Source: Nibribacter ruber
GTDB lineage: Bacteria; Bacteroidota; Bacteroidia; Cytophagales; Hymenobacteraceae
Reading direction: 5' to 3'
DNA: 64,000 nucleotides
Assembly: GCF_009913235.1 (NCBI RefSeq)
Contig: NZ_CP047897.1
Span: forward strand, 248,001-312,000
The notes beneath the pieces are model-generated. The model saw nothing but the letters and a program-made list of their open reading frames with translations. It searched no databases and had not been told where the DNA came from. Each line of letters opens with the position of its first letter. Position 1 is the first letter of the stretch. This document shows positions 1 through 64,000 of the stretch, one piece after another. A program made the translations under genes and the position numbers.

Positions 1-497
1 AGGCCACGGCGGTGAGAATGGAGTTTAACACCTCTAACGCGTTCTTCAGCTTTGACAATATTAAAATGATCTGCCGCCTCATTGATGAGCGCTACCCAGA
101 TTATGAGAACGTGATTCCGGCGCAGAACCCTAACAAGTTGAGCATTGACCGTTATGACTTCCTGAGCTCTGTAAAACGTATCTCAATCTATTCCAACAAA
201 ACTACGCACCAGGTTCGTCTGCGCATTACCGGAAGCGAACTGCAGATCTCTGCCGAGGACTTAGACTTCTCCAATGAGGCCAGCGAGCGCCTCACCTGCC
301 AGTACGACGGCGAGGACATGGAGATTGGCTTCAACGCCAAGTTCCTGACGGAAATGCTCAGCAACATGGATTCAGATGAAATCACGCTGGAATTGTCTAC
401 GCCCAACCGTGCCGGTCTTTTGATGCCAGCCAACAACGATGACGAAGAGAATATTTTGATGCTGGTGATGCCAGTGATGTTGAATAACTACGTATAG
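1..497 (+). CDS. dnaN: DNA polymerase III beta subunit (sliding clamp), C-terminal part, cut by window start
   Basis: Only the last ~165 residues are present. The frame is open from the first bases (codons begin at base 3) and the GTG at base 12 is internal, not a start. Just inside the edge the reading is ATAVRMEFNTSNAFFSF, followed by KMICRLIDERYPDYENVIP, typical of the third clamp domain. The protein ends ILMLVMPVMLNNYV, matching the family's C-terminal VMPM(R)L pocket strand. As a dimeric ring the clamp tethers the replicative polymerase to DNA and docks repair and replication partners. A strong hairpin terminator follows 26 bp downstream, so this is the last gene of its transcript. The 5' two thirds lie outside the window. 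Identification is secure. Confidence 0.95.
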   Translation, partial: ATAVRMEFNTSNAFFSFDNIKMICRLIDERYPDYENVIPAQNPNKLSIDRYDFLSSVKRISIYSNKTTHQVRLRITGSELQISAEDLDFSNEASERLTCQYDGEDMEIGFNAKFLTEMLSNMDSDEITLELSTPNRAGLLMPANNDDEENILMLVMPVMLNNYV

Positions 498-523
498 TTA
501 TTTCTTCTTTTAGAATATTGGAA

Positions 524-553
524 GCCTCCTCTGGAAACAGAGGAGGCTTTTTT
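524..553 (+). terminator. Rho-independent terminator of dnaN
   Basis: A perfect 10-bp GC-rich stem (GCCTCCTCTG / CAGAGGAGGC) with a GAAA tetraloop is followed by six T. A 38-bp palindrome copy starts 7 bp further on. Confidence 0.9.
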
Positions 554-559
554 CTTTGG

Positions 560-597
560 CGTTTTTGGCTGGTTTTCTGGAAATTAGGCTAAAAGCG
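560..597. repeat. 38-bp palindromic repeat, copy 1
   Basis: Degenerate copy of the dispersed palindrome (arm CGTTTTTGGCCTGTTTTCC). It lies between the dnaN terminator and an otherwise empty gap. The right arm reads AAATTAGGCTAAAAGCG, so pairing is imperfect. Confidence 0.85.
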
Positions 598-939
598 AGT
601 GCTGGTGTCTATCTCTATCAATTGAATTAAATCCGGATTCTGCTTTGGGGATGGGCAGATTCCTGGCGACAAAGAACTCATTACTTATACAGGCCTTATA
701 GTGTGCGCGGTACCTACAATTACATTCATTCGTTTTTGGCCTGTTCCTCTCTAAATAGCCCAAAAACGGATACGGAGTTCAGTACTCACAACTCACAAGC
801 AACACGAACATTCCACCTTTCTATTTGCTTACACCATATCCTCCGCCCATAAGTATCACAAAGTGATTGGAATTCAAGTCTGTTCTAAACAAAAACACCA
901 CCCATGGCAGAGATGGGGCAATTCAAGATGGAAGGCCGC
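598..939. other. Intergenic stretch without a recognisable gene
   Basis: No frame here has coding character. Apart from palindrome copy 2 I see no hairpin, tRNA-like or riboswitch-like pattern. It separates dnaN from gldC and may hold the distal promoter region of gldC. Confidence 0.5.
731..768. repeat. 38-bp palindromic repeat, copy 2
   Basis: Full-length copy with intact outer arms (CGTTTTTGGCCTGTT / TAGCCCAAAAACG) and a degenerate centre (CCTCTCTAAA). It is mid-intergenic, more than 200 bp from either neighbouring gene, unlike the many copies that abut stop codons. Confidence 0.9.
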
Positions 940-966
940 TTGAATAAGAAAAAGCTGTTACCTTTG
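940..966 (+). promoter_or_regulatory. Candidate Bacteroidota promoter for gldC
   Basis: TACCTTTG at 959-966 matches the -7 consensus TAnnTTTG, about 36-45 bp before the gldC start codons. A TTG at 940-942 could be the -33 element, but the 16-bp spacing is short of the usual 19-21. Confidence 0.5.
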
Positions 967-1001
967 TGGCATGAACCAAGCGGCCCTCGGGCGCTAGAAC
1001 C

Positions 1002-1367
1002 ATGAAACAGATGAAGAAATCAGAAATACACTTTAGCATTGCCTTAGATGACCAGCGCGTACCAGAAGCCATCAGCTGGCGCGCTACAGATGCCGGGGAT
1101 GACATGCACTTCGCCAAGGCCATCAACATTGCCCTGTGGGACCGGAATGACACTGGCACCATGAAGATAGACCTCTGGACCAAAGACATGCCCGTTGATG
1201 AAATGAAATATTTTTACATTGACACGCTGGGAGCCATGGCGCAAAGCCTGGAGTCTGCCACCAATGACAAGGTAATGGCCGAGAAAATGCGTGCCCTTTG
1301 CCAGGAGTTGATGGCACACGTAGACGAGCAGCAGAAACGCAACGCCCAGAACAACCCGCAGGCGTAA
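1002..1367 (+). CDS. gldC: Gliding motility protein GldC
   Basis: A 121-residue soluble protein without a signal peptide. The segments KKSEIHFSIALDD, VPEAISWRATDAG and especially DLWTKDMPVDEMKYF are the hallmarks of GldC, a small Bacteroidota protein associated with gliding motility and usually annotated with the Gld machinery. The alternative start at 1011 (MKKSEIHF) fits the usual family N-terminus slightly better than the first ATG, and neither has a clear Shine-Dalgarno. The C-terminus is Asn/Gln-rich and probably flexible. No other gld gene is adjacent. GldC is conserved in many non-gliding Bacteroidota, so motility cannot be inferred from it alone. Confidence 0.92.
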   Translation: MKQMKKSEIHFSIALDDQRVPEAISWRATDAGDDMHFAKAINIALWDRNDTGTMKIDLWTKDMPVDEMKYFYIDTLGAMAQSLESATNDKVMAEKMRALCQELMAHVDEQQKRNAQNNPQA

Positions 1368-1372
1368 GCTTG

Positions 1373-1436
1373 CCTACTGCCTATAAACGAAGAAGCCGCT
1401 CTTGCAAGAGCGGCTTCTTCGTTTATAGGCAGTAGG
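1373..1436. terminator. Perfect 64-bp palindrome, bidirectional terminator between convergent genes
   Basis: Two 32-nt arms meet at 1404/1405 with no unpaired base: CCTACTGCCTATAAACGAAG... reads back perfectly on the other strand. The inner part (GAAGCCGCTCTTG/CAAGAGCGGCTTC then TTCGTTT) resembles a terminator stem. Complementarity then continues outward a further ~19 bp on each side. It begins 6 bp after the gldC stop codon and ends 11 bp before the stop of the convergent gene. Confidence 0.85.
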
Positions 1437-1446
1437 ATAAAATCTT

Positions 1447-1923
1447 CTATTTGTTTACGCTAGAAGCAGGTTTTACTACGGCTACCTCAGGCTTAGGAAA
1501 ACTACGCTTGGCGTCTTCGTCAGACGGTGAAACCAAGGTCTTGGCCACCTTTCCGTTTCGTTTTTCTAACTGCAAGGCATATTGCTTGTCATGGGCCACC
1601 AAGGCTTTGCGTGAGCTATAGTATTGAGAATATTGAGCAGTGCTCAGCAGGCTCTCCAACTGAACATCACGGTCTTTACAAACTCCTTTGATACATTTGT
1701 CTAGTTCAGCCGGGTTGCTGGCAAACTTCTCCTCAAAGGCCACCATCTTTTTGGCGTTCTCTAAGTTAAGCGCCCGAAGCTTTCTGGATTGGAATTGGTT
1801 TAACTGAAGTTCCTTGATCATCTTGTCAGACAAGCTGGCGGCTCTCTGTTCTGCCGGTCCCTGGGCAAATGACGTTACACCGGTTAGGAGCATGATTACG
1901 AAGGCGAACACAAACTTTCTCAT
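1447..1923 (-). CDS. Small secreted helical protein, Spy/CpxP-like pattern, function unknown
   Basis: The chosen start gives a clean signal peptide (MRKFVFAFVIMLLTGVTSFAQ, cleavage after AQ); an upstream TTG-type extension of ten residues would spoil it. The mature part (~138 residues) is predicted helical. It has the spacing seen in Bacteroidota Spy/CpxP-like periplasmic proteins: KELQLNQFQSRKLRALN, then a long charged helix ending in LLSTAQYSQYYSSRK (the family's 'LTPEQ..KY' position). Two cysteines (CIKGVC) may form a disulfide. The Lys/Pro-rich tail is probably disordered. Family assignment is by pattern only, and a metal-stress or chaperone role would be inference. It converges with gldC. 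Confidence 0.65.
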   Translation of the reverse strand: MRKFVFAFVIMLLTGVTSFAQGPAEQRAASLSDKMIKELQLNQFQSRKLRALNLENAKKMVAFEEKFASNPAELDKCIKGVCKDRDVQLESLLSTAQYSQYYSSRKALVAHDKQYALQLEKRNGKVAKTLVSPSDEDAKRSFPKPEVAVVKPASSVNK

Positions 1924-2133
1924 AACTTTATCAGTTTTTAGTGACAACAACACAATTCCCGTGCCATCTTCTTAGGAACAACGGCCTCGGTAAAAAAGTT
2001 GATTACTCCTGTAAAAAATTAAACGAGACCCAGAGGCTAGGGTTATGTCATTTGCCGAAGAAAACCATTGCATAGTCCTTGCAAACCCTACAAAATAGTA
2101 GAGTAAACTGAAGTGTAATGCTCTGAATATCAA

Positions 2134-2670
2134 TTAAAAAGTGTTCTTCCACATCATGGATTCAACCGGGTAGGGCGTGCGGTCATTGTATTTGGCGTTG
2201 GGCTTGAGATTGTAGTAGTTTTCAATGCCGCCGTTCACCACAAAATAGATCAACTGCCCTATAGGCATGTTGTGGTACACCCGTACTTTCTGGCTTACAG
2301 AGATCTCCAGGGTCCAATGGTTGCAGAACCCCACGTCCCCTTTACCGGCGGTGGCGTGGATGTCAATCCCTAAACGTCCTACGCTGGATTTCCCTTCCAA
2401 AAACGGCACATGGGCATGGGTTTCAGTGTATTCCTCAGTCACGCCCAGGTACAGCTTGCCCGGTTCCAACACGTAGCCTTCCTCCGGAATCTCAAACACG
2501 TCTATCTCATTGTGCTTGCGGGCATCCAGCACCTCGTCACGGTAAGAAGCCAGGTACTTGCCCAAATGCACGTCATAGGAGTTGGTGCCCAGGCAAGAAC
2601 GGTCATAGGGCTCAATCTTGATGGTGCCTTTCTCTATTTCTTCCAGTATTTGACGGTCTGTGAGGATCAT
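2134..2670 (-). CDS. dcd: dCTP deaminase
   Basis: A 178-residue enzyme that hydrolyses dCTP to dUTP, feeding dTMP synthesis; cytoplasmic homotrimer of the dUTPase fold. Seen: MILTDRQILEEI at the N-terminus, the signature GKSSVGRLGIDIHATAGKGD containing the catalytic-site Ser/Arg and Gly-rich loop, GFCNHWTLEI with the invariant Trp-Thr-Leu-Glu, and the C-terminal KYNDRTPYP lid. Length is in the family range. I see nothing that marks a bifunctional dCTP deaminase/dUTPase, so treat it as the monofunctional form. It stands alone, with ~180 bp on each side. Confidence 0.95.
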   Translation of the reverse strand: MILTDRQILEEIEKGTIKIEPYDRSCLGTNSYDVHLGKYLASYRDEVLDARKHNEIDVFEIPEEGYVLEPGKLYLGVTEEYTETHAHVPFLEGKSSVGRLGIDIHATAGKGDVGFCNHWTLEISVSQKVRVYHNMPIGQLIYFVVNGGIENYYNLKPNAKYNDRTPYPVESMMWKNTF

Positions 2671-2790
2671 GGGTGTTGGGTAGTCTAGATTACAGACGCA
2701 AGGTACGGGAAAATGGCGTGTTTTGCCACTTGATGCGTCACTTGACCCGGTAAAGCTTTTGCCAAATGAAACACCTAATAAATCAACCTC

Positions 2791-2826
2791 TTGACTCTCC
2801 CTTTGATAGAGGATATACTATATTTG
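2791..2826 (+). promoter_or_regulatory. Candidate promoter of the outer-membrane protein gene
   Basis: TATATTTG at 2819-2826 is a good -7 element, 33 bp before the ATG. TTG at 2791-2793 is 25 bp upstream of it, longer than usual, so the -33 assignment is weak. Confidence 0.45.
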
Positions 2827-2859
2827 TAACAACAGACATTCCTTCTTATTAAAGATTTC

Positions 2860-3984
2860 ATGAGAAAAACTTTTACTGTTTTGGCCTTCACCGTATTCGG
2901 GCTTATAGGTTCTTTGCCGGTTTATGCGCAGTTGGGCAGCAACATTACCATTAAAAACCAGATCATTCTTTCCACGGCAGACACCTTGGTGAACGTGGAT
3001 ATTGTAGAAGGGAGAAGAAACACCAATGAAAACCAGTTAGTTTTTATTAAGGACGGTGCCAAGCGCACCGTATTGGCCAAAGATGTGGTTTCGTACCATG
3101 ACGGAGTTCATTTTTTTAAGTCCTGCCCGGTGCAAGGCGTGGCTACCGTGAAGTTGATAGATTTTAAAGTAATAGGACCGGTGTACTTTGGCCGATCTAC
3201 CCAGCCAGACGGTGAATTGGGGTTCTTCGTTAAAAAAGAGAGCGATAGCCAAGTGGTTTCCCTCTATGACCACAAGGGCCGGCTTTCTGAGTTTTTTAAG
3301 GAATTTCTGCCCAACTATGATGCTTTCCTGCAGCAATCTGGACTACAGCCCACCTATTATTTCTCTTCTCTGGCTAACTTTATTTCGGCGTATAACTCGT
3401 TTACCCAGCCTTCTTTGTACCTGGTAGAAAAATATAGAAGTCCAGAACGACTGAAATTTAGTGTCTTTGGATCCATCAATAGCGCAGACTTTTCTTATGG
3501 CGAAGGGGACATTGGCTATAACAGGGCTCCTTCTTTTAATGTGGGGGCCATAGTCCATTTCAAAAGCCAAAGCAAATACTCCATCAACGTCTGGACATAC
3601 TTCCAAAAGGCTTCTCTTTCCGCTGATAACCACCAGGTAGATATCACCAGCCTCAATGTAGAGCCTGGTTTGAAGGTAAGTTTCCCGGTTACTCCTTTTA
3701 TGTCCTTCGGGTTGGAGCCGGGGTTAGGGCTTGCCTACCACCTCACTGCAGAAATCAATAAAGAAGAACATGAGGTTTTCATGTATGACCATATAGGAAT
3801 GGATGATTTTTCCATTGGGTATGCCCTTAAAGCATCTTTGTCATATAAGACCAAAACCAGCCTGTTTTTAGGGTATTCAAATTACCGCATGCAGGCAGAT
3901 AACTTTAAAAACGTGGTTTTTGGAGACAGCAAGAGAAAAGTAAACTTCTCTAACTTCAAAGTGGGGCTGGCTTACAGACTTTAA
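2860..3984 (+). CDS. Secreted, probable outer-membrane beta-barrel protein of unknown function
   Basis: 374 residues with an N-terminal signal peptide (MRKTFTVLAFTVFGLIGSLPVYAQ). The first half (to ~190) is a soluble domain starting with NITIKNQIILSTADTLVNVDI and containing a short helix-rich stretch. From ~residue 200 the sequence alternates hydrophobic and polar residues in strand-length blocks (FSVFGSINSADFSYGEG, FNVGAIVHFKS, YSINVWTYFQKA, LNVEPGLKVSFPV, and a final FSNFKVGLAYRL). Ending on an aromatic/Arg-Leu strand is typical of OMP_b-brl-type barrels. No binding motif is recognised. Identification as a barrel is from pattern, not homology to a named protein. Confidence 0.6.
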   Translation: MRKTFTVLAFTVFGLIGSLPVYAQLGSNITIKNQIILSTADTLVNVDIVEGRRNTNENQLVFIKDGAKRTVLAKDVVSYHDGVHFFKSCPVQGVATVKLIDFKVIGPVYFGRSTQPDGELGFFVKKESDSQVVSLYDHKGRLSEFFKEFLPNYDAFLQQSGLQPTYYFSSLANFISAYNSFTQPSLYLVEKYRSPERLKFSVFGSINSADFSYGEGDIGYNRAPSFNVGAIVHFKSQSKYSINVWTYFQKASLSADNHQVDITSLNVEPGLKVSFPVTPFMSFGLEPGLGLAYHLTAEINKEEHEVFMYDHIGMDDFSIGYALKASLSYKTKTSLFLGYSNYRMQADNFKNVVFGDSKRKVNFSNFKVGLAYRL

Positions 3985-4005
3985 AGCATAGAAAACCACA
4001 CCTTT

Positions 4006-4043
4006 AACAGAAAGGCCTTACTCTAAAGCAAGGCCTTTCTGTT
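4006..4043. terminator. Bidirectional terminator between convergent genes
   Basis: A 14-bp stem (AACAGAAAGGCCTT / AAGGCCTTTCTGTT) has a 10-nt loop. It is flanked by A- and T-rich stretches and sits between the OMP gene and the convergent thioesterase gene. Confidence 0.85.
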
Positions 4044-4064
4044 AAAAAGCTTTTGCTGATTGTT

Positions 4065-4466
4065 TTACAACAACTCCACCAAAGCCTGCTCAATGCGTCT
4101 GGGGCGCATGGTCTTGGCGTCTACAAGGCACCAGATGGTTTTGGCCGAGGCGAGGAGTTCCTGGGTGCCGGTACGATACAGGCTTACGTACCGCTCAAAC
4201 TTGGCCCCATGGTAGTCGCCCACCCAGGTATAGCCAGTTACGGTATCATTGGGCATGGCGGGTTTAAGGAAATCTATCTCGTGCCGTAGAATCACCCATA
4301 GGTATTGGTCTTTGATTTCCTGAGGAGCCACATGCTCCCAGTGAGCCGCAGAAACCTCCTGCACCCAGCGCACATACACCACGTTGTTCACATGGCCCAG
4401 GGCGTCAATGTCTGCGGGCTGCACCTGAATGGCTAAACTGAATTTATCTGAAGGTTCTGTGGACAT
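4065..4466 (-). CDS. Acyl-CoA thioesterase, hotdog (4HBT) family
   Basis: A ~133-residue single-domain hotdog protein. QPADIDALGHVNNVVYVRWVQE carries the DxxGHVNNxxY signature with the catalytic Asp of the YbgC/FcbC-type 4-hydroxybenzoyl-CoA thioesterase group. VGDYHGAKFERYVSLYR is the second conserved strand pair. It should hydrolyse acyl-CoA thioesters in the cytoplasm; the acyl substrate cannot be told from sequence. The start MSTEPSDKF was chosen because the 14 residues upstream in the longer frame look non-coding and include an unlikely Cys-rich leader. A palindrome copy lies upstream, separating it from the permease gene on the same strand. Confidence 0.85.
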   Translation of the reverse strand: MSTEPSDKFSLAIQVQPADIDALGHVNNVVYVRWVQEVSAAHWEHVAPQEIKDQYLWVILRHEIDFLKPAMPNDTVTGYTWVGDYHGAKFERYVSLYRTGTQELLASAKTIWCLVDAKTMRPRRIEQALVELL

Positions 4467-4516
4467 GGTACAGGTTGGAGAAATTAGAACATACTCGTAA
4501 AGAAGCAAAGAAGTCT

Positions 4517-4554
4517 CGTTTTTGGGCTATTTTCTAGAAAACAGGCTAAAAACG
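4517..4554. repeat. 38-bp palindromic repeat, copy 3
   Basis: Near-consensus copy (CGTTTTTGGGCTATTTTCT / AGAAAACAGGCTAAAAACG), ending 5 bp before the stop codon of the NCS2 permease. Confidence 0.95.
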
Positions 4555-4559
4555 AGTCA

Positions 4560-5870
4560 TTATTCCAGCACCAGGGCCAGGATGCAGAAGACGTCAATGA
4601 TGAGCAATGGCCAGGAGACGTCTTCTTTCTTACCCGTGATGAGTTTTAAAAAAGTCCAGGAAAGGAAGCCCCAGATGATGCCCTGCGTAATGGAGTAGGA
4701 AAACGGAATTAAGACCAGAGCCAGGAACGCTGGAATGGCCTCATCCAGCTGACCCCAGTTTATCTTAGTGATGGGCCTAACCATGAACACGCCCACCAGC
4801 ACCAGAGCCGGGGCCGTGGCAATGGCCGGCACCACCGCCAGGAGCGGCGCCAGGAACAAGAAGGGGAGGAACAGCACGGCGCCTACTACTGCGGTCAAGC
4901 CGGTCCTGCCGCCAGCCTCAATGCCCACCGCAGATTCTATGTACGCCGTACCAGGGCTAGAGCCTACCAAACCCGCCAAGGTGGTGGCTATGGCGTCTAC
5001 CATCAGAGACCGTTTTACATGGCGGGGCTCTCCGTGTTCATCCAGCAGATTGGCCGCTTCTGCCAACCCCACCAGCGTAGAAAGACTGTCAAACATGTCT
5101 GTAAACACGAAGGCAAAGATAACCGGCACCACCGCCCATTGCAGCGAATTGACAAAATCCAACTGGAACAGCAGGCTGAAGTCCGGCGCGGCAAAGAAGC
5201 CTTTCCATTGGATAAGAGGGCCAGCCGCATCTTCCAATCCCCACCACCGGCCAATGGGATAGGCCAGAAGAGTGGTAAATAGAATGCCAATCAATATTCC
5301 GCCGCGCACATTCTTGGTTAGCAACACCGCGGTTAGTAACAAGCCGGCCAGAAAGGTAAGTACCGTTGGCGTGAGGTCACCTAAGCCAATGATGGTGGCG
5401 GGATTGGGCACGATGAACTTGGCATTGGAGAAGCCTATCAAGGTGATGAACAAGCCAATGCCCGCCGCAATAGCGTACCGCAAAGGCCGGGGAATGGCCC
5501 GCACAATGTAGGTGCGCACGTTGAACATGGAGAGCAGCAGGAACACCACCCCCGACCAGAACACTGCCCCCAAGGCCACTGGCCACGGCACTTGCATGCC
5601 CAGTACCGCCGTGAACGTGAAGAACGCATTCAATCCCATGCCCGGTGCCACCAGAATCGGGTTTTTGGCATACAAACCCATCATGAGGCTACTGAAAAAA
5701 CAAACGATCACCGTGGCGGTAAGGACTGCCGCGAAGGGCATGCCAGCCTGGCTCAGGATGCTGGGATTCACCACTATGATATAAGAAGTGGCCAGGAAGG
5801 AAGAGACGCCGGCAATGATTTCGGTTTGGACGGAGGTGCCGTTTTTCTGAAGCTCAAAGTTGAATGCCAT
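4560..5870 (-). CDS. NCS2-family purine permease, AzgA/PbuG type
   Basis: A ~436-residue polytopic inner-membrane protein with 12-14 hydrophobic segments. Family marks are the N-terminal TEIIAGVSSFLATSYIIVVNP, the strongly conserved PGMGLNAFF (TM3 region), FTDMFDSLSTLVG, and GSSPGTAYIESAVGIEAGGRTGLTA in the second half. These define the AzgA/PbuG branch, proton-coupled import of adenine or guanine/hypoxanthine, rather than the UraA/xanthine branch. The first possible codon is a TTG two residues before the ATG chosen here. A guanine-deaminase-like gene and guaA occur elsewhere in the window, consistent with purine salvage, but are not co-transcribed with it. Confidence 0.9.
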   Translation of the reverse strand: MAFNFELQKNGTSVQTEIIAGVSSFLATSYIIVVNPSILSQAGMPFAAVLTATVIVCFFSSLMMGLYAKNPILVAPGMGLNAFFTFTAVLGMQVPWPVALGAVFWSGVVFLLLSMFNVRTYIVRAIPRPLRYAIAAGIGLFITLIGFSNAKFIVPNPATIIGLGDLTPTVLTFLAGLLLTAVLLTKNVRGGILIGILFTTLLAYPIGRWWGLEDAAGPLIQWKGFFAAPDFSLLFQLDFVNSLQWAVVPVIFAFVFTDMFDSLSTLVGLAEAANLLDEHGEPRHVKRSLMVDAIATTLAGLVGSSPGTAYIESAVGIEAGGRTGLTAVVGAVLFLPFLFLAPLLAVVPAIATAPALVLVGVFMVRPITKINWGQLDEAIPAFLALVLIPFSYSITQGIIWGFLSWTFLKLITGKKEDVSWPLLIIDVFCILALVLE

Positions 5871-5934
5871 GGCCAATGGGTAGTTGCTGTTGAAAGTGGA
5901 TTTGTTCTGCTTGAATGCTTGGTCTCGCTTGCTT

Positions 5935-5972
5935 TGTTTTTGGCCTGTTTTCCAGAAAACAGACCAAAAACG
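5935..5972. repeat. 38-bp palindromic repeat, copy 4
   Basis: Consensus-like copy with the first base changed (TGTTTTTGGCCTGTTTTCC / AGAAAACAGACCAAAAACG). It lies in the gap between the permease start and the hemL terminator. Confidence 0.92.
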
Positions 5973-5985
5973 GAAGGTCAGGAAG

Positions 5986-6019
5986 CAAAAACGGCACCTG
6001 ATGTCTCAAGTGCCGTTTC
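5986..6019 (-). terminator. Rho-independent terminator of hemL
   Basis: On the minus strand a 9-bp stem (AAACGGCAC / GTGCCGTTT) with a 12-nt loop runs into a T-rich tract, about 12 bp after the hemL stop codon. Confidence 0.8.
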
Positions 6020-6030
6020 TGTTTAAGTAC

Positions 6031-7332
6031 CTATGAAGCGTGGATCAGTTGGAGGGCCTCCAGATTTGCTTTCAAGTATTGGTCTGCCAGATCATCGGTG
6101 ATGGCCGTAGATACAAACAGCGTCTCATACTGCGATGGGGCCAGGTAAATGCCCCGTTGCAACATCTCATGGAAGTACTTCCCAAAGCGTCCTAAATCTG
6201 AAGTCTTGGCAGAGTCAAAGTCAGTTACCGGCTGTTCTGTGAAAAACAAACTGAACATAGAACCCACCTGGTTGATAGTGTAGTTGAGCCCCAGTTGCTG
6301 CATGTTCTGCTTGGTACCGTTCACCAACTTGTCAGTGATGGTTTGCAAGTGCCTGTAGACCTCAGGATGCTCGTTCAAATAGGTGAGAGCCGCCATTCCG
6401 GCAGACATGGCAATCGGGTTCCCGGAAAGGGTGCCTGCCTGGTACACGGGGCCGGCCGGAGCCACTGCGTTCATGATTTCGCGCTTTCCGCCGTAAGCAC
6501 CCACGGGCATGCCACCGCCAATGATTTTGCCCAGCGTGGTCATGTCTGGTTGTACGCCATACAGTTCCTGCGCCCCGCCTCTGGCCAACCTGAAACCGGT
6601 CATCACCTCGTCAAAAATCAACACAATGCCTTCTTTGGTGCACAAATCACGCAATCCTTGCAAGAATCCTTGTGCCGGTACTACTAAGCCCATGTTGCCT
6701 ACCACAGGCTCCAGAATGATAGCCGCCACTTGGGCCGGGTTGGCATCTATCAAGGTTTGGACGGCGGCCAGGTCATTGTAAGGAGCGGTTAAGGTATCAT
6801 TGGCCACGCCTTTGGTCACGCCCGGGCTGTCAGGCACACCCAGGGTCACCGCACCACTGCCAGCAGCAATCAGGAAAGAGTCGCCGTGGCCGTGGTAACA
6901 GCCTTCAAACTTGATAATCTTGTCACGACCGGTATAGCCACGCGCTACTCTGATAGCCGACATGGTGGCCTCTGTACCAGAGTTAACCATACGCACTTTC
7001 TCCACACTGGGAATCATGCTGATGATGAGCTCGGCCATCTCCACTTCGCGGCGGGTAGGGGCCCCGAAGGAAAGAGAACCAGGCAAGGCATCGCGCACGG
7101 CTTTCTCAATCACTTCATGGGCGTGGCCCAGAATCATGGGCCCCCAGGAATTGATGAGGTCCAGGTATTGGTTTCCGTCTTCGTCAAACAGATAAGCGCC
7201 TTTGGCCGCTTTCATGAACAATGGCTGACCGCCTACGGCCTTAAAAGCACGCACAGGTGAGTTCACGCCGCCCGGAATAGAGTCCTGGGCTCTGGCAAAA
7301 AGTTCTTGGCTGGTGGTATGGGTTAGTGACAT
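6031..7332 (-). CDS. hemL: Glutamate-1-semialdehyde 2,1-aminomutase
   Basis: A 433-residue PLP enzyme of the class III aminotransferase fold that converts glutamate-1-semialdehyde to 5-aminolevulinate, the last C5-pathway step to haem. Seen: SIPGGVNSPVRAFKAVGG (typical N-terminal substrate segment), VNSGTEATMSAIRVARG (PLP phosphate loop), FEGCYHGHGDSFL, LIFDEVMTGFR (Asp to the PLP ring N), and TTLGKIIGGGMPVGAYGG with the Schiff-base Lys. Length is canonical. No other hem gene is adjacent. The upstream gap holds an AT-rich hairpin repeat separating it from the binding-protein-fold gene on the same strand. Confidence 0.97.
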   Translation of the reverse strand: MSLTHTTSQELFARAQDSIPGGVNSPVRAFKAVGGQPLFMKAAKGAYLFDEDGNQYLDLINSWGPMILGHAHEVIEKAVRDALPGSLSFGAPTRREVEMAELIISMIPSVEKVRMVNSGTEATMSAIRVARGYTGRDKIIKFEGCYHGHGDSFLIAAGSGAVTLGVPDSPGVTKGVANDTLTAPYNDLAAVQTLIDANPAQVAAIILEPVVGNMGLVVPAQGFLQGLRDLCTKEGIVLIFDEVMTGFRLARGGAQELYGVQPDMTTLGKIIGGGMPVGAYGGKREIMNAVAPAGPVYQAGTLSGNPIAMSAGMAALTYLNEHPEVYRHLQTITDKLVNGTKQNMQQLGLNYTINQVGSMFSLFFTEQPVTDFDSAKTSDLGRFGKYFHEMLQRGIYLAPSQYETLFVSTAITDDLADQYLKANLEALQLIHAS

Positions 7333-7344
7333 GTTTTTATTTAG

Positions 7345-7411
7345 ATGTTAGACACTAGACACTAGACACTAGACATTAGATTTTAGTCTATTATCTAAAA
7401 TCTAATGTCTA
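7345..7411. repeat. TAGACAC-type tandem repeat ending in a 17-bp perfect hairpin
   Basis: Seven-base units of the type TAGACAC are repeated several times. The last unit runs into a perfect inverted repeat: 7370-7386 pairs with 7395-7411 across an 8-nt loop, and the stem extends to 22 bp with one mismatch. It lies between hemL and the upstream gene. A short degenerate relative (ACTAGCGTCTAAGGTCTAGC) lies at about 13028-13055, just before ftsE. Confidence 0.85.
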
Positions 7412-7423
7412 GCGTCTTGAAAT

Positions 7424-9109
7424 TTAAAGAACTGGGTTTACAATCAGCACGCGGCCGTTGTCAATTTTTAGGATGGGCAGGTACTGGTTGTCTTGTGCCG
7501 GTTTGCCCTGAAGCGTCTGATAGTTCATGCCCTGGTAGAACAAGCTCGGTTGCAGGCCGCTTACCCGTAGCGGGGCCGCATAGCCCTGGCTGTTCAGCTG
7601 CTGGCCCAAGTAATACACCAACTCAAACCCGCTGTAGGTGAAGGCAGAAGGAGGCAGGTTGTACTGGCGCGTGTAGTATTTTCTGAAGGCTTTCACCGAA
7701 GGATCATCTAAGTCCACAAATTTGGGGGCCAGGAAATAAGCCTCCAGAAAGTCTAACTGAGAGAAACTGATCTGAGACATCTCCAGCCAGCTGGCAGGCA
7801 CCACCAAGGGTACTTTAGAGGCCCGCTGTTCCAGTAAACTCACCGTGCTACTAGCCACGTTGGCCGCCGCCGACTGTACCACCAACACGCCCACGTCTTT
7901 GAGGTTCACGCCGCCCAGAATGCCACTCACAGAACCGCTGGTCTTGGAGTTAATCTTCTGGAAGGTCTGTACTTTACCGCCCAGGGCCGTGTAGGCTCTT
8001 TTGAAATTGCCCGCAAACGTGGTGTCCTCCTTGTTACTGTCATAAATGACAACCGCCGTCTTCTTGGCGAAATTTTGGTAGGCAAAGGCTGCCGCTCGCT
8101 GCCCCTGCGTAGCAACAGACGTTTCTAACAGGAACATATAGGGATTGCCCTTGGTCATCTCCAGGTCATCTGAGAACGGATTGATGAGGTTTAGTCCCCG
8201 CTGCTGGGCAATCTTGCCGGCGTACTGGCTGCTGGTTTTGTAAATAGGGCCAATGAGGGCGTCCATGTTGCCCACTTCGGGCAGTTGCAGCACCTGGCTC
8301 ACCTGGGCTGTGTCATTTCCGGTGTCATACGGGTACAGGTTCACTTTAATGCCCTGGCGCATTAGCGTATCACGGGCGGCCTGCATGCCGGCGTAGAAGT
8401 CTGTGATGAAAAGATTCTTCTTGTCTACGCGTATGCCTTGGTCCGTGACATGGAAAGGCAGCAGCACCGCAAAGTTGTACTCGTCCTTTTTAAGCGAGGC
8501 TGTGCGGGTAAGGTAGCTTCTGTCCAGATTGAACTTCCGTACCAGGTCTTCTAGTTGTTGCTTGTCCTGGGCGGTGTACCAGCCACTCACCAACTTGTCT
8601 GCATAGGCGCGGCCCAAAACGGCATCATCCGGAAGCTGGCGTACCAAATACTGAAACGTAGTCTTGTCTGACAGTTGAAGCAGGTAATGGCGTTTCATGG
8701 ATGCAGCGTCCTGTTGCAGCCCCGTGGTTTGAAGCGGCGCCAACGTTTGCAGGGCCTTCAGGTACTCCTTCTTCTCAAACTGCACCTGCGCCAACAGATA
8801 CTGCGCGTCTGGCAAACCGCTCCAATTGGGGAACTGCATCTGCAGCTGTGTTAGCATCTGCTCTGCCTCTTTCCACTTCTTCTCTTTGGCAGCGGCTACG
8901 CTGTAAAGAAAAGCGGCGTCTGGTGCGTACTGGCTACTCGCCGAAATAGACGTGAGCGGCAATAATTCCTCCATGGCCAACGCGTATTTCTGCTGGTCTA
9001 CCAGAAAGCGGCCGTTGTTGAAACGCGTAGTCTGTTCTGCATTGTTTTGGGCCTGCACCTGCCACCCTAGGGTGAGGAACATAGCCGCCAAGACAAGTCG
9101 TTTTTTCAT
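7424..9109 (-). CDS. Periplasmic protein with TPR-like N-terminus and type I binding-protein fold (LpoA-like layout)
   Basis: 561 residues with a cleavable signal peptide (MKKRLVLAAMFLTLGWQVQAQ) and no lipobox Cys. Residues ~25-200 are repeated helix pairs of TPR type (FNNGRFLVDQQKYALAMEELLPL; AQYLLAQVQFEKKEYLKALQTL). Residues ~210-550 resemble the Leu/Ile/Val-type periplasmic binding-protein fold (FAVLLPFHVTD..., DFYAGMQAARDTL, ALIGPIYKTSSQYAG, FAYQNFAKKTAVVIYDSNKEDT, AFTYSGFELVYYLGQQL). TPR plus binding-protein fold is the layout of LpoA, the PBP1A activator of Gammaproteobacteria, but here the protein is not lipidated. No ABC permease genes are nearby, so simple nutrient uptake is not supported. 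Its start codon lies within a palindromic repeat. Confidence 0.75.
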   Translation of the reverse strand: MKKRLVLAAMFLTLGWQVQAQNNAEQTTRFNNGRFLVDQQKYALAMEELLPLTSISASSQYAPDAAFLYSVAAAKEKKWKEAEQMLTQLQMQFPNWSGLPDAQYLLAQVQFEKKEYLKALQTLAPLQTTGLQQDAASMKRHYLLQLSDKTTFQYLVRQLPDDAVLGRAYADKLVSGWYTAQDKQQLEDLVRKFNLDRSYLTRTASLKKDEYNFAVLLPFHVTDQGIRVDKKNLFITDFYAGMQAARDTLMRQGIKVNLYPYDTGNDTAQVSQVLQLPEVGNMDALIGPIYKTSSQYAGKIAQQRGLNLINPFSDDLEMTKGNPYMFLLETSVATQGQRAAAFAYQNFAKKTAVVIYDSNKEDTTFAGNFKRAYTALGGKVQTFQKINSKTSGSVSGILGGVNLKDVGVLVVQSAAANVASSTVSLLEQRASKVPLVVPASWLEMSQISFSQLDFLEAYFLAPKFVDLDDPSVKAFRKYYTRQYNLPPSAFTYSGFELVYYLGQQLNSQGYAAPLRVSGLQPSLFYQGMNYQTLQGKPAQDNQYLPILKIDNGRVLIVNPVL

Positions 9110-9136
9110 TGTTTTCCGGAAATTAGGCCAAAAACA
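9099..9136. repeat. 38-bp palindromic repeat, copy 5, containing a start codon
   Basis: Read on the minus strand it runs TGTTTTTGGCCTAATTTCC / GGAAAACAATGAAAAAACG. Where the consensus has AGGCCAAAAACG, this copy has AATGAAAAAACG, which supplies the ATG and first codons (MKKR) of the gene at 7424-9109. Its other end touches the guaA stop codon. Confidence 0.8.
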
Positions 9137-10666
9137 CTATTCCCACTCAATAGTAGCAGGCGGTTTTGAGCTGATGTCATAGACCACGCGGTTTACGCCG
9201 CGCACCTTGTTTATGATTTCATTAGAAACATCAGCCAAGAACTCATACGGCAAATGCGACCAGTCGGCGGTCATGCCGTCAATGCTGGTCACGGCGCGCA
9301 AGGCCACCACACGCTCATAGGTACGCTCATCGCCCATCACACCCACGCTTTGCACTGGCAACAACATGGCGCCTGCCTGCCACACCTGGTCATACAAACC
9401 AGATTTTTTTAGTGACGAAATGAAGATATGGTCTACCTCCTGCAGAATGGCTACTTTCTCTGGCGTTACATCACCCAGAATCCTTATCGCCAAACCCGGA
9501 CCCGGGAAAGGGTGACGACCTAAGATGGCTGGATCTATGCCTAAGGTTTTGCCTACCAAACGCACTTCGTCTTTAAATAAGGTCTTGAGCGGCTCTACCA
9601 CTTTCAACTTCATGAAATCAGGCAGACCGCCCACGTTGTGGTGAGATTTAATAGTCGCACTTGGACCCTTTACCGACACGGACTCAATCACGTCTGGGTA
9701 GATGGTGCCTTGGCCTAACCATTTGGCATCTTCCACCAAATGCGATTCCTGGTCAAACACGTCAATGAAGACTTTGCCAATGGCTTTGCGTTTGGCTTCG
9801 GGGTCAGAAAGGTCCGCTAAGGCAGAGTAGAACATGTCTTTGGCATCTACGCCTTTCACGTTCAAGCCCATGTCTTTATAAGAGTGCAACACACCTTCAA
9901 ACTCATCTTTGCGCAAGAGACCGTTGTCTACAAAAATGCAGTACAGGTTCTTGCCAATGGCCTGGTGAATGAGCATGGCCGCTACAGAAGAGTCCACGCC
10001 ACCAGACAAGCCTAAGATTACTTTGTCATCGCCTATCTGTTCCTTCAGGTCGGCCACGGTGGTTTCAATGAATTGGTCTGGTGTCCAGTCTTGGGAGCAC
10101 TCGCAGATGTGCACCACAAAGTTACGGAGTAGGATCTTACCCTCAGTAGAATGCGTCACCTCTGGGTGAAACTGGATGCCGTAGGTTTCCTGGTCTTTAA
10201 TTTTATAAGCGGCCACTTGCACCGACTCGGTGCTGGCAATAATCTCAAAGTTGTCAGGGATGTGCTTGATGGTATCACCGTGGCTCATCCATACCTGAGA
10301 ATCCATGGTGATTTCTTTGAGCAGGCGGTTGTGCTGGTCCACGTGGTTAAGCTTGGCGCGGCCGTACTCTCTAATGGTAGAGGCAATGACTTCGCCGCCG
10401 CCTTCCTGGGCCATTAACTGCGCACCATAGCAAACGCCTAAGACCGGCAATTTGCCTAAGAAAGGCGTGAGGTCTGGGTTGGGATAATCAGTTTCCCGCA
10501 CCGAGCAAGGGCTTCCGGACAAGATGACGCCTTTCAGATCTGGCGTGAAAGCAGGAATCTTGTTGTAGGGATGGATTTCGCAGTAGACGTTCAGTTCGCG
10601 AACCCGGCGGGCGATGAGTTGGGTATACTGGGACCCAAAGTCAAGGATGAGAATCTTTTCTGGCAT
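9137..10666 (-). CDS. guaA: GMP synthase (glutamine-hydrolysing)
   Basis: A ~509-residue two-domain enzyme converting XMP, ATP and glutamine to GMP. The N-terminal class I glutamine amidotransferase shows [23 protein letters not shown], the nucleophile elbow [11 protein letters not shown] (Cys), and FHPEVTHS (His-Glu). The ATP-pyrophosphatase domain begins at [17 protein letters not shown] (PP-loop). The dimerisation domain ends in the invariant PPATIEWE. The ATG chosen ([13 protein letters not shown]) is preferred over a TTG two codons upstream. A TACCTTTG -7 element ends only 3 bp before this ATG, so the transcript may be leaderless. The stop codon abuts palindrome copy 5. Confidence 0.97.
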
Positions 10667-10669
10667 GTG

Positions 10670-10677
10670 CAAAGGTA
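10670..10677 (-). promoter_or_regulatory. Candidate -7 element of guaA
   Basis: TACCTTTG on the minus strand fits TAnnTTTG exactly and lies 3 bp before the guaA ATG. No TTG occurs at the expected -33 distance, so the call is tentative. Confidence 0.4.
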
Positions 10678-10962
10678 CACGGGCTGGTTAAAAAGTGAAA
10701 GAATAAATTGAATACTTCATGGCTACCGGTTTTGGCGTAGGGGAGAGGCTAGCTTTTTAGGTCCAAGGAAGTGTCCGGACAGAGTTGTACTGATTTTGAA
10801 CACTTACTTATTTGGCCGTTAATTCTTGAATCTGGATTGAGGTTACATAATTGCAAATCAATGCATTAAATCAAAAAGGCTTTGTCTGCCTTATTTTGGC
10901 AAGATATTAGCTTATAAGAATATTAAAGAAAACAGATACTACTCTATACACCACCCATTGAT
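10678..10962. other. Divergent intergenic region, guaA / lipoprotein gene
   Basis: About 285 bp with no coding frame. It is AT-rich towards the lipoprotein gene and must hold that gene's promoter, but I find no exact TTG-N19-21-TAnnTTTG pair. No riboswitch-like conserved core is apparent, including nothing I recognise as a purine riboswitch. Confidence 0.4.
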
Positions 10963-11619
10963 ATGAAAAGCATTCTACTCCGTCCTGCCAAACACCTCTT
11001 CAGCCTGCTGGCTTTGTCTCTGGCCTTGGTTTCCTGCAATGAGGACAAGGAGAACGATGAGCCAGCCGCTCAGGCAGGTCCTACAGAAACAGAGTTTTCC
11101 ATGGTAGACAGCATTAAGGTAGATGCCCGTTACCGCGACTCTTACCCAGAACTGTACAATGAGATGAACGGCCAAACCTACAAAGTGGCTTCCAAGAACA
11201 AAACCGATGTGTTTTTCGTGGAGGAGGACAATGAGGTGGTGATTCTGTTTGAAGATACCTCTAAAGTAAATGCAAACCCTTGGCTGGCCATCACCTTTAA
11301 AAACAGAACCGTCAATCAACTACCTGCTACCTTTTCTGCCAAAGACGGCGCCATAGTATGCATAGAGAATGGACAGAGCTTTGCAGACGGCTCCCGAGCT
11401 CTGTCTCCGGGTTGTGACGTGATGTTGGACGGGATCATTACGCTGCAGTATGACAAGGCCACAGATGTGATTAGTGGATCCATTTCTAAACTGAAATACG
11501 GCCTGGAATATTACGTACCCACCTACACCTTTTCCAGCCGGAACGGGAACATGCTGCGCGCCAGCGGCTCTAACCGTAACATCAACCTCACGTTTAAAAA
11601 CATCAAAAGGAAAAAATAA
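10963..11619 (+). CDS. Lipoprotein of unknown function
   Basis: 218 residues with a type II signal peptide: hydrophobic LFSLLALSLALVSC with a lipobox Cys at ~26, followed by an acidic linker (NEDKENDEPAAQ). In Bacteroidota an acidic stretch after the Cys often accompanies surface export of lipoproteins, so outer-leaflet display is possible. The mature domain is beta-rich (TYKVASKNKTDVFFVEED, DVMLDGIITLQYD, INLTFKNIKRKK) with two further cysteines (VCIENG, PGCDV) that could form a disulfide. I do not recognise a family. It is a single-gene transcript ended by a strong hairpin. Confidence 0.7.
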   Translation: MKSILLRPAKHLFSLLALSLALVSCNEDKENDEPAAQAGPTETEFSMVDSIKVDARYRDSYPELYNEMNGQTYKVASKNKTDVFFVEEDNEVVILFEDTSKVNANPWLAITFKNRTVNQLPATFSAKDGAIVCIENGQSFADGSRALSPGCDVMLDGIITLQYDKATDVISGSISKLKYGLEYYVPTYTFSSRNGNMLRASGSNRNINLTFKNIKRKK

Positions 11620-11645
11620 AGAAAGCTTTTTAGTGAAGAACTATG

Positions 11646-11692
11646 GTAAGCCTCAGATTTATCTAGTTATAAATCTGAGGCTTACTTTTTTA
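11646..11692 (+). terminator. Rho-independent terminator of the lipoprotein gene
   Basis: A 16-bp perfect stem (GTAAGCCTCAGATTTA / TAAATCTGAGGCTTAC) with an 8-nt loop is followed by a T-rich tract. Confidence 0.92.
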
Positions 11693-11709
11693 CTTGGCTT
11701 ATAAATCTT

Positions 11710-11747
11710 GGTTTTTGGCCTGTTTTCCCGAAAATAGGCGAAAAACG
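11710..11747. repeat. 38-bp palindromic repeat, copy 6
   Basis: Copy with first base changed (GGTTTTTGGCCTGTTTTCC / CGAAAATAGGCGAAAAACG). It ends 2 bp before the -33 TTG of the ffs promoter. Confidence 0.92.
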
Positions 11748-11749
11748 AC

Positions 11750-11779
11750 TTGTTCTGATAGAAAGTGTTCGTATCTTTG
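11750..11779 (+). promoter_or_regulatory. Promoter of the SRP RNA gene
   Basis: TTG (11750-11752), exactly 19 bp, then TATCTTTG (11772-11779): a full match to the Bacteroidota housekeeping consensus. The predicted RNA 5' end follows 3-6 nt later. Confidence 0.85.
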
Positions 11780-11782
11780 CAA

Positions 11783-11875
11783 CGGCAAATCGGTACGGCC
11801 AGCTCCTACTGAACTCCCCCAGGCCCGGAAGGGAGCAAGGGTAAGTGGTTGAGCGGCGCGATACTCGATTTGCCG
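11783..11875 (+). ncRNA. ffs: Signal recognition particle RNA, small bacterial (4.5S) type
   Basis: The terminal stem CGGCAAATCG (5') / CGATTTGCCG (3') encloses a long hairpin. Its tip carries the universally conserved SRP domain IV core (CCCCCAGGCCCGGAAGGGAG with the GGAA tetraloop context, then CAAGGGTAAG). The length of ~93 nt is right for the short bacterial form without an Alu domain. With Ffh, encoded 13 kb downstream, it forms the particle that targets membrane proteins co-translationally to FtsY and SecYEG. A run of T starts immediately after the terminal stem and should act as the terminator. The promoter upstream is a consensus match. Confidence 0.95.
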
Positions 11876-11876
11876 C

Positions 11877-11884
11877 TTTTTTTT
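11877..11884 (+). terminator. T-tract terminating ffs
   Basis: Eight T follow the closing stem of the SRP RNA, so the RNA's own terminal helix serves as the terminator hairpin. Confidence 0.75.
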
Positions 11885-11974
11885 GCCCATACCCCAACGG
11901 TTTTCCCGTTTCCCTCTCTGCCGGTTTCCGGCAAAATACTTCTGCTGCCCGTTCGGTTTTCTTTTAGATTGGAG

Positions 11975-11982
11975 TAGATTTG
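11975..11982 (+). promoter_or_regulatory. Candidate -7 element of fsa
   Basis: TAGATTTG fits TAnnTTTG, 21 bp before the ATG at 12004. It overlaps the upstream in-frame Met at 11980, arguing against the longer start. Confidence 0.5.
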
Positions 11983-12003
11983 TGTTTCCTAACGCATACT
12001 GCT

Positions 12004-12660
12004 ATGAAATTTTTCATTGATACCGCTAATCTTGATGAAATCCGCGAAGCCCATGATCTGGGTGTTCTGGACGGCGTAACCACCAACCCCTCTTTAATGG
12101 CCAAAGAAGGCATTGTAGGCTTTGACAACGTCATGAAGCACTATAAAGCCATCTGCGAGATTGTAGACGGTGACATTTCTGCTGAGGTCATTGCCACAGA
12201 TTATGAGACCATGATCAAAGAAGGCGAGGACCTGGCCCAACTGCACCCCAACATTGTGGTGAAGGTTCCTATGATCAAGGACGGCGTGAAAGCCATTAAA
12301 TACTTCTCTGACAAAGGCATCAAAACCAACTGTACACTGGTCTTCACCGCAGGTCAGGCCTTGTTAGCCGCCAAAGCCGGTGCCACGTACGTTTCTCCGT
12401 TTGTGGGTCGTTTAGATGATATCGCCACGGACGGATTGGTTTTGATTGAGCAGATCAGACAAATCTATGACAACTACGGCTACCCAACCGAAATTCTGGC
12501 CGCCTCCGTGCGTCACGTGATGCACCTAGTGCAGTGCGCAGAGATTGGCGCCGATGTGGTAACCTGCCCGTTGAACGTGATTACCGCGCTCTTGAACCAC
12601 CCATTGACCGACAGCGGCTTGGCTAAATTCTTGGCAGACCACAAGAAAGCGAACAGCTAA
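12004..12660 (+). CDS. fsa: Fructose-6-phosphate aldolase / short transaldolase
   Basis: 218 residues from [16 protein letters not shown], the canonical start of the FSA/TalC short-transaldolase group (E. coli FSA is 220). The active-site Schiff-base Lys sits in [45 protein letters not shown] and [10 protein letters not shown] complete the TIM-barrel signature. It should cleave or form fructose-6-phosphate from dihydroxyacetone and glyceraldehyde-3-phosphate, or act as a transaldolase in the pentose phosphate pathway. The two activities cannot be separated by sequence alone. The eight-residue upstream extension is rejected because a promoter element covers it. Confidence 0.93.
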
Positions 12661-12690
12661 CAGAACAAAGTTCTGTTAATTAGAAATTCA

Positions 12691-12772
12691 AAATTAGAAA
12701 TTAGAAATTGGGGTAAACAAATGGGCCGTTTGGCGCTTGCAACTCATAATTTCTAATTTCTAATTTCTAATT
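12691..12772. repeat. ATTAGAA-type inverted repeat element
   Basis: Tandem 7-mers (AATTAGAAATTAGAAATT) at 12692-12709 are mirrored by AATTTCTAATTTCTAATT at 12748-12765, which continues with a further unit. The spacer is ~38 bp. A partial extra unit lies at 12678-12688. It lies between fsa and the small conserved gene. A sister element lies at 18112-18212. Confidence 0.85.
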
Positions 12773-12780
12773 AAAATCCA

Positions 12781-12984
12781 GTGTACATCATCAAGGTAAA
12801 AGGCAAGGCCAAGATTCCGGATTACATTCAGCTCCGCGATGAGAATTTCGTGCTGATTGCGTATTTCAGGGCAGACCGTCCGTTGAAAAACATGGACCGC
12901 TACGGTTTGGCTGGCAAAGAAGAACCGCTGGCCGCGCTCATTGAAAGCCTGGAGTTTGGCAAGCTGCAAAAGTTGGAGCTTTAG
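12781..12984 (+). CDS. Small conserved cytoplasmic protein, function unknown
   Basis: 67 residues from a GTG start. No signal peptide, membrane segment or cysteine. The sequence is well ordered rather than random: VKGKAKIPDYIQLRDENF, LIAYFRADRPLKNMDRYGL, then a C-terminal helix ending in FGKLQKLEL. From memory, proteins of this type recur beside ftsE in Hymenobacteraceae, but I cannot verify this here. It lies between fsa and ftsE on the same strand, separated from fsa by an inverted repeat element, and may be co-transcribed with ftsE (80-bp gap). Confidence 0.7.
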   Translation: MYIIKVKGKAKIPDYIQLRDENFVLIAYFRADRPLKNMDRYGLAGKEEPLAALIESLEFGKLQKLEL

Positions 12985-13064
12985 GCAGAGGTCTTAAACA
13001 TTTACCTTTCATTTATTTAGTCTTGATACTAGCGTCTAAGGTCTAGCATCTAACAAAAACGACT

Positions 13065-13775
13065 ATGGAATTTTCGTCTAACCCAGTGGTAACCTTACAG
13101 AAAGTCTCTATTTTTCAAGAAGTGAACACCATCTTGAGTGATGTGACTTTTTCCATTGACAAAGGCGAGTTCGTGTACCTGGTAGGGCGTACCGGAAGCG
13201 GGAAAAGCTCCCTGCTGAAAACCCTCTACGCTGATCTTCCCCTTAAAATGGGAAGCGCCCAGGTGGCTGGCTATAACATTCAATCCCTCACCTGGAAACA
13301 AGTTCCCTTTCTACGCCGCAAGATTGGCATTGTGTTTCAAGACTTTCAGTTGCTGTTTGACAGAAGCGTAGCCGAGAACCTGCGATTTGTTTTGAAAGCC
13401 ACCGGCTGGAAAGACAAATCCAAGATCAAAGGCCGCATCTCTGAAGTGCTCATGCGCGTTGGACTGGATTCTGCCGCCAACAAAATGCCGCACCAATTGT
13501 CAGGGGGTGAGCAGCAACGCGTAGTAATTGCCCGTGCTTTGTTGAATGAGCCGGTGATTCTGTTTGCAGATGAGCCAACGGGTAATCTAGACCCAGACGT
13601 GACAGATGGCATCATGCGCCTCTTTGAGGAAATCAATAAATCTGGGACAGCTATTCTCATGGCCACCCATAACCACCAAACCCTGCAACGGTACCCGCGC
13701 CGCATCATCAAGTGTGAACAAGGCCGCGTGCTAGATTCTTCCCGCGAAGATTTCTCGCTGGTAGATGGTATCTGA
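13065..13775 (+). CDS. ftsE: Cell division ATP-binding protein FtsE
   Basis: A 236-residue ABC ATPase. Walker A GRTGSGKSS, Q-loop FQDFQLL, signature LSGGEQQR, Walker B VILFADEP followed by TGNLDPD, and the switch His in MATHNH are all present. RRKIGIVFQDFQLLFDRSVAEN is the usual FtsE stretch. With FtsX it forms a type VII ABC mechanotransmitter that controls septal peptidoglycan hydrolases. Here ftsX is 42 kb away, on the other strand, in a different operon, a split common in Bacteroidota. The 3' end overlaps the next gene by 11 bp, implying translational coupling. Confidence 0.93.
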   Translation: MEFSSNPVVTLQKVSIFQEVNTILSDVTFSIDKGEFVYLVGRTGSGKSSLLKTLYADLPLKMGSAQVAGYNIQSLTWKQVPFLRRKIGIVFQDFQLLFDRSVAENLRFVLKATGWKDKSKIKGRISEVLMRVGLDSAANKMPHQLSGGEQQRVVIARALLNEPVILFADEPTGNLDPDVTDGIMRLFEEINKSGTAILMATHNHQTLQRYPRRIIKCEQGRVLDSSREDFSLVDGI

Positions 13776-14655
13776 GCTGTCCATTCTCATTCCGGTTCAT
13801 AACCGCGACGTTCAGGATTTGGTCCAGTCGCTGGTCCGGCAGGTGGCAACTCTCTCTATTCCGGTTGAAATACGGGTGTATGATGACGGCTCTCAGCTGG
13901 TTTTCAAATCTTTCAACCAATCCATTTCTTCCTCAGAAAGCATTATCTATAAAAAGCTGCCAGTAAACGTAGGCCGCTCCCAGATACGCTACTTGCTGGC
14001 GCAAGAGGCACGTTATTCTACCCTGTTGTTTCTGGACAATGACGTTCTGCCGGTGCATGCAGATTTTCTGGCTACCTACCTTTCCGCCCACTCCGGAACG
14101 GTGACAGTAGGAGGGATTGCCTATCATGATAAACCATCTAACCCAGAATTAGAATTACGCTGGATTTATGGCAAAGAGCGGGAGCAGGCAAAGGCCGCGC
14201 AGCGCCAGAAAAACCCGTATGACAGAGTATTCTTGAGCAATCTGCTGGTAGAGAGACATCTTTTCCTGGAGCATTTTAAGGAGGATGTGGTGATGGCCTA
14301 TGGTCATGAAGACACTTTATTTGCAGACCTCTTGCAACAGCACCAGGTGAAGGTAGTGCACATAGATAACCCGGTGTACCATCTGGGGTTAGATACAGCT
14401 GAGAATTTTATGTGCAAGACAGAGCTAGCCCTCAAGAACTTGCTGCTGCTTCGTAAAAGTGGGTGGGTTCACAAAGAAGGCAAACTCCTCAAAATGCATG
14501 ATTGGCTGGGTAAGCTAGGCGTGCTTTCTTTGCTTAGGCCTCTTCATCCATGGGTTTTACGCAGACTTAAAAATCGACTGATTTCCCCAAATCCTTCTTT
14601 GCGAGTGTTTGACCTCTACCGGCTGCTGCTGTTAGACCAAATCCAGCGTGCCTAA
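13765..14655 (+). CDS. Family 2 glycosyltransferase
   Basis: 296 residues. A GT-A fold is shown by LSILIPVHNRDVQDLVQSL (nucleotide-binding start), IRVYDDGS (first Asp pair), TLLFLDNDVLP (the DxD-type metal motif DND), and GHEDTLFADLL (the 'ED' catalytic-base region of GT2). The C-terminal ~80 residues are basic and hydrophobic and probably membrane-peripheral. Donor and acceptor sugars cannot be deduced. It starts inside ftsE, so the two are co-expressed; a link to cell-envelope growth is inference. Its stop codon is followed 5 bp later by palindrome copy 7. Confidence 0.88.
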   Translation: MVSELSILIPVHNRDVQDLVQSLVRQVATLSIPVEIRVYDDGSQLVFKSFNQSISSSESIIYKKLPVNVGRSQIRYLLAQEARYSTLLFLDNDVLPVHADFLATYLSAHSGTVTVGGIAYHDKPSNPELELRWIYGKEREQAKAAQRQKNPYDRVFLSNLLVERHLFLEHFKEDVVMAYGHEDTLFADLLQQHQVKVVHIDNPVYHLGLDTAENFMCKTELALKNLLLLRKSGWVHKEGKLLKMHDWLGKLGVLSLLRPLHPWVLRRLKNRLISPNPSLRVFDLYRLLLLDQIQRA

Positions 14656-14660
14656 ACAGT

Positions 14661-14698
14661 CGTTTTTGGTCTATTTCTCAGAAAACAAGCCAAAAACA
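14661..14698. repeat. 38-bp palindromic repeat, copy 7
   Basis: CGTTTTTGGTCTATTTCTC / AGAAAACAAGCCAAAAACA, 5 bp after a stop codon. Its right edge (plus strand AAAAAC) provides the U-tract for the adjacent minus-strand terminator. Confidence 0.9.
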
Positions 14699-14700
14699 AA

Positions 14701-14741
14701 ATTCCCCAGTTAGCTCCTCCATGAGAAACTAACTGGGGAAT
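14701..14741 (-). terminator. Terminator of the LEA-like lipoprotein gene (possibly bidirectional)
   Basis: A 13-bp stem (ATTCCCCAGTTAG / CTAACTGGGGAAT) has a 15-nt loop. On the minus strand it runs into TTTTGTTTTT, formed by the edge of palindrome copy 7. Confidence 0.85.
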
Positions 14742-14780
14742 CACATTCACATATTTCTAGTGAATTTCTATTCTGCAGGA

Positions 14781-15629
14781 TTAGTCGTTGTCTTTGACAA
14801 CGTCACCAATTTTCTGACCAGCTTTTTTAGCAGTGTTCCCTACGGCTTTACCGGCGTCTTTGGTGGCTTCGCCCACTTTAGAGTTTGAAAGGTCCTTGCC
14901 TGCTTCTTTGGTTTCTGAACCAACGTTGCTGGCTGTGTTGCCAATCTTGCTACCAGCTTTCATGGTCTGGTACTTGGTTTTGGCTTTGGCAATTTCCCAC
15001 TTGTCTTTGTCGCTTAACTGGCTTTGGATGGCGTTCTTACGGTCATCCAATTGGTCCCAATACATCTCAACCATTTTCCAATCGTCATTGGTATAGTTAG
15101 ACTTGTTGGCCTCTACGTGGGCTACAAATTCCTCGTAAGCAGTTCTGATGTTGGTGGCTGTATAGGTTGGCACTTTTTTCACGTCCATGGAAGACATGTC
15201 CACTTTGGTCATGGCTTTGCCACCGCTTTGATTGGTCTGTTTCCAGGTGTTGTATTGTTGCTCGCGGGTAGTCCAGGCCGTATTCCAGCGGGACTGCAAG
15301 TCTTCGTATTCGGTCCGGCGGGTGTCATCGAATTCACCGGCGTATTGGTTTACCGCGTTATAGCGCTGGTCATAATCAGTACGAGCCGTTTCCATGCGAG
15401 TGTCCCAGTCAGTAGCGGTTGAATCCCAGCCCCCGCGCACGTCGGTTTCCATCTGGGTCACATAGTTCTTGTAATCGTCGTAGGCTTGGTCACTGGTTTG
15501 AGTAGTGGTGGTAGTGGTAGCCGTCGTGTCCTTGGTTTCGGTTTTAGAGCAGGCAAACTGAGCAGACACCAACAGTAGCGAGGCGCCGTACATCAGGGTA
15601 TGTTTTTTGAAGAAATTAGTGCTTTTCAT
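14781..15629 (-). CDS. Lipoprotein with LEA-like amphipathic C-terminal repeats
   Basis: 282 residues. Type II signal peptide with lipobox Cys in SAQFACSKTE, then a Thr-rich acidic linker. Residues ~50-215 form long charged helices with repeated Trp/Tyr (DDYKNYVTQMETDVRGGWDS, EDLQSRWNTAWTTREQQYNTW). The last ~60 residues are degenerate 11-residue-like units (KIGNTASNVGSETKEAG, SKVGEATKDAGKAVGNTAKKAGQ) with the Ala/Gly/Lys/Thr composition of late-embryogenesis-abundant or apolipoprotein-like amphipathic helices. No enzyme motif is seen. A role in envelope stress or desiccation tolerance is conceivable but unproven. Confidence 0.75.
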   Translation of the reverse strand: MKSTNFFKKHTLMYGASLLLVSAQFACSKTETKDTTATTTTTTQTSDQAYDDYKNYVTQMETDVRGGWDSTATDWDTRMETARTDYDQRYNAVNQYAGEFDDTRRTEYEDLQSRWNTAWTTREQQYNTWKQTNQSGGKAMTKVDMSSMDVKKVPTYTATNIRTAYEEFVAHVEANKSNYTNDDWKMVEMYWDQLDDRKNAIQSQLSDKDKWEIAKAKTKYQTMKAGSKIGNTASNVGSETKEAGKDLSNSKVGEATKDAGKAVGNTAKKAGQKIGDVVKDND

Positions 15630-15830
15630 AGTTGTGTTAGGTTATGGTTTCCGGAAACACTTGCTTCCATGCCTTTGAACGGAGTTGTATTCCGTAGGTT
15701 TCAAATAGAGGCTAGAGCTTGATGAATTAGGCCCCGATTTGTATTTTAAGAATATAGTTGGATTGAAATCTGTTTCTATCTTTTTTAGGTGGATGTAGGC
15801 GAGAGGCAAGGCCATGTAGAAAGCTATCTG

Positions 15831-15838
15831 TATATTTG
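15831..15838 (+). promoter_or_regulatory. Candidate -7 element of the polysaccharide gene run
   Basis: TATATTTG, 18 bp before the ATG of the DegT-family gene. No TTG lies at the usual -33 spacing. Confidence 0.45.
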
Positions 15839-15856
15839 TCTGCAATTTTTTAGAGC

Positions 15857-16987
15857 ATGAACCCACTCCAGATGGTAGACCTGAAAGGTCAGTACCAACG
15901 CCTCAAACCAGAGATTGACGCCGCCATGCAAGCCGTGGTAGAGAGCACCGCTTTCATCAACGGTCCGCAGGTGCAGTCGTTTGCTAATTCTTTAGCCGAT
16001 TACCTGAACGTACTGCACGTGGTGCCCTGCGCCAATGGCACAGATGCCCTGCAGATAGCGTTAATGGCTTTGGATTTACCCGCCGGAGAAGAGGTGATTG
16101 TACCCGCCTTCAATTATGTAGCCACCGCCGAGGTAATTGCATTGTTGGGCCTGAAGCCCGTTTTTGTGGACGTGCTCCCAGACTCCATGTGCCTTGACCC
16201 GGCCAAAGTGCGGGCCGCCATCACAGACAAGACCGTGGCCATTATGCCCGTGCATTTGTTTGGTCAGTGCGCGCCCATGGAAGAACTCATGGACTTGGCC
16301 ATTGCGCAGGAGCTGTACGTGATAGAAGACAACGCCCAGGCCATTGGCGCACAATACATAGACGCCGAAGGGGGGACTTCTTTTGCCGGCACCTTGGGCC
16401 ATATTGGTACCACGTCTTTCTTCCCTTCAAAAAACCTGGGCTGCATGGGAGACGGAGGCGCAATTTTCACCCAGGACGAGGAACTGGCCGCTGTCATTAA
16501 ACAAATTGCCAACCACGGCCAGCAGAAGAAATACCATTATTCTAGAGTGGGCGTGAACTCGCGCTTGGATACCTTACAGGCTGCTTTGCTGGAAGTTAAA
16601 TTACAGCATCTGAATGATTTCATTCTGCGCCGGCAGAAAGCCGCGGCTACCTATGACAGCTATTTCAATGAGGTAGAAGGTCTGTCCATTCCAAGCCGGG
16701 CGCCATACAGTTCGCATGTCTTTCATCAATATACCCTGCAGGTAATACCAGAGAAGCGCGACGCTTTGAAAGACTACTTGCAGCAAGCGGGCGTGCCCAG
16801 CATGATTTACTACCCCGCACCTTTGCATTTGCACGAAGCCTATGCATATCTAGGGTACAAGGAAGGAGATTTTCCAGTGTCTGAGCTACTGTGCAAGTGC
16901 GTGATTTCTTTGCCCATGCACACAGAATTAACCGAGTTGCAGCAAGCCTTCATCGCGGAGAAAGTGCTTAGGTTCTTTCAGCAGTAG
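15857..16987 (+). CDS. DegT/DnrJ/EryC1/StrS-family sugar aminotransferase
   Basis: 376 residues of the fold type I PLP family that transaminates nucleotide-linked keto-sugars. MVDLKGQYQRLKPEIDAAM, CANGTDALQIAL, VIVPAFNYVATAEVIALLG, VIEDNAQAIGA (Asp to PLP N) and SFFPSKNLGCMGDGGA, with the Schiff-base Lys, are textbook. Best pattern match is the WbpE/WlbC group (3-keto-sugar to 3-amino-sugar). The next gene, a Gfo/Idh/MocA oxidoreductase, would supply the 3-keto substrate as WbpB/WlbA does. The substrate assignment is inferred from that pairing. It heads a run of surface-polysaccharide genes. Confidence 0.9.
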   Translation: MNPLQMVDLKGQYQRLKPEIDAAMQAVVESTAFINGPQVQSFANSLADYLNVLHVVPCANGTDALQIALMALDLPAGEEVIVPAFNYVATAEVIALLGLKPVFVDVLPDSMCLDPAKVRAAITDKTVAIMPVHLFGQCAPMEELMDLAIAQELYVIEDNAQAIGAQYIDAEGGTSFAGTLGHIGTTSFFPSKNLGCMGDGGAIFTQDEELAAVIKQIANHGQQKKYHYSRVGVNSRLDTLQAALLEVKLQHLNDFILRRQKAAATYDSYFNEVEGLSIPSRAPYSSHVFHQYTLQVIPEKRDALKDYLQQAGVPSMIYYPAPLHLHEAYAYLGYKEGDFPVSELLCKCVISLPMHTELTELQQAFIAEKVLRFFQQ

Positions 16988-17036
16988 ATTCTTAAGGCTT
17001 ACTGAACAAGAGCCATTCGGCTGAAAAATGAAACGC

Positions 17037-17074
17037 CGTTTTTGGGCTATTTTCCCGGAAACAGGCCAAAAACG
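17037..17074. repeat. 38-bp palindromic repeat, copy 8
   Basis: CGTTTTTGGGCTATTTTCC / CGGAAACAGGCCAAAAACG, in the gap between two same-strand polysaccharide genes. It is open in the frame of the downstream gene, artificially extending that ORF upstream. Confidence 0.95.
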
Positions 17075-17090
17075 ATTGAACAGACAGTCC

Positions 17091-18128
17091 ATGTCAGACA
17101 AGATAAAATTTGCAGTGATAGGAGCGGGGCACATTGGCAAGCGCCATGCCACCATGGTGCAACGCCACCCCGAGGGTGAGTTGGTGGCCATGGTTGACAC
17201 AGACCCTGCGCGTGAATCAGAGGTAGACCCCTATGGCATTCCCTTCTTCCTGAGCATGGAGGACTTCCTGGTCCGTGGTCCCAAAGCCGATGTCATTTGC
17301 ATCTGCACGCCCAACGGTTTCCACGCCGACCAAGCTATGCTGGCCCTGGAGAGCGGCAGCCACGTGGTCTGCGAGAAGCCCATGGCCTTAAGCAAAGCCG
17401 ACTGTGAACGCATCATCTACAAATCATTACAGACGTCTAAGCTGGTGTTTTGTGTGATGCAGAACCGTTACAGTCCACCGTCGCTTTGGTTAAAAGAGAT
17501 GATTATGGAGAACCGCCTGGGCCAGATCTTCATGGTGCAGATTAATTGTTACTGGAACCGCGATGACCGCTACTACAAGCCCGGTACCTGGAAAGGTGAT
17601 CAGGCTTTGGACGGAGGTACCTTGTTCACGCAGTTCAGCCATTTTATTGACATCATGTACTGGCTGTTCGGGGATATCAAAAACATCTCCGGTAGATTCA
17701 TGGACTTCAATCACGCACAACTCACCGATTTTGAAGACAGCGGCCTGATTCAGTTTGAGTTCATGAATGGTGGGGCGGGAACACTCAATTATTCTACCGC
17801 CGTTTGGGACAACAATCTGGAAAGCAGCATGACCATCATTGGCGAGAAGGGCAGCATCAAAGTAGGCGGACAGTACATGAACGAGGTAGAGTATTGCCAC
17901 GTGCAAGACTACGTGATGCCCGAATTGCCACCTAGCAGCCCCGCCAACGACTACGGCCATTACAAAGGCAGCGCCGCTAACCACCACTTCATCTTCGAGA
18001 ACGTGATTGACACCCTCAAAGGCAAAACCTTCGCCACCACCAACGCCCTGGAAGGCCTAAAAGTGGTAGAGATCATTGAAAGAATCTATGCCTTACGAAG
18101 CCAGGGCCAAATAAAAATTAGAAGTTAA
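17091..18128 (+). CDS. Gfo/Idh/MocA-family NAD(P)-dependent sugar oxidoreductase
   Basis: 345 residues from MSDKIKFAVIGAGHIGKRH, where GAGHIG is the Rossmann dinucleotide loop. The frame is open 21 residues further upstream only because it reads through a palindromic repeat, so the later ATG is used. VVCEKPMALSKADC contains the EKP motif with the catalytic Lys. GGTLFTQFSHFIDIMYWLFG holds the conserved substrate-site His/Asp. Most like WbpB/WlbA-type enzymes that oxidise UDP-GlcNAcA at C3 for the partner DegT aminotransferase just upstream. Substrate is inferred from the pairing. The last codons lie in the left arm of an AT-rich inverted repeat. Confidence 0.88.
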   Translation: MSDKIKFAVIGAGHIGKRHATMVQRHPEGELVAMVDTDPARESEVDPYGIPFFLSMEDFLVRGPKADVICICTPNGFHADQAMLALESGSHVVCEKPMALSKADCERIIYKSLQTSKLVFCVMQNRYSPPSLWLKEMIMENRLGQIFMVQINCYWNRDDRYYKPGTWKGDQALDGGTLFTQFSHFIDIMYWLFGDIKNISGRFMDFNHAQLTDFEDSGLIQFEFMNGGAGTLNYSTAVWDNNLESSMTIIGEKGSIKVGGQYMNEVEYCHVQDYVMPELPPSSPANDYGHYKGSAANHHFIFENVIDTLKGKTFATTNALEGLKVVEIIERIYALRSQGQIKIRS

Positions 18129-18212
18129 AAATTAGAAATGTCCTTCAACTATTCCTGAGGCAATTTCTATACAGCACCATTTCTAATTTCTAATTCATAA
18201 TTTTTAATTTAA
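18112..18212. repeat. ATTAGAA-type inverted repeat element (second copy)
   Basis: Left arm ATAAAAATTAGAAGTTAAAA, continuing with ATTAGAAATG, and right arm CATTTCTAATTTCTAATTC, continuing with ATAATTTTTAATTT, are near reverse complements around a ~38-bp spacer. Unit and spacer length match the element at 12691-12772. The left arm encodes the last residues of the oxidoreductase (IKIRS). Confidence 0.85.
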
Positions 18213-18216
18213 AATC

Positions 18217-18903
18217 ATGTCCGTTTCCAATTTCTACGATGACTATACCGAGCAACAGTTCAAGAAGGGTATTCACATCCGTCACCGGACCATTTTGAAT
18301 AACCTGAAGAAGGCAGGCCTGAAATCCAATTCTAAGGTGTTGGAGATTGGCTGTGGCATTGGAACCGTTACTCACTTGCTGGCCAAGGCAACGCCTCAGG
18401 GGAAGGTATTAGCCGTTGACATCTCCCCAAAGAGCATTGACATGGCCCGCCGGTTCAATCAGGAATTCAATCACGCAGAGTTCGTGGTATCTGACATGAC
18501 CGACTTCGCTCGCCCCGAGAAGTTTGACTTTGTAGTCTTGCCTGATGTGATTGAGCATATTCCGCTAGACCAACACCCACATCTGTTTCAGGTGATTTCT
18601 CAACACTTGCACGCAGGCTCCACGGTGGCCATCAATATTCCGCATCCTTTGTATTTGACCTGGGTGCGCGAGCACCAGCCCGAGCTGTTGCAGGTAATTG
18701 ACCAACCCATCCACACAGATGAGTTGCTTAGAAATACTTATGCGGCAGGTTTGTATTTACACTCTCTGGAGAGCTATTCTTTGTTCTCTCAGGTAGAAGA
18801 CTATCAGTGGATTGTTTTGAAGCAGCGATTGGTGCCTTCTAAAGTAGAGCCTAAATCAAAAGTTGATTTAAAGTTGCAGGACCTTTCCTCTAAGTGGCTG
18901 TAA
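18217..18903 (+). CDS. Class I SAM-dependent methyltransferase
   Basis: 228 residues. The SAM-binding motif I is VLEIGCGIGTVTHLLA, motif II region VLAVDISPKSIDMARR with the acidic ribose-binding Asp, and the post-motif FDFVVLPDVIEHIPLDQHPHLF. This layout is typical of the Methyltransf_11/12/31 group that modifies small molecules, sugars or lipids. Given its place between a nucleotide-sugar oxidoreductase and a GT4, methylation of a surface glycan is a reasonable inference. The C-terminal tail (PKSKVDLKLQDLSSKWL) is basic. The GT4 gene follows after 17 bp. Confidence 0.88.
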   Translation: MSVSNFYDDYTEQQFKKGIHIRHRTILNNLKKAGLKSNSKVLEIGCGIGTVTHLLAKATPQGKVLAVDISPKSIDMARRFNQEFNHAEFVVSDMTDFARPEKFDFVVLPDVIEHIPLDQHPHLFQVISQHLHAGSTVAINIPHPLYLTWVREHQPELLQVIDQPIHTDELLRNTYAAGLYLHSLESYSLFSQVEDYQWIVLKQRLVPSKVEPKSKVDLKLQDLSSKWL

Positions 18904-18920
18904 GCGCCTAATTACCATCT

Positions 18921-19982
18921 ATGCCTGCCCGCCGACCGGTTCTGCTGTATTTTTATCCAGGCCTTTCCTCATTTGTGGTGAAAGATTTGCAGATCATGGA
19001 GAAGGCGTATGAAGTGCGGCACATCGGGTTTCTGCCGGCCAAGAAGTGGCAGACGCCGCTGGTTTGGCTCAAGCAGTTATTCTTCTTGCTATGGCATATC
19101 TGGACCGCCGAAAAACTAGTCTGCATGTTTGCGGGCTATCATTCCTGGTTTCCGGCTATTTTCGGGAAAATAGCCCAAAAACCGGTTTTGATTGTAGCCG
19201 GCGGCACCGACTGCGTTTCGTTTCCTAGCATTGGCTACGGTTGTTTCGCTAAACCCCTTCTAGGTAAATTCACCCGGTGGTCGTTCCAGTTAGCCAGTCA
19301 TATTGCACCCGTGCATGAGAAGCTGGTATGGCAGGACTATACTTATCAACCCAATGATTTTCCGCATCAAGGCTTCAGGTTTCACTGCCCCAATTTAAGC
19401 ACTCCTCATACGGTGGTGTACAATGGCTATGACGCGAGTTTCTGGACTCCAGATTCAGCGGTTACTCGTCAGCCTAATTCTTTTTTGACGGTCTGCGCGG
19501 GCTTGCACATGCGCTTTACCCAGCGATTGAAAGGAGTAGATTTACTATTAGAAGCCGCCCATCAAATGCCTGAAGCAACATTTACCATTGTAGGTGCTCC
19601 CGCTGGATTTACTTTTCAAGACCAACCTAACAATGTGAAGTTGCTTCCAAAGATGCCGTTGGCAGACTTGAGACAAGTATACAGCGCCCATGCTTTTTAC
19701 ATCCAACTTTCCATGTCTGAAGGCTTCCCCAATGCCTTAAGCGAAAGCATGCTGTGCGGGTGCGTGCCGGTAGTGAGCAATGTATCCTCCATGCCTGAGA
19801 TTGTGGGAGATTCTGGGTTTGTGCTGGAGAAAAGAGATAGTGGCTTATTGGTGAAGATGCTACAAAAAGCGGTTGATTCAGACACTTCCATTTTGGGAGA
19901 AATGGCAAGGCAAAAGATTGCCATTCAATACCCAGAAGTACGGCGCGAACAGGAAATGCTTCACCTGTTGCAAAAACTCTAA
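18921..19982 (+). CDS. Family 4 glycosyltransferase
   Basis: 353 residues, GT-B fold. The C-terminal donor-binding half shows the retaining GT4 marks: VCAGLHMRFTQRLKGVDLLLEAA, ATFTIVGAPAG, LPKMPLADLRQVYSAHAFYIQLSMSEGFPNALSESMLCGCVPVVS with the ExxxxxxxE signature (EGFPNALSE). VAGGTDCVSFP is the end of the N-terminal domain. At residues ~76-88 the coding DNA (19146-19183) is a copy-like version of the genome's 38-bp palindrome, reading WFPAIFGKIAQKP. That peptide also fits an ordinary GT4 helix (PAxxGKxxxKPVLIVAGG), so insertion is not proven. Acceptor and donor unknown. Confidence 0.88.
   Translation: MPARRPVLLYFYPGLSSFVVKDLQIMEKAYEVRHIGFLPAKKWQTPLVWLKQLFFLLWHIWTAEKLVCMFAGYHSWFPAIFGKIAQKPVLIVAGGTDCVSFPSIGYGCFAKPLLGKFTRWSFQLASHIAPVHEKLVWQDYTYQPNDFPHQGFRFHCPNLSTPHTVVYNGYDASFWTPDSAVTRQPNSFLTVCAGLHMRFTQRLKGVDLLLEAAHQMPEATFTIVGAPAGFTFQDQPNNVKLLPKMPLADLRQVYSAHAFYIQLSMSEGFPNALSESMLCGCVPVVSNVSSMPEIVGDSGFVLEKRDSGLLVKMLQKAVDSDTSILGEMARQKIAIQYPEVRREQEMLHLLQKL
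19146..19183. repeat. 38-bp palindrome-like sequence inside a glycosyltransferase gene, copy 9
   Basis: The 22-bp centre (GGCTATTTTCGGGAAAATAGCC) matches the palindrome core and the right flank CAAAAACC matches 7 of 8. The left flank TGGTTTCC matches only about half. It is in frame with the GT4 coding sequence. Confidence 0.55.
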
Positions 19983-19994
19983 ACAATTTTTTAC

Positions 19995-20111
19995 CTCGCT
20001 CGCGTCCCGCGAGTGTGCGTTGTTTGCGTCCTCTGGGCGCTTTCTTCAAAATAAGAATAATTTTAGCGGCGGGACGCCTTCAGTAGCTCACACTCGCGGG
20101 ACGCGAGCGAG
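19995..20111. repeat. 23-bp perfect inverted repeat between convergent genes
   Basis: CTCGCTCGCGTCCCGCGAGTGTG (19995-20017, first 20 nt CTCGCTCGCGTCCCGCGAGT) is exactly reversed at 20089-20111. The 71-bp spacer carries a further GCGGCGGGACGC motif. Each arm also contains an internal small palindrome (CTCGCG...CGCGAG). It is much more GC-rich than neighbouring gaps. No T-tract follows the stem, so it is not an ordinary terminator. Confidence 0.85.
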
Positions 20112-20119
20112 TATTGAAA

Positions 20120-21619
20120 TTACAACCACTTCCATTCCCTGAACCCAAAACGGACTAGGGTCTTCTGGATGCCGTTGTTCACTTCCGGAGAGATTTTCAG
20201 CAATACCAGAAGACCACCGTATACCGCTGTAATCAATACGGACCGCACCGCAATATCCAGAATCACATTCGGTAATTGCGGCAACATCCAGGATACGCCA
20301 AACGCCAAAAGAGAAATCACCACAATCAGCAAAGAATCCCAACCGAAGGGTTGCATCTTAAAGAAGCGCGCCACTAGAATCACCCTGAACAGGTTGTACA
20401 CCACAAACACCACCATAGACGCAAAGGCGGCTCCGCTGATGCCGTAATCCGGAATTAAAAGGTAATTAGTGTAGGCCACCAGCGCCATCATGAGCAGGTT
20501 AAAATACAGGTCGTAGCGGTACTTGTTGCTGGTGAGCAGAATCATGCCATTGATGCCCGTGGCCAGGTCAAACAGGCGGCTGAGGCCCATGAACAGAATC
20601 ACGTACTTGCCCTGGCTGAAGTCCTTGGGCATGATGGCAAAGATATTGTTCACGTTGCACCAAATGCCAAGAAACAACAAAAAGCCCACTACCATGTTCA
20701 CCCGCGTCATCTTGCGGTAAAGTACCTTCAGACCGGCCATGTTACCTGCTTTGAAATAATCGGCCACCTGCGGGTAAACTATCTTGTTTAAGCCACGGGA
20801 CGGCACCATGATGGCCGAAGTAATGAAATAGCCTGTGGTGTAATAGGCCACCCCATCCAAACCCAGGTAATGGGCAATCATGGCCTGGTCAATAAAGGTG
20901 ATGATAGAAGAGGAGACGTTGCCTAAAAACGAGAAGAGGCCGTATTGCACCACTTCGCGCATAGGCACCACCTGGAACATGTTTCGGTTGGGCCGCACGA
21001 AGAACTGCCGAAGCCACAGCAAATACACAATGCTCACAAACGTCACCGCCGAGTTGGCCCCGATGAACAGCACCAGAAACCACTGGAAATCCACCCAGCC
21101 CCAGGCGTAGCACACCACCGAGGCCAGCATCATGATCCGCTCAAGAAAATCCTTCAAAAACGACTGCACCACAGTCTTATACAAAGACCGCAGGTAGGCA
21201 TCTAACAGGATGAAAAGGAGCGTGAAAAAGCTGAGCGGAATGATGTAGTAATAATACTCCACGGCCAGCGGCGAGTTCTTTCCGAAGTAGTCCACCACCG
21301 CCGGCTTCAGCAACATAAACAGTACCGTCACTACCGCAAAACCCGCCAGTGGAATCAAGAGCATCAGGAACAGAAAGCCGTTGTGCTTCTTGTCTCTATC
21401 TCTGAAATAAGGAAAGTATTTCGCGCTGATGTTGGTAAAGCCCAAGGCCGCAAACTGCGCATAAATGGCCGCCACTGAAATGAGAAAACGCGTGAGGCCC
21501 AGTTCATCCGCATCGGGGATGAGGACCGGAAACAGCACCACCAGGTTTACATACCCAATAATCATCCCGGCATACGAGATGATGGTGTTCAGGAAACCCT
21601 GCTTACGGATAGTGTCCAT
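20120..21619 (-). CDS. Polysaccharide flippase (Wzx-like, MOP superfamily)
   Basis: 499 residues with ~14 hydrophobic segments and no large soluble domain. The N-terminal KQGFLNTIISYAGMIIGYVN and the mid-protein YGLFSFLGNVSSSIITFIDQAMIAHYLG are the characteristic stretches of the polysaccharide biosynthesis/PST family that flips lipid-linked saccharides across the inner membrane. GYFITSAIMVPSRGLNKIVYPQ and SGAAFASMVVFVVYNLFR also fit. It converges with the GT4/aminotransferase run, and with the deacetylase and second GT4 downstream in the window suggests a surface-glycan locus split across both strands. The exported glycan is unknown. Confidence 0.88.
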   Translation of the reverse strand: MDTIRKQGFLNTIISYAGMIIGYVNLVVLFPVLIPDADELGLTRFLISVAAIYAQFAALGFTNISAKYFPYFRDRDKKHNGFLFLMLLIPLAGFAVVTVLFMLLKPAVVDYFGKNSPLAVEYYYYIIPLSFFTLLFILLDAYLRSLYKTVVQSFLKDFLERIMMLASVVCYAWGWVDFQWFLVLFIGANSAVTFVSIVYLLWLRQFFVRPNRNMFQVVPMREVVQYGLFSFLGNVSSSIITFIDQAMIAHYLGLDGVAYYTTGYFITSAIMVPSRGLNKIVYPQVADYFKAGNMAGLKVLYRKMTRVNMVVGFLLFLGIWCNVNNIFAIMPKDFSQGKYVILFMGLSRLFDLATGINGMILLTSNKYRYDLYFNLLMMALVAYTNYLLIPDYGISGAAFASMVVFVVYNLFRVILVARFFKMQPFGWDSLLIVVISLLAFGVSWMLPQLPNVILDIAVRSVLITAVYGGLLVLLKISPEVNNGIQKTLVRFGFREWKWL

Positions 21620-21633
21620 GGACGGTTGGCGGT

Positions 21634-21671
21634 CGTTTTTAGGCTATTTTCTGGAAACTAGGCCAAAAACG
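21634..21671. repeat. 38-bp palindromic repeat, copy 10
   Basis: CGTTTTTAGGCTATTTTCT / GGAAACTAGGCCAAAAACG, 14 bp upstream of the flippase start codon. Confidence 0.92.
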
Positions 21672-21740
21672 ACCCAGAGAGAAGAAGCAAAAATAACAGC
21701 TTCTGCCGGGGCAATTGCTATGCCAGTGAAAATAGACTCA

Positions 21741-23075
21741 TTAAGATTTATCAATTGAGAATTTGGCTGAGATGGCTTCTTGCGCGGTCAGAAACTGTGT
21801 GCCTCTTTCTTGCACATACTGCGTAATTTCTCGGAACAGTTCCAAACCTTGAGGCAGCGCATACGGCGTGAAATTCTCATTGTGCCAAAGCAAGGTAAAC
21901 ACCCCATGAAATTTCTCTATCTCCTGGAGCATGGGCGTAATAGCGGGCATCACTTCCTCGGGCTTCAACTGTAGATAGTTGGAATGGTTTAAGGTGATGT
22001 CCATCAGGTTCAAGGGCAGTTCCCAAACGGAACTCATGCGTCGCTCTTTGAAATTAAACAGCCTGAACGGGTGGCAATAGCTGTTCCTGAACCCAAACCT
22101 TTCCGGAAAACCCAGACTGCTATCATACTGCAAACCAGTTTCCTCCATCACCTCCAAAGATTTAATCGGGTCAAACCGAAGGTAATGGAAACGGTTGCCC
22201 TTCACTTCCGCATGAATATTGTCCTGTTCCTTTTGCAACTGCTGAGTCTTACCGCCACTGCCATGGCTTCCGTGCAGGGCAATCTCATGGCCTCTGCTTG
22301 CCAAACGTTTTATCTCTCCTTGAATTATTGGTGTGCTAATGTCATAGTCTGCATTGGGATGACCTTGATACGGCGCCTTCTCCGGCAGGAAGAAGAAGGT
22401 GCCTTTTGCATTTAACGCTTGTAGTTCGTGTTCTACTTGGGGCAGGTTAAACCAAGCATCCTGGCCTTTCCTATGCTGGAGGTAGAGTTTTAAAAACAGC
22501 CCGATATTTCCTTTTTGCATGGCGGGTTTTCCAGCCACTTTCCAGGCGGTTTGGCAATAGTCAATGTCATGCGTAAGGCAAGTGGCAAAGGGTTTTCCGT
22601 CCCAGAGCTTGGCTTCTATTTTCTGACCATAGGCTGTTTCAAGAGATTCCTTCAGGACGTCAAAATAATAGTTGATCAGCGGCTTGGTGATGAACCGGTG
22701 CCGGGCTTGCAGGGAGGCTTTGAAAGGAAACCTCCCATATTGGTCGCGGTCTTTGCCGTAGTATTCCTGCCAGCCACTCAACAAGTAAAACGCCGAGGCG
22801 ATGACATCATACTGTACAATCACCTGGCCTTGCGCATTCTGGTTAAACCAGTGCTGATCGGTGGCTTCGTCAAAGAATAGGGGTAGGTTGGTGCCGCGCC
22901 ATTCCTTCCAAAACACTTGCACAGGCTGGGCCTGCTGGCGCTCAAAGAAAGTGCTGGTGGTAGGGGTAATCTGGATTCGGCTATGGCCATCTAGGCCGTA
23001 GCTAATCTCCAAATCTGCTGGCAGATGATACACTTGCCTGAAGTGGAAGAGGACGTAATCGAAAAGGATATTCAC
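21741..23075 (-). CDS. Polysaccharide deacetylase family protein
   Basis: 444 residues from a GTG start, no signal peptide. Residues ~1-150 form an N-terminal alpha/beta domain typical of Bacteroidota proteins in which a DUF7033-type region precedes the deacetylase. The NodB-like catalytic part includes FATCLTHDIDYCQ (the metal/catalytic Asp-Asp position appears as THDID), KGTFFFLPEKAPY, RGHEIALHGSHGSGG with the metal-binding HGSHG, and a late LLWHNENF. It should remove N- or O-acetyl groups from a carbohydrate. Its place between flippase and GT4 suggests a glycan-precursor substrate. Substrate unproven. Confidence 0.85.
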   Translation of the reverse strand: MNILFDYVLFHFRQVYHLPADLEISYGLDGHSRIQITPTTSTFFERQQAQPVQVFWKEWRGTNLPLFFDEATDQHWFNQNAQGQVIVQYDVIASAFYLLSGWQEYYGKDRDQYGRFPFKASLQARHRFITKPLINYYFDVLKESLETAYGQKIEAKLWDGKPFATCLTHDIDYCQTAWKVAGKPAMQKGNIGLFLKLYLQHRKGQDAWFNLPQVEHELQALNAKGTFFFLPEKAPYQGHPNADYDISTPIIQGEIKRLASRGHEIALHGSHGSGGKTQQLQKEQDNIHAEVKGNRFHYLRFDPIKSLEVMEETGLQYDSSLGFPERFGFRNSYCHPFRLFNFKERRMSSVWELPLNLMDITLNHSNYLQLKPEEVMPAITPMLQEIEKFHGVFTLLWHNENFTPYALPQGLELFREITQYVQERGTQFLTAQEAISAKFSIDKS

Positions 23076-23110
23076 GGGCAGAAAACGATACGCCTCTGGA
23101 TATTGGTATG

Positions 23111-23148
23111 CGTTTTCGGGCTATTTTCTGGAAAACAGCCCGAAAACG
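23111..23148. repeat. 38-bp palindromic repeat, copy 11, with compensatory changes
   Basis: CGTTTTCGGGCTATTTTCT / GGAAAACAGCCCGAAAACG. The T-to-C change in the left arm is matched by A-to-G in the right arm, keeping the pair. It ends 4 bp before the GT4 stop codon. Confidence 0.95.
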
Positions 23149-23152
23149 GCGC

Positions 23153-24478
23153 TTAGGATACTAACAGCTTGGATAATTTTTCGGTAAGCGACCGGCGCGA
23201 ATACTGCGTGTAATTGATAAAAGGCAGGTCCAGGTTGGTATTAATCTGCCAGGTTTTGCTCATCTGCATGAGATGGTCAGTCATCAGTTCATACCCCGAG
23301 TAATGGAACACTCGGCCGGCGCCGCACTCGTCAATGATTCTATCGGCATCGCCGTGGATTGGCCCGATGCAGATGATGGGTTTATTTGCGGCCAGGTATT
23401 CAAACAGCTTGCCCGTCAGAATCCCGAAGTTGTTGGGCACGTCAGGAATCGCCATTAGCAAAACCGTACTGGCCATGAGATATTTGATGGATTCGTCATG
23501 TGGCACAAAGTCAATGTACTCCGTGATGAGCGGTAAACTGGCGGCTTCAATCTGTTTTTTGATGCCTTCAGATACCTTGCCCACAAATTGCAACTTGTAT
23601 CTAATGAACGGGTTGCGGGTCACGGTGTCACACAAAGCCTGGAAGAAGCCCACTACATTGTAAGCTTCGGTGAGCGTGCCGGTGTAGGTGATGATGAATT
23701 CCTCAGAAGACGGCGTGGATGGGTGGATGAAGTCAGCCTCGTCGTAGCCATTGGGAATCACGTGTATTTTGTTAGGATTGAGCGCGGCAGATTTCTTGAG
23801 GAACAGGCGCTTCATGTCATCGCTTACTACTATGACTTCGTCTGCGTTCTCCAGCACTTCGCGCTCATATTTGGCGTCCAGCTTTTGGGCCAGCGCGGTG
23901 TGGTTCAGGTCTTGGTAATAGTAAATGTCAGTCCAGGGGTCGCGCATGTCAGCAATCCAGCGTAGGCCATGCTTTTGCTTTAGCTTTAGGCCAATAAGTT
24001 GGGTAGAATGCGGCGGACTAGAAGTGACAACTGCTTTGAGGTCCTTTCGCTTCATGACCTTAACGGCCGCGTCTAGGGCGTAGCGGTTCCAGCCGATGCG
24101 TGGGTCTGGGATGAAGAGATTACCGCGTAAGAACTTGAAAAGCTTCTGCTTCCAGTTCTCTTTGCCCGTGTTCGCGAAGCCCCCAAACGGAATGTCTTTC
24201 TTGCCGGTTATTTTTTTGTAGAACTCAAACGGCTCGCGGGTGCTGGTCTTGATTACCTGCACGCTAGCGGGAATCTCGCCTTCCAGAGAATGGTCCAGAA
24301 TAGGGTAAGAGCCCTGCTTTTCATCAACGGTGATGACGGTGGGCGTAATCCCAAACTCGGGCAGGTGCTTCACAAATTTAAGGCAACGCTGTACCCCGGC
24401 CCCGCCCGAAGGTGGCCAGTAATACGTCATGAACAACACGTTTTGAGCGGCAGATTTGTCAGCAGATTCCAAGGGCAC
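23153..24478 (-). CDS. Family 4 glycosyltransferase
   Basis: 441 residues from a GTG start. The N-terminal domain begins NVLFMTYYWPPSGGAGVQR, the glycine-rich acceptor loop of GT4 enzymes. AVVTSSPPHSTQLIGLKLKQ and WIADMRDPWTDIYYY are typical of the group acting in capsule/LPS synthesis. The C-terminal domain has HVIPNGYDEADF, ITYTGTLTEAYN, and FGILTGKLFEYLAANKPIICIG, where GKLFEYLAA is the donor-site E-rich motif. Cytoplasmic or membrane-peripheral. Sugar specificity cannot be read. A palindrome copy abuts its 3' end and another lies 36 bp upstream of its start. Confidence 0.88.
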   Translation of the reverse strand: MPLESADKSAAQNVLFMTYYWPPSGGAGVQRCLKFVKHLPEFGITPTVITVDEKQGSYPILDHSLEGEIPASVQVIKTSTREPFEFYKKITGKKDIPFGGFANTGKENWKQKLFKFLRGNLFIPDPRIGWNRYALDAAVKVMKRKDLKAVVTSSPPHSTQLIGLKLKQKHGLRWIADMRDPWTDIYYYQDLNHTALAQKLDAKYEREVLENADEVIVVSDDMKRLFLKKSAALNPNKIHVIPNGYDEADFIHPSTPSSEEFIITYTGTLTEAYNVVGFFQALCDTVTRNPFIRYKLQFVGKVSEGIKKQIEAASLPLITEYIDFVPHDESIKYLMASTVLLMAIPDVPNNFGILTGKLFEYLAANKPIICIGPIHGDADRIIDECGAGRVFHYSGYELMTDHLMQMSKTWQINTNLDLPFINYTQYSRRSLTEKLSKLLVS

Positions 24479-24513
24479 GGGTCTTAACTTTTAGTCATTG
24501 CAAGAACAGGTTT

Positions 24514-24551
24514 CGTTTTTGGATTGTTTTCCGGAAATAAGGCCAAAAACG
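24514..24551. repeat. 38-bp palindromic repeat, copy 12
   Basis: CGTTTTTGGATTGTTTTCC / GGAAATAAGGCCAAAAACG, in the divergent gap between the GT4 gene and ffh. Confidence 0.92.
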
Positions 24552-24633
24552 ACCGCCTGTTTCTTACAAGTATTGAAACCTCCGAATATACGCGTCTGTA
24601 TTGAAAAGATGGTGAACTTGCCGAAATTCTGCG

Positions 24634-24641
24634 TATTTTTG
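24634..24641 (+). promoter_or_regulatory. Candidate -7 element of ffh
   Basis: TATTTTTG fits TAnnTTTG, 46 bp before the ffh ATG. Nearby TTG triplets are not at the standard distance. Confidence 0.45.
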
Positions 24642-24687
24642 TAGTTACTGACAGAAGAATTTAATCTAACTCAGCCATATAAACCAC

Positions 24688-26025
24688 ATGTTTGAGAATT
24701 TAAGTACCAAGCTAGACCGCGCCTTTAAAACCCTTAAGGGCCAAGGGAGCATCACTGAAATCAACGTTGCCCAGACCATCAAAGAAGTTAGACGCGCCCT
24801 TGTGGACGCCGACGTAAACTACAAGGTGGCCAAAACTGTGACCGACAAAATCAAGGACGAGGCTATGGGCCGTGACGTGCTGATTGCCGTGTCACCAGGC
24901 CAGTTGATGGTGAAGATTGTACACGAAGAACTCACCGAACTAATGGGCGGCGAGAAAAAGGACATAAACATCACTGGTTCACCAGCTATCATATTAATCG
25001 CCGGTCTACAAGGTTCTGGTAAGACTACCTTCACGGGTAAGCTTTCTAACTTCTTGAAAAAACAAGGCAAAGGCGTTTTAGTAGCGGCCTGCGACGTGTA
25101 CCGTCCGGCGGCTATTGACCAGTTGAGTGTGTTGGCAGAGCAGGTAGGCGTAGAATTTTACGCTGAGCGCGAGTCCAAAGACCCGGTTTCTATTGCCCGC
25201 AACGCCGTAGAACACGCCAAGAAAACTGGCAAGAAAGTAGTCATCATTGACACCGCCGGTCGTTTGGCCGTGGATGAGGCCATGATGAAAGAAATCTACG
25301 ACATCAAGGAGGCCATTAAGCCAACTGAGACCTTGTTTGTGGTTGACTCCATGACCGGCCAGGATGCCGTGAATACGGCCAAGACGTTCAATGAGCGCAT
25401 CAACTTTGACGGCGTTGTCTTGACCAAATTGGACGGTGATTCACGCGGTGGCGCAGCCCTTTCCATTAGAGCGGTCGTGGAGAAGCCAATCAAGTTCATC
25501 TCTACCGGTGAGAAGATGGAGGCCCTTGACCTGTTCTACCCTGACCGTATGGCCCAGCGTATTTTGGGTATGGGTGACGTTATCTCTTTGGTAGAGCGCG
25601 CCCAGCAGACCTTTGACGAGGACGAAGCCAAGCGTATCAACAAGAACATCCGCAAGAACCAATTCAACTTTGATGACTTCCTGTCGCAGTTGGAGCAAAT
25701 CAAGCGGATGGGTGATATCAAAGACTTGGTAGGCATGATACCGGGCGTGAGCAAGATGATGAAGGACGTGGAAATAGACGAAAGCGCTTTCAAACCGATT
25801 GAAGCCATCATCAAATCCATGACCAAGGAAGAGCGTCAAAACCCAGACATGATATCTGGTAGCCGTCGTAACCGCATCGCCAAAGGCTCTGGAACCAATA
25901 TTCAGCAGGTGAACAACCTGATGAAGCAGTTCAACGACATGCGCAAAATGATGAAGTCCATGAACAAGATGGCCGGCACCAAAGGTGGTCTTGCCAAATT
26001 GGGCAGCATGATGGGTCGCAGATAA
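24688..26025 (+). CDS. ffh: Signal recognition particle protein Ffh (SRP54)
   Basis: A 445-residue SRP GTPase. The N domain has ALVDADVNYKVA. The G domain has G1 GLQGSGKTTFTGKL, the DVYRPAAIDQL box, G3 DTAGRL, and G4 TKLDGDSRGGAAL. The Met-rich M domain (MIPGVSKMMKDV..., SGSRRNRIAKGSGT, then MKQFNDMRKMMKSMNKMAG) binds both signal peptides and domain IV of the SRP RNA encoded at 11.8 kb. It acts at the ribosome exit and the membrane with FtsY. Length and all motifs are normal. A terminator plus palindrome copy follows. Confidence 0.97.
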   Translation: MFENLSTKLDRAFKTLKGQGSITEINVAQTIKEVRRALVDADVNYKVAKTVTDKIKDEAMGRDVLIAVSPGQLMVKIVHEELTELMGGEKKDINITGSPAIILIAGLQGSGKTTFTGKLSNFLKKQGKGVLVAACDVYRPAAIDQLSVLAEQVGVEFYAERESKDPVSIARNAVEHAKKTGKKVVIIDTAGRLAVDEAMMKEIYDIKEAIKPTETLFVVDSMTGQDAVNTAKTFNERINFDGVVLTKLDGDSRGGAALSIRAVVEKPIKFISTGEKMEALDLFYPDRMAQRILGMGDVISLVERAQQTFDEDEAKRINKNIRKNQFNFDDFLSQLEQIKRMGDIKDLVGMIPGVSKMMKDVEIDESAFKPIEAIIKSMTKEERQNPDMISGSRRNRIAKGSGTNIQQVNNLMKQFNDMRKMMKSMNKMAGTKGGLAKLGSMMGRR

Positions 26026-26066
26026 TCGTTATTGGTTATTCGTTGCTCGTTATTCGAGGTATATGA

Positions 26067-26104
26067 AAGAAGCCCGGACCGGATTGGTTCGGGCTTCTTC
26101 GTTT
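26067..26104 (+). terminator. Terminator of ffh, U-tract supplied by a palindrome copy
   Basis: A 10-bp stem (AAGAAGCCCG / CGGGCTTCTT) with a 13-nt loop (inner ACC/GGT pairing) is followed directly by CGTTTT, the left edge of palindrome copy 13. Confidence 0.8.
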
Positions 26105-26136
26105 TGGCCTGTTTTAGTGGAATTGGCCCAAAAACG
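26100..26136. repeat. 38-bp palindromic repeat, copy 13 (37 bp)
   Basis: CGTTTTGGCCTGTTTTAGT / GGAATTGGCCCAAAAACG, fused to the ffh terminator stem with no spacer. Confidence 0.88.
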
Positions 26137-26174
26137 ACGTTTCTATTTTAATTCCACATGGCTTAACACCTCTT

Positions 26175-26319
26175 TTTGTCATCCTGAAAGGATCTTGTGG
26201 GCAAGCTGTAGAAGTGCTTGCTAAGAGTGCAACCCATAGCGAATGATTCAAGATAGATGTAAGGGTTTCATTGCCAATGTAAGTCTAGTTCGCTACCAAG
26301 ATCCTTTCAGGAGAACAAA
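26175..26319. mobile_element. MITE-like element with inverted ends (candidate)
   Basis: A 15-bp perfect inverted repeat (CCTGAAAGGATCTTG at 26183-26197, CAAGATCCTTTCAGG at 26297-26311) extends to ~24 bp with few mismatches (TTTTGTCATCCTGAAAGGAT on the left). It encloses ~100 bp with no coding frame. Small size, inverted ends and absence of a gene fit a MITE. GTCATCCTGA...GGATCT intergenic repeats recur in several environmental Bacteroidota as I recall, unverified here. Confidence 0.6.
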
Positions 26320-26436
26320 ACGGGATAATAGCAAATGTAGAGATATGGCACTGCCTTGTCTCAAACGCATTCCTTATACTATGTGCGCGAGTACAAGCGG
26401 TTACGTGCGCCATGGTTGATTTCAAAACTGTCTAAC
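26320..26436. other. Intergenic stretch without gene
   Basis: Nothing recognisable between the MITE-like element and palindrome copy 14. With the elements, it makes up a ~520-bp gene-free gap after ffh. Confidence 0.4.
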
Positions 26437-26474
26437 CGTTTTCGGCCTGTTTCCCTAAAAACAGCCCAAAAAAG
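26437..26474. repeat. 38-bp palindromic repeat, copy 14
   Basis: CGTTTTCGGCCTGTTTCCC / TAAAAACAGCCCAAAAAAG. Its right edge overlaps the U-tract of the minus-strand terminator of the deaminase gene. Confidence 0.85.
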
Positions 26475-26506
26475 AAGAATGCCGAACCAACTGATTCGGC
26501 ATTCTT
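26466..26506 (-). terminator. Terminator of the deaminase gene, U-tract supplied by a palindrome copy
   Basis: On the minus strand a 12-bp stem (AAGAATGCCGAA / TTCGGCATTCTT) with an 8-nt loop is followed by CTTTTTTGGG, the edge of palindrome copy 14. Confidence 0.85.
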
Positions 26507-26544
26507 TATTATCCTTCGAAGAACGAACAACCAACAACGAGCAG

Positions 26545-27033
26545 CTAATACTCCGTCCGGCCTTCCTGCTTTTCCCATTCCAGAAAGCCTTTCAATGCTT
26601 CCTCTCTCATGAATTGTTGCATGGGGATGGTGCGCTTGTGAAGGGGCAGTTCAATCTCCTCATAAATGAAGGCGTCATCAAAGCCAATGGCGGCGGCGTC
26701 TGCTTTGGTGTTGCCGTAGAAGACGCGGTCGGGGCGGGCCCAATAGATGGCGCCCAGACACATGGGGCATGGCTCACAGCTGGTGTACAAGTCACAGCCG
26801 GTCAATTGGTAGGTTCCCAAGGTTTGACAGGCCTTCCGGATGGCGTCTACTTCGGCGTGGGCGGTGGGATCATTGCTGGACGTGACGTTGTTGAAGCCTC
26901 GGGCAATGATCTTTCCGTCTTTGACAATGACGGTGCCAAACGGGCCGCCTTTTCCTTCTTTCATCTTGTCTATGGACAACTGGATAGCCTCGCGCATGAA
27001 GCCTGCTACCGGCCTGTTTTCTTCCTGATTCAT
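26545..27033 (-). CDS. Nucleoside/guanine deaminase, cytidine-deaminase fold
   Basis: 162 residues. The zinc site is complete: THAEVDAIRKACQ provides His and the proton-shuttling Glu, and TSCEPCPMCLGAIYWARPDRV the two Cys. The full length, the ARPDRVFYGNTKADAAAIGFDD stretch and the C-terminal FLEWEKQEGR resemble the B. subtilis-type guanine deaminase (GuaD) more than tRNA adenosine deaminase TadA. It would convert guanine to xanthine in purine salvage. A single gene with its own terminator. Confidence 0.85.
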   Translation of the reverse strand: MNQEENRPVAGFMREAIQLSIDKMKEGKGGPFGTVIVKDGKIIARGFNNVTSSNDPTAHAEVDAIRKACQTLGTYQLTGCDLYTSCEPCPMCLGAIYWARPDRVFYGNTKADAAAIGFDDAFIYEEIELPLHKRTIPMQQFMREEALKGFLEWEKQEGRTEY

Positions 27034-27080
27034 ATAAAACCGTACGCAAGAATAGCCTGTTGTGATGTCCTTTCCAGCAA

Positions 27081-27602
27081 TTAAGCCAGCAGGCGCTTCA
27101 TCTGGTTTTTATGGTGGTTGGCATGCTCAATCAAGAATTCCAAGGTTTGGCCCAACGTGATGACCCCGGCGCGCGGATGCTTGAAAATTTCCTTGTCTAA
27201 TAAATCGTTTGGGAAGTCACTTAAAAATTGGTGCAGGGTGTTGCGGGTGTCTTGCCAGTTTTTCTCTACCTCATCAATATTTATTTGCTGAGGCATGTCA
27301 CCAAGTACCTTGGGGGCTTTGATTTTAACAGGTAGGGAGAGAACCAGATTCAACAGGAAGGACCGCCACCGGGTGTTGAAGGAAATGGGACGGCGTTTCC
27401 GATCGGTGGCCAGGTTGTCTTTGATGGACTGGATGACCACGTGCTCTACTTTCCAGAGATGGTAATACAACTGCGCCGCTGACCATTGGTCTTCTGCGGG
27501 TTGCCTGGCTTGCTGTGCCTGGGTAAGGGAATTAATTTGGCTGGTGTAGGCTAGGCGCTGTTGTTCTAGGCGATTAAACTTGGCCTGAAGTGCGGTTTGC
27601 AT
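27081..27602 (-). CDS. DinB-like four-helix metalloprotein
   Basis: 173 residues of the DinB/YfiT-like fold: an N-terminal helix, AEDQWSAAQLYYHLWKVEHVVIQSI with one His pair (YYHLWKVEH), and the C-terminal LGQTLEFLIEHANHHKNQMKRLL whose HxxHH motif completes the divalent-metal site. Members include thiol-dependent (bacillithiol/mycothiol) transferases and stress-induced proteins, and the specific reaction is not predictable. Located 47 bp upstream of the deaminase gene on the same strand, possibly co-transcribed. A degenerate palindrome copy lies just upstream. Confidence 0.8.
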   Translation of the reverse strand: MQTALQAKFNRLEQQRLAYTSQINSLTQAQQARQPAEDQWSAAQLYYHLWKVEHVVIQSIKDNLATDRKRRPISFNTRWRSFLLNLVLSLPVKIKAPKVLGDMPQQINIDEVEKNWQDTRNTLHQFLSDFPNDLLDKEIFKHPRAGVITLGQTLEFLIEHANHHKNQMKRLLA

Positions 27603-27630
27603 AGGATTACCTGGATTTTGGCAAAAGGTA

Positions 27631-27668
27631 CGTTTTTGGCCTGAAACTGCAAAAAGAGGCTAAAAACG
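27631..27668. repeat. 38-bp palindromic repeat, copy 15 (degenerate centre)
   Basis: Outer arms intact (CGTTTTTGGCCTG / GAGGCTAAAAACG), centre replaced (AAACTGCAAAAA), but total length still 38 bp. Confidence 0.85.
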
Positions 27669-27838
27669 GAGATGTATTTATTCACTCACGCTACCTTTTG
27701 AGTATTGTAGATGGCTCGGCTATTTCGCTAGAACCTTTAGGTTTTTTTTAACAAGAAGCGCCTGTTTATATTCTGTAAGCGAAAGTCTAATCCAGACAAG
27801 TTAAAAGCTACTGCATGGATATAATTGGAAGTTGTCAG

Positions 27839-30238
27839 CTACTGGTTTTGATTTTCTTGGATGCTGTGGAGCAGGCTTTGTTCCACTATGCGCAGCTGGC
27901 AGATGAGGTTGTTGACTAAAGCGGAAAGTTCTTCAGAAAGAGGAAGGATTTGCTCAGTGTGAATGCGGTGGAGAGCCGCGTGTTCAATCTGAGCATTCAA
28001 TAGTTGCACGTTCTCTACGCCAATCAAGGCCAGAGAAGACTTCATTTTATGGGACAGGCCTTGCACAGTACCCCAGTCTGACACAGCAACCGCCTCGTTT
28101 AGCTCCTGGAGTTGATCGGGGGTTTGGCTCAGAAAAATTTCTATGATTTCCAGCATGAAACTCTCATTGCCATCCGCAAATTCCCTCAGGTAAGAGAGGT
28201 CCAATGGCTCCTTTTCTAAAGCTTCTTTGGGCTGTATTTCTGCTGGTTTATTAGAAGAATTAAAATCAGAAGTGGCTTCGGCATCCGCACCAAAATGGTT
28301 TGCTTTTATCTTGCCGCCCAACACTGAAGCCATTTCATACCACAAAGTCTGCGCCCGGAAGGGTTTGGAGATGAAAGAGTTTGCCCCGCACATGATGCAC
28401 TTGGTGGCCTCGCTCTGGGTGGCGTGCGCGGTAAGGGCAATAATGGGAATGCTGCTTTTCGTGCCCATGCGGTGCCGAATGTACTGCATGGCCTCATAGC
28501 CGTCCATTTCTGGCATCTGCATGTCCATGAGCACCAGGTCAAAGTCCTGCGTGGCTAACAGCTCAATCGCCTCTTTTCCATTGTTTGCCACCTGGCATGT
28601 AATCTGCTCTTCGGCCAATATTTTTTTGACTAGAAGCTGGTTGATGGGGTTGTCCTCAGCAAGCAATACATGAGCCCCGCGTAGACTTTCAATATTGAGC
28701 AGTGCTTCTTTTGGCTGAACACTTTCCGTTTGGGGCTGTTGATCGGTTTTAAGAAAGGGAAGAAGGAACCGGAAGGTGCTGCCTTGCCCCAAGCGGCTTT
28801 CCACGGTCATCTTCCCGCCTTGTACTTCCACCAGTTCCTTGGCAATAGAAAGGCCTAACCCCGTACCTCCAAACCGGCGGGTGGTGTCATTGCTGCCTTG
28901 AGTGAACTTCTCAAAAATAGACGTGAGCTTTTCTTCCTCAATGCCAATGCCTGTGTCTGTGACGGTGAATTCCAGAAACACCCGTTCAGCTTCCTGGGCG
29001 ACCACCTCTATGCCTAATTTCACCTTCCCGTTCTCTGTGAACTTTAAGGCGTTCCCAATGAGATTGTTTAAGATTTGACTGAGCCGTACCGGGTCTCCCT
29101 GTACAAATTCGGGGATGTCACTATCCAGTAGAAACTTAAGGGTGTTGTTTCTTTCCTTGGCCCTAATCTCCAGGATGGTGAGCAGCTGCTTCACCAGGTG
29201 TTTCAGGTCAAAAGGAATAGACTCCAGGGTAATCTTGCCAGCCTCTATCTTAGAGAAATCCAGAAGGTCATTGATGATGACCATGAGGTTGTTGGCAGAG
29301 GTTTGGATGGCCTTCAGGTATTCGCGTTGTTCTTCATCAAGTTCTGTTTTCCAGAGAACTTCGGCTAAGCCCAGGATTCCGTTCATGGGCGTCCTGATCT
29401 CGTGGCTCATGTTGGCCAAAAACTGCTCTTTTACCCTGGCAACGCCCAAAGCGGCGTCTTTGGCGTTTTTTAGCTCTTCTTCTATGGCAATACGCTCGGT
29501 GATGTCATAGCAAACGCCAATGACGCCCGTAATGTAATTCTGATCTTGAATGGGCAGGAACAGACAGTCAAACCAGACCTCCTGCATTTTGATGGTGCAC
29601 TTAGCGGAATTCCCACTCAGGGCGCGCCGCATGCAAACAATCACGTTGGAGAAGTCTTTAAAAACCTCAAAGGCAGAAGCCCCCACCAGTTCATCGGTCT
29701 GCAGGCCTATCAAGGACAGACCGTTGCCCCGGCACATGGTGTAGATGCCCGCCGCATCAATGGCCCAAAGAACGATGGGTGCGCCAGAAATCACTATTTC
29801 CAGTTGTTCCTGGGTATGCCGTAACTGTTGTTCGGTTCTCAGGCGCTCCTCTTCAATGCGGTGCAGCCGAACGGCATTACGTATGCTTTGTGAGATGCCC
29901 TCTGGCGTGAGCAGCGTCTTGGGCAGGTAGTCAGAGGCACCGGTTTTCATGGCCTCTACCGCAATGCGCTCATCTCCCTGTGAGGTTACAATCTGCACGG
30001 GGGTGGTAATGCCTCTTTCGCGTATCTTCTGCAGCAGCTCCAGCCCGTTCATGTCTGGGAGCATGAAGTCTATGAAGATGAAGTCAAACTGGTTCTGGGC
30101 CAGGGCTTGCAGAGCCTCAGAGCCCATGGCGGCATTGTACACTTCTGCCTCTACCTTAGCCGTGCGCAAAGACCGCTTGATGATCATGCGGTCTACTTCA
30201 TCATCGTCTACTACCAACAGTCTGACTATAGGCTCCAT
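27839..30238 (-). CDS. Hybrid histidine kinase: REC-PAS-HisKA-HATPase-REC-HPT
   Basis: ~799 residues, no membrane segment, so cytoplasmic. Order: receiver 1 (~5-125; RLLVVDDDEVDRM, phospho-Asp in FIFIDFMLPD), coiled linker, PAS (~145-265), HisKA with ANMSHEIRTPMNGILGL (~285), HATPase with NNLIGNALKFTENG (N box), DTGIGI (G1) and GGTGLGLSIAKEL (G2), receiver 2 (~525-650; Asp in LVLMDMQMPEMDGY), and a C-terminal HPT domain whose phospho-His lies in QGLSHKMKSSLALIG. All phosphorelay residues are present, so it can self-contain a His-Asp-His relay and be tuned by an input receiver. It ends an operon of two kinases and two single receivers. The start is the ATG two codons after a TTG. Confidence 0.92.
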   Translation of the reverse strand: MEPIVRLLVVDDDEVDRMIIKRSLRTAKVEAEVYNAAMGSEALQALAQNQFDFIFIDFMLPDMNGLELLQKIRERGITTPVQIVTSQGDERIAVEAMKTGASDYLPKTLLTPEGISQSIRNAVRLHRIEEERLRTEQQLRHTQEQLEIVISGAPIVLWAIDAAGIYTMCRGNGLSLIGLQTDELVGASAFEVFKDFSNVIVCMRRALSGNSAKCTIKMQEVWFDCLFLPIQDQNYITGVIGVCYDITERIAIEEELKNAKDAALGVARVKEQFLANMSHEIRTPMNGILGLAEVLWKTELDEEQREYLKAIQTSANNLMVIINDLLDFSKIEAGKITLESIPFDLKHLVKQLLTILEIRAKERNNTLKFLLDSDIPEFVQGDPVRLSQILNNLIGNALKFTENGKVKLGIEVVAQEAERVFLEFTVTDTGIGIEEEKLTSIFEKFTQGSNDTTRRFGGTGLGLSIAKELVEVQGGKMTVESRLGQGSTFRFLLPFLKTDQQPQTESVQPKEALLNIESLRGAHVLLAEDNPINQLLVKKILAEEQITCQVANNGKEAIELLATQDFDLVLMDMQMPEMDGYEAMQYIRHRMGTKSSIPIIALTAHATQSEATKCIMCGANSFISKPFRAQTLWYEMASVLGGKIKANHFGADAEATSDFNSSNKPAEIQPKEALEKEPLDLSYLREFADGNESFMLEIIEIFLSQTPDQLQELNEAVAVSDWGTVQGLSHKMKSSLALIGVENVQLLNAQIEHAALHRIHTEQILPLSEELSALVNNLICQLRIVEQSLLHSIQENQNQ

Positions 30239-30250
30239 GCGCAAACGTGC

Positions 30251-30676
30251 TTAGTTGGGGAGCTCTATCAGTTCCCAGAAAGAATTAAGGGTGGCAATTG
30301 CCTCTTTAAACGAGCCGTTCCGGATGGGTTTGACAATGTAACCAGCCACGTTAAGATCATACGCCATTACTACATCCTGCTCATCTTTAGAGGAAGTCAT
30401 CACAAATACACTGCAGGAACGCAAAGCGGGATTTTTTCTAATCGCCTGTAGAAACTCCAACCCACCCATTTCCGGAAGATTCAGGTCCAGCAGGATGATT
30501 CTAGGCGTAGGGGACTGGGCCTCTGCCGTTTGGCTTAACAGCAACGCCAGGGCCTCATTGCCGGTTCTGGCAACGTGGACTATGTTCTCAATGCCTTGCG
30601 CTGCAAATGCCCGTTTTATATTCTCTACATCCAGTGGATCATCTTCAACCAAAAGGATGGGTGTATTCTTATTCAT
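30251..30676 (-). CDS. Stand-alone response-regulator receiver protein
   Basis: 141 residues, a single REC domain with no output: PILLVEDDPLDVENIKRAF (acidic pocket), IILLDLNLPEMGGLEFL (phospho-Asp), FVMTSSKDEQDV (switch Thr/Ser), GYIVKPIRNGSF (conserved Lys). The VEDDPxD start and ~140-residue size fit the Rcp1-like class that pairs with bacteriophytochrome-type or other PAS kinases, but no phytochrome is encoded here. It probably shuttles phosphate among the kinases in this operon. The hybrid kinase gene starts 12 bp downstream. Confidence 0.93.
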   Translation of the reverse strand: MNKNTPILLVEDDPLDVENIKRAFAAQGIENIVHVARTGNEALALLLSQTAEAQSPTPRIILLDLNLPEMGGLEFLQAIRKNPALRSCSVFVMTSSKDEQDVVMAYDLNVAGYIVKPIRNGSFKEAIATLNSFWELIELPN

Positions 30677-30735
30677 GTCAGGACAGGCTTAAAGGGTGTG
30701 AGCGGGGGAGTGGCGGTAGGATTGGTACGCTGGTG

Positions 30736-31149
30736 TTAGGGACGTTCGCAAAGTTTCCAGTATCGGTCAAGGGTGGCCACCGCCGAGATGAACTTCTCAA
30801 AAGAAAGAGGCTTGAGAATGTAGCCAGCCACGTTCAGGTTGTAGGCGTTGATCTTGTCACTGTCCTCATTGGAGGTGGTCATGACAAACACGCTTATACG
30901 GTTCAACTCAGGGTCTTTCCGCATCTCCTGCAAAAACTCAATCCCGTTCATCTTGGGCATGTTGATGTCCAGGATGATGATGGGCGGCATGGGAATAGAG
31001 CCTGACTTGAGCATCTCCAAGGCCTCTATGCCGTTGTGCGCAATATGCAGGGGGTTGTTGATGTTGTTTTTCTTGAAGGCGCGCTGCACATTCATGATAT
31101 CCACCTCATCATCCTCCACCAATAATATATTTACTACTTTTTCTTCCAT
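30736..31149 (-). CDS. Stand-alone response-regulator receiver protein
   Basis: 137 residues, Rcp1-like receiver only. NILLVEDDEVDIMNVQRAF, phospho-Asp in IIILDINMPKMNGIEFL, FVMTTSNEDSDK, and GYILKPLSFEKF. Clearly paralogous to the next receiver downstream (both read NVAGYI.KP near the end), so the pair probably arose by duplication. It lies 26 bp after the kinase at 31176-31889. Likely a diffusible phospho-acceptor for one of the two HisKA kinases. Confidence 0.93.
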   Translation of the reverse strand: MEEKVVNILLVEDDEVDIMNVQRAFKKNNINNPLHIAHNGIEALEMLKSGSIPMPPIIILDINMPKMNGIEFLQEMRKDPELNRISVFVMTTSNEDSDKINAYNLNVAGYILKPLSFEKFISAVATLDRYWKLCERP

Positions 31150-31175
31150 GAGATATAAAACGCGTTTTTGTAAAT

Positions 31176-31889
31176 CTATTGAATGTTCTTGGGCCAGGTA
31201 AACTGAAACGTGGTGCCCTGGCCCGTAGCAGAGTCTACGTCTATGCTGCCACCCACAAACTGAATGATCTTCTTTACAATGGTCAGGCCGGCGCCTAGGC
31301 TTTCCTGCTCATCTTTCGGCTGCACGGTGTAGAACAGCTTGAATATTTTTTCCAGGGAATCCTGCGCCATGCCAATGCCATTGTCCTTTACGGTAAACTT
31401 ATAAACATCCCCCACTTCCTGAGCCGAAACCGTGACCTCTGGCGTTGGAGATTGGTTAAAGTGTACGGCATTCTCCAGCAATTTGGTAATCACTGTTTCC
31501 AGTTTCTTGGCATACGTAAACAAAGTGGGTAGCTGGTCTAGGTGAACTACCAGGCCACGGCTCTTTATAAAAGGTGCTGCTGCTTCTTCCACCAAGTCCC
31601 TTACATTCACTTCCTGCAGCTCCAGGTCTAGGCGGTTCACACGAGAGAAGGCCAGTATAGCGTTGATCATGCGTTCCATGCGCTCAGCCCGGTTCTGCAG
31701 CAGTTGGATGTTATGGCCTACCTCTGGGTCAATGTCCTGGCCCAAGTCTTCGCTGATCCAGGCAGAAAGGTTGCAGATAGCCCTGAGCGGTGCCTTTAAG
31801 TCATGAGAGACAATGTAGGCAAACTCCTCATACTCCTCCCGAAGGTGGTTTAGCTGCTCCTGGCACGTTTGGTCTACCTCTTGGCTCAT
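31176..31889 (-). CDS. Short soluble histidine kinase (HisKA-HATPase)
   Basis: 237 residues, catalytic core only, no sensor or membrane domain. HisKA box FAYIVSHDLKAPLRAICNLSAW with the phospho-His. HATPase: KLLENAVHFNQ (N box), VKDNGIGMAQDSLEKIFKLF (G1/F box), GAGLTIVKKI (G2). The DHp sequence is almost the same as in the overlapping upstream kinase (SHDLKAPLRAI.NL..WISEDL), implying duplication or interacting DHp domains. Starts inside the preceding gene (ATGA overlap). With no sensor it may be driven by heterodimerisation or protein contacts. Confidence 0.92.
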   Translation of the reverse strand: MSQEVDQTCQEQLNHLREEYEEFAYIVSHDLKAPLRAICNLSAWISEDLGQDIDPEVGHNIQLLQNRAERMERMINAILAFSRVNRLDLELQEVNVRDLVEEAAAPFIKSRGLVVHLDQLPTLFTYAKKLETVITKLLENAVHFNQSPTPEVTVSAQEVGDVYKFTVKDNGIGMAQDSLEKIFKLFYTVQPKDEQESLGAGLTIVKKIIQFVGGSIDVDSATGQGTTFQFTWPKNIQ

Positions 31890-33403
31890 GCTATTGCTTC
31901 GTTAATTTCCTTCTCGGTGCGCAATTCTACTTTGTCTTTGGGCCAGGTGAACTTGAAAATAGAGCCTTGCCCTTTCTCAGACTCAATCCAGATCTCGCCG
32001 CCTTTCTCCTCCACTATCTTTTTCACGATGGCCAGGCCCACGCCCGTGCTTTCTTTCACGTCACGGGCTTCCATGGTCTGGAACATGCCAAACACCCGCT
32101 GATGGTATTCCTGCGGAATGCCGGGACCGTCATCTTCTACCTCAAACTGGTAAAAATCTGCCAGTTCTGTGCAGCGCACCTGCACATTGCCTTCTTGCAA
32201 GTGGTGGTATTTAAAAGCGTTGCTTAACAAATTGGCTAGAACCTGGTAGAACAATGTCCGCTCCGTAGACAAGACCGGCATTGGCGTAGTGGCCGTTATC
32301 TTGAAACCAGCAGGCGGGGAGAGGTTCTCAGTGGCCTCCTTTAACAAATCCTGCACCGAGAAGGTAGTAGTTGGCAACTCTTTCCGGCCCACGCGGCTAT
32401 AGTCCAGGATGCCGTTGATGAGGTTTTCCATGCGGTGCACGCGGCCGCGCATCATGGTCAGGTTCTGGATGATCTCAGGGTCTTTTTCAGTGAGGTCTTC
32501 AGAAATCCACTCTGCTAGGTTGTTAATGGCCCGCAGCGGAGCTTTCAGGTCATGGGAAACCACGTAGGCAAACTGGTCCAGCTCTTTGTTGACTTTGGTC
32601 AAGTGCGCAAAACTTTCCTGCAGCTTGGCCGCCATCTTGTTCAGGGACTTGGTGAGGCTGCTAATCTCGTCTTTACGGTCATCTACCAGAGCCACCTGGT
32701 AATTGCCGTTGGCGATGCTGTTGGCCAGCGCCGTCATTCTAATAAAGCGCCGGCTAATGCTTTTCCCTATCATGTAAGATACCAGAATACCCGCCAGAAT
32801 GGCCAGGAGAGTCAGCCCAATGGCTATGTAATTTACGCGGCCGAAGGAGTTGTTCAGTTCTTCCAGTCTCATTTGCTTGGCTACTTCCTCGTCCTGCTCA
32901 ATCACAGAGAACTTGGTCCGCATGCTGTCCATGAGCTGCTTGCCCACCGCTTTTTGCGCCGTGGCCTTGAACAGGAAATCATATTGCGCATTGGCGGCCT
33001 GACTGGTGGGTGCCTTAGCTTTGGCCAGGCGAAGGGGCTCGGCGAAGGTTGTAATCCAGGAACGTGCTTTTTCTCTAATTTCGTGCACCATCCTGTTCTG
33101 GGTGGGCAGCCCTTGGGTAAGTGAATCTAGTTGGGCCAGCTGCAAAAAGAAACCGGTGCTGCCCTCGGTATAGGGTTCCAGGAAAGTTTCTTCACCCGTT
33201 AAAAGGTAACCCCTGAAGCCCGTCTCCATGTCAATCAGATTCTTCTGGGCGCTTTCAGACAGTTTGATGGTGGAGGTTGCCAACAGAACATCATTCAGGT
33301 CAGTGCGCACCTGCCGGGTCTGTTGCACATAGCCCAACGTGACTATGCAGAACATGAGCAGAATGAAGCCAATGCCCAGGTGAATGGTGGTGATTAATTT
33401 CAT
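31886..33403 (-). CDS. Membrane histidine kinase with CHASE3-type sensor and HAMP domain
   Basis: ~505 residues from MKLITTIHLGIGFILLMF. The longer frame (45 extra residues) would begin upstream of a good -7 promoter element and is rejected. TM1 (~8-28); an extracytoplasmic helical CHASE3-like domain containing the diagnostic ETGFRGYLLTGEETFLEPY (~55-80); TM2 (~190-215); HAMP (RRFIRMTALANSIANGNYQ...); HisKA (FAYVVSHDLKAPLRAINNLAEW); HATPase with LLSNAFKYH, EDDGPGIP, and TGVGLAIVKKI. It is the head of the phosphorelay operon and the most likely entry point of an external signal. Ligand unknown. Confidence 0.92.
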   Translation of the reverse strand: MKLITTIHLGIGFILLMFCIVTLGYVQQTRQVRTDLNDVLLATSTIKLSESAQKNLIDMETGFRGYLLTGEETFLEPYTEGSTGFFLQLAQLDSLTQGLPTQNRMVHEIREKARSWITTFAEPLRLAKAKAPTSQAANAQYDFLFKATAQKAVGKQLMDSMRTKFSVIEQDEEVAKQMRLEELNNSFGRVNYIAIGLTLLAILAGILVSYMIGKSISRRFIRMTALANSIANGNYQVALVDDRKDEISSLTKSLNKMAAKLQESFAHLTKVNKELDQFAYVVSHDLKAPLRAINNLAEWISEDLTEKDPEIIQNLTMMRGRVHRMENLINGILDYSRVGRKELPTTTFSVQDLLKEATENLSPPAGFKITATTPMPVLSTERTLFYQVLANLLSNAFKYHHLQEGNVQVRCTELADFYQFEVEDDGPGIPQEYHQRVFGMFQTMEARDVKESTGVGLAIVKKIVEEKGGEIWIESEKGQGSIFKFTWPKDKVELRTEKEINEAIA

Positions 33404-33448
33404 GCGGGTTAGTACAAGCCACGGCCTTTGCCGCGTAGAAGCGTTTTT

Positions 33449-33456
33449 CAAATATA
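33449..33456 (-). promoter_or_regulatory. Candidate -7 element of the two-component operon
   Basis: TATATTTG on the minus strand, 45 bp before the ATG at 33403. A TTG at the right distance was not found. Confidence 0.45.
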
Positions 33457-33797
33457 GAAAATTGAAATTGGTTGGTCTTGCTCCTTCAGCACAAACTATA
33501 CTACAGGAAATGACAATTAAATTACGGTGTGGCCTCAAACCTTAAAACGGGGCAACGCCTTTTTTACCTTTTCATAGCCAGCTTTATAATGAAACTAAAA
33601 CCACCAAATGGTAAAAAAAACAACACCCTGAAACGGAGAAAACACTGCCAAGTCCAGAATTTCTGAAATATAAAATTGAGGACAAACCGCGGAAAGTGGC
33701 CGGCCTTTTCGATGAACGGGGGAGTTTACGCGATTAACAACGCCACCACCTAATATTTCTGGAGAAGTAGGAAACCAAAAACTTTGCATAGGATGGG
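33457..33797. other. Intergenic region, no gene seen
   Basis: About 340 AT-rich bp between the sensor kinase operon and palindrome copy 16. Short open frames here lack coding character. No terminator-like or tRNA-like structure was spotted. Confidence 0.4.
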
Positions 33798-33835
33798 CGT
33801 TTTTGGCTTGTTTCTGGTAAAATAGCCCAAAAACG
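33798..33835. repeat. 38-bp palindromic repeat, copy 16
   Basis: CGTTTTTGGCTTGTTTCTG / GTAAAATAGCCCAAAAACG, in the divergent gap before a methyltransferase gene. Confidence 0.92.
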
Positions 33836-33899
33836 AACAAGCCGTGAGTAGAGCAATCAGGAAGGCTGTATGAGCAGTGCCAGCCAGGTGATATTTCCG

Positions 33900-33907
33900 T
33901 ACTTTTG
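33900..33907 (+). promoter_or_regulatory. Candidate -7 element of the methyltransferase gene
   Basis: TACTTTTG matches TAnnTTTG, 21 bp before the ATG at 33929. Confidence 0.5.
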
Positions 33908-33928
33908 CGGTAGTACAATTGAATTTAT

Positions 33929-34648
33929 ATGGCAACTACGCACACGGCAGATCCTTTAGGCAGCGCAATTTCAGATTATTGGCAAGGAAACCATACGGTT
34001 GAGGTGCAGGTGTTCACAGACCAGGCAGATGAAGACGTACTCCCTGTTTCCTACCTGTTCAGAACTCTGGCCGAAATGCCCGAGCGCGAGCAGTTGGCTT
34101 TGTCCTTGTGCCAGGGGAAAGTGCTGGACGTGGGAGCGGGAGCGGGGTCTCATGCCCTGGCCCTTCAGGAAAAAGGACTAACCGTGACGGCCCTGGAAAT
34201 CTCTGCCAAGGCCTGTGCCACCATGCAGGCGCGCGGCGTGGACAAAGTTGTCTGTGCAGACTTTTTCAAAGCAACACCCCAGCCCCATAACACGCTGCTA
34301 CTCCTCATGAACGGCATTGGTCTGGCGGGCACCCTGGACAACCTGCCCCTTTTTCTGGAGACCTGCAAAAAGTGGCTAGCCCCCGGCGGACATCTGCTGC
34401 TGGAGTCTTCAGACATTCTGTACCTGTATGAAGAGGAAGACGGGTCTGTACTGGTAGATTTAAACGGCGATTATTACGGCGAGCTTACCTACGTGATGCA
34501 ATACAAGAAAGAGCAAACCGCGCCCTTCCCGTGGCTGTTCATTGACTTTGGGTTGCTGCAGGAATTTGCAGAGAAGGCCGGCTTTAACGCAGAGCTCATC
34601 AGGGAGGAAGAAGACCACCATTACCTGGCCCGGCTTTCCCTGCAATAG
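33929..34648 (+). CDS. Class I SAM-dependent methyltransferase
   Basis: 239 residues. Motif I VLDVGAGAGSHALALQEKG, motif II VTALEISAKACATMQARG, motif III region VVCADFFK, and a later NTLLLLMNGIGLAG. The Rossmann core is complete. The C-terminal part (LVDLNGDYYGELTYVMQYKKEQTAPFPWLFIDF) contains aromatic-rich strands that likely form a substrate cap. The substrate is not predictable and no neighbouring pathway suggests one. A palindrome copy starts 2 bp after the stop codon. Confidence 0.88.
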   Translation: MATTHTADPLGSAISDYWQGNHTVEVQVFTDQADEDVLPVSYLFRTLAEMPEREQLALSLCQGKVLDVGAGAGSHALALQEKGLTVTALEISAKACATMQARGVDKVVCADFFKATPQPHNTLLLLMNGIGLAGTLDNLPLFLETCKKWLAPGGHLLLESSDILYLYEEEDGSVLVDLNGDYYGELTYVMQYKKEQTAPFPWLFIDFGLLQEFAEKAGFNAELIREEEDHHYLARLSLQ

Positions 34649-34649
34649 T

Positions 34650-34687
34650 CGTTTTTAGCTTATTTTCCAGAAAAGAGCCCAAAAACG
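34650..34687. repeat. 38-bp palindromic repeat, copy 17
   Basis: CGTTTTTAGCTTATTTTCC / AGAAAAGAGCCCAAAAACG, beginning 2 bp after a stop codon. Confidence 0.95.
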
Positions 34688-34745
34688 CTAACCTTTTCAT
34701 TGACGGCGGTATTAGGAGAAAAAATACCTGACAGATCCTGGTACC

Positions 34746-36569
34746 ATGTCAATGATTGCTAATATTCCCATTCCCGCTAGTTTTCTGGACGTACTGCCCC
34801 ATCCTGCCTTGTTGGTGTGTGAGGAAGGCAAAGTGGTGTACAGAAATGATATGGCCCAAAAAGCGTTCGGCTGGGACCAGGTGGCAGGCGGGTCTGTGTA
34901 CCATTTACTTTCCTCAGGTGAAGGCCTGAAGCTCCGACAGGCACTTTCCTGCCAGATTCCAGAAAATGGCAGCAAGATTGACCTCGCCGTGTCAGGGAAG
35001 CATTCCTTTACAGAGGCTCAGTATACTGTGGGCATTGCAGCCCACCCCGTTAAGGATCCTTTTTACTTTCTTTTATCCTTCCAAAAAAGCAAGCCAGAAC
35101 CGGTAAGGAAACACCAATCCTGCCACCTGGAAGCGGCAGAAGAACAGGAAGACGCGCTGCACGCCTCGGCTTTTCTCAAGTACAGCATAGACGGGGTTTT
35201 CGCCTTTGACACAGATTTTAAGTTCAAGGTCTGGAATCCTTACATGGAAAAATTGACGGGACTTCCTGAACAGCACGTGCTGGGCCGAACCATTCTGCAA
35301 GTACTGCCCTACTATAACGGCGACCCAGAATACCACTTTTTTGAGCAGGCTTTGAAAGGGGAGCCCTTCATCATGAAAGGAAGAAAGTCCCGATTCAGCC
35401 CAGACCTTTTTCATGACGGGTACTTGTTCCCCATCCGGGACACGCGGCAACAGGTGGTAGGCGCCATCTGCATCATGCACGAGGTTACCCAGCAAATGTT
35501 GGCAGAGGAAGAAGCACGCGGCAAAAGTCAACTCCTGCAAGAAGCCCAGACCCACGCGCAGTCCATTCTGCAGAACAGCCCCATTGCCATCTTTACGTTT
35601 TCGCCAGAACTGGAGGTCACTTCATGGAACCCCGCCATGGAAACTCTTTCTGGAATACCCGCGCACCATATCATTGGTAAAACCACGGCGCAGGCCTATC
35701 CCCACTACCATAACTCCTCCATTGAATCCGAACTAAAAACCGTTCTGCTGGGCAAAAGACTGCAGGTGCTCAAGTTCAAGAGCCAAGCACAGGACAAGAT
35801 TGTGAATGTTTTTGCGCAACCGCTCCTGGACCCTTCCGGAGTGGTAAAAGGCGGCTTGTGCTACCTGCAGGACGTAACCGAGCAGGTGAAGCTGGAGGAA
35901 AAAAACGCCGCCGCCGCCAAAGAGCAACAACTGGCCGTCATGCAGGCAGTGTTGCAGGCGCAGGAAGAAGAGAAAAAACGCATGGCCGAAATGCTCCACA
36001 ACAACGTGGGCCAGACGCTATACGCCACCGGCATGCGCTTGAAACAGTACCTGGCCACCCAGAACCTAAACAAGAAGCACAAGGCCTTCTTGACCGGTTT
36101 AGAAGAAATGGTGACTGACGCCATCGCAGATACCAAAAAAATATCATTTGAACTGATGCCGTCCCTGCTGCAGGACTTCGGGTTAAAGGTTGCCTTGGAG
36201 GAATTGGCCAGCAAGATTGTGCCTTTGACCATGCAGATCAAGCTTGACATTGACCCGGGCCAGAAAAGGTGTGCACCTAAGCTGGAGATTTGCGTGTACC
36301 GCATTGTGCAGGAACTAATGAACAACGTGGTGCGCCATTCCGGGGCTACTTTTCTTTCTGTTACGGTGACCAAGACCACCCGCCAGGTAGATATACAGGT
36401 ACAGGACAACGGCGTTGGATACGTTCACGCGCCCAAATCCCGGCGAAGCGGAACCGGCTTATTGTCCATTCAAAACCGCGTGAGCACCCAGGGCGGTACC
36501 TGTATTGTCATTTCCAAACCTGGGCAGGGTACCACCACCAAAATCACGCTTCCCTTAAAAGCAAGATAA
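34746..36569 (+). CDS. PAS-domain histidine kinase of the HisKA_3 (NarX/DesK-like) class
   Basis: 607 residues, no membrane segment. Three PAS-type modules: ~15-115 (LLVCEEGKVVYRNDMAQKAFG), ~135-255 (GVFAFDTDFKFKVWNPYMEKLTG) and ~270-385 (AIFTFSPELEVTSWNPAMETLSG). A coiled coil leads into the dimerisation box EEEKKRMAEMLHNNVGQTLYA. Canonical members read LHDxxGQ, so Asp after the phospho-His is Asn here. The ATPase domain has VQELMNNVVRHSGA, VQDNGVGY and GTGLLSIQNRVST. It precedes, 363 bp away, a NarL-type regulator, its probable partner. A cytoplasmic signal (redox, small molecule, light) is possible through PAS, but none has recognisable cofactor motifs. Confidence 0.9.
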   Translation: MSMIANIPIPASFLDVLPHPALLVCEEGKVVYRNDMAQKAFGWDQVAGGSVYHLLSSGEGLKLRQALSCQIPENGSKIDLAVSGKHSFTEAQYTVGIAAHPVKDPFYFLLSFQKSKPEPVRKHQSCHLEAAEEQEDALHASAFLKYSIDGVFAFDTDFKFKVWNPYMEKLTGLPEQHVLGRTILQVLPYYNGDPEYHFFEQALKGEPFIMKGRKSRFSPDLFHDGYLFPIRDTRQQVVGAICIMHEVTQQMLAEEEARGKSQLLQEAQTHAQSILQNSPIAIFTFSPELEVTSWNPAMETLSGIPAHHIIGKTTAQAYPHYHNSSIESELKTVLLGKRLQVLKFKSQAQDKIVNVFAQPLLDPSGVVKGGLCYLQDVTEQVKLEEKNAAAAKEQQLAVMQAVLQAQEEEKKRMAEMLHNNVGQTLYATGMRLKQYLATQNLNKKHKAFLTGLEEMVTDAIADTKKISFELMPSLLQDFGLKVALEELASKIVPLTMQIKLDIDPGQKRCAPKLEICVYRIVQELMNNVVRHSGATFLSVTVTKTTRQVDIQVQDNGVGYVHAPKSRRSGTGLLSIQNRVSTQGGTCIVISKPGQGTTTKITLPLKAR

Positions 36570-36932
36570 TAGGTAGGCGGCATGAAGGCGGCGGAGCTAG
36601 TACACAAGGGGCAAAACGATTTTCGGCCTTTAAAAATTTCGTCAATACCCACGACTTTTCCGGTGGGCTTACGCTGCGTGGTATACTGCCCGGAATACTT
36701 AATTTTAGCTACGTATTAATACCTAGTGTTGATAAGGCTGCCATGGCACGGGTTAGTAAACCATTGACGGTTAAGGCACTATAAATAGAAGTTCTGTTGT
36801 ATTTTTCTTTGTATTTCAATCTTGTAAATATACTATTTGTAGAATCATCTTATTCTGTATAATATAGTAGGTAATCCATATGTCAACCACTGTTGCCCCC
36901 ACAATTGCGGTTTTAGATTTATATAAAATTTA
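36570..36932. other. Long gap between kinase and regulator genes
   Basis: About 360 bp, first half mixed, second half very AT-rich with many TATA-like stretches. No coding frame and no strong hairpin. The AT-rich part presumably contains the regulator's promoter (TACTATTTG at ~36830 is one base off consensus spacing). Unusually long for a cognate pair. Confidence 0.4.
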
Positions 36933-37607
36933 ATGAAAGCTAAATACAGGGTAATACTCACCGATGATCACACCATCATCAGGGACGGCATAAAAGCGCT
37001 CCTGCAAGATGAAGATGACATTCAGGTAATAGGGGAGGCGGCCAGTGGCGAAGAGTTGCTGTTCTTACTACCCTCAACCCCCGCCGACGTAGTGGTCCTG
37101 GACATTAAGATGCCGGGCATGGACGGCTTTGAAACCGCCTCGCAGATCAAGAACATCATGCCCCAGACCCAGGTACTAGCCCTCACCATGATGGACCATG
37201 AACACTACATCCTCCAGATGATGAAGGCGGGAGCCAACGGCTACCTGTTAAAAAGCGTGGGCAAGATGGAATTGGCGCACGCCATCAAAATGGTGGCCAA
37301 CGGCGGGTCATACATCAGCACGGAGATTGCCTTGAACCTGCTGCACAAATACTGCAGTCCTACCGGTCCTGGTCACCAAGGCCAAGGCAAGCAGCACACC
37401 GGCACAGAACTGTCCAAGAGGGAACTGGAAGTCTTGCAACTGATTGCAGACGGCTTAACCAACCAGGAGATAGCCGAAAAGCTCTTCACCAGCAAGCGCA
37501 CCATTGAAACCCACCGCCAGAACCTGCTGGAAAAGACGCAGACTAAAAATACTGCGTCCTTGATTACCTACGCCTTTTCCAGAGGAATTCTGAATCCTCA
37601 AGTTTAG
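36933..37607 (+). CDS. NarL/FixJ-type response regulator (REC-LuxR HTH)
   Basis: 224 residues. Receiver ~1-125: RVILTDDHTIIRDGIKALL, phospho-Asp in VVVLDIKMPGMDGF, LALTMMDHEHYI, GYLLKSVGKMEL. The C-terminal LuxR-type HTH (~155-215) shows LSKRELEVLQLIADGLTNQEIAEKLF and SKRTIETHRQNLLEKTQTKN, the recognition helix region. A DNA-binding transcription factor, most probably phosphorylated by the HisKA_3 kinase upstream. Its stop codon overlaps that of the convergent lipoprotein gene. Confidence 0.95.
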   Translation: MKAKYRVILTDDHTIIRDGIKALLQDEDDIQVIGEAASGEELLFLLPSTPADVVVLDIKMPGMDGFETASQIKNIMPQTQVLALTMMDHEHYILQMMKAGANGYLLKSVGKMELAHAIKMVANGGSYISTEIALNLLHKYCSPTGPGHQGQGKQHTGTELSKRELEVLQLIADGLTNQEIAEKLFTSKRTIETHRQNLLEKTQTKNTASLITYAFSRGILNPQV

Positions 37608-38035
37608 CGGGCTTCCACGGTTACCGTGTCTGACACAAACTCAGAGTCAGTCTTCCAGAATTTGAAGATGTGCTTGCCCACAGTTTTTGCCTTGTAATTA
37701 AGCGTATACTGGCTTTCCTTGGCCTGCGCTGTGCACACCACGTCCTGTCCTTCTTCTGGGTACGCCGCAAAAAACTGCACGTTGGTCACCTTGGTGGTGC
37801 TGGAGGGTTGGGTAGTGGTGGAATCTATTCTGGAGAACCTTCCGCAGCCATTAGAGGGTTGGTAATACACACGCAGCACTACGGTAGAGTCTACTTTAAT
37901 GGGCTTGACAGGAAAGTTCTCCGTCCTGATAGCCGGCACGGGCTTCACCACTTCTATCAAGTCTGCGGTTTCTGAGCAAGCGTGCAGGGCCATGGCGGCC
38001 AGCGCCATTCCAACTAAGAAGAGTTTGCTTTTCAT
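37604..38035 (-). CDS. Small lipoprotein of unknown function
   Basis: 143 residues. Type II signal peptide with MALAAMALHAC and the lipid-anchoring Cys at position 20, then SETADLIEVVKP. The mature part (~120 residues) is beta-rich, with alternating VLRVYYQPSNGCGRF, TKVTNVQFFAAYPEEGQDVVC and YTLNYKAKTVGKHIFKFWKT, and two Cys that may pair. The pattern is compatible with an immunoglobulin-like or C2-like sandwich, but no family is recognised. The stop codon overlaps that of the convergent response-regulator gene (TTAG), leaving no room for a terminator between them. Confidence 0.7.
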   Translation of the reverse strand: MKSKLFLVGMALAAMALHACSETADLIEVVKPVPAIRTENFPVKPIKVDSTVVLRVYYQPSNGCGRFSRIDSTTTQPSSTTKVTNVQFFAAYPEEGQDVVCTAQAKESQYTLNYKAKTVGKHIFKFWKTDSEFVSDTVTVEAR

Positions 38036-38041
38036 AGGTTT

Positions 38042-38079
38042 CGTTTTTGGCCTCTTTTGCAGAAATCAGGCAAAAAACG
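38042..38079. repeat. 38-bp palindromic repeat, copy 18
   Basis: CGTTTTTGGCCTCTTTTGC / AGAAATCAGGCAAAAAACG, 6 bp upstream of the lipoprotein start codon and downstream of pdhB. Confidence 0.92.
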
Positions 38080-38086
38080 CCTGAAA

Positions 38087-38128
38087 GCACAAGAGCCGCC
38101 CATTGGTGAACGGCCGGCTCCTGTGTGC
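38087..38128 (-). terminator. Possible terminator after pdhB
   Basis: Imperfect hairpin (GCACAAGAGCCG... / ...CGGCTCCTGTGTGC) ~20 bp past the pdhB stop. The only T-run is in the palindrome copy 8 bp further on, so termination here is uncertain. Confidence 0.4.
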
Positions 38129-38146
38129 AAGTATATACGGTTTCTG

Positions 38147-39130
38147 TTACGCTTTGGCGTACGTCACGGCTTTTACGGCCTCTACCACGCGCTGTACGTT
38201 AGGCAGAGAGGCTTCAATCAAAGTAGGGGCGTACGGCAACGGAACATCGCGGCAGGTAACGCGTTTCACTGGGGCGTCCAGGTAGTCAAAGGCGTTGTGC
38301 TGGATGTTAAAGGCGATCTCAGAAGAAATGGACGCTAGCGGCCAGGCCTCTTCTACCACCACCAGGCGGTTGGTGCGCTTCACAGACTCAATGATGCATT
38401 TATAGTCAATAGGACGCACAGAGCGCAGGTCAATCACCTCGGCCTCTACGCCGTCTTTGGCTAGTTCTTCGGCGGCGGCCAGGGCTACCTTCATCATCTT
38501 CCCGAAGGAAACGATGGTTACGTCCTTGCCTTCGCGCTTGATATCAGCTACGCCAATTGGAATCAGGTATTCTTCTTCTGGCACTTCGCCTTTGTCACCG
38601 TACATTTGCTCAGACTCCATGAAGATGACCGGGTCGTTGTCACGGATGGCGGTTTTCAAAAGGCCTTTGGCGTCATAGGGGTTAGAGGGAACCACTACTT
38701 TCAGGCCTGGGGTGTTGGCGTACCAGTTCTCAAAGTTCTGAGAGTGCTGGCTAGATAACATACCGGCGCTACCAGTAGGACCTCTGAACACCATAGGGCA
38801 GGAATATTGGCCACCCGACATGGACATCATCTTGGCAGCGGAGTTGATTACCTGGTCAATGGCTACCAGGGAGAAGTTAAAGGTCATGAACTCTACAATG
38901 GGTCTGAGACCGTTCATAGAAGCACCTACGCCAATACCAGCAAAGCCCAGCTCGGCAATAGGAGTGTCAATCACCCGCTCCGGCCCGAACTCGTCCAGCA
39001 TGCCTTGGCTTACTTTATAGGCACCGTTGTATTGGGCTACTTCCTCGCCCATCAGGAACACCTTTGGGTCGCGGCGCATTTCCTCTGACATTGCTTCGCG
39101 CAATGCTTCTCTGAATTGTATAGTACGCAT
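38147..39130 (-). CDS. pdhB: Pyruvate dehydrogenase E1 component, beta subunit
   Basis: 327 residues: the transketolase-like pyrimidine-binding half of the alpha2beta2 E1. Seen: REALREAMSEEMRRDPKVFLMGEEVAQYNGAYKV with the thiamine-activating Glu, TPIAELGFAGIGVGASM, GPTGSAGMLSSQHSQNFENWY, and the C-terminal transketolase domain with VIDLRSVRPID and VVVEEAWPLASISSEIA. With E1-alpha (elsewhere) it decarboxylates pyruvate and passes acetyl to E2 lipoyl domains. The sequence favours pyruvate over branched-chain 2-oxoacids, although the families overlap. It stands alone, separated from other pdh genes. Confidence 0.93.
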   Translation of the reverse strand: MRTIQFREALREAMSEEMRRDPKVFLMGEEVAQYNGAYKVSQGMLDEFGPERVIDTPIAELGFAGIGVGASMNGLRPIVEFMTFNFSLVAIDQVINSAAKMMSMSGGQYSCPMVFRGPTGSAGMLSSQHSQNFENWYANTPGLKVVVPSNPYDAKGLLKTAIRDNDPVIFMESEQMYGDKGEVPEEEYLIPIGVADIKREGKDVTIVSFGKMMKVALAAAEELAKDGVEAEVIDLRSVRPIDYKCIIESVKRTNRLVVVEEAWPLASISSEIAFNIQHNAFDYLDAPVKRVTCRDVPLPYAPTLIEASLPNVQRVVEAVKAVTYAKA

Positions 39131-39231
39131 GTTAAGTGGTTTCTACGTCAGTATAGGTTGTAAAATTAAGCTTTGCGGCCTAAATAAAAAAACGAAGCGG
39201 CTTCTTATCACCGTCAAATCTGAAGGAATAC

Positions 39232-39269
39232 CGTTTTTGGCCTGTTTTCTGGGAAATACCCCAAAAACG
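39232..39269. repeat. 38-bp palindromic repeat, copy 19
   Basis: CGTTTTTGGCCTGTTTTCT / GGGAAATACCCCAAAAACG, ending 6 bp before the stop codon of the TPR lipoprotein gene. Confidence 0.95.
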
Positions 39270-39275
39270 CCCGCT

Positions 39276-41066
39276 TTATTTATGCAGCCCGTTATTGAAG
39301 GCTGGCGTTTTGTGATAGTCTCTGAACTCCAAGTCTTCAATGGCCTTGCCAGCCAAGGAGGCATCTGCCTGCACGGCCAGTTTCAAATGCTGGGTGATCA
39401 AGGCTTCGTTTTTAGTTCTAGCGCCAATCACCGCCAGCAGGTAATGAGTGGCCGCATCATAGGGCTTTTGCTCTAAGACTTTCTGAGCATGGGAGGTGGC
39501 TCCTTCATAGTTTTCTTTCAGGAAATACAGGAGGGCGCGGTTGAATTGGGCAGCATGTCCCTCTCCGGCATAGGCCAGGCTGGCGGCGGCATCATCATAC
39601 TGACCCACTTCCAATTCCAGTGCGGCCTTGTCTGTGAAAAGCTGGTGCAAGACTGGCAAAGGACCGCCCAATCGTACGCCGTAGTTGTAGTTGTGGAGGG
39701 CTTCCAGTTCATCGCCGTGCTGGTGGTGGGCAATGGCCAGATTGTAAAACAATTGAGCGGTTGGTTGGCGGTGGGCTGCATACCGGAAATTCAGGATGGC
39801 GTTTTCCAGCAGGCTTTGTTTGGCTTTGGGTTTTAGTTCTTTCTGAGCTTGCTCCAGGTAAATCATGCCCAGGTTGTTCAGAGCGCGCCATTGCATGTGG
39901 GTAGCCACGGCTATTTCATACATTTTCTTTTTTTCGGCGAGCAAGGGGGTGAGGGTCGCCGCGTACTGCATCTCCTCGGGGGTTAGTTGGTCGGTGTTGG
40001 TTTTGTTTTCTACAATCTTGCGAGCCAGCAGGTAAATCTCATAATCCTTGCGGGGGTTAGGCACATAGTCTACCGTCACCTGCGCATAACGTAGTACCGG
40101 GTACACGTACATTTCCAGATACTCATAAGCCGGCAAGGTGCGCAGTTGTTCTTCCTTTTCGGCAAAGGTGCCTTTGCTCTGTACAATGTTCGTGATCTGG
40201 GCTATCTGGTCTTTGGGCAAGGCTGAGTTCTGGATCCGTTCTAAGAAGGTGTCCCACTGCAACTGCCGGGAGGTGACGGCGAAGGCCACTTCCTTGGGAT
40301 TGTTCACGTAAGACTCGGCGTTCAGTTTCTGCTTGATGTATTTTTCCAGGGCGGAGGCTCTTTTGGCGGCGAGGTGGCGTTCAGAGGTTTCTTCTTTCTC
40401 TGGGGAGTGCACCCCCAGAATCTCCACCTTGCTGGTCTTTTTGTTGGACAGGATGAAATCATCCAGCAGCTTGATGTTGGTGCCTTCGGCCTGCCGGAGG
40501 TTGGCAGAGCCCTGGTCAAAGAAGATGGTGAAAGTGAGTGGGTCTTTGCTCTCGTTCTTGTATTCGCCGGGCATATATTCTGCCGCAAACGCGTGCTTTA
40601 CCAGGGTTGCCGTGGTTCTAATGCCGGGTGCCAGAATGACTGGTTTGGTGTAGCGTACCTTGCCTTTGGGATTGGTCAAAACACCCTGCGCCATGAGATT
40701 GCCTCGGGCCTTGGACGGCGTATAGGGAAACCCGAACGAGCGCTGCATATACGCCTTGCCATCCGCGAAATTATATTCGCCAAAATCAAAGCCAAGGGAG
40801 CCCACATGCTCCTGCACGTCTTTGCTGTTCTTGTAGTAGATGCGAATGCCGTAGCGGTAATCTTCCTTGAGCAAGTGTTGAGGCACCTCGGCTTTCACTT
40901 CTACGGGTACCAACTGGCCCCGGGTCATGAGCACTTTTGGATCTACCGTAAGCGTTTGCTGCCGCTCCAGTTTCTTGGCCAGTTTTGAGAAGGTGCAGCC
41001 GCTGCTGGCACACAATAAAAGAAGCACTAAAACGGTTTGAGTAGAGCGGAGAAAAAGTTGGGGCAT
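39276..41066 (-). CDS. Lipoprotein with OmpA-like and TPR domains
   Basis: 596 residues. Type II signal peptide (VLVLLLLCASSGC, lipid-anchored Cys ~24). Residues ~40-170 are beta-rich. Residues ~175-270 show an OmpA-C-like start (TFTIFFDQGSANLRQAEGTNIKLLDDFI, VEILGVHSPEKEETSERHLAAKRASALEKYI), which may touch peptidoglycan. From ~380 onward TPR-type helix pairs occur (AVATHMQWRALNNLGMIYLEQA; QPTAQLFYNLAIAHHQHGDELEALHNYNYG; YLKENYEGATSHAQKVLEQKPYDAATHYL...). The layout recalls Bacteroidota outer-membrane assembly or T9SS accessory lipoproteins, but no specific family is claimed. Confidence 0.78.
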   Translation of the reverse strand: MPQLFLRSTQTVLVLLLLCASSGCTFSKLAKKLERQQTLTVDPKVLMTRGQLVPVEVKAEVPQHLLKEDYRYGIRIYYKNSKDVQEHVGSLGFDFGEYNFADGKAYMQRSFGFPYTPSKARGNLMAQGVLTNPKGKVRYTKPVILAPGIRTTATLVKHAFAAEYMPGEYKNESKDPLTFTIFFDQGSANLRQAEGTNIKLLDDFILSNKKTSKVEILGVHSPEKEETSERHLAAKRASALEKYIKQKLNAESYVNNPKEVAFAVTSRQLQWDTFLERIQNSALPKDQIAQITNIVQSKGTFAEKEEQLRTLPAYEYLEMYVYPVLRYAQVTVDYVPNPRKDYEIYLLARKIVENKTNTDQLTPEEMQYAATLTPLLAEKKKMYEIAVATHMQWRALNNLGMIYLEQAQKELKPKAKQSLLENAILNFRYAAHRQPTAQLFYNLAIAHHQHGDELEALHNYNYGVRLGGPLPVLHQLFTDKAALELEVGQYDDAAASLAYAGEGHAAQFNRALLYFLKENYEGATSHAQKVLEQKPYDAATHYLLAVIGARTKNEALITQHLKLAVQADASLAGKAIEDLEFRDYHKTPAFNNGLHK

Positions 41067-41111
41067 ATCTAAAAGTAGAAAAATATCGTATAATACGGCC
41101 TACAGCGTCAT

Positions 41112-41119
41112 CAAAGATA
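41112..41119 (-). promoter_or_regulatory. Candidate -7 element of the TPR lipoprotein gene
   Basis: TATCTTTG on the minus strand, 45 bp before the ATG; the same octamer as in the ffs promoter. No -33 TTG at the normal distance. Confidence 0.5.
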
Positions 41120-41199
41120 CACCAGCCACCATTTTGGGTCCGTTTAAGGATTGATTCGCTTTAAAAATAAGTATCTTAGGCATCCTAATAATCACTACC

Positions 41200-41418
41200 A
41201 TGAAACAAGTGCAGTATTTCTTAGAAAGCCAGGCCTTTGGAGTGTGTACGAAACTGGGGGAGAAGCTGGGCTTTGCCACCAGCAGCATACGTCTGTCCTT
41301 TATCTACCTTTCCTTTTTAACGTTCGGCTCACCGGTTATCGTCTACCTGATCATGGCCTTCTGGCTGAACGTGCGCAAGCATTTACGCCGGGAGCGCAGC
41401 ACCATCTGGGACGTGTAG
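41200..41418 (+). CDS. PspC-domain membrane protein
   Basis: 72 residues, one PspC domain: an N-terminal amphipathic stretch (VQYFLESQAFGVCTKLGEKLG), then IRLSFIYLSFLTFGSPVIVYLIMAFWL as two close hydrophobic segments with the typical 'R.xF' and 'P...Y' positions. PspC proteins are membrane-stress sensors in proteobacteria. Stand-alone mini-PspC proteins are common in Bacteroidota and their role is unclear. Its last 36 bp overlap the 3' end of the convergent GT2 gene, so convergent transcripts would be complementary there. Confidence 0.85.
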   Translation: MKQVQYFLESQAFGVCTKLGEKLGFATSSIRLSFIYLSFLTFGSPVIVYLIMAFWLNVRKHLRRERSTIWDV

Positions 41419-42438
41419 GTCTTTAAACGTCTTTCTCCCTTTAATAAAATATTGCCAGACCACGCTGTGGCCGTACCAACCGGTCAGTTGCGTGGTTTCC
41501 TTTTTTACAGGCAAGGCCTGTCGCTTTTCCTTCCAGTACGCACCCTTCTGGCCGAAGAACTCACGGTGCGCCTTCCAAATAGCTTGCACTTGCTTCCATT
41601 GCCCCTTTAAGAGAAACTGCACCGCGGCTACGCCGTCCAACACCAACCGGGTATAAAAGATTTTGTTCAGCTCTTTGTCAGACAGGTTCTTGTAGAGCAG
41701 GGCCGCGCCGTTCCTGAAGTTAAGGAAGGTTTTTCTGGGGTTGTCTTTGGGCAGGGTGCCGCCGCCCACGTGGTAGACGGTGCTCTGGCCCTGGTAATAT
41801 ACCTGATAGCCTAAATTCTGAAAGCGCCAGCATAGGTCAATCTCTTCCATGTGGGCAAAAAAGGCTTTCTCCAGGCCCTGCGCCTGCCAATACGCACTGG
41901 CGCGCACCAGCATGCAGGCACCAGTGGCCCAAAAAACCGGAAGCGTGTCATCATACTGGCCACAGTCCTGCTCCAGGGAGTCAAAAATCCTGCCTCGGCA
42001 GAAAGGGTAGCCATATGCATCTAAAAAGCCCCCGGCGGCACCGGCATATTCAAAGTGCATGCGCTGGTAAAAAGACCTTATCTTGGGCTGACAGGCGGCA
42101 ATCTTGGGGTTTTGCTCCAGCAGGCTGACCATAGGCGGCAGCCAGTTGGGCGTCACTTCTACGTCTGAGTTGAGCAGCACATAATAGGTGGCTTCTACCT
42201 GTTTCAGAGCCTGGTTATAACCCTCACAAAAGCCCAAATTTTCTGGCAGTATGATCTGCCTCACTTTGGGGTAGTGCTCTGTCAGGAAGGCCACAGAATC
42301 ATCTGAAGAGTCATTGTCTGCCACGATGACCTCGGCCTCTGGACTGTTCTCCAGCACATTGGGCAAAAACTGCTCTAGCCAGCGGCGGCCGTTCCAGTTA
42401 AGGATGACCACCGCCACCGTAGGTTTCTTATAATCCAA
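41383..42438 (-). CDS. Family 2 glycosyltransferase
   Basis: 351 residues. VAVVILNWNGRRWLEQFLPNVL, VIVADNDSSDDSVAFL, NLGFCEGYNQAL, YVLLNSDVEVTPNWL (metal-binding DxE/DxD region) and FFAHMEEIDLCWRFQNLGY with the ED-like catalytic region define a rhamnosyltransferase-like GT2. The C-terminal ~100 residues are basic and hydrophobic. It starts with TTG inside ybaB (11-bp overlap), indicating coupling to that gene. Acceptor unknown. Confidence 0.9.
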   Translation of the reverse strand: MDYKKPTVAVVILNWNGRRWLEQFLPNVLENSPEAEVIVADNDSSDDSVAFLTEHYPKVRQIILPENLGFCEGYNQALKQVEATYYVLLNSDVEVTPNWLPPMVSLLEQNPKIAACQPKIRSFYQRMHFEYAGAAGGFLDAYGYPFCRGRIFDSLEQDCGQYDDTLPVFWATGACMLVRASAYWQAQGLEKAFFAHMEEIDLCWRFQNLGYQVYYQGQSTVYHVGGGTLPKDNPRKTFLNFRNGAALLYKNLSDKELNKIFYTRLVLDGVAAVQFLLKGQWKQVQAIWKAHREFFGQKGAYWKEKRQALPVKKETTQLTGWYGHSVVWQYFIKGRKTFKDLHVPDGAALPA

Positions 42439-42763
42439 AGCCGCTCAAGTCTAAGCCAGGTATGTTAGGCAGCATGCCCGAGGTGTGTTTTTTTAGCTCT
42501 TCCTGGGCTTTTTCGCCGGCGTCTGCCAATGCCTTGTTCACGGCGGCCACCACCAAGTCAGACAGCATTTCGCGGTCTTCGGGCTTTAGAAGGTTGTCGT
42601 CAATCTCAATTTTCAAGATGCGCTTTTCTCCGTTGGCCGTGGCTTTCACCATGCCGCCGCCGGCCTCTGCAGAGACGGTAATGTGCTTGAGATTTTCCTG
42701 GGCCTCTTTCATTTTGGCCTGCATCTCTTTCACCTTGCCCATCATTCCCATCATATCAAACAT
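42428..42763 (-). CDS. YbaB/EbfC family nucleoid-associated protein
   Basis: 111 residues. MFDMMGMMGKVKEMQAKMKEAQ is the typical Met/Lys-rich N-terminal helix. ITVSAEAGGGMVKATANGEKRILKIEIDD is the family core, and DLVVAAVNKALADAGEKAQEEL the C-terminal helix. Homodimeric tweezer-like DNA-binding protein, here followed by an overlapping GT2 gene rather than the dnaX/recR pair seen in many bacteria. A consensus promoter lies ~100 bp upstream. Confidence 0.92.
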   Translation of the reverse strand: MFDMMGMMGKVKEMQAKMKEAQENLKHITVSAEAGGGMVKATANGEKRILKIEIDDNLLKPEDREMLSDLVVAAVNKALADAGEKAQEELKKHTSGMLPNIPGLDLSGFGL

Positions 42764-42860
42764 AGTATCTCCTTTCTATTTAATGAAGGCAGGAAGCACC
42801 CGCCTGTAATGTAAACTAACGCGAACGAGCCAAAAGAGATGGCCGCTGCCGTTGTCAGGC

Positions 42861-42890
42861 CAAAAGTACAGCCTGAAACATACTTTTCAA
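42861..42890 (-). promoter_or_regulatory. Promoter of the ybaB-GT2 operon
   Basis: On the minus strand TTG (42890-42888), 19 bp, then TACTTTTG (42868-42861): full match to the Bacteroidota consensus. The leader would be ~95 nt. Confidence 0.75.
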
Positions 42891-42907
42891 ACCATCACTC
42901 TGTCTGT

Positions 42908-42945
42908 CGTTTTTGGCCTGTTTTCCAGAAAACAGGCTAAAAACG
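42908..42945. repeat. 38-bp palindromic repeat, copy 20 (near-perfect)
   Basis: CGTTTTTGGCCTGTTTTCC / AGAAAACAGGCTAAAAACG: only two mispairs. Its end is 1 bp from the stop codon of the T9SS-type gene. Confidence 0.97.
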
Positions 42946-42946
42946 C

Positions 42947-44581
42947 TCATCGTACCAGAGTAACGGGGCCGCTCTTGGTCAGGCGCTGGCCGTTCACGTC
43001 TGTGGCTTCAAACCTATACAAATACGTGCCCGCCGGTGCCGGTTTGCCTTGATATGTGCCGTCCCATCCTTTGGTAAAGTCCTTGCTCTCAAAAATCACC
43101 TGCCCCCAGCGGTTGAGCACCTGCAAAGTAAACGTGCTGGCAAACTTACCAATAGCCCTGAACGTGTCATTAAGCCCGTCATTGTTAGGGGTAAACGCCG
43201 ATGGAAAGTAAAACTGAAACGCCTGCTCCACGCTGGCCGTGTTGGAATAACTTTGGTACGATGCGTTTTTGGCCTTAGACAGGAGCCGGTACGTAAGGCG
43301 TTGGAAGCGTTCCTGTGGTTGCACGTCTACATACACCTGCCCTGTGACCGGAGTGGTCCAATACACTTGCCCTTGCTCATCTAAGAGCTCCAGCGTTTGC
43401 TGTTCTACGCCCTCAGGGAAGCCTTCATACGTAGTCCAGGCCAAGCGTACCTGCTCGTTTTGCTGACTTTCTGCGGTGAGAATGACAGGGCAGGCGGTGT
43501 TGCTTCTGGCCGAAGTGATGTTGCAAGAGTCAGTGTAGGTGGTTTGGTAGCAGGGCTTGAGCGAAAGATTTGCCAGTGAAGCATCAACGGCGTTTTTAGG
43601 CTGTTTTTCGAAAATAAGGCCAAAAACGCCCGAGCTCTGGCTGCGGTAAATGCTTTGATCCTTAAATGTTTCCTGGGCGGGCACCATTGTTTCTACCTGT
43701 ACTTGGTTCTGCAGGTTAAAGCTCACCAGCAGCAAAGGCGCCGCTGGCGGAGTAGTTCCTGTGGTTGTCACCTGCACTGGAAGCGAAACACTCAGGCTTC
43801 CGTTCTGCAACAGAGTCACTAACTGGTATGTGTAGGTCCGTCCGCAGGCCACCTGAGCATCTGTGTAGGATCTCTGGGCAGGAACTAGGTTTTGCAAGGG
43901 CTGGCCGCCGCGCAGCAGTTGGTAGTTGACCACGTTGCCGGGACTTGGGTTGGGTTGCCAGGTCAGCAGATTTTGCCGGTCACCGGCGGTTACTTGCAGT
44001 TCTTGGGTACAAACAGTATTGGAGATGATGTTTTCCTGCCCGGTACAAACATTAATGACGCGCACTCTAAAACAGCCAGAGGAGGAGGCCAGGGTAATGG
44101 AGTGCTCGCTCTGCCCAATTGGAACTCTGGCCAGTGTGGTGACCGGCGTAAACGCACCTGAAGGAGAAGCCGCCTGCTCTACCAACACGTCATTCACCGC
44201 ACTGGATTGAATCTGTAGTTGAAGGCCCCGCGGCTGCAGCGCCAGTTTTTGAAGGACGGGCGGTGAGGAGGGAACGCCTGCTTTGACCTCAAAGGTCCTC
44301 TCGCAGAGCGTACTACTTACGTTTTTGAGTTGCGTGACGGTGTACGTACCCGGCTCTGTGAACGTGAATGACGTCTGCTTCGCGTTGAAATCCAAGCCGT
44401 TGCTTTTGTCAAAGTCATAGTACTCTGTGCCACCGGTGGTATTGTCCTTGAAGGTGATGCGCTGGCCCACGCAAAACGTCTCTACTACCTGATTCTGTTC
44501 ATTGTAGGCTAAAAAGCATTGGGCTTGAACGTTAAATGCCCAGCCACACATTATGAACAAAATCAGTAACAGGTTTCTCAC
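42947..44581 (-). CDS. T9SS-exported protein with type B (gliding-motility-associated) C-terminal domain
   Basis: 544 residues from a GTG that overlaps the hutH stop. Signal peptide MRNLLLILFIMCGWAFNVQAQ; a PKD-like domain ~20-110 (VETFCVGQRITFKDNTTGG, FTFTEPGTYTVTQLKN); then Ig/FN3-like repeats; the last ~85 residues are the gliding_CTERM (TIGR04131-like) sorting domain starting FPSAFTPNNDGLNDTFRAIG and containing NRWGQVIFESKDFTKGWDG. It should be exported by the type IX system and attached at the surface. At residues ~318-331 a palindrome copy is translated in frame as GVFGLIFEKQPKNA, in a loop between repeats. Confidence 0.88.
   Translation of the reverse strand: MRNLLLILFIMCGWAFNVQAQCFLAYNEQNQVVETFCVGQRITFKDNTTGGTEYYDFDKSNGLDFNAKQTSFTFTEPGTYTVTQLKNVSSTLCERTFEVKAGVPSSPPVLQKLALQPRGLQLQIQSSAVNDVLVEQAASPSGAFTPVTTLARVPIGQSEHSITLASSSGCFRVRVINVCTGQENIISNTVCTQELQVTAGDRQNLLTWQPNPSPGNVVNYQLLRGGQPLQNLVPAQRSYTDAQVACGRTYTYQLVTLLQNGSLSVSLPVQVTTTGTTPPAAPLLLVSFNLQNQVQVETMVPAQETFKDQSIYRSQSSGVFGLIFEKQPKNAVDASLANLSLKPCYQTTYTDSCNITSARSNTACPVILTAESQQNEQVRLAWTTYEGFPEGVEQQTLELLDEQGQVYWTTPVTGQVYVDVQPQERFQRLTYRLLSKAKNASYQSYSNTASVEQAFQFYFPSAFTPNNDGLNDTFRAIGKFASTFTLQVLNRWGQVIFESKDFTKGWDGTYQGKPAPAGTYLYRFEATDVNGQRLTKSGPVTLVR
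43591..43628. repeat. 38-bp palindromic repeat, copy 21, inserted in frame within a gene
   Basis: CGTTTTTAGGCTGTTTTTC / GAAAATAAGGCCAAAAACG, fully recognisable. Read on the coding strand it gives VFGLIFEKQPKN with no stop and no frame change in the surrounding domains. Confidence 0.93.
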
Positions 44582-46083
44582 GCGGTCAAGTCTTGGAATG
44601 GGAATTGCCGTAAAAACAGCACACTGGCCTGAATATCATCATGCAACACGCGGTCTTTGTCTAAAGCTGGTACCTGGTTTCTGTAGGCGCTCAATAGTTT
44701 TTCCAGGGCGGGTGATGTACGACCAGGGCCTCTGAATTCCATGGCCTGTGCGGCGGTCATCAGCTCAATGGCCAACACGCGCTCTACATTCTCCAGCACT
44801 TTGTACGCTTTGGTAGCCGCGTTGGCGCCCATGCTCACGTGGTCTTCCTGCCCGTTTGAAGAGACAATAGAATCTACGCTGGCCGGGGTGCACAATTGCT
44901 TTGTCTGACTAACGATGGAGGCCGCCGTGTATTGCGGAATCATTAAGCCAGAATTAAGCCCCGGATTGGACACCAGGAAGTGCGGCAGACCTCTCTGCCC
45001 AGAGATGAGTTGATAGGTGCGGCGCTCTGAAATGCTGCCCCATTCGGCTAGGGCTATACTGAAGAAATCCAGCGCCAAGGCCAAGGGCTGCCCGTGGAAG
45101 TTACCGCCGGAGATGATTAAGTCCTCGTCTGGGAAGATGTTGGGATTGTCCGTCACGGAGTTCATTTCACGGGTAATCACCTGCTCCACGTAGACCAGGG
45201 CATCCAGACTGGCGCCATGCACCTGCGGTACGCACCGGAAGGAATAAGGGTCCTGCACGTGTTGCTTGGGCTGCTGCTGCAACTCGCTTCCTTCCAACAA
45301 CCTTAAAATAGTAGCCGCAGATGTCAACTGTCCTGCATGCGGACGCACCTGATGGATGAAGGGTAGAAATGGATCTGATTTGCCATCGAAGGCTTCCAGG
45401 GAAAGGGCCGCCAACACGTCTGCAGCGGCGGCGATCTGGCGGGCGCGCAAGCACAGCAACACGCCATACGCGTTCATGAACTGCGTGCCATTCAACAAAG
45501 CCAATCCTTCCTTGGCCTGTAATTGAATCGGGCTCCAGCTGAAGATGTCCAACACCTCATGGCCCTTCAGTTTAAAGTCCTGGAAACGCACTTTGCCTAA
45601 GCCTAAAAGCGGCAGGCACAAATGGGCCAAGGGAGCCAGGTCGCCGCTGGCACCCAGAGAGCCTTGTTGGTAGACTACGGGGTAAATATCGCGGTTGTAA
45701 AAAGAAATGAGCCTGTTGACGGTGGCCAGTTGTACGCCACTGTGCCCGTAAGCTAGGGACTGCACCTTGAGAAGAAGCATGATTTTGACCACCTCGGCGG
45801 GTACCTCGTCTCCTGTGCCACAGGCATGTGACATCATAAGATTGCGCTGCAATTCTTCCAGGCTGTCATGGCCAATGGTGGTGTTGCACAAAGACCCGAA
45901 ACCCGTGTTGATGCCGTACACCGGCTCTTGCGACTGGGCCAGGCGCTGGTGCAGGTAGTCAAAGCAGTGCGTAATGCGTTGCTCTGCCTCTTGAGACAAG
46001 CCCAGCGTTAGGTTACCACGCAAAACCTGACCAATCTGGTCCAGGGAGAAAGGGGCCGGGGAGATGAGGTGCTGGTCAGGCAT
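44578..46083 (-). CDS. hutH: Histidine ammonia-lyase
   Basis: 501 residues of the MIO (methylidene-imidazolone) lyase family. The Ala-Ser-Gly that forms the prosthetic group is in QGSLGASGDLAPLAHL. Also GINTGFGSL (near the active-site Tyr loop), NLMMSHACGTGD, TDNPNIFPDEDLIISGGNFHGQPLA, and SSNGQEDHVSMGANAATKA. The His/Gln context (SMGAN) fits histidine rather than Phe/Tyr lyases. It deaminates histidine to urocanate, the first step of histidine degradation. Other hut genes are not in the window. The start codon overlaps the hisS stop (TAATG), so it is translationally coupled to histidyl-tRNA synthetase. Confidence 0.93.
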   Translation of the reverse strand: MPDQHLISPAPFSLDQIGQVLRGNLTLGLSQEAEQRITHCFDYLHQRLAQSQEPVYGINTGFGSLCNTTIGHDSLEELQRNLMMSHACGTGDEVPAEVVKIMLLLKVQSLAYGHSGVQLATVNRLISFYNRDIYPVVYQQGSLGASGDLAPLAHLCLPLLGLGKVRFQDFKLKGHEVLDIFSWSPIQLQAKEGLALLNGTQFMNAYGVLLCLRARQIAAAADVLAALSLEAFDGKSDPFLPFIHQVRPHAGQLTSAATILRLLEGSELQQQPKQHVQDPYSFRCVPQVHGASLDALVYVEQVITREMNSVTDNPNIFPDEDLIISGGNFHGQPLALALDFFSIALAEWGSISERRTYQLISGQRGLPHFLVSNPGLNSGLMIPQYTAASIVSQTKQLCTPASVDSIVSSNGQEDHVSMGANAATKAYKVLENVERVLAIELMTAAQAMEFRGPGRTSPALEKLLSAYRNQVPALDKDRVLHDDIQASVLFLRQFPFQDLTA

Positions 46084-47465
46084 TAGGCAGAAAAATAGGT
46101 TTGAAGGTGGTCAATGATTTCAGCGAGCGTTAAACGCTGTTGCTCACCGGTGCGCATGTTGCGCAGGTTCAGAAGGCTGGTGTCCATTTCCTCAGAGCCT
46201 ATCAAGAGCACAAACGGAATCTGCTTCTGATCTGCGTACGCCATCTGTTTTTTAAGCTTGGTGGAGTCTGGGTACAACTCGGTTGAGATGCCCATAGTGC
46301 GCAACGCTTGTAACACCGGCAAGGCGTAGCGCATGGATTCTTCGTCAAAGTTAGCGATGAGCACTTGCGTGATGGTCTGGCTGCCTTCTGGGAACAGGTT
46401 GAGTTCTTCCAGCACGTCAAAAATGCGGTCCACGCCAAACGAGAAGCCCACGCCAGACACGCCCGGCAGGCCAAACATACCCGTCAGGTTATCATAGCGG
46501 CCGCCACCACTAATGGAGCCCATCTGCGCGTTGTTCACCTTTACTTCAAAGATGCAGCCGGTGTAGTAAGATAGGCCGCGGGCCAGGGTTACGTCCAGTT
46601 GGAGTTTGGCTTGCTTTACCTCAAAGCTCTGCAAGAAACTGAGCATGCTCCTGATGTCTTTCAAGCCGCGCTTGCCTTCCTCAGAATTTTGCAGCAGCGC
46701 GTCTAACTTTGGAAGCAAATCATCAATAGCTCCGGTCAATGCCAGTACGGGTTGCAGGTTATTGATGGCGTCTTGCGTAAAGCCTTTTTGTAACAACTCC
46801 TGGTTCACGGCGTCCTGGCCAATCTTGTCTAGCTTGTCAATGGCCACGCATAGATCAGCCTCGCGGCCGCTGGCGCCAATGGCTTCGGCAATGCCGGCTA
46901 GCAAGCCGCGGTGGTTGAATTTGATGGTAAAGTCATCCAGGCCCAGGGTGCTCAGAACCTCATCCATCATAAGAATGATTTCAGCTTCGCAGAGCAGGGA
47001 GTTGGTGCCCACTACGTCGGCGTCGCATTGGTAGAACTCGCGATACCGGCCTCGTTGCGGACGATCGGCCCGCCATACGGGCTGAATCTGGTAGCGCTTG
47101 AACGGGAAGGCCACCTCATTGCGGTTCATGACTACGTAGCGCGCAAACGGCACGGTGAGGTCATAGCGCAGGGCCTTTTCAGAGATTTTGGGCGTGAGCG
47201 GTTTAGAGCCTTTTTCCAGGTCCTGCGGCGTGATTTTTCCGGCGAAGTCTCCCGAATTGAGAATTTTAAAAATAAGTTGGTCTCCTTCGTCGCCGTATTT
47301 GCCGGTGAGGACAGACAGGTTTTCCATGGCCGGCGTTTCTAGCGGCAGAAACCCGAATTTCTCAAACGTGCGCTTGATGACGGAGAAGATATAGTTGCGT
47401 TTCACCACCGTGGCGGGCCCAAAATCACGGGTGCCCTTCGGGATGCTTGGTTTGTCTTTGCTCAT
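46083..47465 (-). CDS. hisS: Histidine--tRNA ligase
   Basis: ~460-residue class II aminoacyl-tRNA synthetase. Start MSKDKPSIPKGTRDF (motif 1 region), chosen over a TTG two codons upstream. Motif 2 VWRADRPQRGRYREFYQCDADVVG, the histidine-specific LARGLSYYTGCIFEV, motif 3 GGGRYDNLTGMFG...GVGFSFGVDRI, and a C-terminal anticodon-binding domain (VLIANFDEESMRYALPVLQALR...). It charges tRNA-His with histidine. First gene of an operon that continues with hutH and a T9SS cargo gene. Confidence 0.96.
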   Translation of the reverse strand: MSKDKPSIPKGTRDFGPATVVKRNYIFSVIKRTFEKFGFLPLETPAMENLSVLTGKYGDEGDQLIFKILNSGDFAGKITPQDLEKGSKPLTPKISEKALRYDLTVPFARYVVMNRNEVAFPFKRYQIQPVWRADRPQRGRYREFYQCDADVVGTNSLLCEAEIILMMDEVLSTLGLDDFTIKFNHRGLLAGIAEAIGASGREADLCVAIDKLDKIGQDAVNQELLQKGFTQDAINNLQPVLALTGAIDDLLPKLDALLQNSEEGKRGLKDIRSMLSFLQSFEVKQAKLQLDVTLARGLSYYTGCIFEVKVNNAQMGSISGGGRYDNLTGMFGLPGVSGVGFSFGVDRIFDVLEELNLFPEGSQTITQVLIANFDEESMRYALPVLQALRTMGISTELYPDSTKLKKQMAYADQKQIPFVLLIGSEEMDTSLLNLRNMRTGEQQRLTLAEIIDHLQTYFSA

Positions 47466-47544
47466 GGTCAAATGGGTAAGTCCGCGAAGATAGCAAAAAC
47501 CCGTGAGTTGGCAGGGCCGGGCGGTTGTATGGTGCCATGAACTT

Positions 47545-47582
47545 CGTTTTTGGACTGTTTTCCAGAAAAGAGCCTAAAAACG
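47545..47582. repeat. 38-bp palindromic repeat, copy 22
   Basis: CGTTTTTGGACTGTTTTCC / AGAAAAGAGCCTAAAAACG, in the divergent gap between hisS and a GT2 gene. Confidence 0.95.
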
Positions 47583-47672
47583 GCGGCACACCATTCTCGA
47601 GGAAATGTAGGGTGTAGAAGGGAGTGCACAGGATTTAGTACCTTCACGCTCCCGTTTTGAATTTGCTACGCC

Positions 47673-48449
47673 ATGACCTTAGTATCGCTCTCTTGTTATA
47701 TTCTCACCCACAACAGTCAGGAGTACCTGGCGCAGGTGCTGGAACCTTTGCAGGGGGTGGTGGATGATTTGGTGATCATAGACTCCGGCAGCAAAGACAA
47801 CACACAGGCCATTGCTGAACAATTCAAGGCGAGGTTCATCCATCGTCCGCTGGACAATTTTAAGAACCAGCGCAATTTTGCGTTAGACCAATGCCAGCAT
47901 ACCTGGGTCTTGAGCCTGGATTCTGACGAGGTGCCAGACAGTAGCTTCGTGCAGGCGCTGCAAGCGTTTAAAGCCACGGCCGCCTCTACAGACATTCAAG
48001 GATTTAAGATAGAACGCAAGTGGATTGTCATGGGCCAGGAGGTGCAGACGTTTTATCCCATCCTGTGCCCTGATTTCCCATTGCGGTTGTTTAGAAAAGA
48101 CGTGGTGAACTTCAATGAGCGCAGCAACATGGTGCATGAAACACCCAGCGGTCATACCAAAGAAGGCACTCTGGATGGTTTTGTGCGGCATTACACGTTC
48201 AACAAAGTAGAAGACCTGTACCGGAAGCTCAACCTATATACCTCCATTGCCGCCCAGGACATGGCCGCGCGGGGAAAAACCGCTAGTTGGGATAAAATCA
48301 TTTTCAGCCCGATGGCCGCCTGGATAAAATGGTACCTGATCAAACAAGGATTTAGAGACGGCGCCGTGGGCTGGGTGTTGGGCCAGTATGCGTATGACTA
48401 TACCTTGCAGAAATACCTGAAACTGCGGTTTGACTTGAAGCGGAAGTAA
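47673..48449 (+). CDS. Family 2 glycosyltransferase, WaaE/KdtX-like
   Basis: 258 residues. SLSCYILTHNSQEYLAQVLEPL, VVDDLVIIDSGSKDNTQAIA (UDP-sugar-binding Asp), RNFALDQCQHTWVLSLDSDEVPD with the DxD-like metal motif (DSDE), and a basic C-terminal stretch (WIKWYLIKQGFRDGAVGW) that could contact the membrane. The layout resembles the WaaE/KdtX beta-1,4-glucosyltransferase subgroup acting on LPS core or lipid acceptors. The specific sugar is not determined. A palindrome copy lies 5 bp after the stop. Confidence 0.88.
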   Translation: MTLVSLSCYILTHNSQEYLAQVLEPLQGVVDDLVIIDSGSKDNTQAIAEQFKARFIHRPLDNFKNQRNFALDQCQHTWVLSLDSDEVPDSSFVQALQAFKATAASTDIQGFKIERKWIVMGQEVQTFYPILCPDFPLRLFRKDVVNFNERSNMVHETPSGHTKEGTLDGFVRHYTFNKVEDLYRKLNLYTSIAAQDMAARGKTASWDKIIFSPMAAWIKWYLIKQGFRDGAVGWVLGQYAYDYTLQKYLKLRFDLKRK

Positions 48450-48454
48450 GCAGT

Positions 48455-48492
48455 CGTTTTTGGGCAGTTTTCCAGGAATTTGCCTAAAAACG
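48455..48492. repeat. 38-bp palindromic repeat, copy 23
   Basis: CGTTTTTGGGCAGTTTTCC / AGGAATTTGCCTAAAAACG, 5 bp after a stop codon. Confidence 0.93.
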
Positions 48493-48508
48493 GATGGCTT
48501 AACCATAA

Positions 48509-48543
48509 AACAGAAACGGCGCCTTTAGGGCGCCGTTTCTGTT
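48509..48543. terminator. Bidirectional terminator between convergent genes
   Basis: A 15-bp stem (AACAGAAACGGCGCC / GGCGCCGTTTCTGTT) with a 5-nt loop lies between the GT2 gene and the GNAT-nitrilase gene. Confidence 0.9.
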
Positions 48544-48545
48544 AA

Positions 48546-50099
48546 TTAAATCTCGGTGAGATCGTCTTCTTTCTGGTGCAGCCAGCTGAGGTTGTACAAG
48601 TCCTTGCGACGGTCTCTGAGGTTGCGCACACTGCCGGTGGTGTTCAGGTCTTTGAGCAAGTCCAGGTCCAGGTCGGCAATGAGGGTCATCTCTGTGTTAG
48701 GCGTAGCCTCTGTGATGATGGCGTCATGCGGGAACGCGACGTCTGAAGGCGAGAACACCGCTGATTGCGAGTACTGGATGTCCATGTTCTCCACGCGGGG
48801 CAAGTTACCCACGCTACCGGTAATGGCCACGTAGCACTCGTTCTCAATGGCACGGGCCTGAGCGCAGTGACGTACGCGCAGGTAGGCGTTCTTGGTATCT
48901 GTCTGGTACGGCACGAACAAGATTTTCATTTCCTGGTCTGAGAGCATGCGCGCCAGCTCTGGGAACTCCACGTCATAGCAGATCAAGATGCCAATCTTCC
49001 CGAAGTCCGTGTCAAAAACGTTGAGTTTGTTGCCGCCGCGCATCCCCCAGTACTGAGACTCGTCTGGCGTCACGTGCAGCTTGTATTGCTTGTCATAAGT
49101 ACCGTCTCTTCTACAGAGGTAGCTTACGTTGTGCAACTTGTTGTCAATGTACTCCGGCATGCTGCCCGCAATAATGTTGATGTTGTAGGACAAGGCCAGG
49201 TGAATGAGCTTCTCTCTAATGCCCTCTGTGTAATCTGCTAACTTCCGGATGGCGGCAGATGGCGTGGCCTCATCTGAGAGCGCCATGAGCGGCGCATTAA
49301 AGAACTCCGGAAACAGCACCATGTCGGCTTTATAGGAACTCACCGTATCCACGAAGAACTCCAGTTGCTGCTCAAAGTCTTCCAGGGAGTTCATCTGGCG
49401 CATCTGCCATTGAATGACGCCAATGCGCACCACTTTCTTGGTACCGCCCACCAGCGTTTCTTTCTCCTCATAGTACACGTTGATCCACTCCAGCAAAGAT
49501 GCATAGGCCTTGGACTCCTTGTCCTGGGGCATGTAGCCTTTGATGATTTTTCTTACGTGGAAGCCGTTGCTCAGCTGGAACGTCAGGATAGGGTCATAGA
49601 TCTCCTTGTTGCGCACCTGCTCAATGTACTTACCCGGCGTCATGTTGTGCGAGTGCTCCTTGTAGCCCGGAATACGACCACCCAGGATGATGCCGCGCAG
49701 GTTCAGGTTCTCACAAAGCTCCTTGCGGGCATCATACAAACGACGGCCCAGACGCAGGTTTCGGTATTCTGGGTGCACAAACACGTCCACGCCGTAGAGG
49801 GTGTCGCCGTCTGGGTCATGGGTGTCAAACTTACCGCCGCCGGTAATCTGCTCATAGTTGTGCTTGTCACCGTAGGCAGAATATTGCACAATCAGGCCCA
49901 GGGCAGCGGCCACCACGCGGCCTTTGTCTTCAATGCACAGCTGCCCGTCTGGGAAGCGCTTCAACAAAGACGAGAATTCTTTCTGGGTCCAGGAACCGCC
50001 CAGGTTGGTGTAGACCAGCTCCATGATCTGCTTCACCTCTTTGTAGTCTGAAGTGGTGAGCGGCCTAAGTATTAGTTTATGTTCAGTGGTTTCACTCAT
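48546..50099 (-). CDS. GNAT acetyltransferase fused to a carbon-nitrogen hydrolase (nitrilase fold)
   Basis: 517 residues. N-terminal GNAT domain (~8-215): LILRPLTTSDYKEVKQIME, and the acetyl-CoA-binding HPEYRNLRLGRRLYDARKELC (R/QxxGxG/R type). C-terminal nitrilase domain (~222-500): triad Glu in VLFPEFFNAPL, Lys in QYKLHVTPDE, Cys in IGILICYDVEFPELAR. CAQARAIENECYVA is also typical. The fusion is a recurring architecture in Bacteroidota and other phyla, but its substrate is, as far as I know, undefined. A consensus promoter lies just upstream and it is monocistronic. Confidence 0.93.
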   Translation of the reverse strand: MSETTEHKLILRPLTTSDYKEVKQIMELVYTNLGGSWTQKEFSSLLKRFPDGQLCIEDKGRVVAAALGLIVQYSAYGDKHNYEQITGGGKFDTHDPDGDTLYGVDVFVHPEYRNLRLGRRLYDARKELCENLNLRGIILGGRIPGYKEHSHNMTPGKYIEQVRNKEIYDPILTFQLSNGFHVRKIIKGYMPQDKESKAYASLLEWINVYYEEKETLVGGTKKVVRIGVIQWQMRQMNSLEDFEQQLEFFVDTVSSYKADMVLFPEFFNAPLMALSDEATPSAAIRKLADYTEGIREKLIHLALSYNINIIAGSMPEYIDNKLHNVSYLCRRDGTYDKQYKLHVTPDESQYWGMRGGNKLNVFDTDFGKIGILICYDVEFPELARMLSDQEMKILFVPYQTDTKNAYLRVRHCAQARAIENECYVAITGSVGNLPRVENMDIQYSQSAVFSPSDVAFPHDAIITEATPNTEMTLIADLDLDLLKDLNTTGSVRNLRDRRKDLYNLSWLHQKEDDLTEI

Positions 50100-50119
50100 A
50101 GTCAGGGAAAATATTTACG

Positions 50120-50150
50120 CAAAGGTACAAAAGCGCATTTGGCGTTTCAA
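50120..50150 (-). promoter_or_regulatory. Promoter of the GNAT-nitrilase gene
   Basis: On the minus strand TTG (50150-50148), 20 bp, then TACCTTTG (50127-50120): consensus elements and spacing. The ATG follows 20 bp later. Confidence 0.75.
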
Positions 50151-50174
50151 GGGTAACGCAATTCGCGCCGTTTC

Positions 50175-50212
50175 TGTTTTTGGCCTCTTTTCTGGAAAAC
50201 AGCCTAAAAACG
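50175..50212. repeat. 38-bp palindromic repeat, copy 24
   Basis: TGTTTTTGGCCTCTTTTCT / GGAAAACAGCCTAAAAACG. Its right edge overlaps the start of the adjacent terminator stem. Confidence 0.93.
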
Positions 50213-50243
50213 GCAAAGGCCCTTTGCAAGAAGGGCCTTTGCC
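50206..50243 (-). terminator. Terminator of the CoA-transferase operon, U-tract supplied by a palindrome copy
   Basis: On the minus strand a 13-bp stem (GGCAAAGGCCCTT / AAGGGCCTTTGCC) with a 6-nt loop runs into GTTTTTAGG, the edge of palindrome copy 24. Confidence 0.88.
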
Positions 50244-50262
50244 AGAGAGGAAACGTGTCTGG

Positions 50263-50919
50263 TTAAACTTTAATTTCGGGGATGTCGCCTTCCACAATCA
50301 GGGTGCCTTCGGTTGCCGCCTGAATCTGCTCAACAGTGACGCCCGGTGCTCTTTCCAGCAATCTGAAGCCCTCTGGGGTCACGTCAATTACGGCCAAATC
50401 TGTGACAATCTTCTTCACGCAACCCAAGCCGGTAATGGGCAGAGAACAGTTCTTCAGAAGCTTGGACTGTCCGTCTCTGGAGGTGTGCTGCATGGCCACG
50501 ATGATGTTCTTGGCAGAGGCCACCAAATCCATGGCGCCGCCCATTCCTTTCACCATCTTGCCTGGAATCTTCCAGTTGGCAATGTCGCCGCGCTCAGAGA
50601 CCTCCATGGCGCCCAGGATGGTCAGTTGCACGTGCTCGCCTCTGATCATGGCAAAGCTCTCCGCTGAACTGAAAAGTGATGAACCGTCCAGATACGTCAC
50701 CGTCTGCTTGCCAGCGTTGATCAAATCTGGGTCTACCTCATCCTCCGTGGGGAAAGGGCCCATGCCCAGCAAGCCGTTCTCAGACTGCAAGACCACGTTC
50801 ATTCCATCTGGAATATAATTGGCCACCAAGGTGGGTATACCTATGCCCAGGTTCACGTAGAAGCCGTCTTCTACTTCCTGCGCTATTCTTTTTGCAATTC
50901 CGTGTTTATCGAGACTCAT
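50263..50919 (-). CDS. scoB: 3-oxoacid CoA-transferase, subunit B
   Basis: ~218 residues from MSLDKHGIAKRIA, chosen over an ATG four codons upstream. The catalytic Glu that forms the CoA thioester is in LQSENGLLGMGPFP. FYVNLGIGIPTLVANYIP and GGAMDLVASAKNIIVAMQHTSRDG are family signatures. With subunit A it moves CoA between succinyl-CoA and acetoacetate (or related 3-oxoacids). Normally directly adjacent to subunit A, but here ~500 bp with a four-helix-bundle gene and inverted AT-rich repeats separate them. Confidence 0.93.
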   Translation of the reverse strand: MSLDKHGIAKRIAQEVEDGFYVNLGIGIPTLVANYIPDGMNVVLQSENGLLGMGPFPTEDEVDPDLINAGKQTVTYLDGSSLFSSAESFAMIRGEHVQLTILGAMEVSERGDIANWKIPGKMVKGMGGAMDLVASAKNIIVAMQHTSRDGQSKLLKNCSLPITGLGCVKKIVTDLAVIDVTPEGFRLLERAPGVTVEQIQAATEGTLIVEGDIPEIKV

Positions 50920-50933
50920 GTTATTCGTCAATT

Positions 50934-50990
50934 TGAAAATGAGAAGATGTGGAGATTTGAAGATTAGGAAATTTGAAGATTTGAAAATTT
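50934..50990. repeat. AT-rich inverted repeat, left arm flanking the four-helix-bundle gene
   Basis: Short units of GAAGATTTGAA type (GAGATTTGAAGATTAGG, then ATTTGAAGATTTGAAAATTT at 50971-50990). The last 16 nt are an exact reverse complement of 51396-51411. Confidence 0.85.
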
Positions 50991-51008
50991 CTTAATCATT
51001 GTTTCTGC

Positions 51009-51365
51009 TCATTTATTGGTTTTAGAACTGATGATAATTTTTGAGATTATTTTTTTGATGGAAACGAGTGATTTTTGGAGATGCGAAGGGTCTGGATAGG
51101 AAGGAGTCCTTTGGCAAAGCAAAAGCCAGTATTCTGTTTCCTCTACTTCTTTGGCGGCAATTTTAAATTTGTGAATGAAGTCTGCTTTGCTTTCGGCATT
51201 CTGGGCTTCCCGCACATTGGCACCAATAGACGTTCCACTTTTAAGTAATTGATTGGCTAAGACGTATTTTCGTTTTGCTTCTAATTCTTCGGCATACAAA
51301 ATAACAGCTACCGCAAACTCTAAGGTTAATTCTAAAATTAAGTTTTGCGGCGCTTTCTGATCCAT
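51009..51365 (-). CDS. Four-helix-bundle protein, 23S rRNA intervening-sequence (IVP/S23) family
   Basis: 118 residues. The pattern LILELTLEFAVAVILYAEELEAKRKYVLANQLLKSGTSIGANVREAQ..., then ESKADFIHKFKIAAKEVEETEYWLLLC, is that of the TIGR02436/PF05635 four-helix bundle. Such ORFs occur inside 23S rRNA intervening sequences and scattered in Bacteroidota genomes. The diversity-generating-retroelement protein Avd has the same fold. No rRNA or reverse transcriptase is nearby. It lies between the two CoA-transferase subunit genes, is visibly more A/T-rich than they are, and is flanked by inverted repeats, all suggesting a later insertion. Molecular function unknown. Confidence 0.9.
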   Translation of the reverse strand: MDQKAPQNLILELTLEFAVAVILYAEELEAKRKYVLANQLLKSGTSIGANVREAQNAESKADFIHKFKIAAKEVEETEYWLLLCQRTPSYPDPSHLQKSLVSIKKIISKIIISSKTNK

Positions 51366-51389
51366 TGAAAAATCATTTACAATTACCTC

Positions 51390-51426
51390 ATCTCCAAATT
51401 TTCAAATCTTCACATCTTCAAATCAG
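51390..51426. repeat. AT-rich inverted repeat, right arm flanking the four-helix-bundle gene
   Basis: CTCCAAATTTTCAAATCTTC continuing with ACATCTTCAAATCAG. It pairs with the left arm (perfect over 16 bp) and sits just upstream of the IVP gene start. Confidence 0.85.
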
Positions 51427-51435
51427 GAAGGCAAG

Positions 51436-52134
51436 CTACGCTTGCCGCACCGTCCTTTGTTCAATCCGTTTCTCGTAGTCTTTGCCCTGGAAGATGCGTT
51501 GCACGTAGATGCCGGGAGTGTGGATCATGTTGGGGTCTAGTTCGCCTACGGGCACAAGTTCCTCTACCTCAGCGATAGTGATTTTGCCGGCGGTGGCCAT
51601 CATGGGGTTGAAGTTGCGGGCCGTGCCTTTGTAGATGAGGTTGCCGGCGGTGTCGCCTTTCCAGGCTTTGACTATGGCAAAATCAGCCTTCAGCCATTCT
51701 TCCATCAGGTACATCTTGCCGTTAAATCCGCGGCTTTCCTTTCCTTCGCCTACCTCGGTGCCGTAGCCGGCTGGGGTGAAGAATGCGGGAATGCCGGCTC
51801 CTCCTGCCCGAATGCGCTCAGCCAGGGTTCCCTGCGGAATCAAATCTACTTCCAGTTCACCCGACAACAGCTGACGTTCAAACTCGGCGTTCTCGCCCAC
51901 GTAGCTGGAAATCATTTTCTTGACCTGGCGTTGCTGCAACAACAAGCCAATGCCAAAATCATCTACCCCGGCGTTGTTAGAGATGCAGGTCAGGTTTTTT
52001 ACGCCTTTTTTGAGGAGCTCTTGAATGGAGTTTTCAGGGATGCCGCACAACCCGAAACCGCCAATCATCAGCGTGGCTCCGTCTGGAATGTCCTGGCACG
52101 CGGCCGCGGCGTCTTTTACTACTTTATTAATCAT
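51436..52134 (-). CDS. scoA: 3-oxoacid CoA-transferase, subunit A
   Basis: 232 residues. [37 protein letters not shown] (the glycine-rich CoA-binding loop GGFGLCG), [44 protein letters not shown], and [21 protein letters not shown] are signatures of the alpha subunit. Partner of subunit B, ~500 bp away on the same strand across the inserted IVP cassette. A polar effect on subunit B expression would be possible unless the insert is transcribed through. Palindrome copy 25 lies ~65 bp upstream. Confidence 0.93.
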
Positions 52135-52200
52135 AAAGAACTATAGTATGAAGATGAGCAATCGTGTTTTTGAAAGTGAATCTGCCTTAAAGGCAAAAGC

Positions 52201-52238
52201 CGTTTTTGGGGCTTTTTCTGGAAAAGAAGCCAAAAACG
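52201..52238. repeat. 38-bp palindromic repeat, copy 25
   Basis: CGTTTTTGGGGCTTTTTCT / GGAAAAGAAGCCAAAAACG, 16 bp after the membrane-protein gene's stop. Confidence 0.93.
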
Positions 52239-52254
52239 GAGTTCGTAAGAATGC

Positions 52255-52659
52255 TTATGGCATGTCGCGGGAACCCATGGCGCCGCCAAAGAAAGACATC
52301 AAGGGGTAAATGATCACCGCTGCAATGACAAACCAAATTGGGTGCGGGAGCATGTAAAAGTTGGCAATGCCAGCAAGAAGCAGCAGGATTCCTACCACCA
52401 AGGCGTGCACCATTTTTTTGCTAGGGGCGAGGCGAGCCGCTACCATGCCGCCAAGGAAAGCGCCCAGGGCATAGGCTAGCAGGATTAATACAAGTGAACC
52501 CATAGGCGCATTAGACATATAGGCAGCCATGGCGGCCGGGTCTTGCGGATTTTGTAAAACGGGAAGCGGGTACACTTGCTGGGCCACCAGCTCTACTAGA
52601 AAGATGGTGGTGAAACCCGTAGCCAAACCCACCAGCACGGCAAGGATGCTTTTAAACAT
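52255..52659 (-). CDS. Small integral membrane protein, function unknown
   Basis: 134 residues with about four transmembrane segments (MFKSILAVLVGLATGFTTIFLVELVAQQ; MGSLVLILLAYALGAFLGGMVAARL; MVHALVVGILLLLAGIANFYM; IWFVIAAVIIYPLMSFFGG). Between TM1 and TM2 is a short Pro-rich extracytoplasmic loop (QQVYPLPVLQNPQDPAA). Small Gly/Ala-xxx-Gly motifs in TM2 suggest tight packing. No family recognised with confidence. It stands alone between the CoA-transferase operon and ribF. Confidence 0.7.
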   Translation of the reverse strand: MFKSILAVLVGLATGFTTIFLVELVAQQVYPLPVLQNPQDPAAMAAYMSNAPMGSLVLILLAYALGAFLGGMVAARLAPSKKMVHALVVGILLLLAGIANFYMLPHPIWFVIAAVIIYPLMSFFGGAMGSRDMP

Positions 52660-52756
52660 AGCAAAGAAGGTTAATGACAGTAAAACAGCAAAGAGGGCTG
52701 CTTGCTCTTCTATCCTTATCGTGTAAGCCCGAGGTGAAGTTACGGATTTGCCAGAT

Positions 52757-53686
52757 TTATCCTAACAGGTGTAAGGCGGATTCCTGGTCTTGGTGCAGTT
52801 GTTGGGTCAAAGCGTCCAGGCTGTCAAACTTGAGCTCGGGCCGAATGTAGGAGATGAACAGGAGCGTGATGTCCTGGCCGTACAGGTCTGCCTCGAAGTC
52901 AAAAATATGCACTTCAATGGTCTGCTTGCCGCTGTCATCTACGGTGGGGTTCACGCCAATGTTGAGCATGCCCTTGAACTGGCCGTGCGGCGTGTTCACC
53001 AGCACGGCATATACGCCCTGCGCGGGAATGAGCTTGAGCGCATCTGCCACGTCCAGGTTGGCGGTGGGATAGCCAATGGTACGACCCAGTTGTTTGCCCT
53101 TGACCACGGTGCCGGTGACGGTGTAAGGGCGGTTGAGGTATTTGCGCGCGGTGGCTACATCGCCTTTTTCTAAGGCCGTTCTAATCTTGCTGGAGCTTAC
53201 GCCTACCTCGTCAATGTCCTGGCGCGGAATCTCCTCTACGGTAAAGCCATAGCGCGAAGCATTTTGCTGGAGGTAGTCAAAATTGCCTTCGCGGTTCTTG
53301 CCGAAGCGGTGGTCATAGCCAATCACCAGCTTTTTGGTATGCAGCGTGTTGAGCAGGATCTGCTGGATGTATTCTTCAGAAGATAGCTGGGCAAACTCTC
53401 TGGTAAAGGGCAAAATCAAGAGGTAATCCACGCCGTGGTTTTCCAGGGCTTCAATGCGCTCTTCAATTGTAGAAAGCAGGCGTAAGGAATTGTCGTTCGG
53501 GTTGAGCACCGTGCGCGGATGGGGCCAGTAGGTGAGCACTACGCTCTGGCCCATGCTTTGGCGGGCGGCCTCTGTCAGGCGCGACAAGATTTTCTGATGG
53601 CCCACATGTACCCCGTCAAAGGTACCAGAGGTGACCACTGCCTGCGGCAATTCCGGAAAATCGTTCAGATCCCTAATGACAATCAT
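52757..53686 (-). CDS. ribF: Bifunctional riboflavin kinase / FAD synthetase
   Basis: 309 residues. The N-terminal nucleotidyltransferase domain has VVTSGTFDGVHVGHQKIL (HxGH) and YDHRFGKNREGN. The C-terminal flavokinase domain has GKQLGRTIGYPTANLDV (the PTAN metal/ATP motif) and EVHIFDFEADLYGQ. It converts riboflavin to FMN and FMN to FAD in the cytoplasm. The start codon overlaps the truB stop by 4 bp. Last gene of the ftsX-DUF3098-uppP-truB-ribF operon. Confidence 0.96.
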   Translation of the reverse strand: MIVIRDLNDFPELPQAVVTSGTFDGVHVGHQKILSRLTEAARQSMGQSVVLTYWPHPRTVLNPNDNSLRLLSTIEERIEALENHGVDYLLILPFTREFAQLSSEEYIQQILLNTLHTKKLVIGYDHRFGKNREGNFDYLQQNASRYGFTVEEIPRQDIDEVGVSSSKIRTALEKGDVATARKYLNRPYTVTGTVVKGKQLGRTIGYPTANLDVADALKLIPAQGVYAVLVNTPHGQFKGMLNIGVNPTVDDSGKQTIEVHIFDFEADLYGQDITLLFISYIRPELKFDSLDALTQQLHQDQESALHLLG

Positions 53687-54375
53687 GCCGGCCCCAGTTG
53701 TTTCTCGCGCAGTTCCTGTAATTGGTCTAAAGACATGGCATCCTCCAAGCGGTAGTCTCCAATTCTTGTACGCACCAGCTTAGATAAATATGCACCGCAG
53801 CCTAGCTTCACGCCAAAATCGCGGGCCAGGCTCCTGATGTACGTGCCCTTGGAACATACCACTCTAAAAGAGACTTGGTTGCCCTCTATGGCCGTTAAGT
53901 CAAAAGCTTTGATGGTGATGCACTTGGATTTGATCTCGGCCTCGCCGCCGCGTCTGGCTATGTTATAGGCACGCTCACCGTTCACCTTCACCGCCGAATA
54001 AATTGGAGGCGTCTGGTCAATCTCACCTAAGAAGGAAGCAGCCGCTTCGCGGAGCATTTCTTCGGTGAGGTGGTCCGTAGGAGAGGTGCTGTCTATTTCG
54101 GTTTCCAGGTCAAAAGAAGGGGTGGTATGGCCTAGGACAAATGTGCCAGTATATTCTTTTTCCTGCGCCTGAATTTCTTCAATCCGTTTGGTGAATTTAC
54201 CGGTGCACATAATGAGCAAACCCGTCGCCAAAGGGTCCAAAGTGCCGGCGTGGCCAATCTTTTTGATCTTCAACGCGAACTTGGTTTTCTTGACCAAATC
54301 AAAAGACGTCCAGGTAAGAGGTTTGTCTAGCAGCAGAATGGCTCCCGCTTCAAAATCATAGGGTGCTTCGTGCAT
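53683..54375 (-). CDS. truB: tRNA pseudouridine(55) synthase
   Basis: 230 residues, a little short of the E. coli enzyme because it lacks the C-terminal PUA domain, as is common in Bacteroidota. ILLDKPLTWTSFDLVKKTK, then the catalytic KIGHAGTLDPLATGLL (Asp), FVLGHTTPSFDLETEID, YSAVKVNGERAYNIARRG and VRCSKGTYIRSL-like VVCSKGTYIRSLARDFG identify TruB. Isomerises U55 of tRNA. Overlaps uppP by 1 bp and ribF by 4 bp. Confidence 0.95.
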   Translation of the reverse strand: MHEAPYDFEAGAILLLDKPLTWTSFDLVKKTKFALKIKKIGHAGTLDPLATGLLIMCTGKFTKRIEEIQAQEKEYTGTFVLGHTTPSFDLETEIDSTSPTDHLTEEMLREAAASFLGEIDQTPPIYSAVKVNGERAYNIARRGGEAEIKSKCITIKAFDLTAIEGNQVSFRVVCSKGTYIRSLARDFGVKLGCGAYLSKLVRTRIGDYRLEDAMSLDQLQELREKQLGPA

Positions 54376-55217
54376 TATACCAACTGTATGTCAATGCCCA
54401 AGGCCAGGAGCAACAAAATGATTAAGCCCACTAAAATGCGGTAATAGCCAAACAGCTTAAAGCCGTACTTGGTCAAAAAGCCCACAAAAAACCTGATGGC
54501 CGCCATGGCCACCACAAAAGCCACCACATTGCCCACCAGCAAGACTTGCCACTCTTCTGGTTTGATGCCGGCCAGACCTGCCTGAAACTTAGGAAGGTTA
54601 AATGAGATGATGTCAGAAATCTCCAGGTGCAGCAAATCCGTCAAAACAGAATATGTAGCAGCGGCCAGCATGGTAGGGACGGCCATGAAGAAGGAGAACT
54701 CAGCCGCAGTTTTGCGGGTCATGTTTTGCGTCAAACCGCCAATAATACTGGCCGCTGATCTGGAAACCCCTGGTATCATGGCAATGCACTGGAAGAAGCC
54801 AATGACAAAAGCATTCTTGTAGCTAGGCGTGGTCACCGGATTCTCAACATCCTTGAACCACTTGTCCACGAACACCAGGATAACGCCGCCTAAAACCAGG
54901 CTAATGGCCACTACTTCTACGCGTTCCAGCATGGCATCCACCACGTCTTTCAAGGCGAAACCTATCAACAGCGCGGGCACCACGGCCACAAACAGCTTTT
55001 GGTAGAAGTCAAGCGAGTTGATCCAGCGTTTCCAGTAAAGAACCACTACAGACAGGATGGCCCCAAACTGAATAGTCACCGTGAACATCTTGGTGAATTC
55101 AAAGGCACTGATGCCCATCAGGCTGGAGGCAATGACCATGTGGCCCGTAGACGACACCGGTAAAAACTCCGTGAGACCTTCAATGATGGCCAGTATGATT
55201 GCTTGCCAGAAGTCCAT
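54375..55217 (-). CDS. uppP: Undecaprenyl-diphosphatase (BacA family)
   Basis: 280 residues with 7-8 TM segments. The two family signatures are [18 protein letters not shown] (E-S active-site region) and [15 protein letters not shown] (PGxSRSxxT loop). It dephosphorylates undecaprenyl pyrophosphate at the inner membrane to recycle the lipid carrier for peptidoglycan and O-antigen synthesis; overproduction confers bacitracin resistance in other species. Middle gene of the ftsX operon, starting right after the DUF3098 gene. Confidence 0.96.
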
Positions 55218-55445
55218 TTAAACGTCTTTGCGGGGTTTGGCCAGAATTGCGTAAAACTGGAACAGGAAACCTGCCACTAAGATGATAGGACCTACCGTCA
55301 AGCCCAAAGTGCCATAGCCATACGGCTCAGTGTCCATAGCCATCAAGATAAAGCCAATGGCCATAATCACCAGTCCAATGATCATGAGCATGAAATTGCG
55401 GCGCCCAAACGCCGAAAACGGTGCATTGTTGTTATTGTTTTCCAT
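55218..55445 (-). CDS. DUF3098-type small membrane protein
   Basis: 75 residues: an Asn-rich N-terminus (MENNNNNAPFSAFGRRNFML), then two TM segments (LMIIGLVIMAIGFILMAM; GLTVGPIILVAGFLFQFYAIL) with a Tyr/Gly-rich loop (DTEPYGYGTLG). Pattern and position between ftsX and uppP match DUF3098 of Bacteroidota. Role unknown; a small partner of the FtsX or undecaprenol enzymes is a speculation from context. It ends where uppP begins. Confidence 0.88.
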   Translation of the reverse strand: MENNNNNAPFSAFGRRNFMLMIIGLVIMAIGFILMAMDTEPYGYGTLGLTVGPIILVAGFLFQFYAILAKPRKDV

Positions 55446-55459
55446 CTCGGAAGTATGTT

Positions 55460-56359
55460 TTAATAAAGATCGTCTAGGGAAGAGCGCAGGTATTTGCGTA
55501 CCGCACGGTAAGAACTAAAAAAGCCGATTACACTGCCCAGTACCAGCAAAGTAGCCATGAGAATGAGAATTTGCTCATCGTTTCTAAGCAAATAAAGTTC
55601 TGCTATCTGGCTATAGGCGTACTGCAGCAAGCCCAGTAAAAGGGCAGAGGCAATGAGGCCGCTAATCAAGCCTTGAATGGTAGCCCGGTTCAAATAAGGG
55701 CGTTGGATGAAGAACGAGGTAGCACCCACCAACTGCATACTCCTGATTAAAAAACGCTGTGAGAAAAGCGCCAGCTTGATGGTGTTGTTAATCAAAATCA
55801 TAACCACCAGCACCAGAATGGCGGCAAAAGAAAGCAGGATGATGCTCACTTTTTGCAGATTCTCATTAATGGAGTTGATCAGGCTCTCCACATAACCCAC
55901 CTCATACACCCCCACAGTGTTCTGCAGATCGGTTTGAATTTTCTTGAGTTGGGCCGAAGTGGCAAATTCTGGGTTGATGCGCAGGATAAAGGCGTCGCGC
56001 AAAGGGTTTTCACCTAGAAAGGTCAGGAAGTCCTCACCGCTTTCGTCAATGAATTCCCGCGCTCCCTCTTCTTTTGACATATAAGTCACTTGCGGCTTGC
56101 CATTGTCCAGGGCTATGAATTCTTTGCGGCTGAGGGTGTTTTTAAGCTTTTCAATCTCCAGGGGCGTAAGGTCGCGCTCCAGATACACCTGCACCTCCAT
56201 GTTCTCCTTCACCAGGTTGAAGATCTCCTTGGCATGAATGAGCAGCACGCCAAACAGGCCAATCACAAACAGCGCCAGCGTAATGCTGAAGATGACCATG
56301 GTGTGCGGGTAAGCGCCCAGTTTTTTCTTTTTGGTATGTTGAAGGTGTTTTGCAGCCAT
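55460..56359 (-). CDS. ftsX: Cell division protein FtsX
   Basis: ~299 residues from MAAKHLQHTKKKKLGAYPH (the nine-residue upstream extension looks spurious). Four TM segments: one after the N-terminal basic stretch (IFSITLALFVIGLFGVLLIH), an extracytoplasmic domain of ~130 residues (VQVYLERDLTPLEIEKLKNTL..., AFILRINPEF), and three near the C-terminus, with the permease motif RSMQLVGATSFFIQRPYL. It pairs with FtsE (encoded at 13 kb on the opposite strand). A TATTTTTG -7 element lies just upstream. Confidence 0.93.
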   Translation of the reverse strand: MAAKHLQHTKKKKLGAYPHTMVIFSITLALFVIGLFGVLLIHAKEIFNLVKENMEVQVYLERDLTPLEIEKLKNTLSRKEFIALDNGKPQVTYMSKEEGAREFIDESGEDFLTFLGENPLRDAFILRINPEFATSAQLKKIQTDLQNTVGVYEVGYVESLINSINENLQKVSIILLSFAAILVLVVMILINNTIKLALFSQRFLIRSMQLVGATSFFIQRPYLNRATIQGLISGLIASALLLGLLQYAYSQIAELYLLRNDEQILILMATLLVLGSVIGFFSSYRAVRKYLRSSLDDLY

Positions 56360-56374
56360 AAGGGAGTATCCCGA

Positions 56375-56382
56375 CAAAAATA
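56375..56382 (-). promoter_or_regulatory. Candidate -7 element of the ftsX operon
   Basis: TATTTTTG on the minus strand, 15 bp before the ftsX ATG. The -33 TTG is not at standard distance. Confidence 0.45.
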
Positions 56383-56414
56383 GCAATTATTTCAAACTTA
56401 GCCGGAGCACCAGT

Positions 56415-56452
56415 CGTTTTTGGCCTCTTTTGGCGAAAATAGGCCAAAAACG
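56415..56452. repeat. 38-bp palindromic repeat, copy 26
   Basis: CGTTTTTGGCCTCTTTTGG / CGAAAATAGGCCAAAAACG, 1 bp from the tamB stop codon. Confidence 0.96.
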
Positions 56453-56453
56453 A

Positions 56454-59400
56454 CTACTGTTTCACCGGAGGAGGTACCACGGGCCGGGGCGTAATATCAT
56501 CATCTGTGATAACCGGCGTCTCACGCTCTTGGGCGCGCTGGGCCCGCCGGCTCAGGCGTTTACGCCGGAACAACTCCCCGAAGCGGTCAAAGTTGGCCTG
56601 GTGCAGCACACTGATGGTCTGGCGGCTGGTAGTAGAAACAGCCTCAAAATCACGGGGGGTTGTTTCATAAGTGGCCCGCAGGCGCAACTGCCCGTTCTTG
56701 CTCAGGTAATATTCCAGGGCCCAGTCGCCGGCGGCCGTGCTGCGGTTGCCCCCGGGACGGTTGGCGTTGTTGTTGTTGAAATTTCCTTCGCGGGTGATTT
56801 TGAGACGGCCCTCAAGCAGGGTATAGCTCAGGCGCAACTGCACGTCATCTAAAACCTGGTTCTGTGAGCCGCTTACCCCAATGTCCACTTCCAGGTTGGT
56901 ATCTATCTGAGACAGCCAGTAGCTCAATTGGTTAGAGAACAATTCCCCCACAGAAGAACCTATGTCTGCCGTACCAATCTGAAACTCGTCCTTGGCCGAT
57001 AAGCGCTTGAAGGCCAGCAAGGAGAACACCTGCCGGTTGAGTTCCTGCTCATCGTTTCTAATGTCACTCAGGTAGCCAGAAAGCAAGGTTTCCAAGGTGC
57101 CGGGGAGGTCGTTGAACTCCAGGTTCAGGCGAACCTGCGGCGTGGTGAGCGGGCCGTCCAGGTCCATGACGGCAGTAACCGGGTAGCGTACCGTCTGCTG
57201 CGCTTCCTGGCCCAAAATGGGTTGCAGAGACACGCGCTGGGTGTAGGTGGCGGTAATGTCCAGAATCCCTTCCAGCGGGTCGCCGTTCCAGGTGACGGTG
57301 CCGCCCGGGCGCACGTTAAATTCTTTGTTCACCAGGCCCAGCATGGTAAAATTGTAGCGGCCCTGTACAATCTCATACGACCCAAACATGGCAAACTCGC
57401 CGCGCGTGTCTATGGTCATTTTGATGTTACCCCGGCCGCGTCCCCTAATGATGTCACCGGTGCGCTCGTCAAAGATGAGTTCCAGGTAGGCGTTCTCATT
57501 GATGTCAAAGTCAAAATTGAGCCTGATGCCGGACAAGTCTACTTTTTTTGGTTCTATGGGCGTAGCCGTGCCGGTGCTGTCCGTCACGTTGTGGTTCACG
57601 AATGTGATGAAGTTCTGACGCTGCAGAGCCGCCTGGTTGTCCAGGGGGATGGAGATATTGGTGTTGTCTTCACTTCTAGCGGTGATGTCTACGGTGAGGT
57701 TGCTGGGTGCCCCAAAAGCCGTGGCCGTGCCCGTAGCGAAGGCAGTGCCATAATACATGGGGTTGTCATTCTTGGTGGTGTTCAAAACCATGAATTGCGT
57801 AAAGCGCGCCTTCAAATCCAGGACCATGTTCTGGAAGCCGTCATGGAAAATACCACCATTCAAGATGGCCGTGTTGTTGTAAATGTCACGTAGGCGGATG
57901 TTCCGGAAGGAGATGTCGTTCTCACTAAAGTACACGCGGTCTGCGAAGGTGTAGCGGGTTTTGAGGTAGTTGAACACAAATGAACCCTCAGACACCAGCA
58001 CAGATCCTTTCAGAATAGGGCCGCTTAGCTTACCAGAGATCCTCACGCGCCCGTCCATGGTGCCTCCCAAGTCAGACATGATGGTTTTCAGGAGGGGTTC
58101 TACCAACTTCAACTGGGCATCATCCATCACGGCCAGCAAATCCAGTTCATTGGTAGGCGCGCTGGGGGTGTAGGTTCCCGTCAGGTTCAATACTTTTTGG
58201 GCGCCCCGGCTAATGCCCAGATTCACATCCAGGTATTTTTTGGTATTGTCCCAGGCAGAAACTCCGGCAATGTTCCCTATGTAGATGTCATCCATCATAA
58301 AGGAATCTACCTGCATGGTTGTGGAAAGACCGGGTTGGTTGTAGACATCGCGCAAGAGCAGCTCGCCGGTTAAGCGGCCGTCCAACTTGGTAGGCAGCAG
58401 CGGGTTCAGGTTCTCCAGCCTGAAATTGGTGATCTGCACATTTAACTGGTCCTGCGGGTTGCGCGAAATCATGCCGAACAGGTTCACGCTCTGCGGACCG
58501 TAGGACACCGTTACGTTGTCAAACCGAATGCCATTGCGGTTAAAGATAATAGTGTTGTTGGGCGAGATGTTCCATTGCTTGTCCAAAAGGTTGATGTTAG
58601 ACCTATTAAAGACCACCTTCACGTCATTTCTTTCAAAGGACACGTCCCCGCTAATGTTTGCGCGGTTGGTGGTACCGGTCTGGGCAATGTTGCTGGAGAA
58701 ATTAATGCGGCGCTCGTTCCAAACGGCCTCTACATACAAGTTATTGGTGTTTCCAGCCCCCTGCAGCAACTGCCGCTCAGAGGTGACCACGGCGTTGGCC
58801 AGCACGTCTGGACTGTTCCAGAGTTTGGACGAGGTGAATTCAATGTTGTTCTGGTAAAAGGCATTTTCACCCACCAGCACAGTGTCCACGTCGCCTACTA
58901 AGGATAAGATGGCTGTGGGACCGTTCCGAAAGGTGCCTTCCAGGTTGGAGAAGTCTGAGATGGAAATATCTGGCGCAAAGGCGTGCAGCACCGGGTTGAA
59001 ATGCCTTAACCGTACATCCAGGTCCACCTCATACTGGGCAGGCGGGACGGATTTCTTCTGGCGGTAGTAATTGGCCAGGGCCACCGGATCATTCCTGAAG
59101 TTGAGCTCATATTCGCGGTACAAGGTCTTGAGGTCATTGAACAGCGTGGTGTACTGGAAATTACCGCCGGCCGTAAGCGCCAACACCTCTGACCCAATGT
59201 GCAACTCCCGTATGCCGTCATGGAAATGGGACACAATGGACACAGAATCTACTTTTACCTCCTTGCCATCATAGCGCAGCACAGAGTTCTTGAAAACGGC
59301 GGTCCCATGAATGGCATCCAGCTTAAGGCCGTTGAAATTCACGTCAGCGTCTGTGGTCAAAACCACGTTTTGGTTGGTGAAGCCCAGCGCCCTGAGGTCA

Positions 59401-61097
59401 ATCTTAGTGATATGGCTGTCCAGGTCAAAAATCTGCTGGTTGTTCTGCAGATTGATGGTGCCCGTGGCTGCCACCGCCAGATTGGGGTCTTTGATGGTGA
59501 AATCTCCCTTAAACAACTGCTTGCTCAAGGCACCGTCCACTACAATGTTCCGGTAGTTGTAGTTGTTGAGGTTGATGGCGTTGATGGTGGCGTCCAGGTT
59601 CAGGTGAGCCGTTTCCAGCGTGAAGCCGCTGCCTTGCACACGGCCGTTCATGGCTACGGTCTTGATTACGCTTCGGTCCCCGATGAGGCCGCCCACGTCA
59701 AAGCCCCCCGTTTGTAGGTACCCGCGGTACGAGGCATGCTCTGCGTCGTCCTTGTTAAACTTTAAGTTGATGTCTGTGACAAACTTACCCAGCGCGGTAT
59801 TGAAGTTACCGTTAGCTACAAAGTCATTGTAGAAACCCGTGAACTCACCCGCCAGTTTAATGGTACCGGCGCGGGCGGCAATGTCATAGGGCTTTTTAGG
59901 AATGTACTTGCGCAGATCACGGGCGTTGATGGAGCTGGGCCCCAAATGCAGATCCACGAAGGCGTTTTTAAAGTCGGGTAAACCGTCTGCGCTGATGTCT
60001 CCCGTAATATGGGTGTTCTGCCCGTACCGGATGTCCACGTTCTTGGCCTGAAACTGGTTCACATAGCCCTTCACCTGCCCAGAGAGCAGCACCTTTTCAT
60101 TCCAGTCTTTGAGCACCGGGGCAAATAGGCCAATGTCATCTGTGGTGACGTAGGTGCTGTCAAAATTGGCCGTCACCTTCACGCTGTCGTTGAAGTCCAC
60201 GAAATTCCCGAACCGCTGGTAGTCAAAGCGCACGTACTTGGCCAGGTGGCTGCCGTTCACGCGCAGGTTGAGCTTGTCCCATTCCCAGAAAGTGGGCGCA
60301 TACGTCATGCGGGTGTCCAGGTCTTTGAGGTAGGTGCCCGAGCGCCGGTCCTTGGTGGTGAGGCTGGTGACCAGGGCATGAATGGTGTCTCCAACAATCT
60401 GAATGCCCGAAAAGGACCCGTTGATGTTCTCCAGGTCCATGTGCTTGTAATCCAGACCGTAGTCTGTGCGTGGCAGGTTGTAATTATGGTAGGTGAACAG
60501 ACCGTTTTTAAGCACGATCTGGTCTATCTTGAAATCAAACGGCGCGCTCTGCTTGGCCGTGTCTTTGGTGATGAGGTTGCTCAAGGATTTGATGAACGAA
60601 CTCATGTTCAAAGAGTCTGAGCCCTTGTACTGAATGAGGTTGGCCTCTGGATTGGTGAGCGTGAGCGAAGAGATGTACAGGCGGTTGGGATGTGCGTTTT
60701 TAAAGAGAACCAACTTTTTGCTGCCCGGCCACAGCTGAACCTCGCGCCTTTGCGGGTTCAGGATGCTGAACATGCTAATGTCGGCGTCCAGGGTGCCTAC
60801 GTAGAAGAGCGTCTTTTTCTGGCGGTCCAGCACGCGTACGTCATGCAGAATCACGCTGTCGAAGAACTCAATGTCCACGCTGCCTACCGTCACCTGGTGG
60901 TGAATGGTCTCTGACAGGATGGAGGCTGCCTTCTGGGCCACTTTGGTTTGGACGCTCGGAAAACGCAGGGCCAGCATGAGCCCGCCCACCAATACCAACA
61001 CCAAGATAAACAGGCCCAGAATTATTTTAAGAAGGGCTTTTGCTATAACTTGCGGGTAATTTTTATTCTTCTGCGTCTCTTGGTCTTGCGTTTCCAA
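56454..61097 (-). CDS. tamB: Translocation/assembly module TamB-like protein
   Basis: 1547 residues. A single N-terminal signal anchor (LLKIILGLFILVLVLVGGLMLALRF), then an AsmA-like start (VQTKVAQKAASILSETIHHQVTVGSVDIEFFDSVILHDVRV), and more than a thousand residues of repeating short beta strands forming the periplasmic hydrophobic groove. The C-terminal DUF490/TamB domain includes GTVTWNGDPLEGILDITATY, VMDLDGPLTTPQVRLNLEF and QLSYWLSQIDTNLEVDIG. It bridges inner and outer membranes and is implicated in lipid transport and autotransporter/OMP insertion. The start is TTG. The tail is basic and Pro-rich. Only 6 bp separate its start from the divergent tsaD ATG. Confidence 0.92.
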   Translation of the reverse strand: METQDQETQKNKNYPQVIAKALLKIILGLFILVLVLVGGLMLALRFPSVQTKVAQKAASILSETIHHQVTVGSVDIEFFDSVILHDVRVLDRQKKTLFYVGTLDADISMFSILNPQRREVQLWPGSKKLVLFKNAHPNRLYISSLTLTNPEANLIQYKGSDSLNMSSFIKSLSNLITKDTAKQSAPFDFKIDQIVLKNGLFTYHNYNLPRTDYGLDYKHMDLENINGSFSGIQIVGDTIHALVTSLTTKDRRSGTYLKDLDTRMTYAPTFWEWDKLNLRVNGSHLAKYVRFDYQRFGNFVDFNDSVKVTANFDSTYVTTDDIGLFAPVLKDWNEKVLLSGQVKGYVNQFQAKNVDIRYGQNTHITGDISADGLPDFKNAFVDLHLGPSSINARDLRKYIPKKPYDIAARAGTIKLAGEFTGFYNDFVANGNFNTALGKFVTDINLKFNKDDAEHASYRGYLQTGGFDVGGLIGDRSVIKTVAMNGRVQGSGFTLETAHLNLDATINAINLNNYNYRNIVVDGALSKQLFKGDFTIKDPNLAVAATGTINLQNNQQIFDLDSHITKIDLRALGFTNQNVVLTTDADVNFNGLKLDAIHGTAVFKNSVLRYDGKEVKVDSVSIVSHFHDGIRELHIGSEVLALTAGGNFQYTTLFNDLKTLYREYELNFRNDPVALANYYRQKKSVPPAQYEVDLDVRLRHFNPVLHAFAPDISISDFSNLEGTFRNGPTAILSLVGDVDTVLVGENAFYQNNIEFTSSKLWNSPDVLANAVVTSERQLLQGAGNTNNLYVEAVWNERRINFSSNIAQTGTTNRANISGDVSFERNDVKVVFNRSNINLLDKQWNISPNNTIIFNRNGIRFDNVTVSYGPQSVNLFGMISRNPQDQLNVQITNFRLENLNPLLPTKLDGRLTGELLLRDVYNQPGLSTTMQVDSFMMDDIYIGNIAGVSAWDNTKKYLDVNLGISRGAQKVLNLTGTYTPSAPTNELDLLAVMDDAQLKLVEPLLKTIMSDLGGTMDGRVRISGKLSGPILKGSVLVSEGSFVFNYLKTRYTFADRVYFSENDISFRNIRLRDIYNNTAILNGGIFHDGFQNMVLDLKARFTQFMVLNTTKNDNPMYYGTAFATGTATAFGAPSNLTVDITARSEDNTNISIPLDNQAALQRQNFITFVNHNVTDSTGTATPIEPKKVDLSGIRLNFDFDINENAYLELIFDERTGDIIRGRGRGNIKMTIDTRGEFAMFGSYEIVQGRYNFTMLGLVNKEFNVRPGGTVTWNGDPLEGILDITATYTQRVSLQPILGQEAQQTVRYPVTAVMDLDGPLTTPQVRLNLEFNDLPGTLETLLSGYLSDIRNDEQELNRQVFSLLAFKRLSAKDEFQIGTADIGSSVGELFSNQLSYWLSQIDTNLEVDIGVSGSQNQVLDDVQLRLSYTLLEGRLKITREGNFNNNNANRPGGNRSTAAGDWALEYYLSKNGQLRLRATYETTPRDFEAVSTTSRQTISVLHQANFDRFGELFRRKRLSRRAQRAQERETPVITDDDITPRPVVPPPVKQ

Positions 61098-61103
61098 CGA
61101 AAT

Positions 61104-62117
61104 ATGAACCCTACGATATTAGCGATTGAATCGTCTTGTGATGAAACCTCGGCTTCTGTAATTAGGAACGGCCAGGTGCTCTCTAACATTGTGGCCACTC
61201 AGGCAATCCATGAGCAATACGGCGGGGTGGTTCCAGAGTTGGCCTCCAGGGCGCATCAACAGAACATCATCCCGGTGGTGGCCCAGGCGCTGCAAACAGC
61301 AAATATAGAAAAATCTGCATTGGATGCGGTGGCCTTTACCCGTGGCCCCGGATTATTGGGCGCCCTGCTGGTGGGCTGCTCCTTCGCCAAGTCCTTCGCG
61401 CTGGGCTTGAACCTGCCTTTGATTGAGGTAAACCACATGCAGGCGCACATTCTGGCCCATTTCATTGATGATCCTAAGCCCAATTTTCCGTTCCTGTGCC
61501 TGACCGTGAGCGGCGGCCACACCCAGATTGTGCTGGTACGCAGCCACCTGGACATGGAAGTGCTGGGCCAAACCACCGATGACGCTGTGGGCGAAGCCTT
61601 TGACAAATCTGCTAAGCTGCTGGGCTTGCCGTACCCCGGCGGTCCCTTGCTGGACAAGATGGCGACCACCGGCAACCCAGATAAGTTTACGTTTCCTATT
61701 GTGAACATGGACGGCTATGACTACTCCTTTAGCGGCATCAAAACGTCCATCCTCAACTTTGTCAAGAAAAACGCGGCGGCAGAACCAGACTTTGTGCAGA
61801 ACAACCTGGCAGACATCTGCGCCAGCATTCAAAAAGCGCTCATCCAAACGCTCATGAAAAAGTTGGTTCTGGCAGCCAAGGAGCAGGGCGTGAAGGAGAT
61901 TGCCATTGCGGGCGGCGTTTCGGCCAACACGGGCCTGCGCCAGACCTTGCAGGACTATGCCCAGCGGTACCATTGGAACGTGTACCTGCCTGCCTTTGAG
62001 TACTGCACAGACAATGCCGCCATGATTGCCATGGCCGCTCATTACCAGTATCTGGCCGGAGATTTCACCACGCAGTATGCCAGCCCAGACCCACGGTTGA
62101 AGTTCAGTAAGTTTTAA
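61104..62117 (+). CDS. tsaD: tRNA N6-adenosine threonylcarbamoyltransferase
   Basis: 337 residues from MNPTILAIESSCDETSASV, the canonical start; the frame is open far upstream only because it runs antisense to tamB. Fe/metal-binding HMQAHILAHF (HxxxH), FLCLTVSGGHTQIVLV, GEAFDKSAKLLGLPYPGGP, and DNAAMIAMAAHYQY, with the third metal ligand, are diagnostic. With TsaB/C/E it makes the t6A37 modification of ANN-decoding tRNAs. A palindrome copy lies 11 bp after the stop. Confidence 0.97.
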   Translation: MNPTILAIESSCDETSASVIRNGQVLSNIVATQAIHEQYGGVVPELASRAHQQNIIPVVAQALQTANIEKSALDAVAFTRGPGLLGALLVGCSFAKSFALGLNLPLIEVNHMQAHILAHFIDDPKPNFPFLCLTVSGGHTQIVLVRSHLDMEVLGQTTDDAVGEAFDKSAKLLGLPYPGGPLLDKMATTGNPDKFTFPIVNMDGYDYSFSGIKTSILNFVKKNAAAEPDFVQNNLADICASIQKALIQTLMKKLVLAAKEQGVKEIAIAGGVSANTGLRQTLQDYAQRYHWNVYLPAFEYCTDNAAMIAMAAHYQYLAGDFTTQYASPDPRLKFSKF

Positions 62118-62128
62118 ACCAGGCGTTT

Positions 62129-62166
62129 CGTTTTTGGCCAGTTTTCTGGGAAAGAGCACAAAAACG
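62129..62166. repeat. 38-bp palindromic repeat, copy 27
   Basis: CGTTTTTGGCCAGTTTTCT / GGGAAAGAGCACAAAAACG, 11 bp after the tsaD stop codon. Confidence 0.93.
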
Positions 62167-62293
62167 GCGAGTCCTTCGTTCACGGGGAGCAGCTGGAGTT
62201 GTATAGGAAAAAAATTCTTCCTTAACTTACCCCTTGGGTAGACGTTTATTCTTTCTAGATATTTCTACCAACCTACCACCTAAGCCAGTGGGA

Positions 62294-63772
62294 ATGCGAA
62301 ACGCCTTACTTCTCATTTTAACTTTCATGACCCTTCTTCAAGCACAATGTCAAACAAACCATGTGAAGCTTGGTAAGACCCTTTTTGACGCGCACAGCGC
62401 CTACCGGGAGCCTACCATTACCCACCGAAGGTTTAAGCACAAAGACATTGTCCCGCTGTTAGAAGAACTCAAGCAGCATCCTGCGTTTCAGGTGCAGGTG
62501 GTGGGAAAGTCTGTGGAGCAGCGCGATATCTACTTGGTCAAGGCGGGCACCGGGCCCACCAAGGTCATGCTCTGGTCCCAGATGCACGGCGATGAGCCCA
62601 CCGCCACCATGGCCCTGCTGGACATCTTCAATTTCCTGCAAGCCTCCGGCGATGAGTTTGATGCCGTCAGGAAAGAGATTCTGGAGCAGAACACGCTCTA
62701 CTTCATTCCCATGCTCAACCCAGACGGAACAGACGTCTACAAACGGAGAAACGCCCTCAACATAGACCTCAACCGGGATGCCATTCGGCTGCAAAGCCCC
62801 GAGGCCCGCTTGCTCAAGGCCCTACGCGACAGCCTCAAGCCAGAGTTTGGTTTCAATCTGCATGACCAAAGCCGCTTCTACACGGTGGGCACCACCCCAA
62901 AACCGGCCACCATTTCCTTTCTGGCGCCGGCCTTTGATTACAAGCAAACCATCAACTCGGTGCGGGAGCGGGCCATGCGCACCATTGTAGGCTTGAATGA
63001 AGTAGTACAGCAGTTCATTCCTGGTCAGGTGGCCAAATATTCAGATGAGCACGAGCCCCGCGCCTTCGGCGACAACATACAGAAATGGGGAACCAGCCTG
63101 ATCCTGATTGAATCTGGCGGGATGCAGGGCGACCCAGAAAAACAGTACATCCGGCAGATCAACTTCGCCACCATTTTGGCCGCGCTGCAAATCATCGGCA
63201 GTAAGTCGTACACCAGGTTTGAACGCGCCGAGTACTATAAGATACCAGAGAACCAGCGAAACTTGTTTGACCTGGTCCTGCGCGACGTGCGTTACAAAGA
63301 AAACGGCAAGAACTGCGTAATAGACGTGGGCATCTTGCAGGAAGAAATAGACGCGCCCATTCCACAGCAATTCTACTATAAGAGCAGCGTAGAGGAGATT
63401 GGCGACATGAGCGTGTTTTATGGCTACCAGGAACTGGACGGCAAAGGCCTGACCCTGGTGCCGGGCAAGGTGCTGGAGACACCCCTGAATGACCTTTCTG
63501 AGCTGACGCATGAACGTCTGCTGCAACTGTTATCTGAGGGCTATACTACCGTGCGCATGCAAACGCTGCCGTATAACATCAACCCAGTGGAGCAACTGCC
63601 CTTGAACTTGGTGCACGTAAGCGGCCGGGTGTCACACGCGCTGGGCCTGGACCGCATGGCCAACTTTGTCTTAAGGCAGGAAGACGGCACGGTGCGCTAC
63701 GCCATTGTCAACGGCTTTGTCTATGACCTGCAGGGCGAACGGCCCCGGCTCTTCCACGGCGTTGTACTGTAA
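62294..63772 (+). CDS. Secreted M14-family zinc carboxypeptidase
   Basis: ~492 residues from MRNALLLILTFMTLLQAQCQ, a signal peptide; the upstream 20-residue extension is rejected for lacking one. Zn ligands HxxE are in WSQMHGDEPTATMALLDI and the third His in FGFNLHDQSRFYT. The substrate Arg/Asn region is NALNIDLNRDAIRL, and the catalytic Glu is in SLILIESGGMQGD. The layout is that of the Bacteroidota M14 group thought to act on peptidoglycan or exogenous peptides. The last ~150 residues form an extra beta-rich domain. Exported to the periplasm or beyond. Confidence 0.9.
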   Translation: MRNALLLILTFMTLLQAQCQTNHVKLGKTLFDAHSAYREPTITHRRFKHKDIVPLLEELKQHPAFQVQVVGKSVEQRDIYLVKAGTGPTKVMLWSQMHGDEPTATMALLDIFNFLQASGDEFDAVRKEILEQNTLYFIPMLNPDGTDVYKRRNALNIDLNRDAIRLQSPEARLLKALRDSLKPEFGFNLHDQSRFYTVGTTPKPATISFLAPAFDYKQTINSVRERAMRTIVGLNEVVQQFIPGQVAKYSDEHEPRAFGDNIQKWGTSLILIESGGMQGDPEKQYIRQINFATILAALQIIGSKSYTRFERAEYYKIPENQRNLFDLVLRDVRYKENGKNCVIDVGILQEEIDAPIPQQFYYKSSVEEIGDMSVFYGYQELDGKGLTLVPGKVLETPLNDLSELTHERLLQLLSEGYTTVRMQTLPYNINPVEQLPLNLVHVSGRVSHALGLDRMANFVLRQEDGTVRYAIVNGFVYDLQGERPRLFHGVVL

Positions 63773-63775
63773 CCT

Positions 63776-63813
63776 CGTTTTTGGCCTGTTTTTCAGAATA
63801 TAGCCTAAAAACG
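63776..63813. repeat. 38-bp palindromic repeat, copy 28
   Basis: CGTTTTTGGCCTGTTTTTC / AGAATATAGCCTAAAAACG, 3 bp after the M14 stop codon. Confidence 0.94.
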
Positions 63814-63894
63814 AACACGGCAAAGGTTTCTTTGCTTCTGGTTTGGACTGGTAAAAAAGGGAATAAATTAAAAGCCCAGAAACTCTAATGCTTG

Positions 63895-63933
63895 AAAACC
63901 GCCAGCCTCTCCTGGAGGTGTAGCGGTTTTTTT
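63895..63933 (+). terminator. Terminator hairpin near the window end
   Basis: An outer stem AAAACCGC / GCGGTTTT and an inner stem CCTC / GAGG are followed by T7 (counting the stem's Ts). It lies ~120 bp after the M14 stop codon. The following 65 bp contain an ATG at 63987 that might start a gene running out of the window; too little is visible to call it. Confidence 0.6.
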
Positions 63934-64000
63934 GTGCCGGCTTTGTATCTTACCGCTTCATTCCAACCTAGACAAACCCTTTTTCCATGGTTTTAAATTA

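What the first reader, a model, noticed from the sequence alone, without database searches (positions are those of the whole stretch)
560..63813. Dense family of 28 dispersed 38-bp palindromes, open in all reading frames
A palindrome with 19-nt arms (CGTTTTTGGCCTGTTTTCC plus its reverse complement) occurs 28 times in 64 kb, roughly once per 2.3 kb. 26 copies are intergenic or at gene edges, and more than ten lie within 10 bp of a stop codon. Length is held at 38 bp (one copy is 37) while bases drift, so structure or a protein site is probably under selection. The consensus has no stop codon in any of its frames; its products read like VFGLFSGKQAKN, RFWPVFRKTGQK and TFLACFPENRPK. It is not a CRISPR (dispersed, no spacers) and not a simple terminator (A-run, not T-run, at the 3' end of the hairpin). 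This resembles REP/BIME elements or a miniature version of Rickettsia palindromic elements, and to my knowledge is not described for this group.
Basis: partly seen in the sequence, partly recalled or inferred. Interest (0 to 1): 0.82.

Follow-up and report, generated by a model that had tools for sequence, protein, structure and literature searches.

The report
Genus-wide chromosomal palindromes with species dialects
Bacteria of the genus Rufibacter carry roughly two thousand copies of a 40-letter mirror-image DNA word in the gaps between their chromosomal genes; several species keep most of these words in the same gaps but spell them differently, which looks like a large, undescribed address system read by an unknown protein.

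Summary
In detail: 28 palindromes in the window, about 1,700 estimated in the genome (genus Rufibacter, Bacteroidota). The interpretation needs changing. Samples of all 16 Rufibacter genomes held show 33-62 copies per 100 kb; 287 genomes of 114 other Cytophagales genera show none to a 36-bp pattern. Sharp species use distinct consensus sequences ("dialects"), yet copies mostly occupy the same intergenic gaps, often in register. Between sister species core columns diverge 4%, flanks 22%, variable columns 30%: sites are maintained in place, not decaying mobile repeats. Single arms were not seen alone (0 of 253). The element is rare on a Rufibacter plasmid (3 in 200 kb) and absent from a 20-kb defence island. 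RNA-hairpin signatures are mostly missing (sense-strand G-U 338, A-C 362), though some outer columns covary. In R. immobilis two arm types coexist, as if a dialect change were half finished. Best reading: a dyad site on chromosomal DNA for an unidentified genus-specific dimeric protein. Main rival: a self-DNA or uptake signal like Neisseria DUS dialects. REP/RAYT, Rickettsia palindromes, terminators and IS ends each fail tested criteria. Protein and function remain unidentified.

The parts
560..597 (.). dyad site, 31/38 to consensus
731..768 (.). dyad site, 30/38
4517..4554 (.). dyad site, 33/38, between two co-directional genes, about 4 bp from a stop codon
5935..5972 (.). dyad site, 35/38
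9099..9136 (.). dyad site, 31/38, abuts the guaA stop and overlaps the start of the next gene
11710..11747 (.). dyad site, 34/38, 28 bp upstream of the SRP RNA match
14661..14698 (.). dyad site, 31/38, between a stop codon and a terminator-like hairpin; aligned in 8 genomes
17037..17074 (.). dyad site, 34/38, at a gene start
19146..19183 (.). dyad site, 28/38, inside a conserved gene
21634..21671 (.). dyad site, 32/38; same register in 6 genomes
23111..23148 (.). dyad site, 32/38, about 3 bp from a stop codon; same place in 5 genomes, not found in G009
24514..24551 (.). dyad site, 34/38, in a divergent gap upstream of the SRP54 gene; same register in 6 genomes
26099..26136 (.). dyad site one T short (37 bp), 27/38 ungapped
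26437..26474 (.). dyad site, 32/38
27631..27668 (.). dyad site, 28/38
33798..33835 (.). dyad site, 31/38, divergent gap, found in G007 but not in G006, G013, G005 or G009
34650..34687 (.). dyad site, 32/38, directly after a stop codon
38042..38079 (.). dyad site, 33/38; counterpart found in 6 genomes
39232..39269 (.). dyad site, 33/38; counterpart in G009 decayed in place
42908..42945 (.). dyad site, 36/38 (best copy), abuts a stop codon
43591..43628 (.). dyad site, 32/38, inside a CHU_C (type IX secretion signal) gene
47545..47582 (.). dyad site, 33/38, divergent gap
48455..48492 (.). dyad site, 29/38, convergent gap, about 4 bp after a stop codon
50175..50212 (.). dyad site, 33/38
52201..52238 (.). 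dyad site, 31/38; same place in 4 genomes
56415..56452 (.). dyad site, 33/38, abuts the stop of the TamB gene
62129..62166 (.). dyad site, 32/38, about 10 bp after a stop codon
63776..63813 (.). dyad site, 32/38, about 2 bp after a stop codon

Best explanation
Each element is a 38-40 bp dyad-symmetric recognition site on double-stranded chromosomal DNA for an unidentified, genus-specific, dimeric (or tetrameric) DNA-binding protein. Each 19-bp arm carries two T-rich contact blocks (GTTTT about 11 bp, one helical turn, apart), around a central dinucleotide that is usually not self-complementary. About 1,700 sites in this genome, one per 2.5 kb and present in about half of the intergenic gaps of 60 bp or more, are held in place by selection over the genus. 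The protein most likely organises or insulates the chromosome between transcription units. When its specificity drifts, sites follow arm by arm, which gives species dialects; where it is weakened or lost, as perhaps in a derived clade of larger genomes, sites decay in place. Shown: copy number, genus restriction, largely fixed positions, in-situ constraint, dialects, arms always paired in the sample, depletion on a plasmid and an island. Inferred: the protein, its oligomeric state, its function, and the cause of the dialects.
For: Column-specific constraint in 177 copies: GTTTTT and inner TT 95-100%, columns 7, 9, 10, 12 and 18 variable. Sister-species divergence in 22 aligned pairs: core 16/384, flanks 22.3% of 2,557, variable columns 88/298 (same picture in 17 pairs). 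Orthologous gaps with a site in both / G000 only / relative only: G007 16/0/0, G006 11/3/1, G013 10/1/2, G005 11/2/1, although G006, G013 and G005 use their own consensus. Solo arms 0 of 253 in 464 kb. Arms in G005 typed by one mark combine independently: AA 87, one A 91, none 18, p = 0.40. No overall sense-strand G-U preference (338 versus 362 A-C, 238 sites). Spacing more even than a gap-label permutation (CV 0.69 versus 0.86 +/- 0.06). R. tibetensis plasmid 3 in 200 kb versus 41 in 120 kb of the same species' chromosome. 0 in a 20-kb defence island.
Against: No cognate protein was found: ParB-type HTH is single-copy in all 16 Rufibacter, with no extra paralogue, and serine recombinases vary from 1 to 10 without a clear genus-wide orthologue. 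Columns -1, 0 and 6 covary between arms when eight species are pooled (Stouffer z 4.7, 3.0, 6.3), which plain dimer binding does not require. A coordinated change at about 2,000 sites by selection alone is demanding; molecular drive would explain it more easily. With mixture-model typing, mixed sites in G005 are somewhat in excess (98 versus 83 expected, B-B 11 versus 18). Even spacing partly reflects one site per gap, and the site-free L018 stretch is included in the permutation null. Ten of 16 species have looser consensus sequences. In one search, 10 of 22 pairs had gaps inside the site and only 12 of 22 counterparts could be scored as sites.
Confidence: 0.5

Rival explanations
1. The palindromes are a self-DNA signal of the uptake-sequence kind: a receptor or processing enzyme prefers DNA that carries the site, and recombination of imported homologous DNA spreads and re-spells sites by molecular drive, giving species dialects.
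For: Dialects at largely fixed positions, high density on the chromosome, rarity on plasmid and island DNA. Coexistence of two arm types in R. immobilis resembles the two DUS dialects reported in Simonsiella muelleri (PMC3630211, passages read). ComEC-type homologue in 16 of 16 genomes, which is not diagnostic.
Against: Known DUS are short words, and intragenic ones are common (passages). Here the word is 38-40 bp, always a paired dyad in the sample (0 of 253 solo arms) and about 94% intergenic (168 of 179). Natural transformation of Rufibacter could not be tested. A dyad suggests a dimer rather than a pilin-like receptor (inference).
Confidence: 0.27
2. REP/MITE-like mobile elements: short palindromes spread by a transposase (RAYT or IS) and now decaying.
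For: High copy, intergenic, near stop codons, palindromic. Y1 transposase-like genes occur in 15 of 16 genomes, 3 in the window's genome.
Against: G007, with 709 sites at up to 3 mismatches, has no Y1 match. Ten Y1 loci from ten relatives (about 33 kb; none from the window's genome) hold 17 sites, about background. Positions largely fixed across species. Divergence is column-specific, not uniform decay. Flank similarity is near the column-shuffled level apart from an identical pair in G005. No solo arms. Rare on the plasmid.
Confidence: 0.08
3. A hairpin acting in RNA or single-stranded DNA (3'-end stabiliser, terminator or cruciform).
For: Inverted repeat near stop codons, in 26 of 35 convergent gaps of 60-400 bp. 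A few outer columns covary in pooled species and in the 87 G005 sites with two A-type arms (z 7.3, 3.7 and 5.2 at columns -1, 0 and 7).
Against: Total pairing in G000 is below arm-shuffled expectation: 2,529 versus 2,588 +/- 14 (z -2.9 with one more column). No overall G-U over A-C bias in the sense strand. A-run, not T-run, at the 3' side; predicted terminators show no clear association. Also found in divergent gaps (22 of 168 intergenic copies). No Rfam family reached its threshold at the copies in the window.
Confidence: 0.06

Closest known systems
DNA uptake sequence dialects of Neisseriaceae (Frye et al. 2013, PMC3630211; passages read)
   Different: DUS are about 10-12 letters (12 recalled), and intragenic ones are common; here a 38-40 bp dyad, not seen unpaired, mostly intergenic. 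No uptake evidence in Rufibacter.
REP/BIME and GTAG/CGTC repeats with RAYT transposases (PMC3733652; passages read)
   Same: 20-40 bp palindromes, high copy number, intergenic.
   Different: No GTAG/CGTC tag, not tied to a Y1 transposase, largely fixed positions across species, column-specific selection, species-wide respelling.
Chromosome-organising sites such as matS, Noc sites and parS (recalled, not from a call)
   Same: Dyad sites for a protein, chromosomal, spread along the chromosome. The centre TGTTTTCCGGAAAACA superficially resembles parS (recalled).
   Different: Known sets number tens of copies and are about 13-16 bp (recalled). No extra ParB-type HTH gene in Rufibacter.
Serine-integrase att sites (recalled)
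   Same: About 38-40 bp imperfect dyad with two blocks per arm and a central dinucleotide that is usually not self-complementary.
   Different: About 1,700 copies per genome; no serine recombinase with a clear genus-wide orthologue.
Rickettsia palindromic elements (recalled)
   Same: Palindromic, and the consensus is open in all frames in the window's species.
   Different: Rickettsia elements insert in frame in genes (recalled); here 26 of 28 are outside genes, and four other species' consensus sequences carry stops.

Membership tests
REP/RAYT repeats | conserved tetranucleotide tag (GTAG or CGTC) at one end | tested here: not met
   outside the 38-mer only a pyrimidine/purine preference at -1/+1; the ends are CGTT/AACG and symmetric
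REP/RAYT repeats | associated Y1 transposase gene flanked by the repeats | tested here: not met
   none in G007, which has 709 sites; 17 sites in 10 Y1 loci of ten relatives (about 33 kb), near background; the 3 Y1 loci of the window's genome were not inspected
REP/RAYT repeats | insertion positions differ between relatives | tested here: not met
   16 of 16 occupied gaps shared with G007; 10-11 shared with each of G006, G013 and G005, with 1-3 discordant each way
REP/RAYT repeats | hairpin kept by compensatory change | tested here: inconclusive
   deficit in G000; positive at a few outer columns, strongly negative at the centre
Rickettsia palindromic elements | in-frame insertion into genes, open frame conserved | tested here: not met
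MITE / IS terminal repeats | arms also occur singly at element ends; shared flanks or larger unit | tested here: not met
   0 solo arms of 253; flank similarity near column-shuffled level in G000 and G013, an identical pair in G005
intrinsic terminator | GC stem followed by a T-run | tested here: not met
   A-run at the 3' side; predicted terminators in 25 of 147 gaps with a site and 14 of 128 without
DNA uptake sequence | species dialects with a shared core at high chromosomal density | tested here: met
DNA uptake sequence | depleted on plasmids and acquired islands | tested here: met
   3 in 200 kb of plasmid; 1 in 20 kb of G013 contig 2; 0 in L018
DNA uptake sequence | short single word, frequent inside genes | tested here: not met
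DNA uptake sequence | promotes uptake in natural transformation | not testable with these tools
   ComEC-type gene present in 16 of 16, not diagnostic
nucleoid/chromosome-organising protein site | bound by a dedicated DNA-binding protein | not testable with these tools
   no candidate; no extra ParB-type HTH gene
nucleoid/chromosome-organising protein site | dyad site under in-situ column-specific constraint on the chromosome | tested here: met
serine recombinase att site | cognate serine recombinase conserved with the site | tested here: inconclusive
   1-10 resolvase-domain matches per Rufibacter genome; orthology not resolved

The most novel reading that the evidence does not exclude
Rufibacter runs a chromosome-wide address system: a dedicated protein reads a 40-bp dyad word placed in about half of all intergenic gaps of 60 bp or more. 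The words largely stay at the same positions across the genus and are respelled in concert, arm by arm, as the protein's specificity changes, with R. immobilis caught about two thirds of the way through a respelling. The marks separate native chromosome from plasmids and islands.
Probability: 0.4. Interest if true: 0.92.

Novelty: new variant of a known kind. Interest (0 to 1): 0.8.

Why it matters
About 1,700 sites that largely hold their positions yet change spelling together make the question 'how do a DNA-binding protein and thousands of its sites co-evolve in a bacterium?' directly testable. R. immobilis appears to be mid-change, and a derived clade with looser sites offers a natural loss experiment. 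If the sites organise the chromosome, this would be an unusually dense, sequence-specific chromosome-organising system in Bacteroidota. If they are self-DNA signals, it would be an uptake or self-recognition code in a phylum where my one search of the held library turned up no report of one. The sites may also mark horizontally acquired DNA by their absence, which would be useful for annotation.

Tried and rejected
Hairpin/RNA reading: tested by arm-shuffle pairing, sense-strand G-U versus A-C, terminators and Rfam (only the SRP RNA was found). Rejected for most of the element, but the covariation at a few outer columns stays unexplained. Template-switch correction of imperfect palindromes is one idea for it, not tested.

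Oriented element: a two-orientation mixture gains 63.7 log units against 43-55 in symmetrised nulls. The central pair is of the C-A kind 91 times and of the T-G kind 50 times on the sense strand over four species (not formally tested there); by species the test gives p = 0.16, 0.02, 0.85, 0.89 and 0.18 for G000, G007, G013, G005 and G006. Left open, not adopted.

ParB/Noc-like reader, from the parS-like centre: no extra HTH_ParB gene. Serine recombinase, from the att-like layout: no clear conserved gene. RAYT. None adopted.

Viral contigs: 0 exact matches to one degenerate pattern. Plasmid collection with one 40-mer: only the R. tibetensis plasmid. PMC7371117 (DUS and conjugative elements): searched for terms on depletion, no passage found, so not used. 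PMC6006769 seen in listings only.

Rows dropped: 42334 as chance. One search used 177 of 180 copies (27 or more matches). One search used 179 of 181 G000 copies (score over 22). In one search, 10 of 22 BLAST-aligned sister pairs had gaps inside the site, several looking like alignment artefacts, and only 12 of 22 counterparts could be scored as sites; at least one counterpart may be truly missing. One search also compared G001 (2 both, 0, 3, 7 neither) and G010 (4, 0, 3, 8) over few gaps. Trees were wrong because loci were on mixed strands; one search corrects this (single gene, low backbone support). Gene calls come from my own simple ORF caller, which missed at least one conserved gene (18921-19982).
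Full report
What is there. The window holds 28 palindromes of 38 bp, with 37 half-sites against 0.02 expected. The window is bases 248001-312000 of a 4.35-Mb single-contig genome that carries 760 + 745 half-sites with up to 2 mismatches, against 0 + 1 for the reversed control. In 464 kb sampled across it there are 181 sites, 39 per 100 kb, which scales to about 1,700. A scan of the GTDB contig collection with a degenerate 38-mer hit only Rufibacter records (5 stretches; records near the window's genome may be left out there). Two genomes of the window's genus could be named: G005 is R. immobilis (contig of 1,709,883 bases) and G009 is R. tibetensis (an 1,887-base piece of its plasmid matches G009 contig 2 at 100%). 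The window's species itself is unnamed. With a 36-bp pattern and up to 3 mismatches, 4 of 291 Cytophagales genomes match, all four of this genus (1,010, 966, 709 and 24 sites), while 287 genomes of 114 other genera have 0.

Dialects. Iterated symmetric profiles on sampled stretches of eight genomes gave distinct consensus sequences at similar density: the window's species and its sister G007 share YCGTTTTTGGCCTGTTTTCC; G006 CCGTTTT(A/G)GGCCTGTTTT; G013 CCGTTTTCGGGCTCATTTCC; R. immobilis GCGTTTAGGGGCTGTTTTT; G001 CTGTTTTTGGGCTGTTTTT. The remaining ten species have looser consensus sequences that resemble one another. One generic profile finds 33-62 sites per 100 kb in samples (40-464 kb) of all 16 genomes and 0 in 400 kb from six genomes of five other genera of the family. 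Sharpness differs: information at equal sample size runs from 45 to 26 bits and falls with genome size (Spearman -0.72, p = 0.002). On a single-gene guaA tree G000/G007, G013 and G006, all sharp, sit on the deepest branches and eight of the ten loose species form a later clade (support 55), which suggests, weakly, decay rather than build-up.

Positions are mostly fixed, spelling changes. Over the gaps between conserved genes of the window, occupancy (both / window species only / relative only / neither) was: G007 16/0/0/37; G006 11/3/1/30; G013 10/1/2/22; G005 11/2/1/22; G009 8/6/2/20; fewer gaps for G001 (2/0/3/7) and G010 (4/0/3/8). Alignments show the site in the same register with different spelling, for example in the gaps at 14655, 21619, 24478, 38035 and 39130; in R. 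tibetensis some copies are recognisable but decayed in place. Between the window's species and G007, core columns differ at 16 of 384 positions, variable columns at 88 of 298 and flanks at 22.3% of 2,557 (22 pairs; 10 of these pairs have gaps inside the site, and 12 of 22 counterparts could be scored as sites). In 17 pairs of an earlier run columns 1-6 and 14-15 differ by 0-3% and flanks by 20.7%. Against G013 the dialect columns 6, 12 and 13 have changed in about 70% of arms while columns 1-4 have not changed (8 sites). I read this as maintenance in place, not decay of a mobile repeat. Columns are numbered 0-37 in the 38-mer, -1 being the base before it.

Arms. In 177 copies the constraint is column-specific, and each arm shows a GTTTT block twice, 11 bp apart. 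Half-sites with up to 3 mismatches never occur alone in the 464 kb (0 of 253). In 460 kb of R. immobilis (196 sites) arms fall into two classes: 265 of 392 of type A (GTTTAG) and 115 of the generic genus type B, with 12 others. Typed by that mark, arms combine independently within sites (AA 87, one A 91, none 18; p = 0.40) and without orientation to genes (24 versus 20); typed by a mixture model, mixed sites are in some excess (98 versus 83 expected). I read this as a dialect change in progress; two arm-specific proteins are an alternative. The central dinucleotide avoids self-complementary pairs (36 versus 61.5 expected in G000, 4 versus 24.7 in G013, 12 versus 64.6 in G005).

Not an RNA hairpin for most of its length. 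Arm pairing in the window's species is below the shuffled-arm expectation (2,529 versus 2,588 +/- 14). In tandem gene contexts G-U and A-C mismatches are about equally frequent on the sense strand (338 versus 362 over 238 sites of four species), though the central pair alone is unequal (50 versus 91). Against this reading, columns -1, 0 and 6 covary when eight species are pooled (Stouffer z 4.7, 3.0, 6.3) while the centre is strongly negative (-9.5), and the 87 R. immobilis sites with two A arms covary at columns -1, 0 and 7. I do not have a proven explanation for the outer covariation.

Where it sits. Of 179 copies in the sampled part of the window's genome, 105 are in tandem, 41 in convergent and 22 in divergent gaps, and 11 are in genes or unassigned. 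Edges lie 0-15 bp from a stop codon in 42 of 187 cases and 0-15 bp from a start codon in 5 of 149. Convergent gaps of 60-400 bp hold a site in 26 of 35 cases; all gaps of 60 bp or more in 147 of 275 (counted). Spacing is more even than random intergenic placement (CV 0.69 versus 1.16) and than a permutation of gap labels (0.86 +/- 0.06; the null includes the site-free stretch L018). The R. tibetensis plasmid has 3 sites in 200 of its 235 kb by the generic profile (4 by the G009 profile) although it has 75 gaps of at least 100 bp by my caller, against 41 in 120 kb of its chromosome. The first 20 kb of G013 contig 2 (155 kb) hold 1. A 20-kb stretch with a DarT gene and a macro-domain partner, an ABC-3C system, a STAND-like NTPase (below Pfam's cut-off) and an integrase holds 0.

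What it is. The smallest account that fits the shown facts is a dyad site read on duplex DNA by a dimeric protein and maintained on the chromosome by selection. No reader was identified: ParB-type HTH genes are single-copy in all 16 genomes with no extra paralogue, serine recombinases are variable, and Y1 transposases are missing in G007. The best-known phenomenon with genome-wide dialects is the Neisseria uptake sequence (PMC3630211, passages read). The present element shares dialects, density and plasmid depletion with it, but not word length, unpaired words or frequent placement in genes. I put about 0.5 on a chromosome-organising or insulating protein site and 0.27 on a self-DNA or uptake signal.

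Print. Searches of the held open-access library for Rufibacter with palindromes or repeats, for palindromic repeats in Bacteroidetes, for RAYT in Bacteroidetes, for uptake sequences in Bacteroidetes and for nucleoid-protein palindromes listed no paper whose title or abstract start describes this element. Of the papers listed there I read passages of PMC3733652 only. Subscription papers are not covered.

Noticed in passing
L018 (window genome 2640001-2660000): 20-kb island with DarT plus a macro-domain partner, an ABC-3C system, a STAND-like NTPase and an rve integrase, free of the palindrome; site absence might serve as an island detector.
   Followed up: partly
window 11776-11879 (+): SRP RNA gene (Rfam RF04183) with a palindrome 28 bp upstream, possibly in its promoter region; my first gene map had a false small gene here.
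   Followed up: no
window 43590-43629; L024 1328, 1818 and 3349: Copies inside open reading frames: one in a CHU_C type IX secretion protein, and two strong plus one weak in a single 3.6-kb frame; they may sit in repetitive linkers.
   Followed up: no
R. immobilis (G005) loci L062-L064, L156-L175: Two discrete arm classes with only 12 of 392 other arms, combining nearly independently within sites.
   Followed up: partly
sampled Rufibacter loci, site centre: Central dinucleotide avoids self-complementary pairs, with species preference (CA/TG, or CC/GG and AG/CT), and an untested excess of the C-A kind on the sense strand.
   Followed up: partly
window about 39160-39200 (gap 39130-39276): By eye, a block beside the site (GTAAAATTAAG...AAATAAAAAAACG) is more conserved over six species than the site itself; perhaps a promoter or leader.
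   Followed up: no
window-genome stretches (one search list): Two perfect 40-bp palindromes of another sequence around GTATAC (GTTATTACCCGCGTATACACG... and GCCGCGTTATTACGCGAGTATAC...), unlike this family.
   Followed up: no
window 2860-3984 (+): 374-aa ORF without a Pfam match and without a match in the relatives' stretches compared.
   Followed up: no
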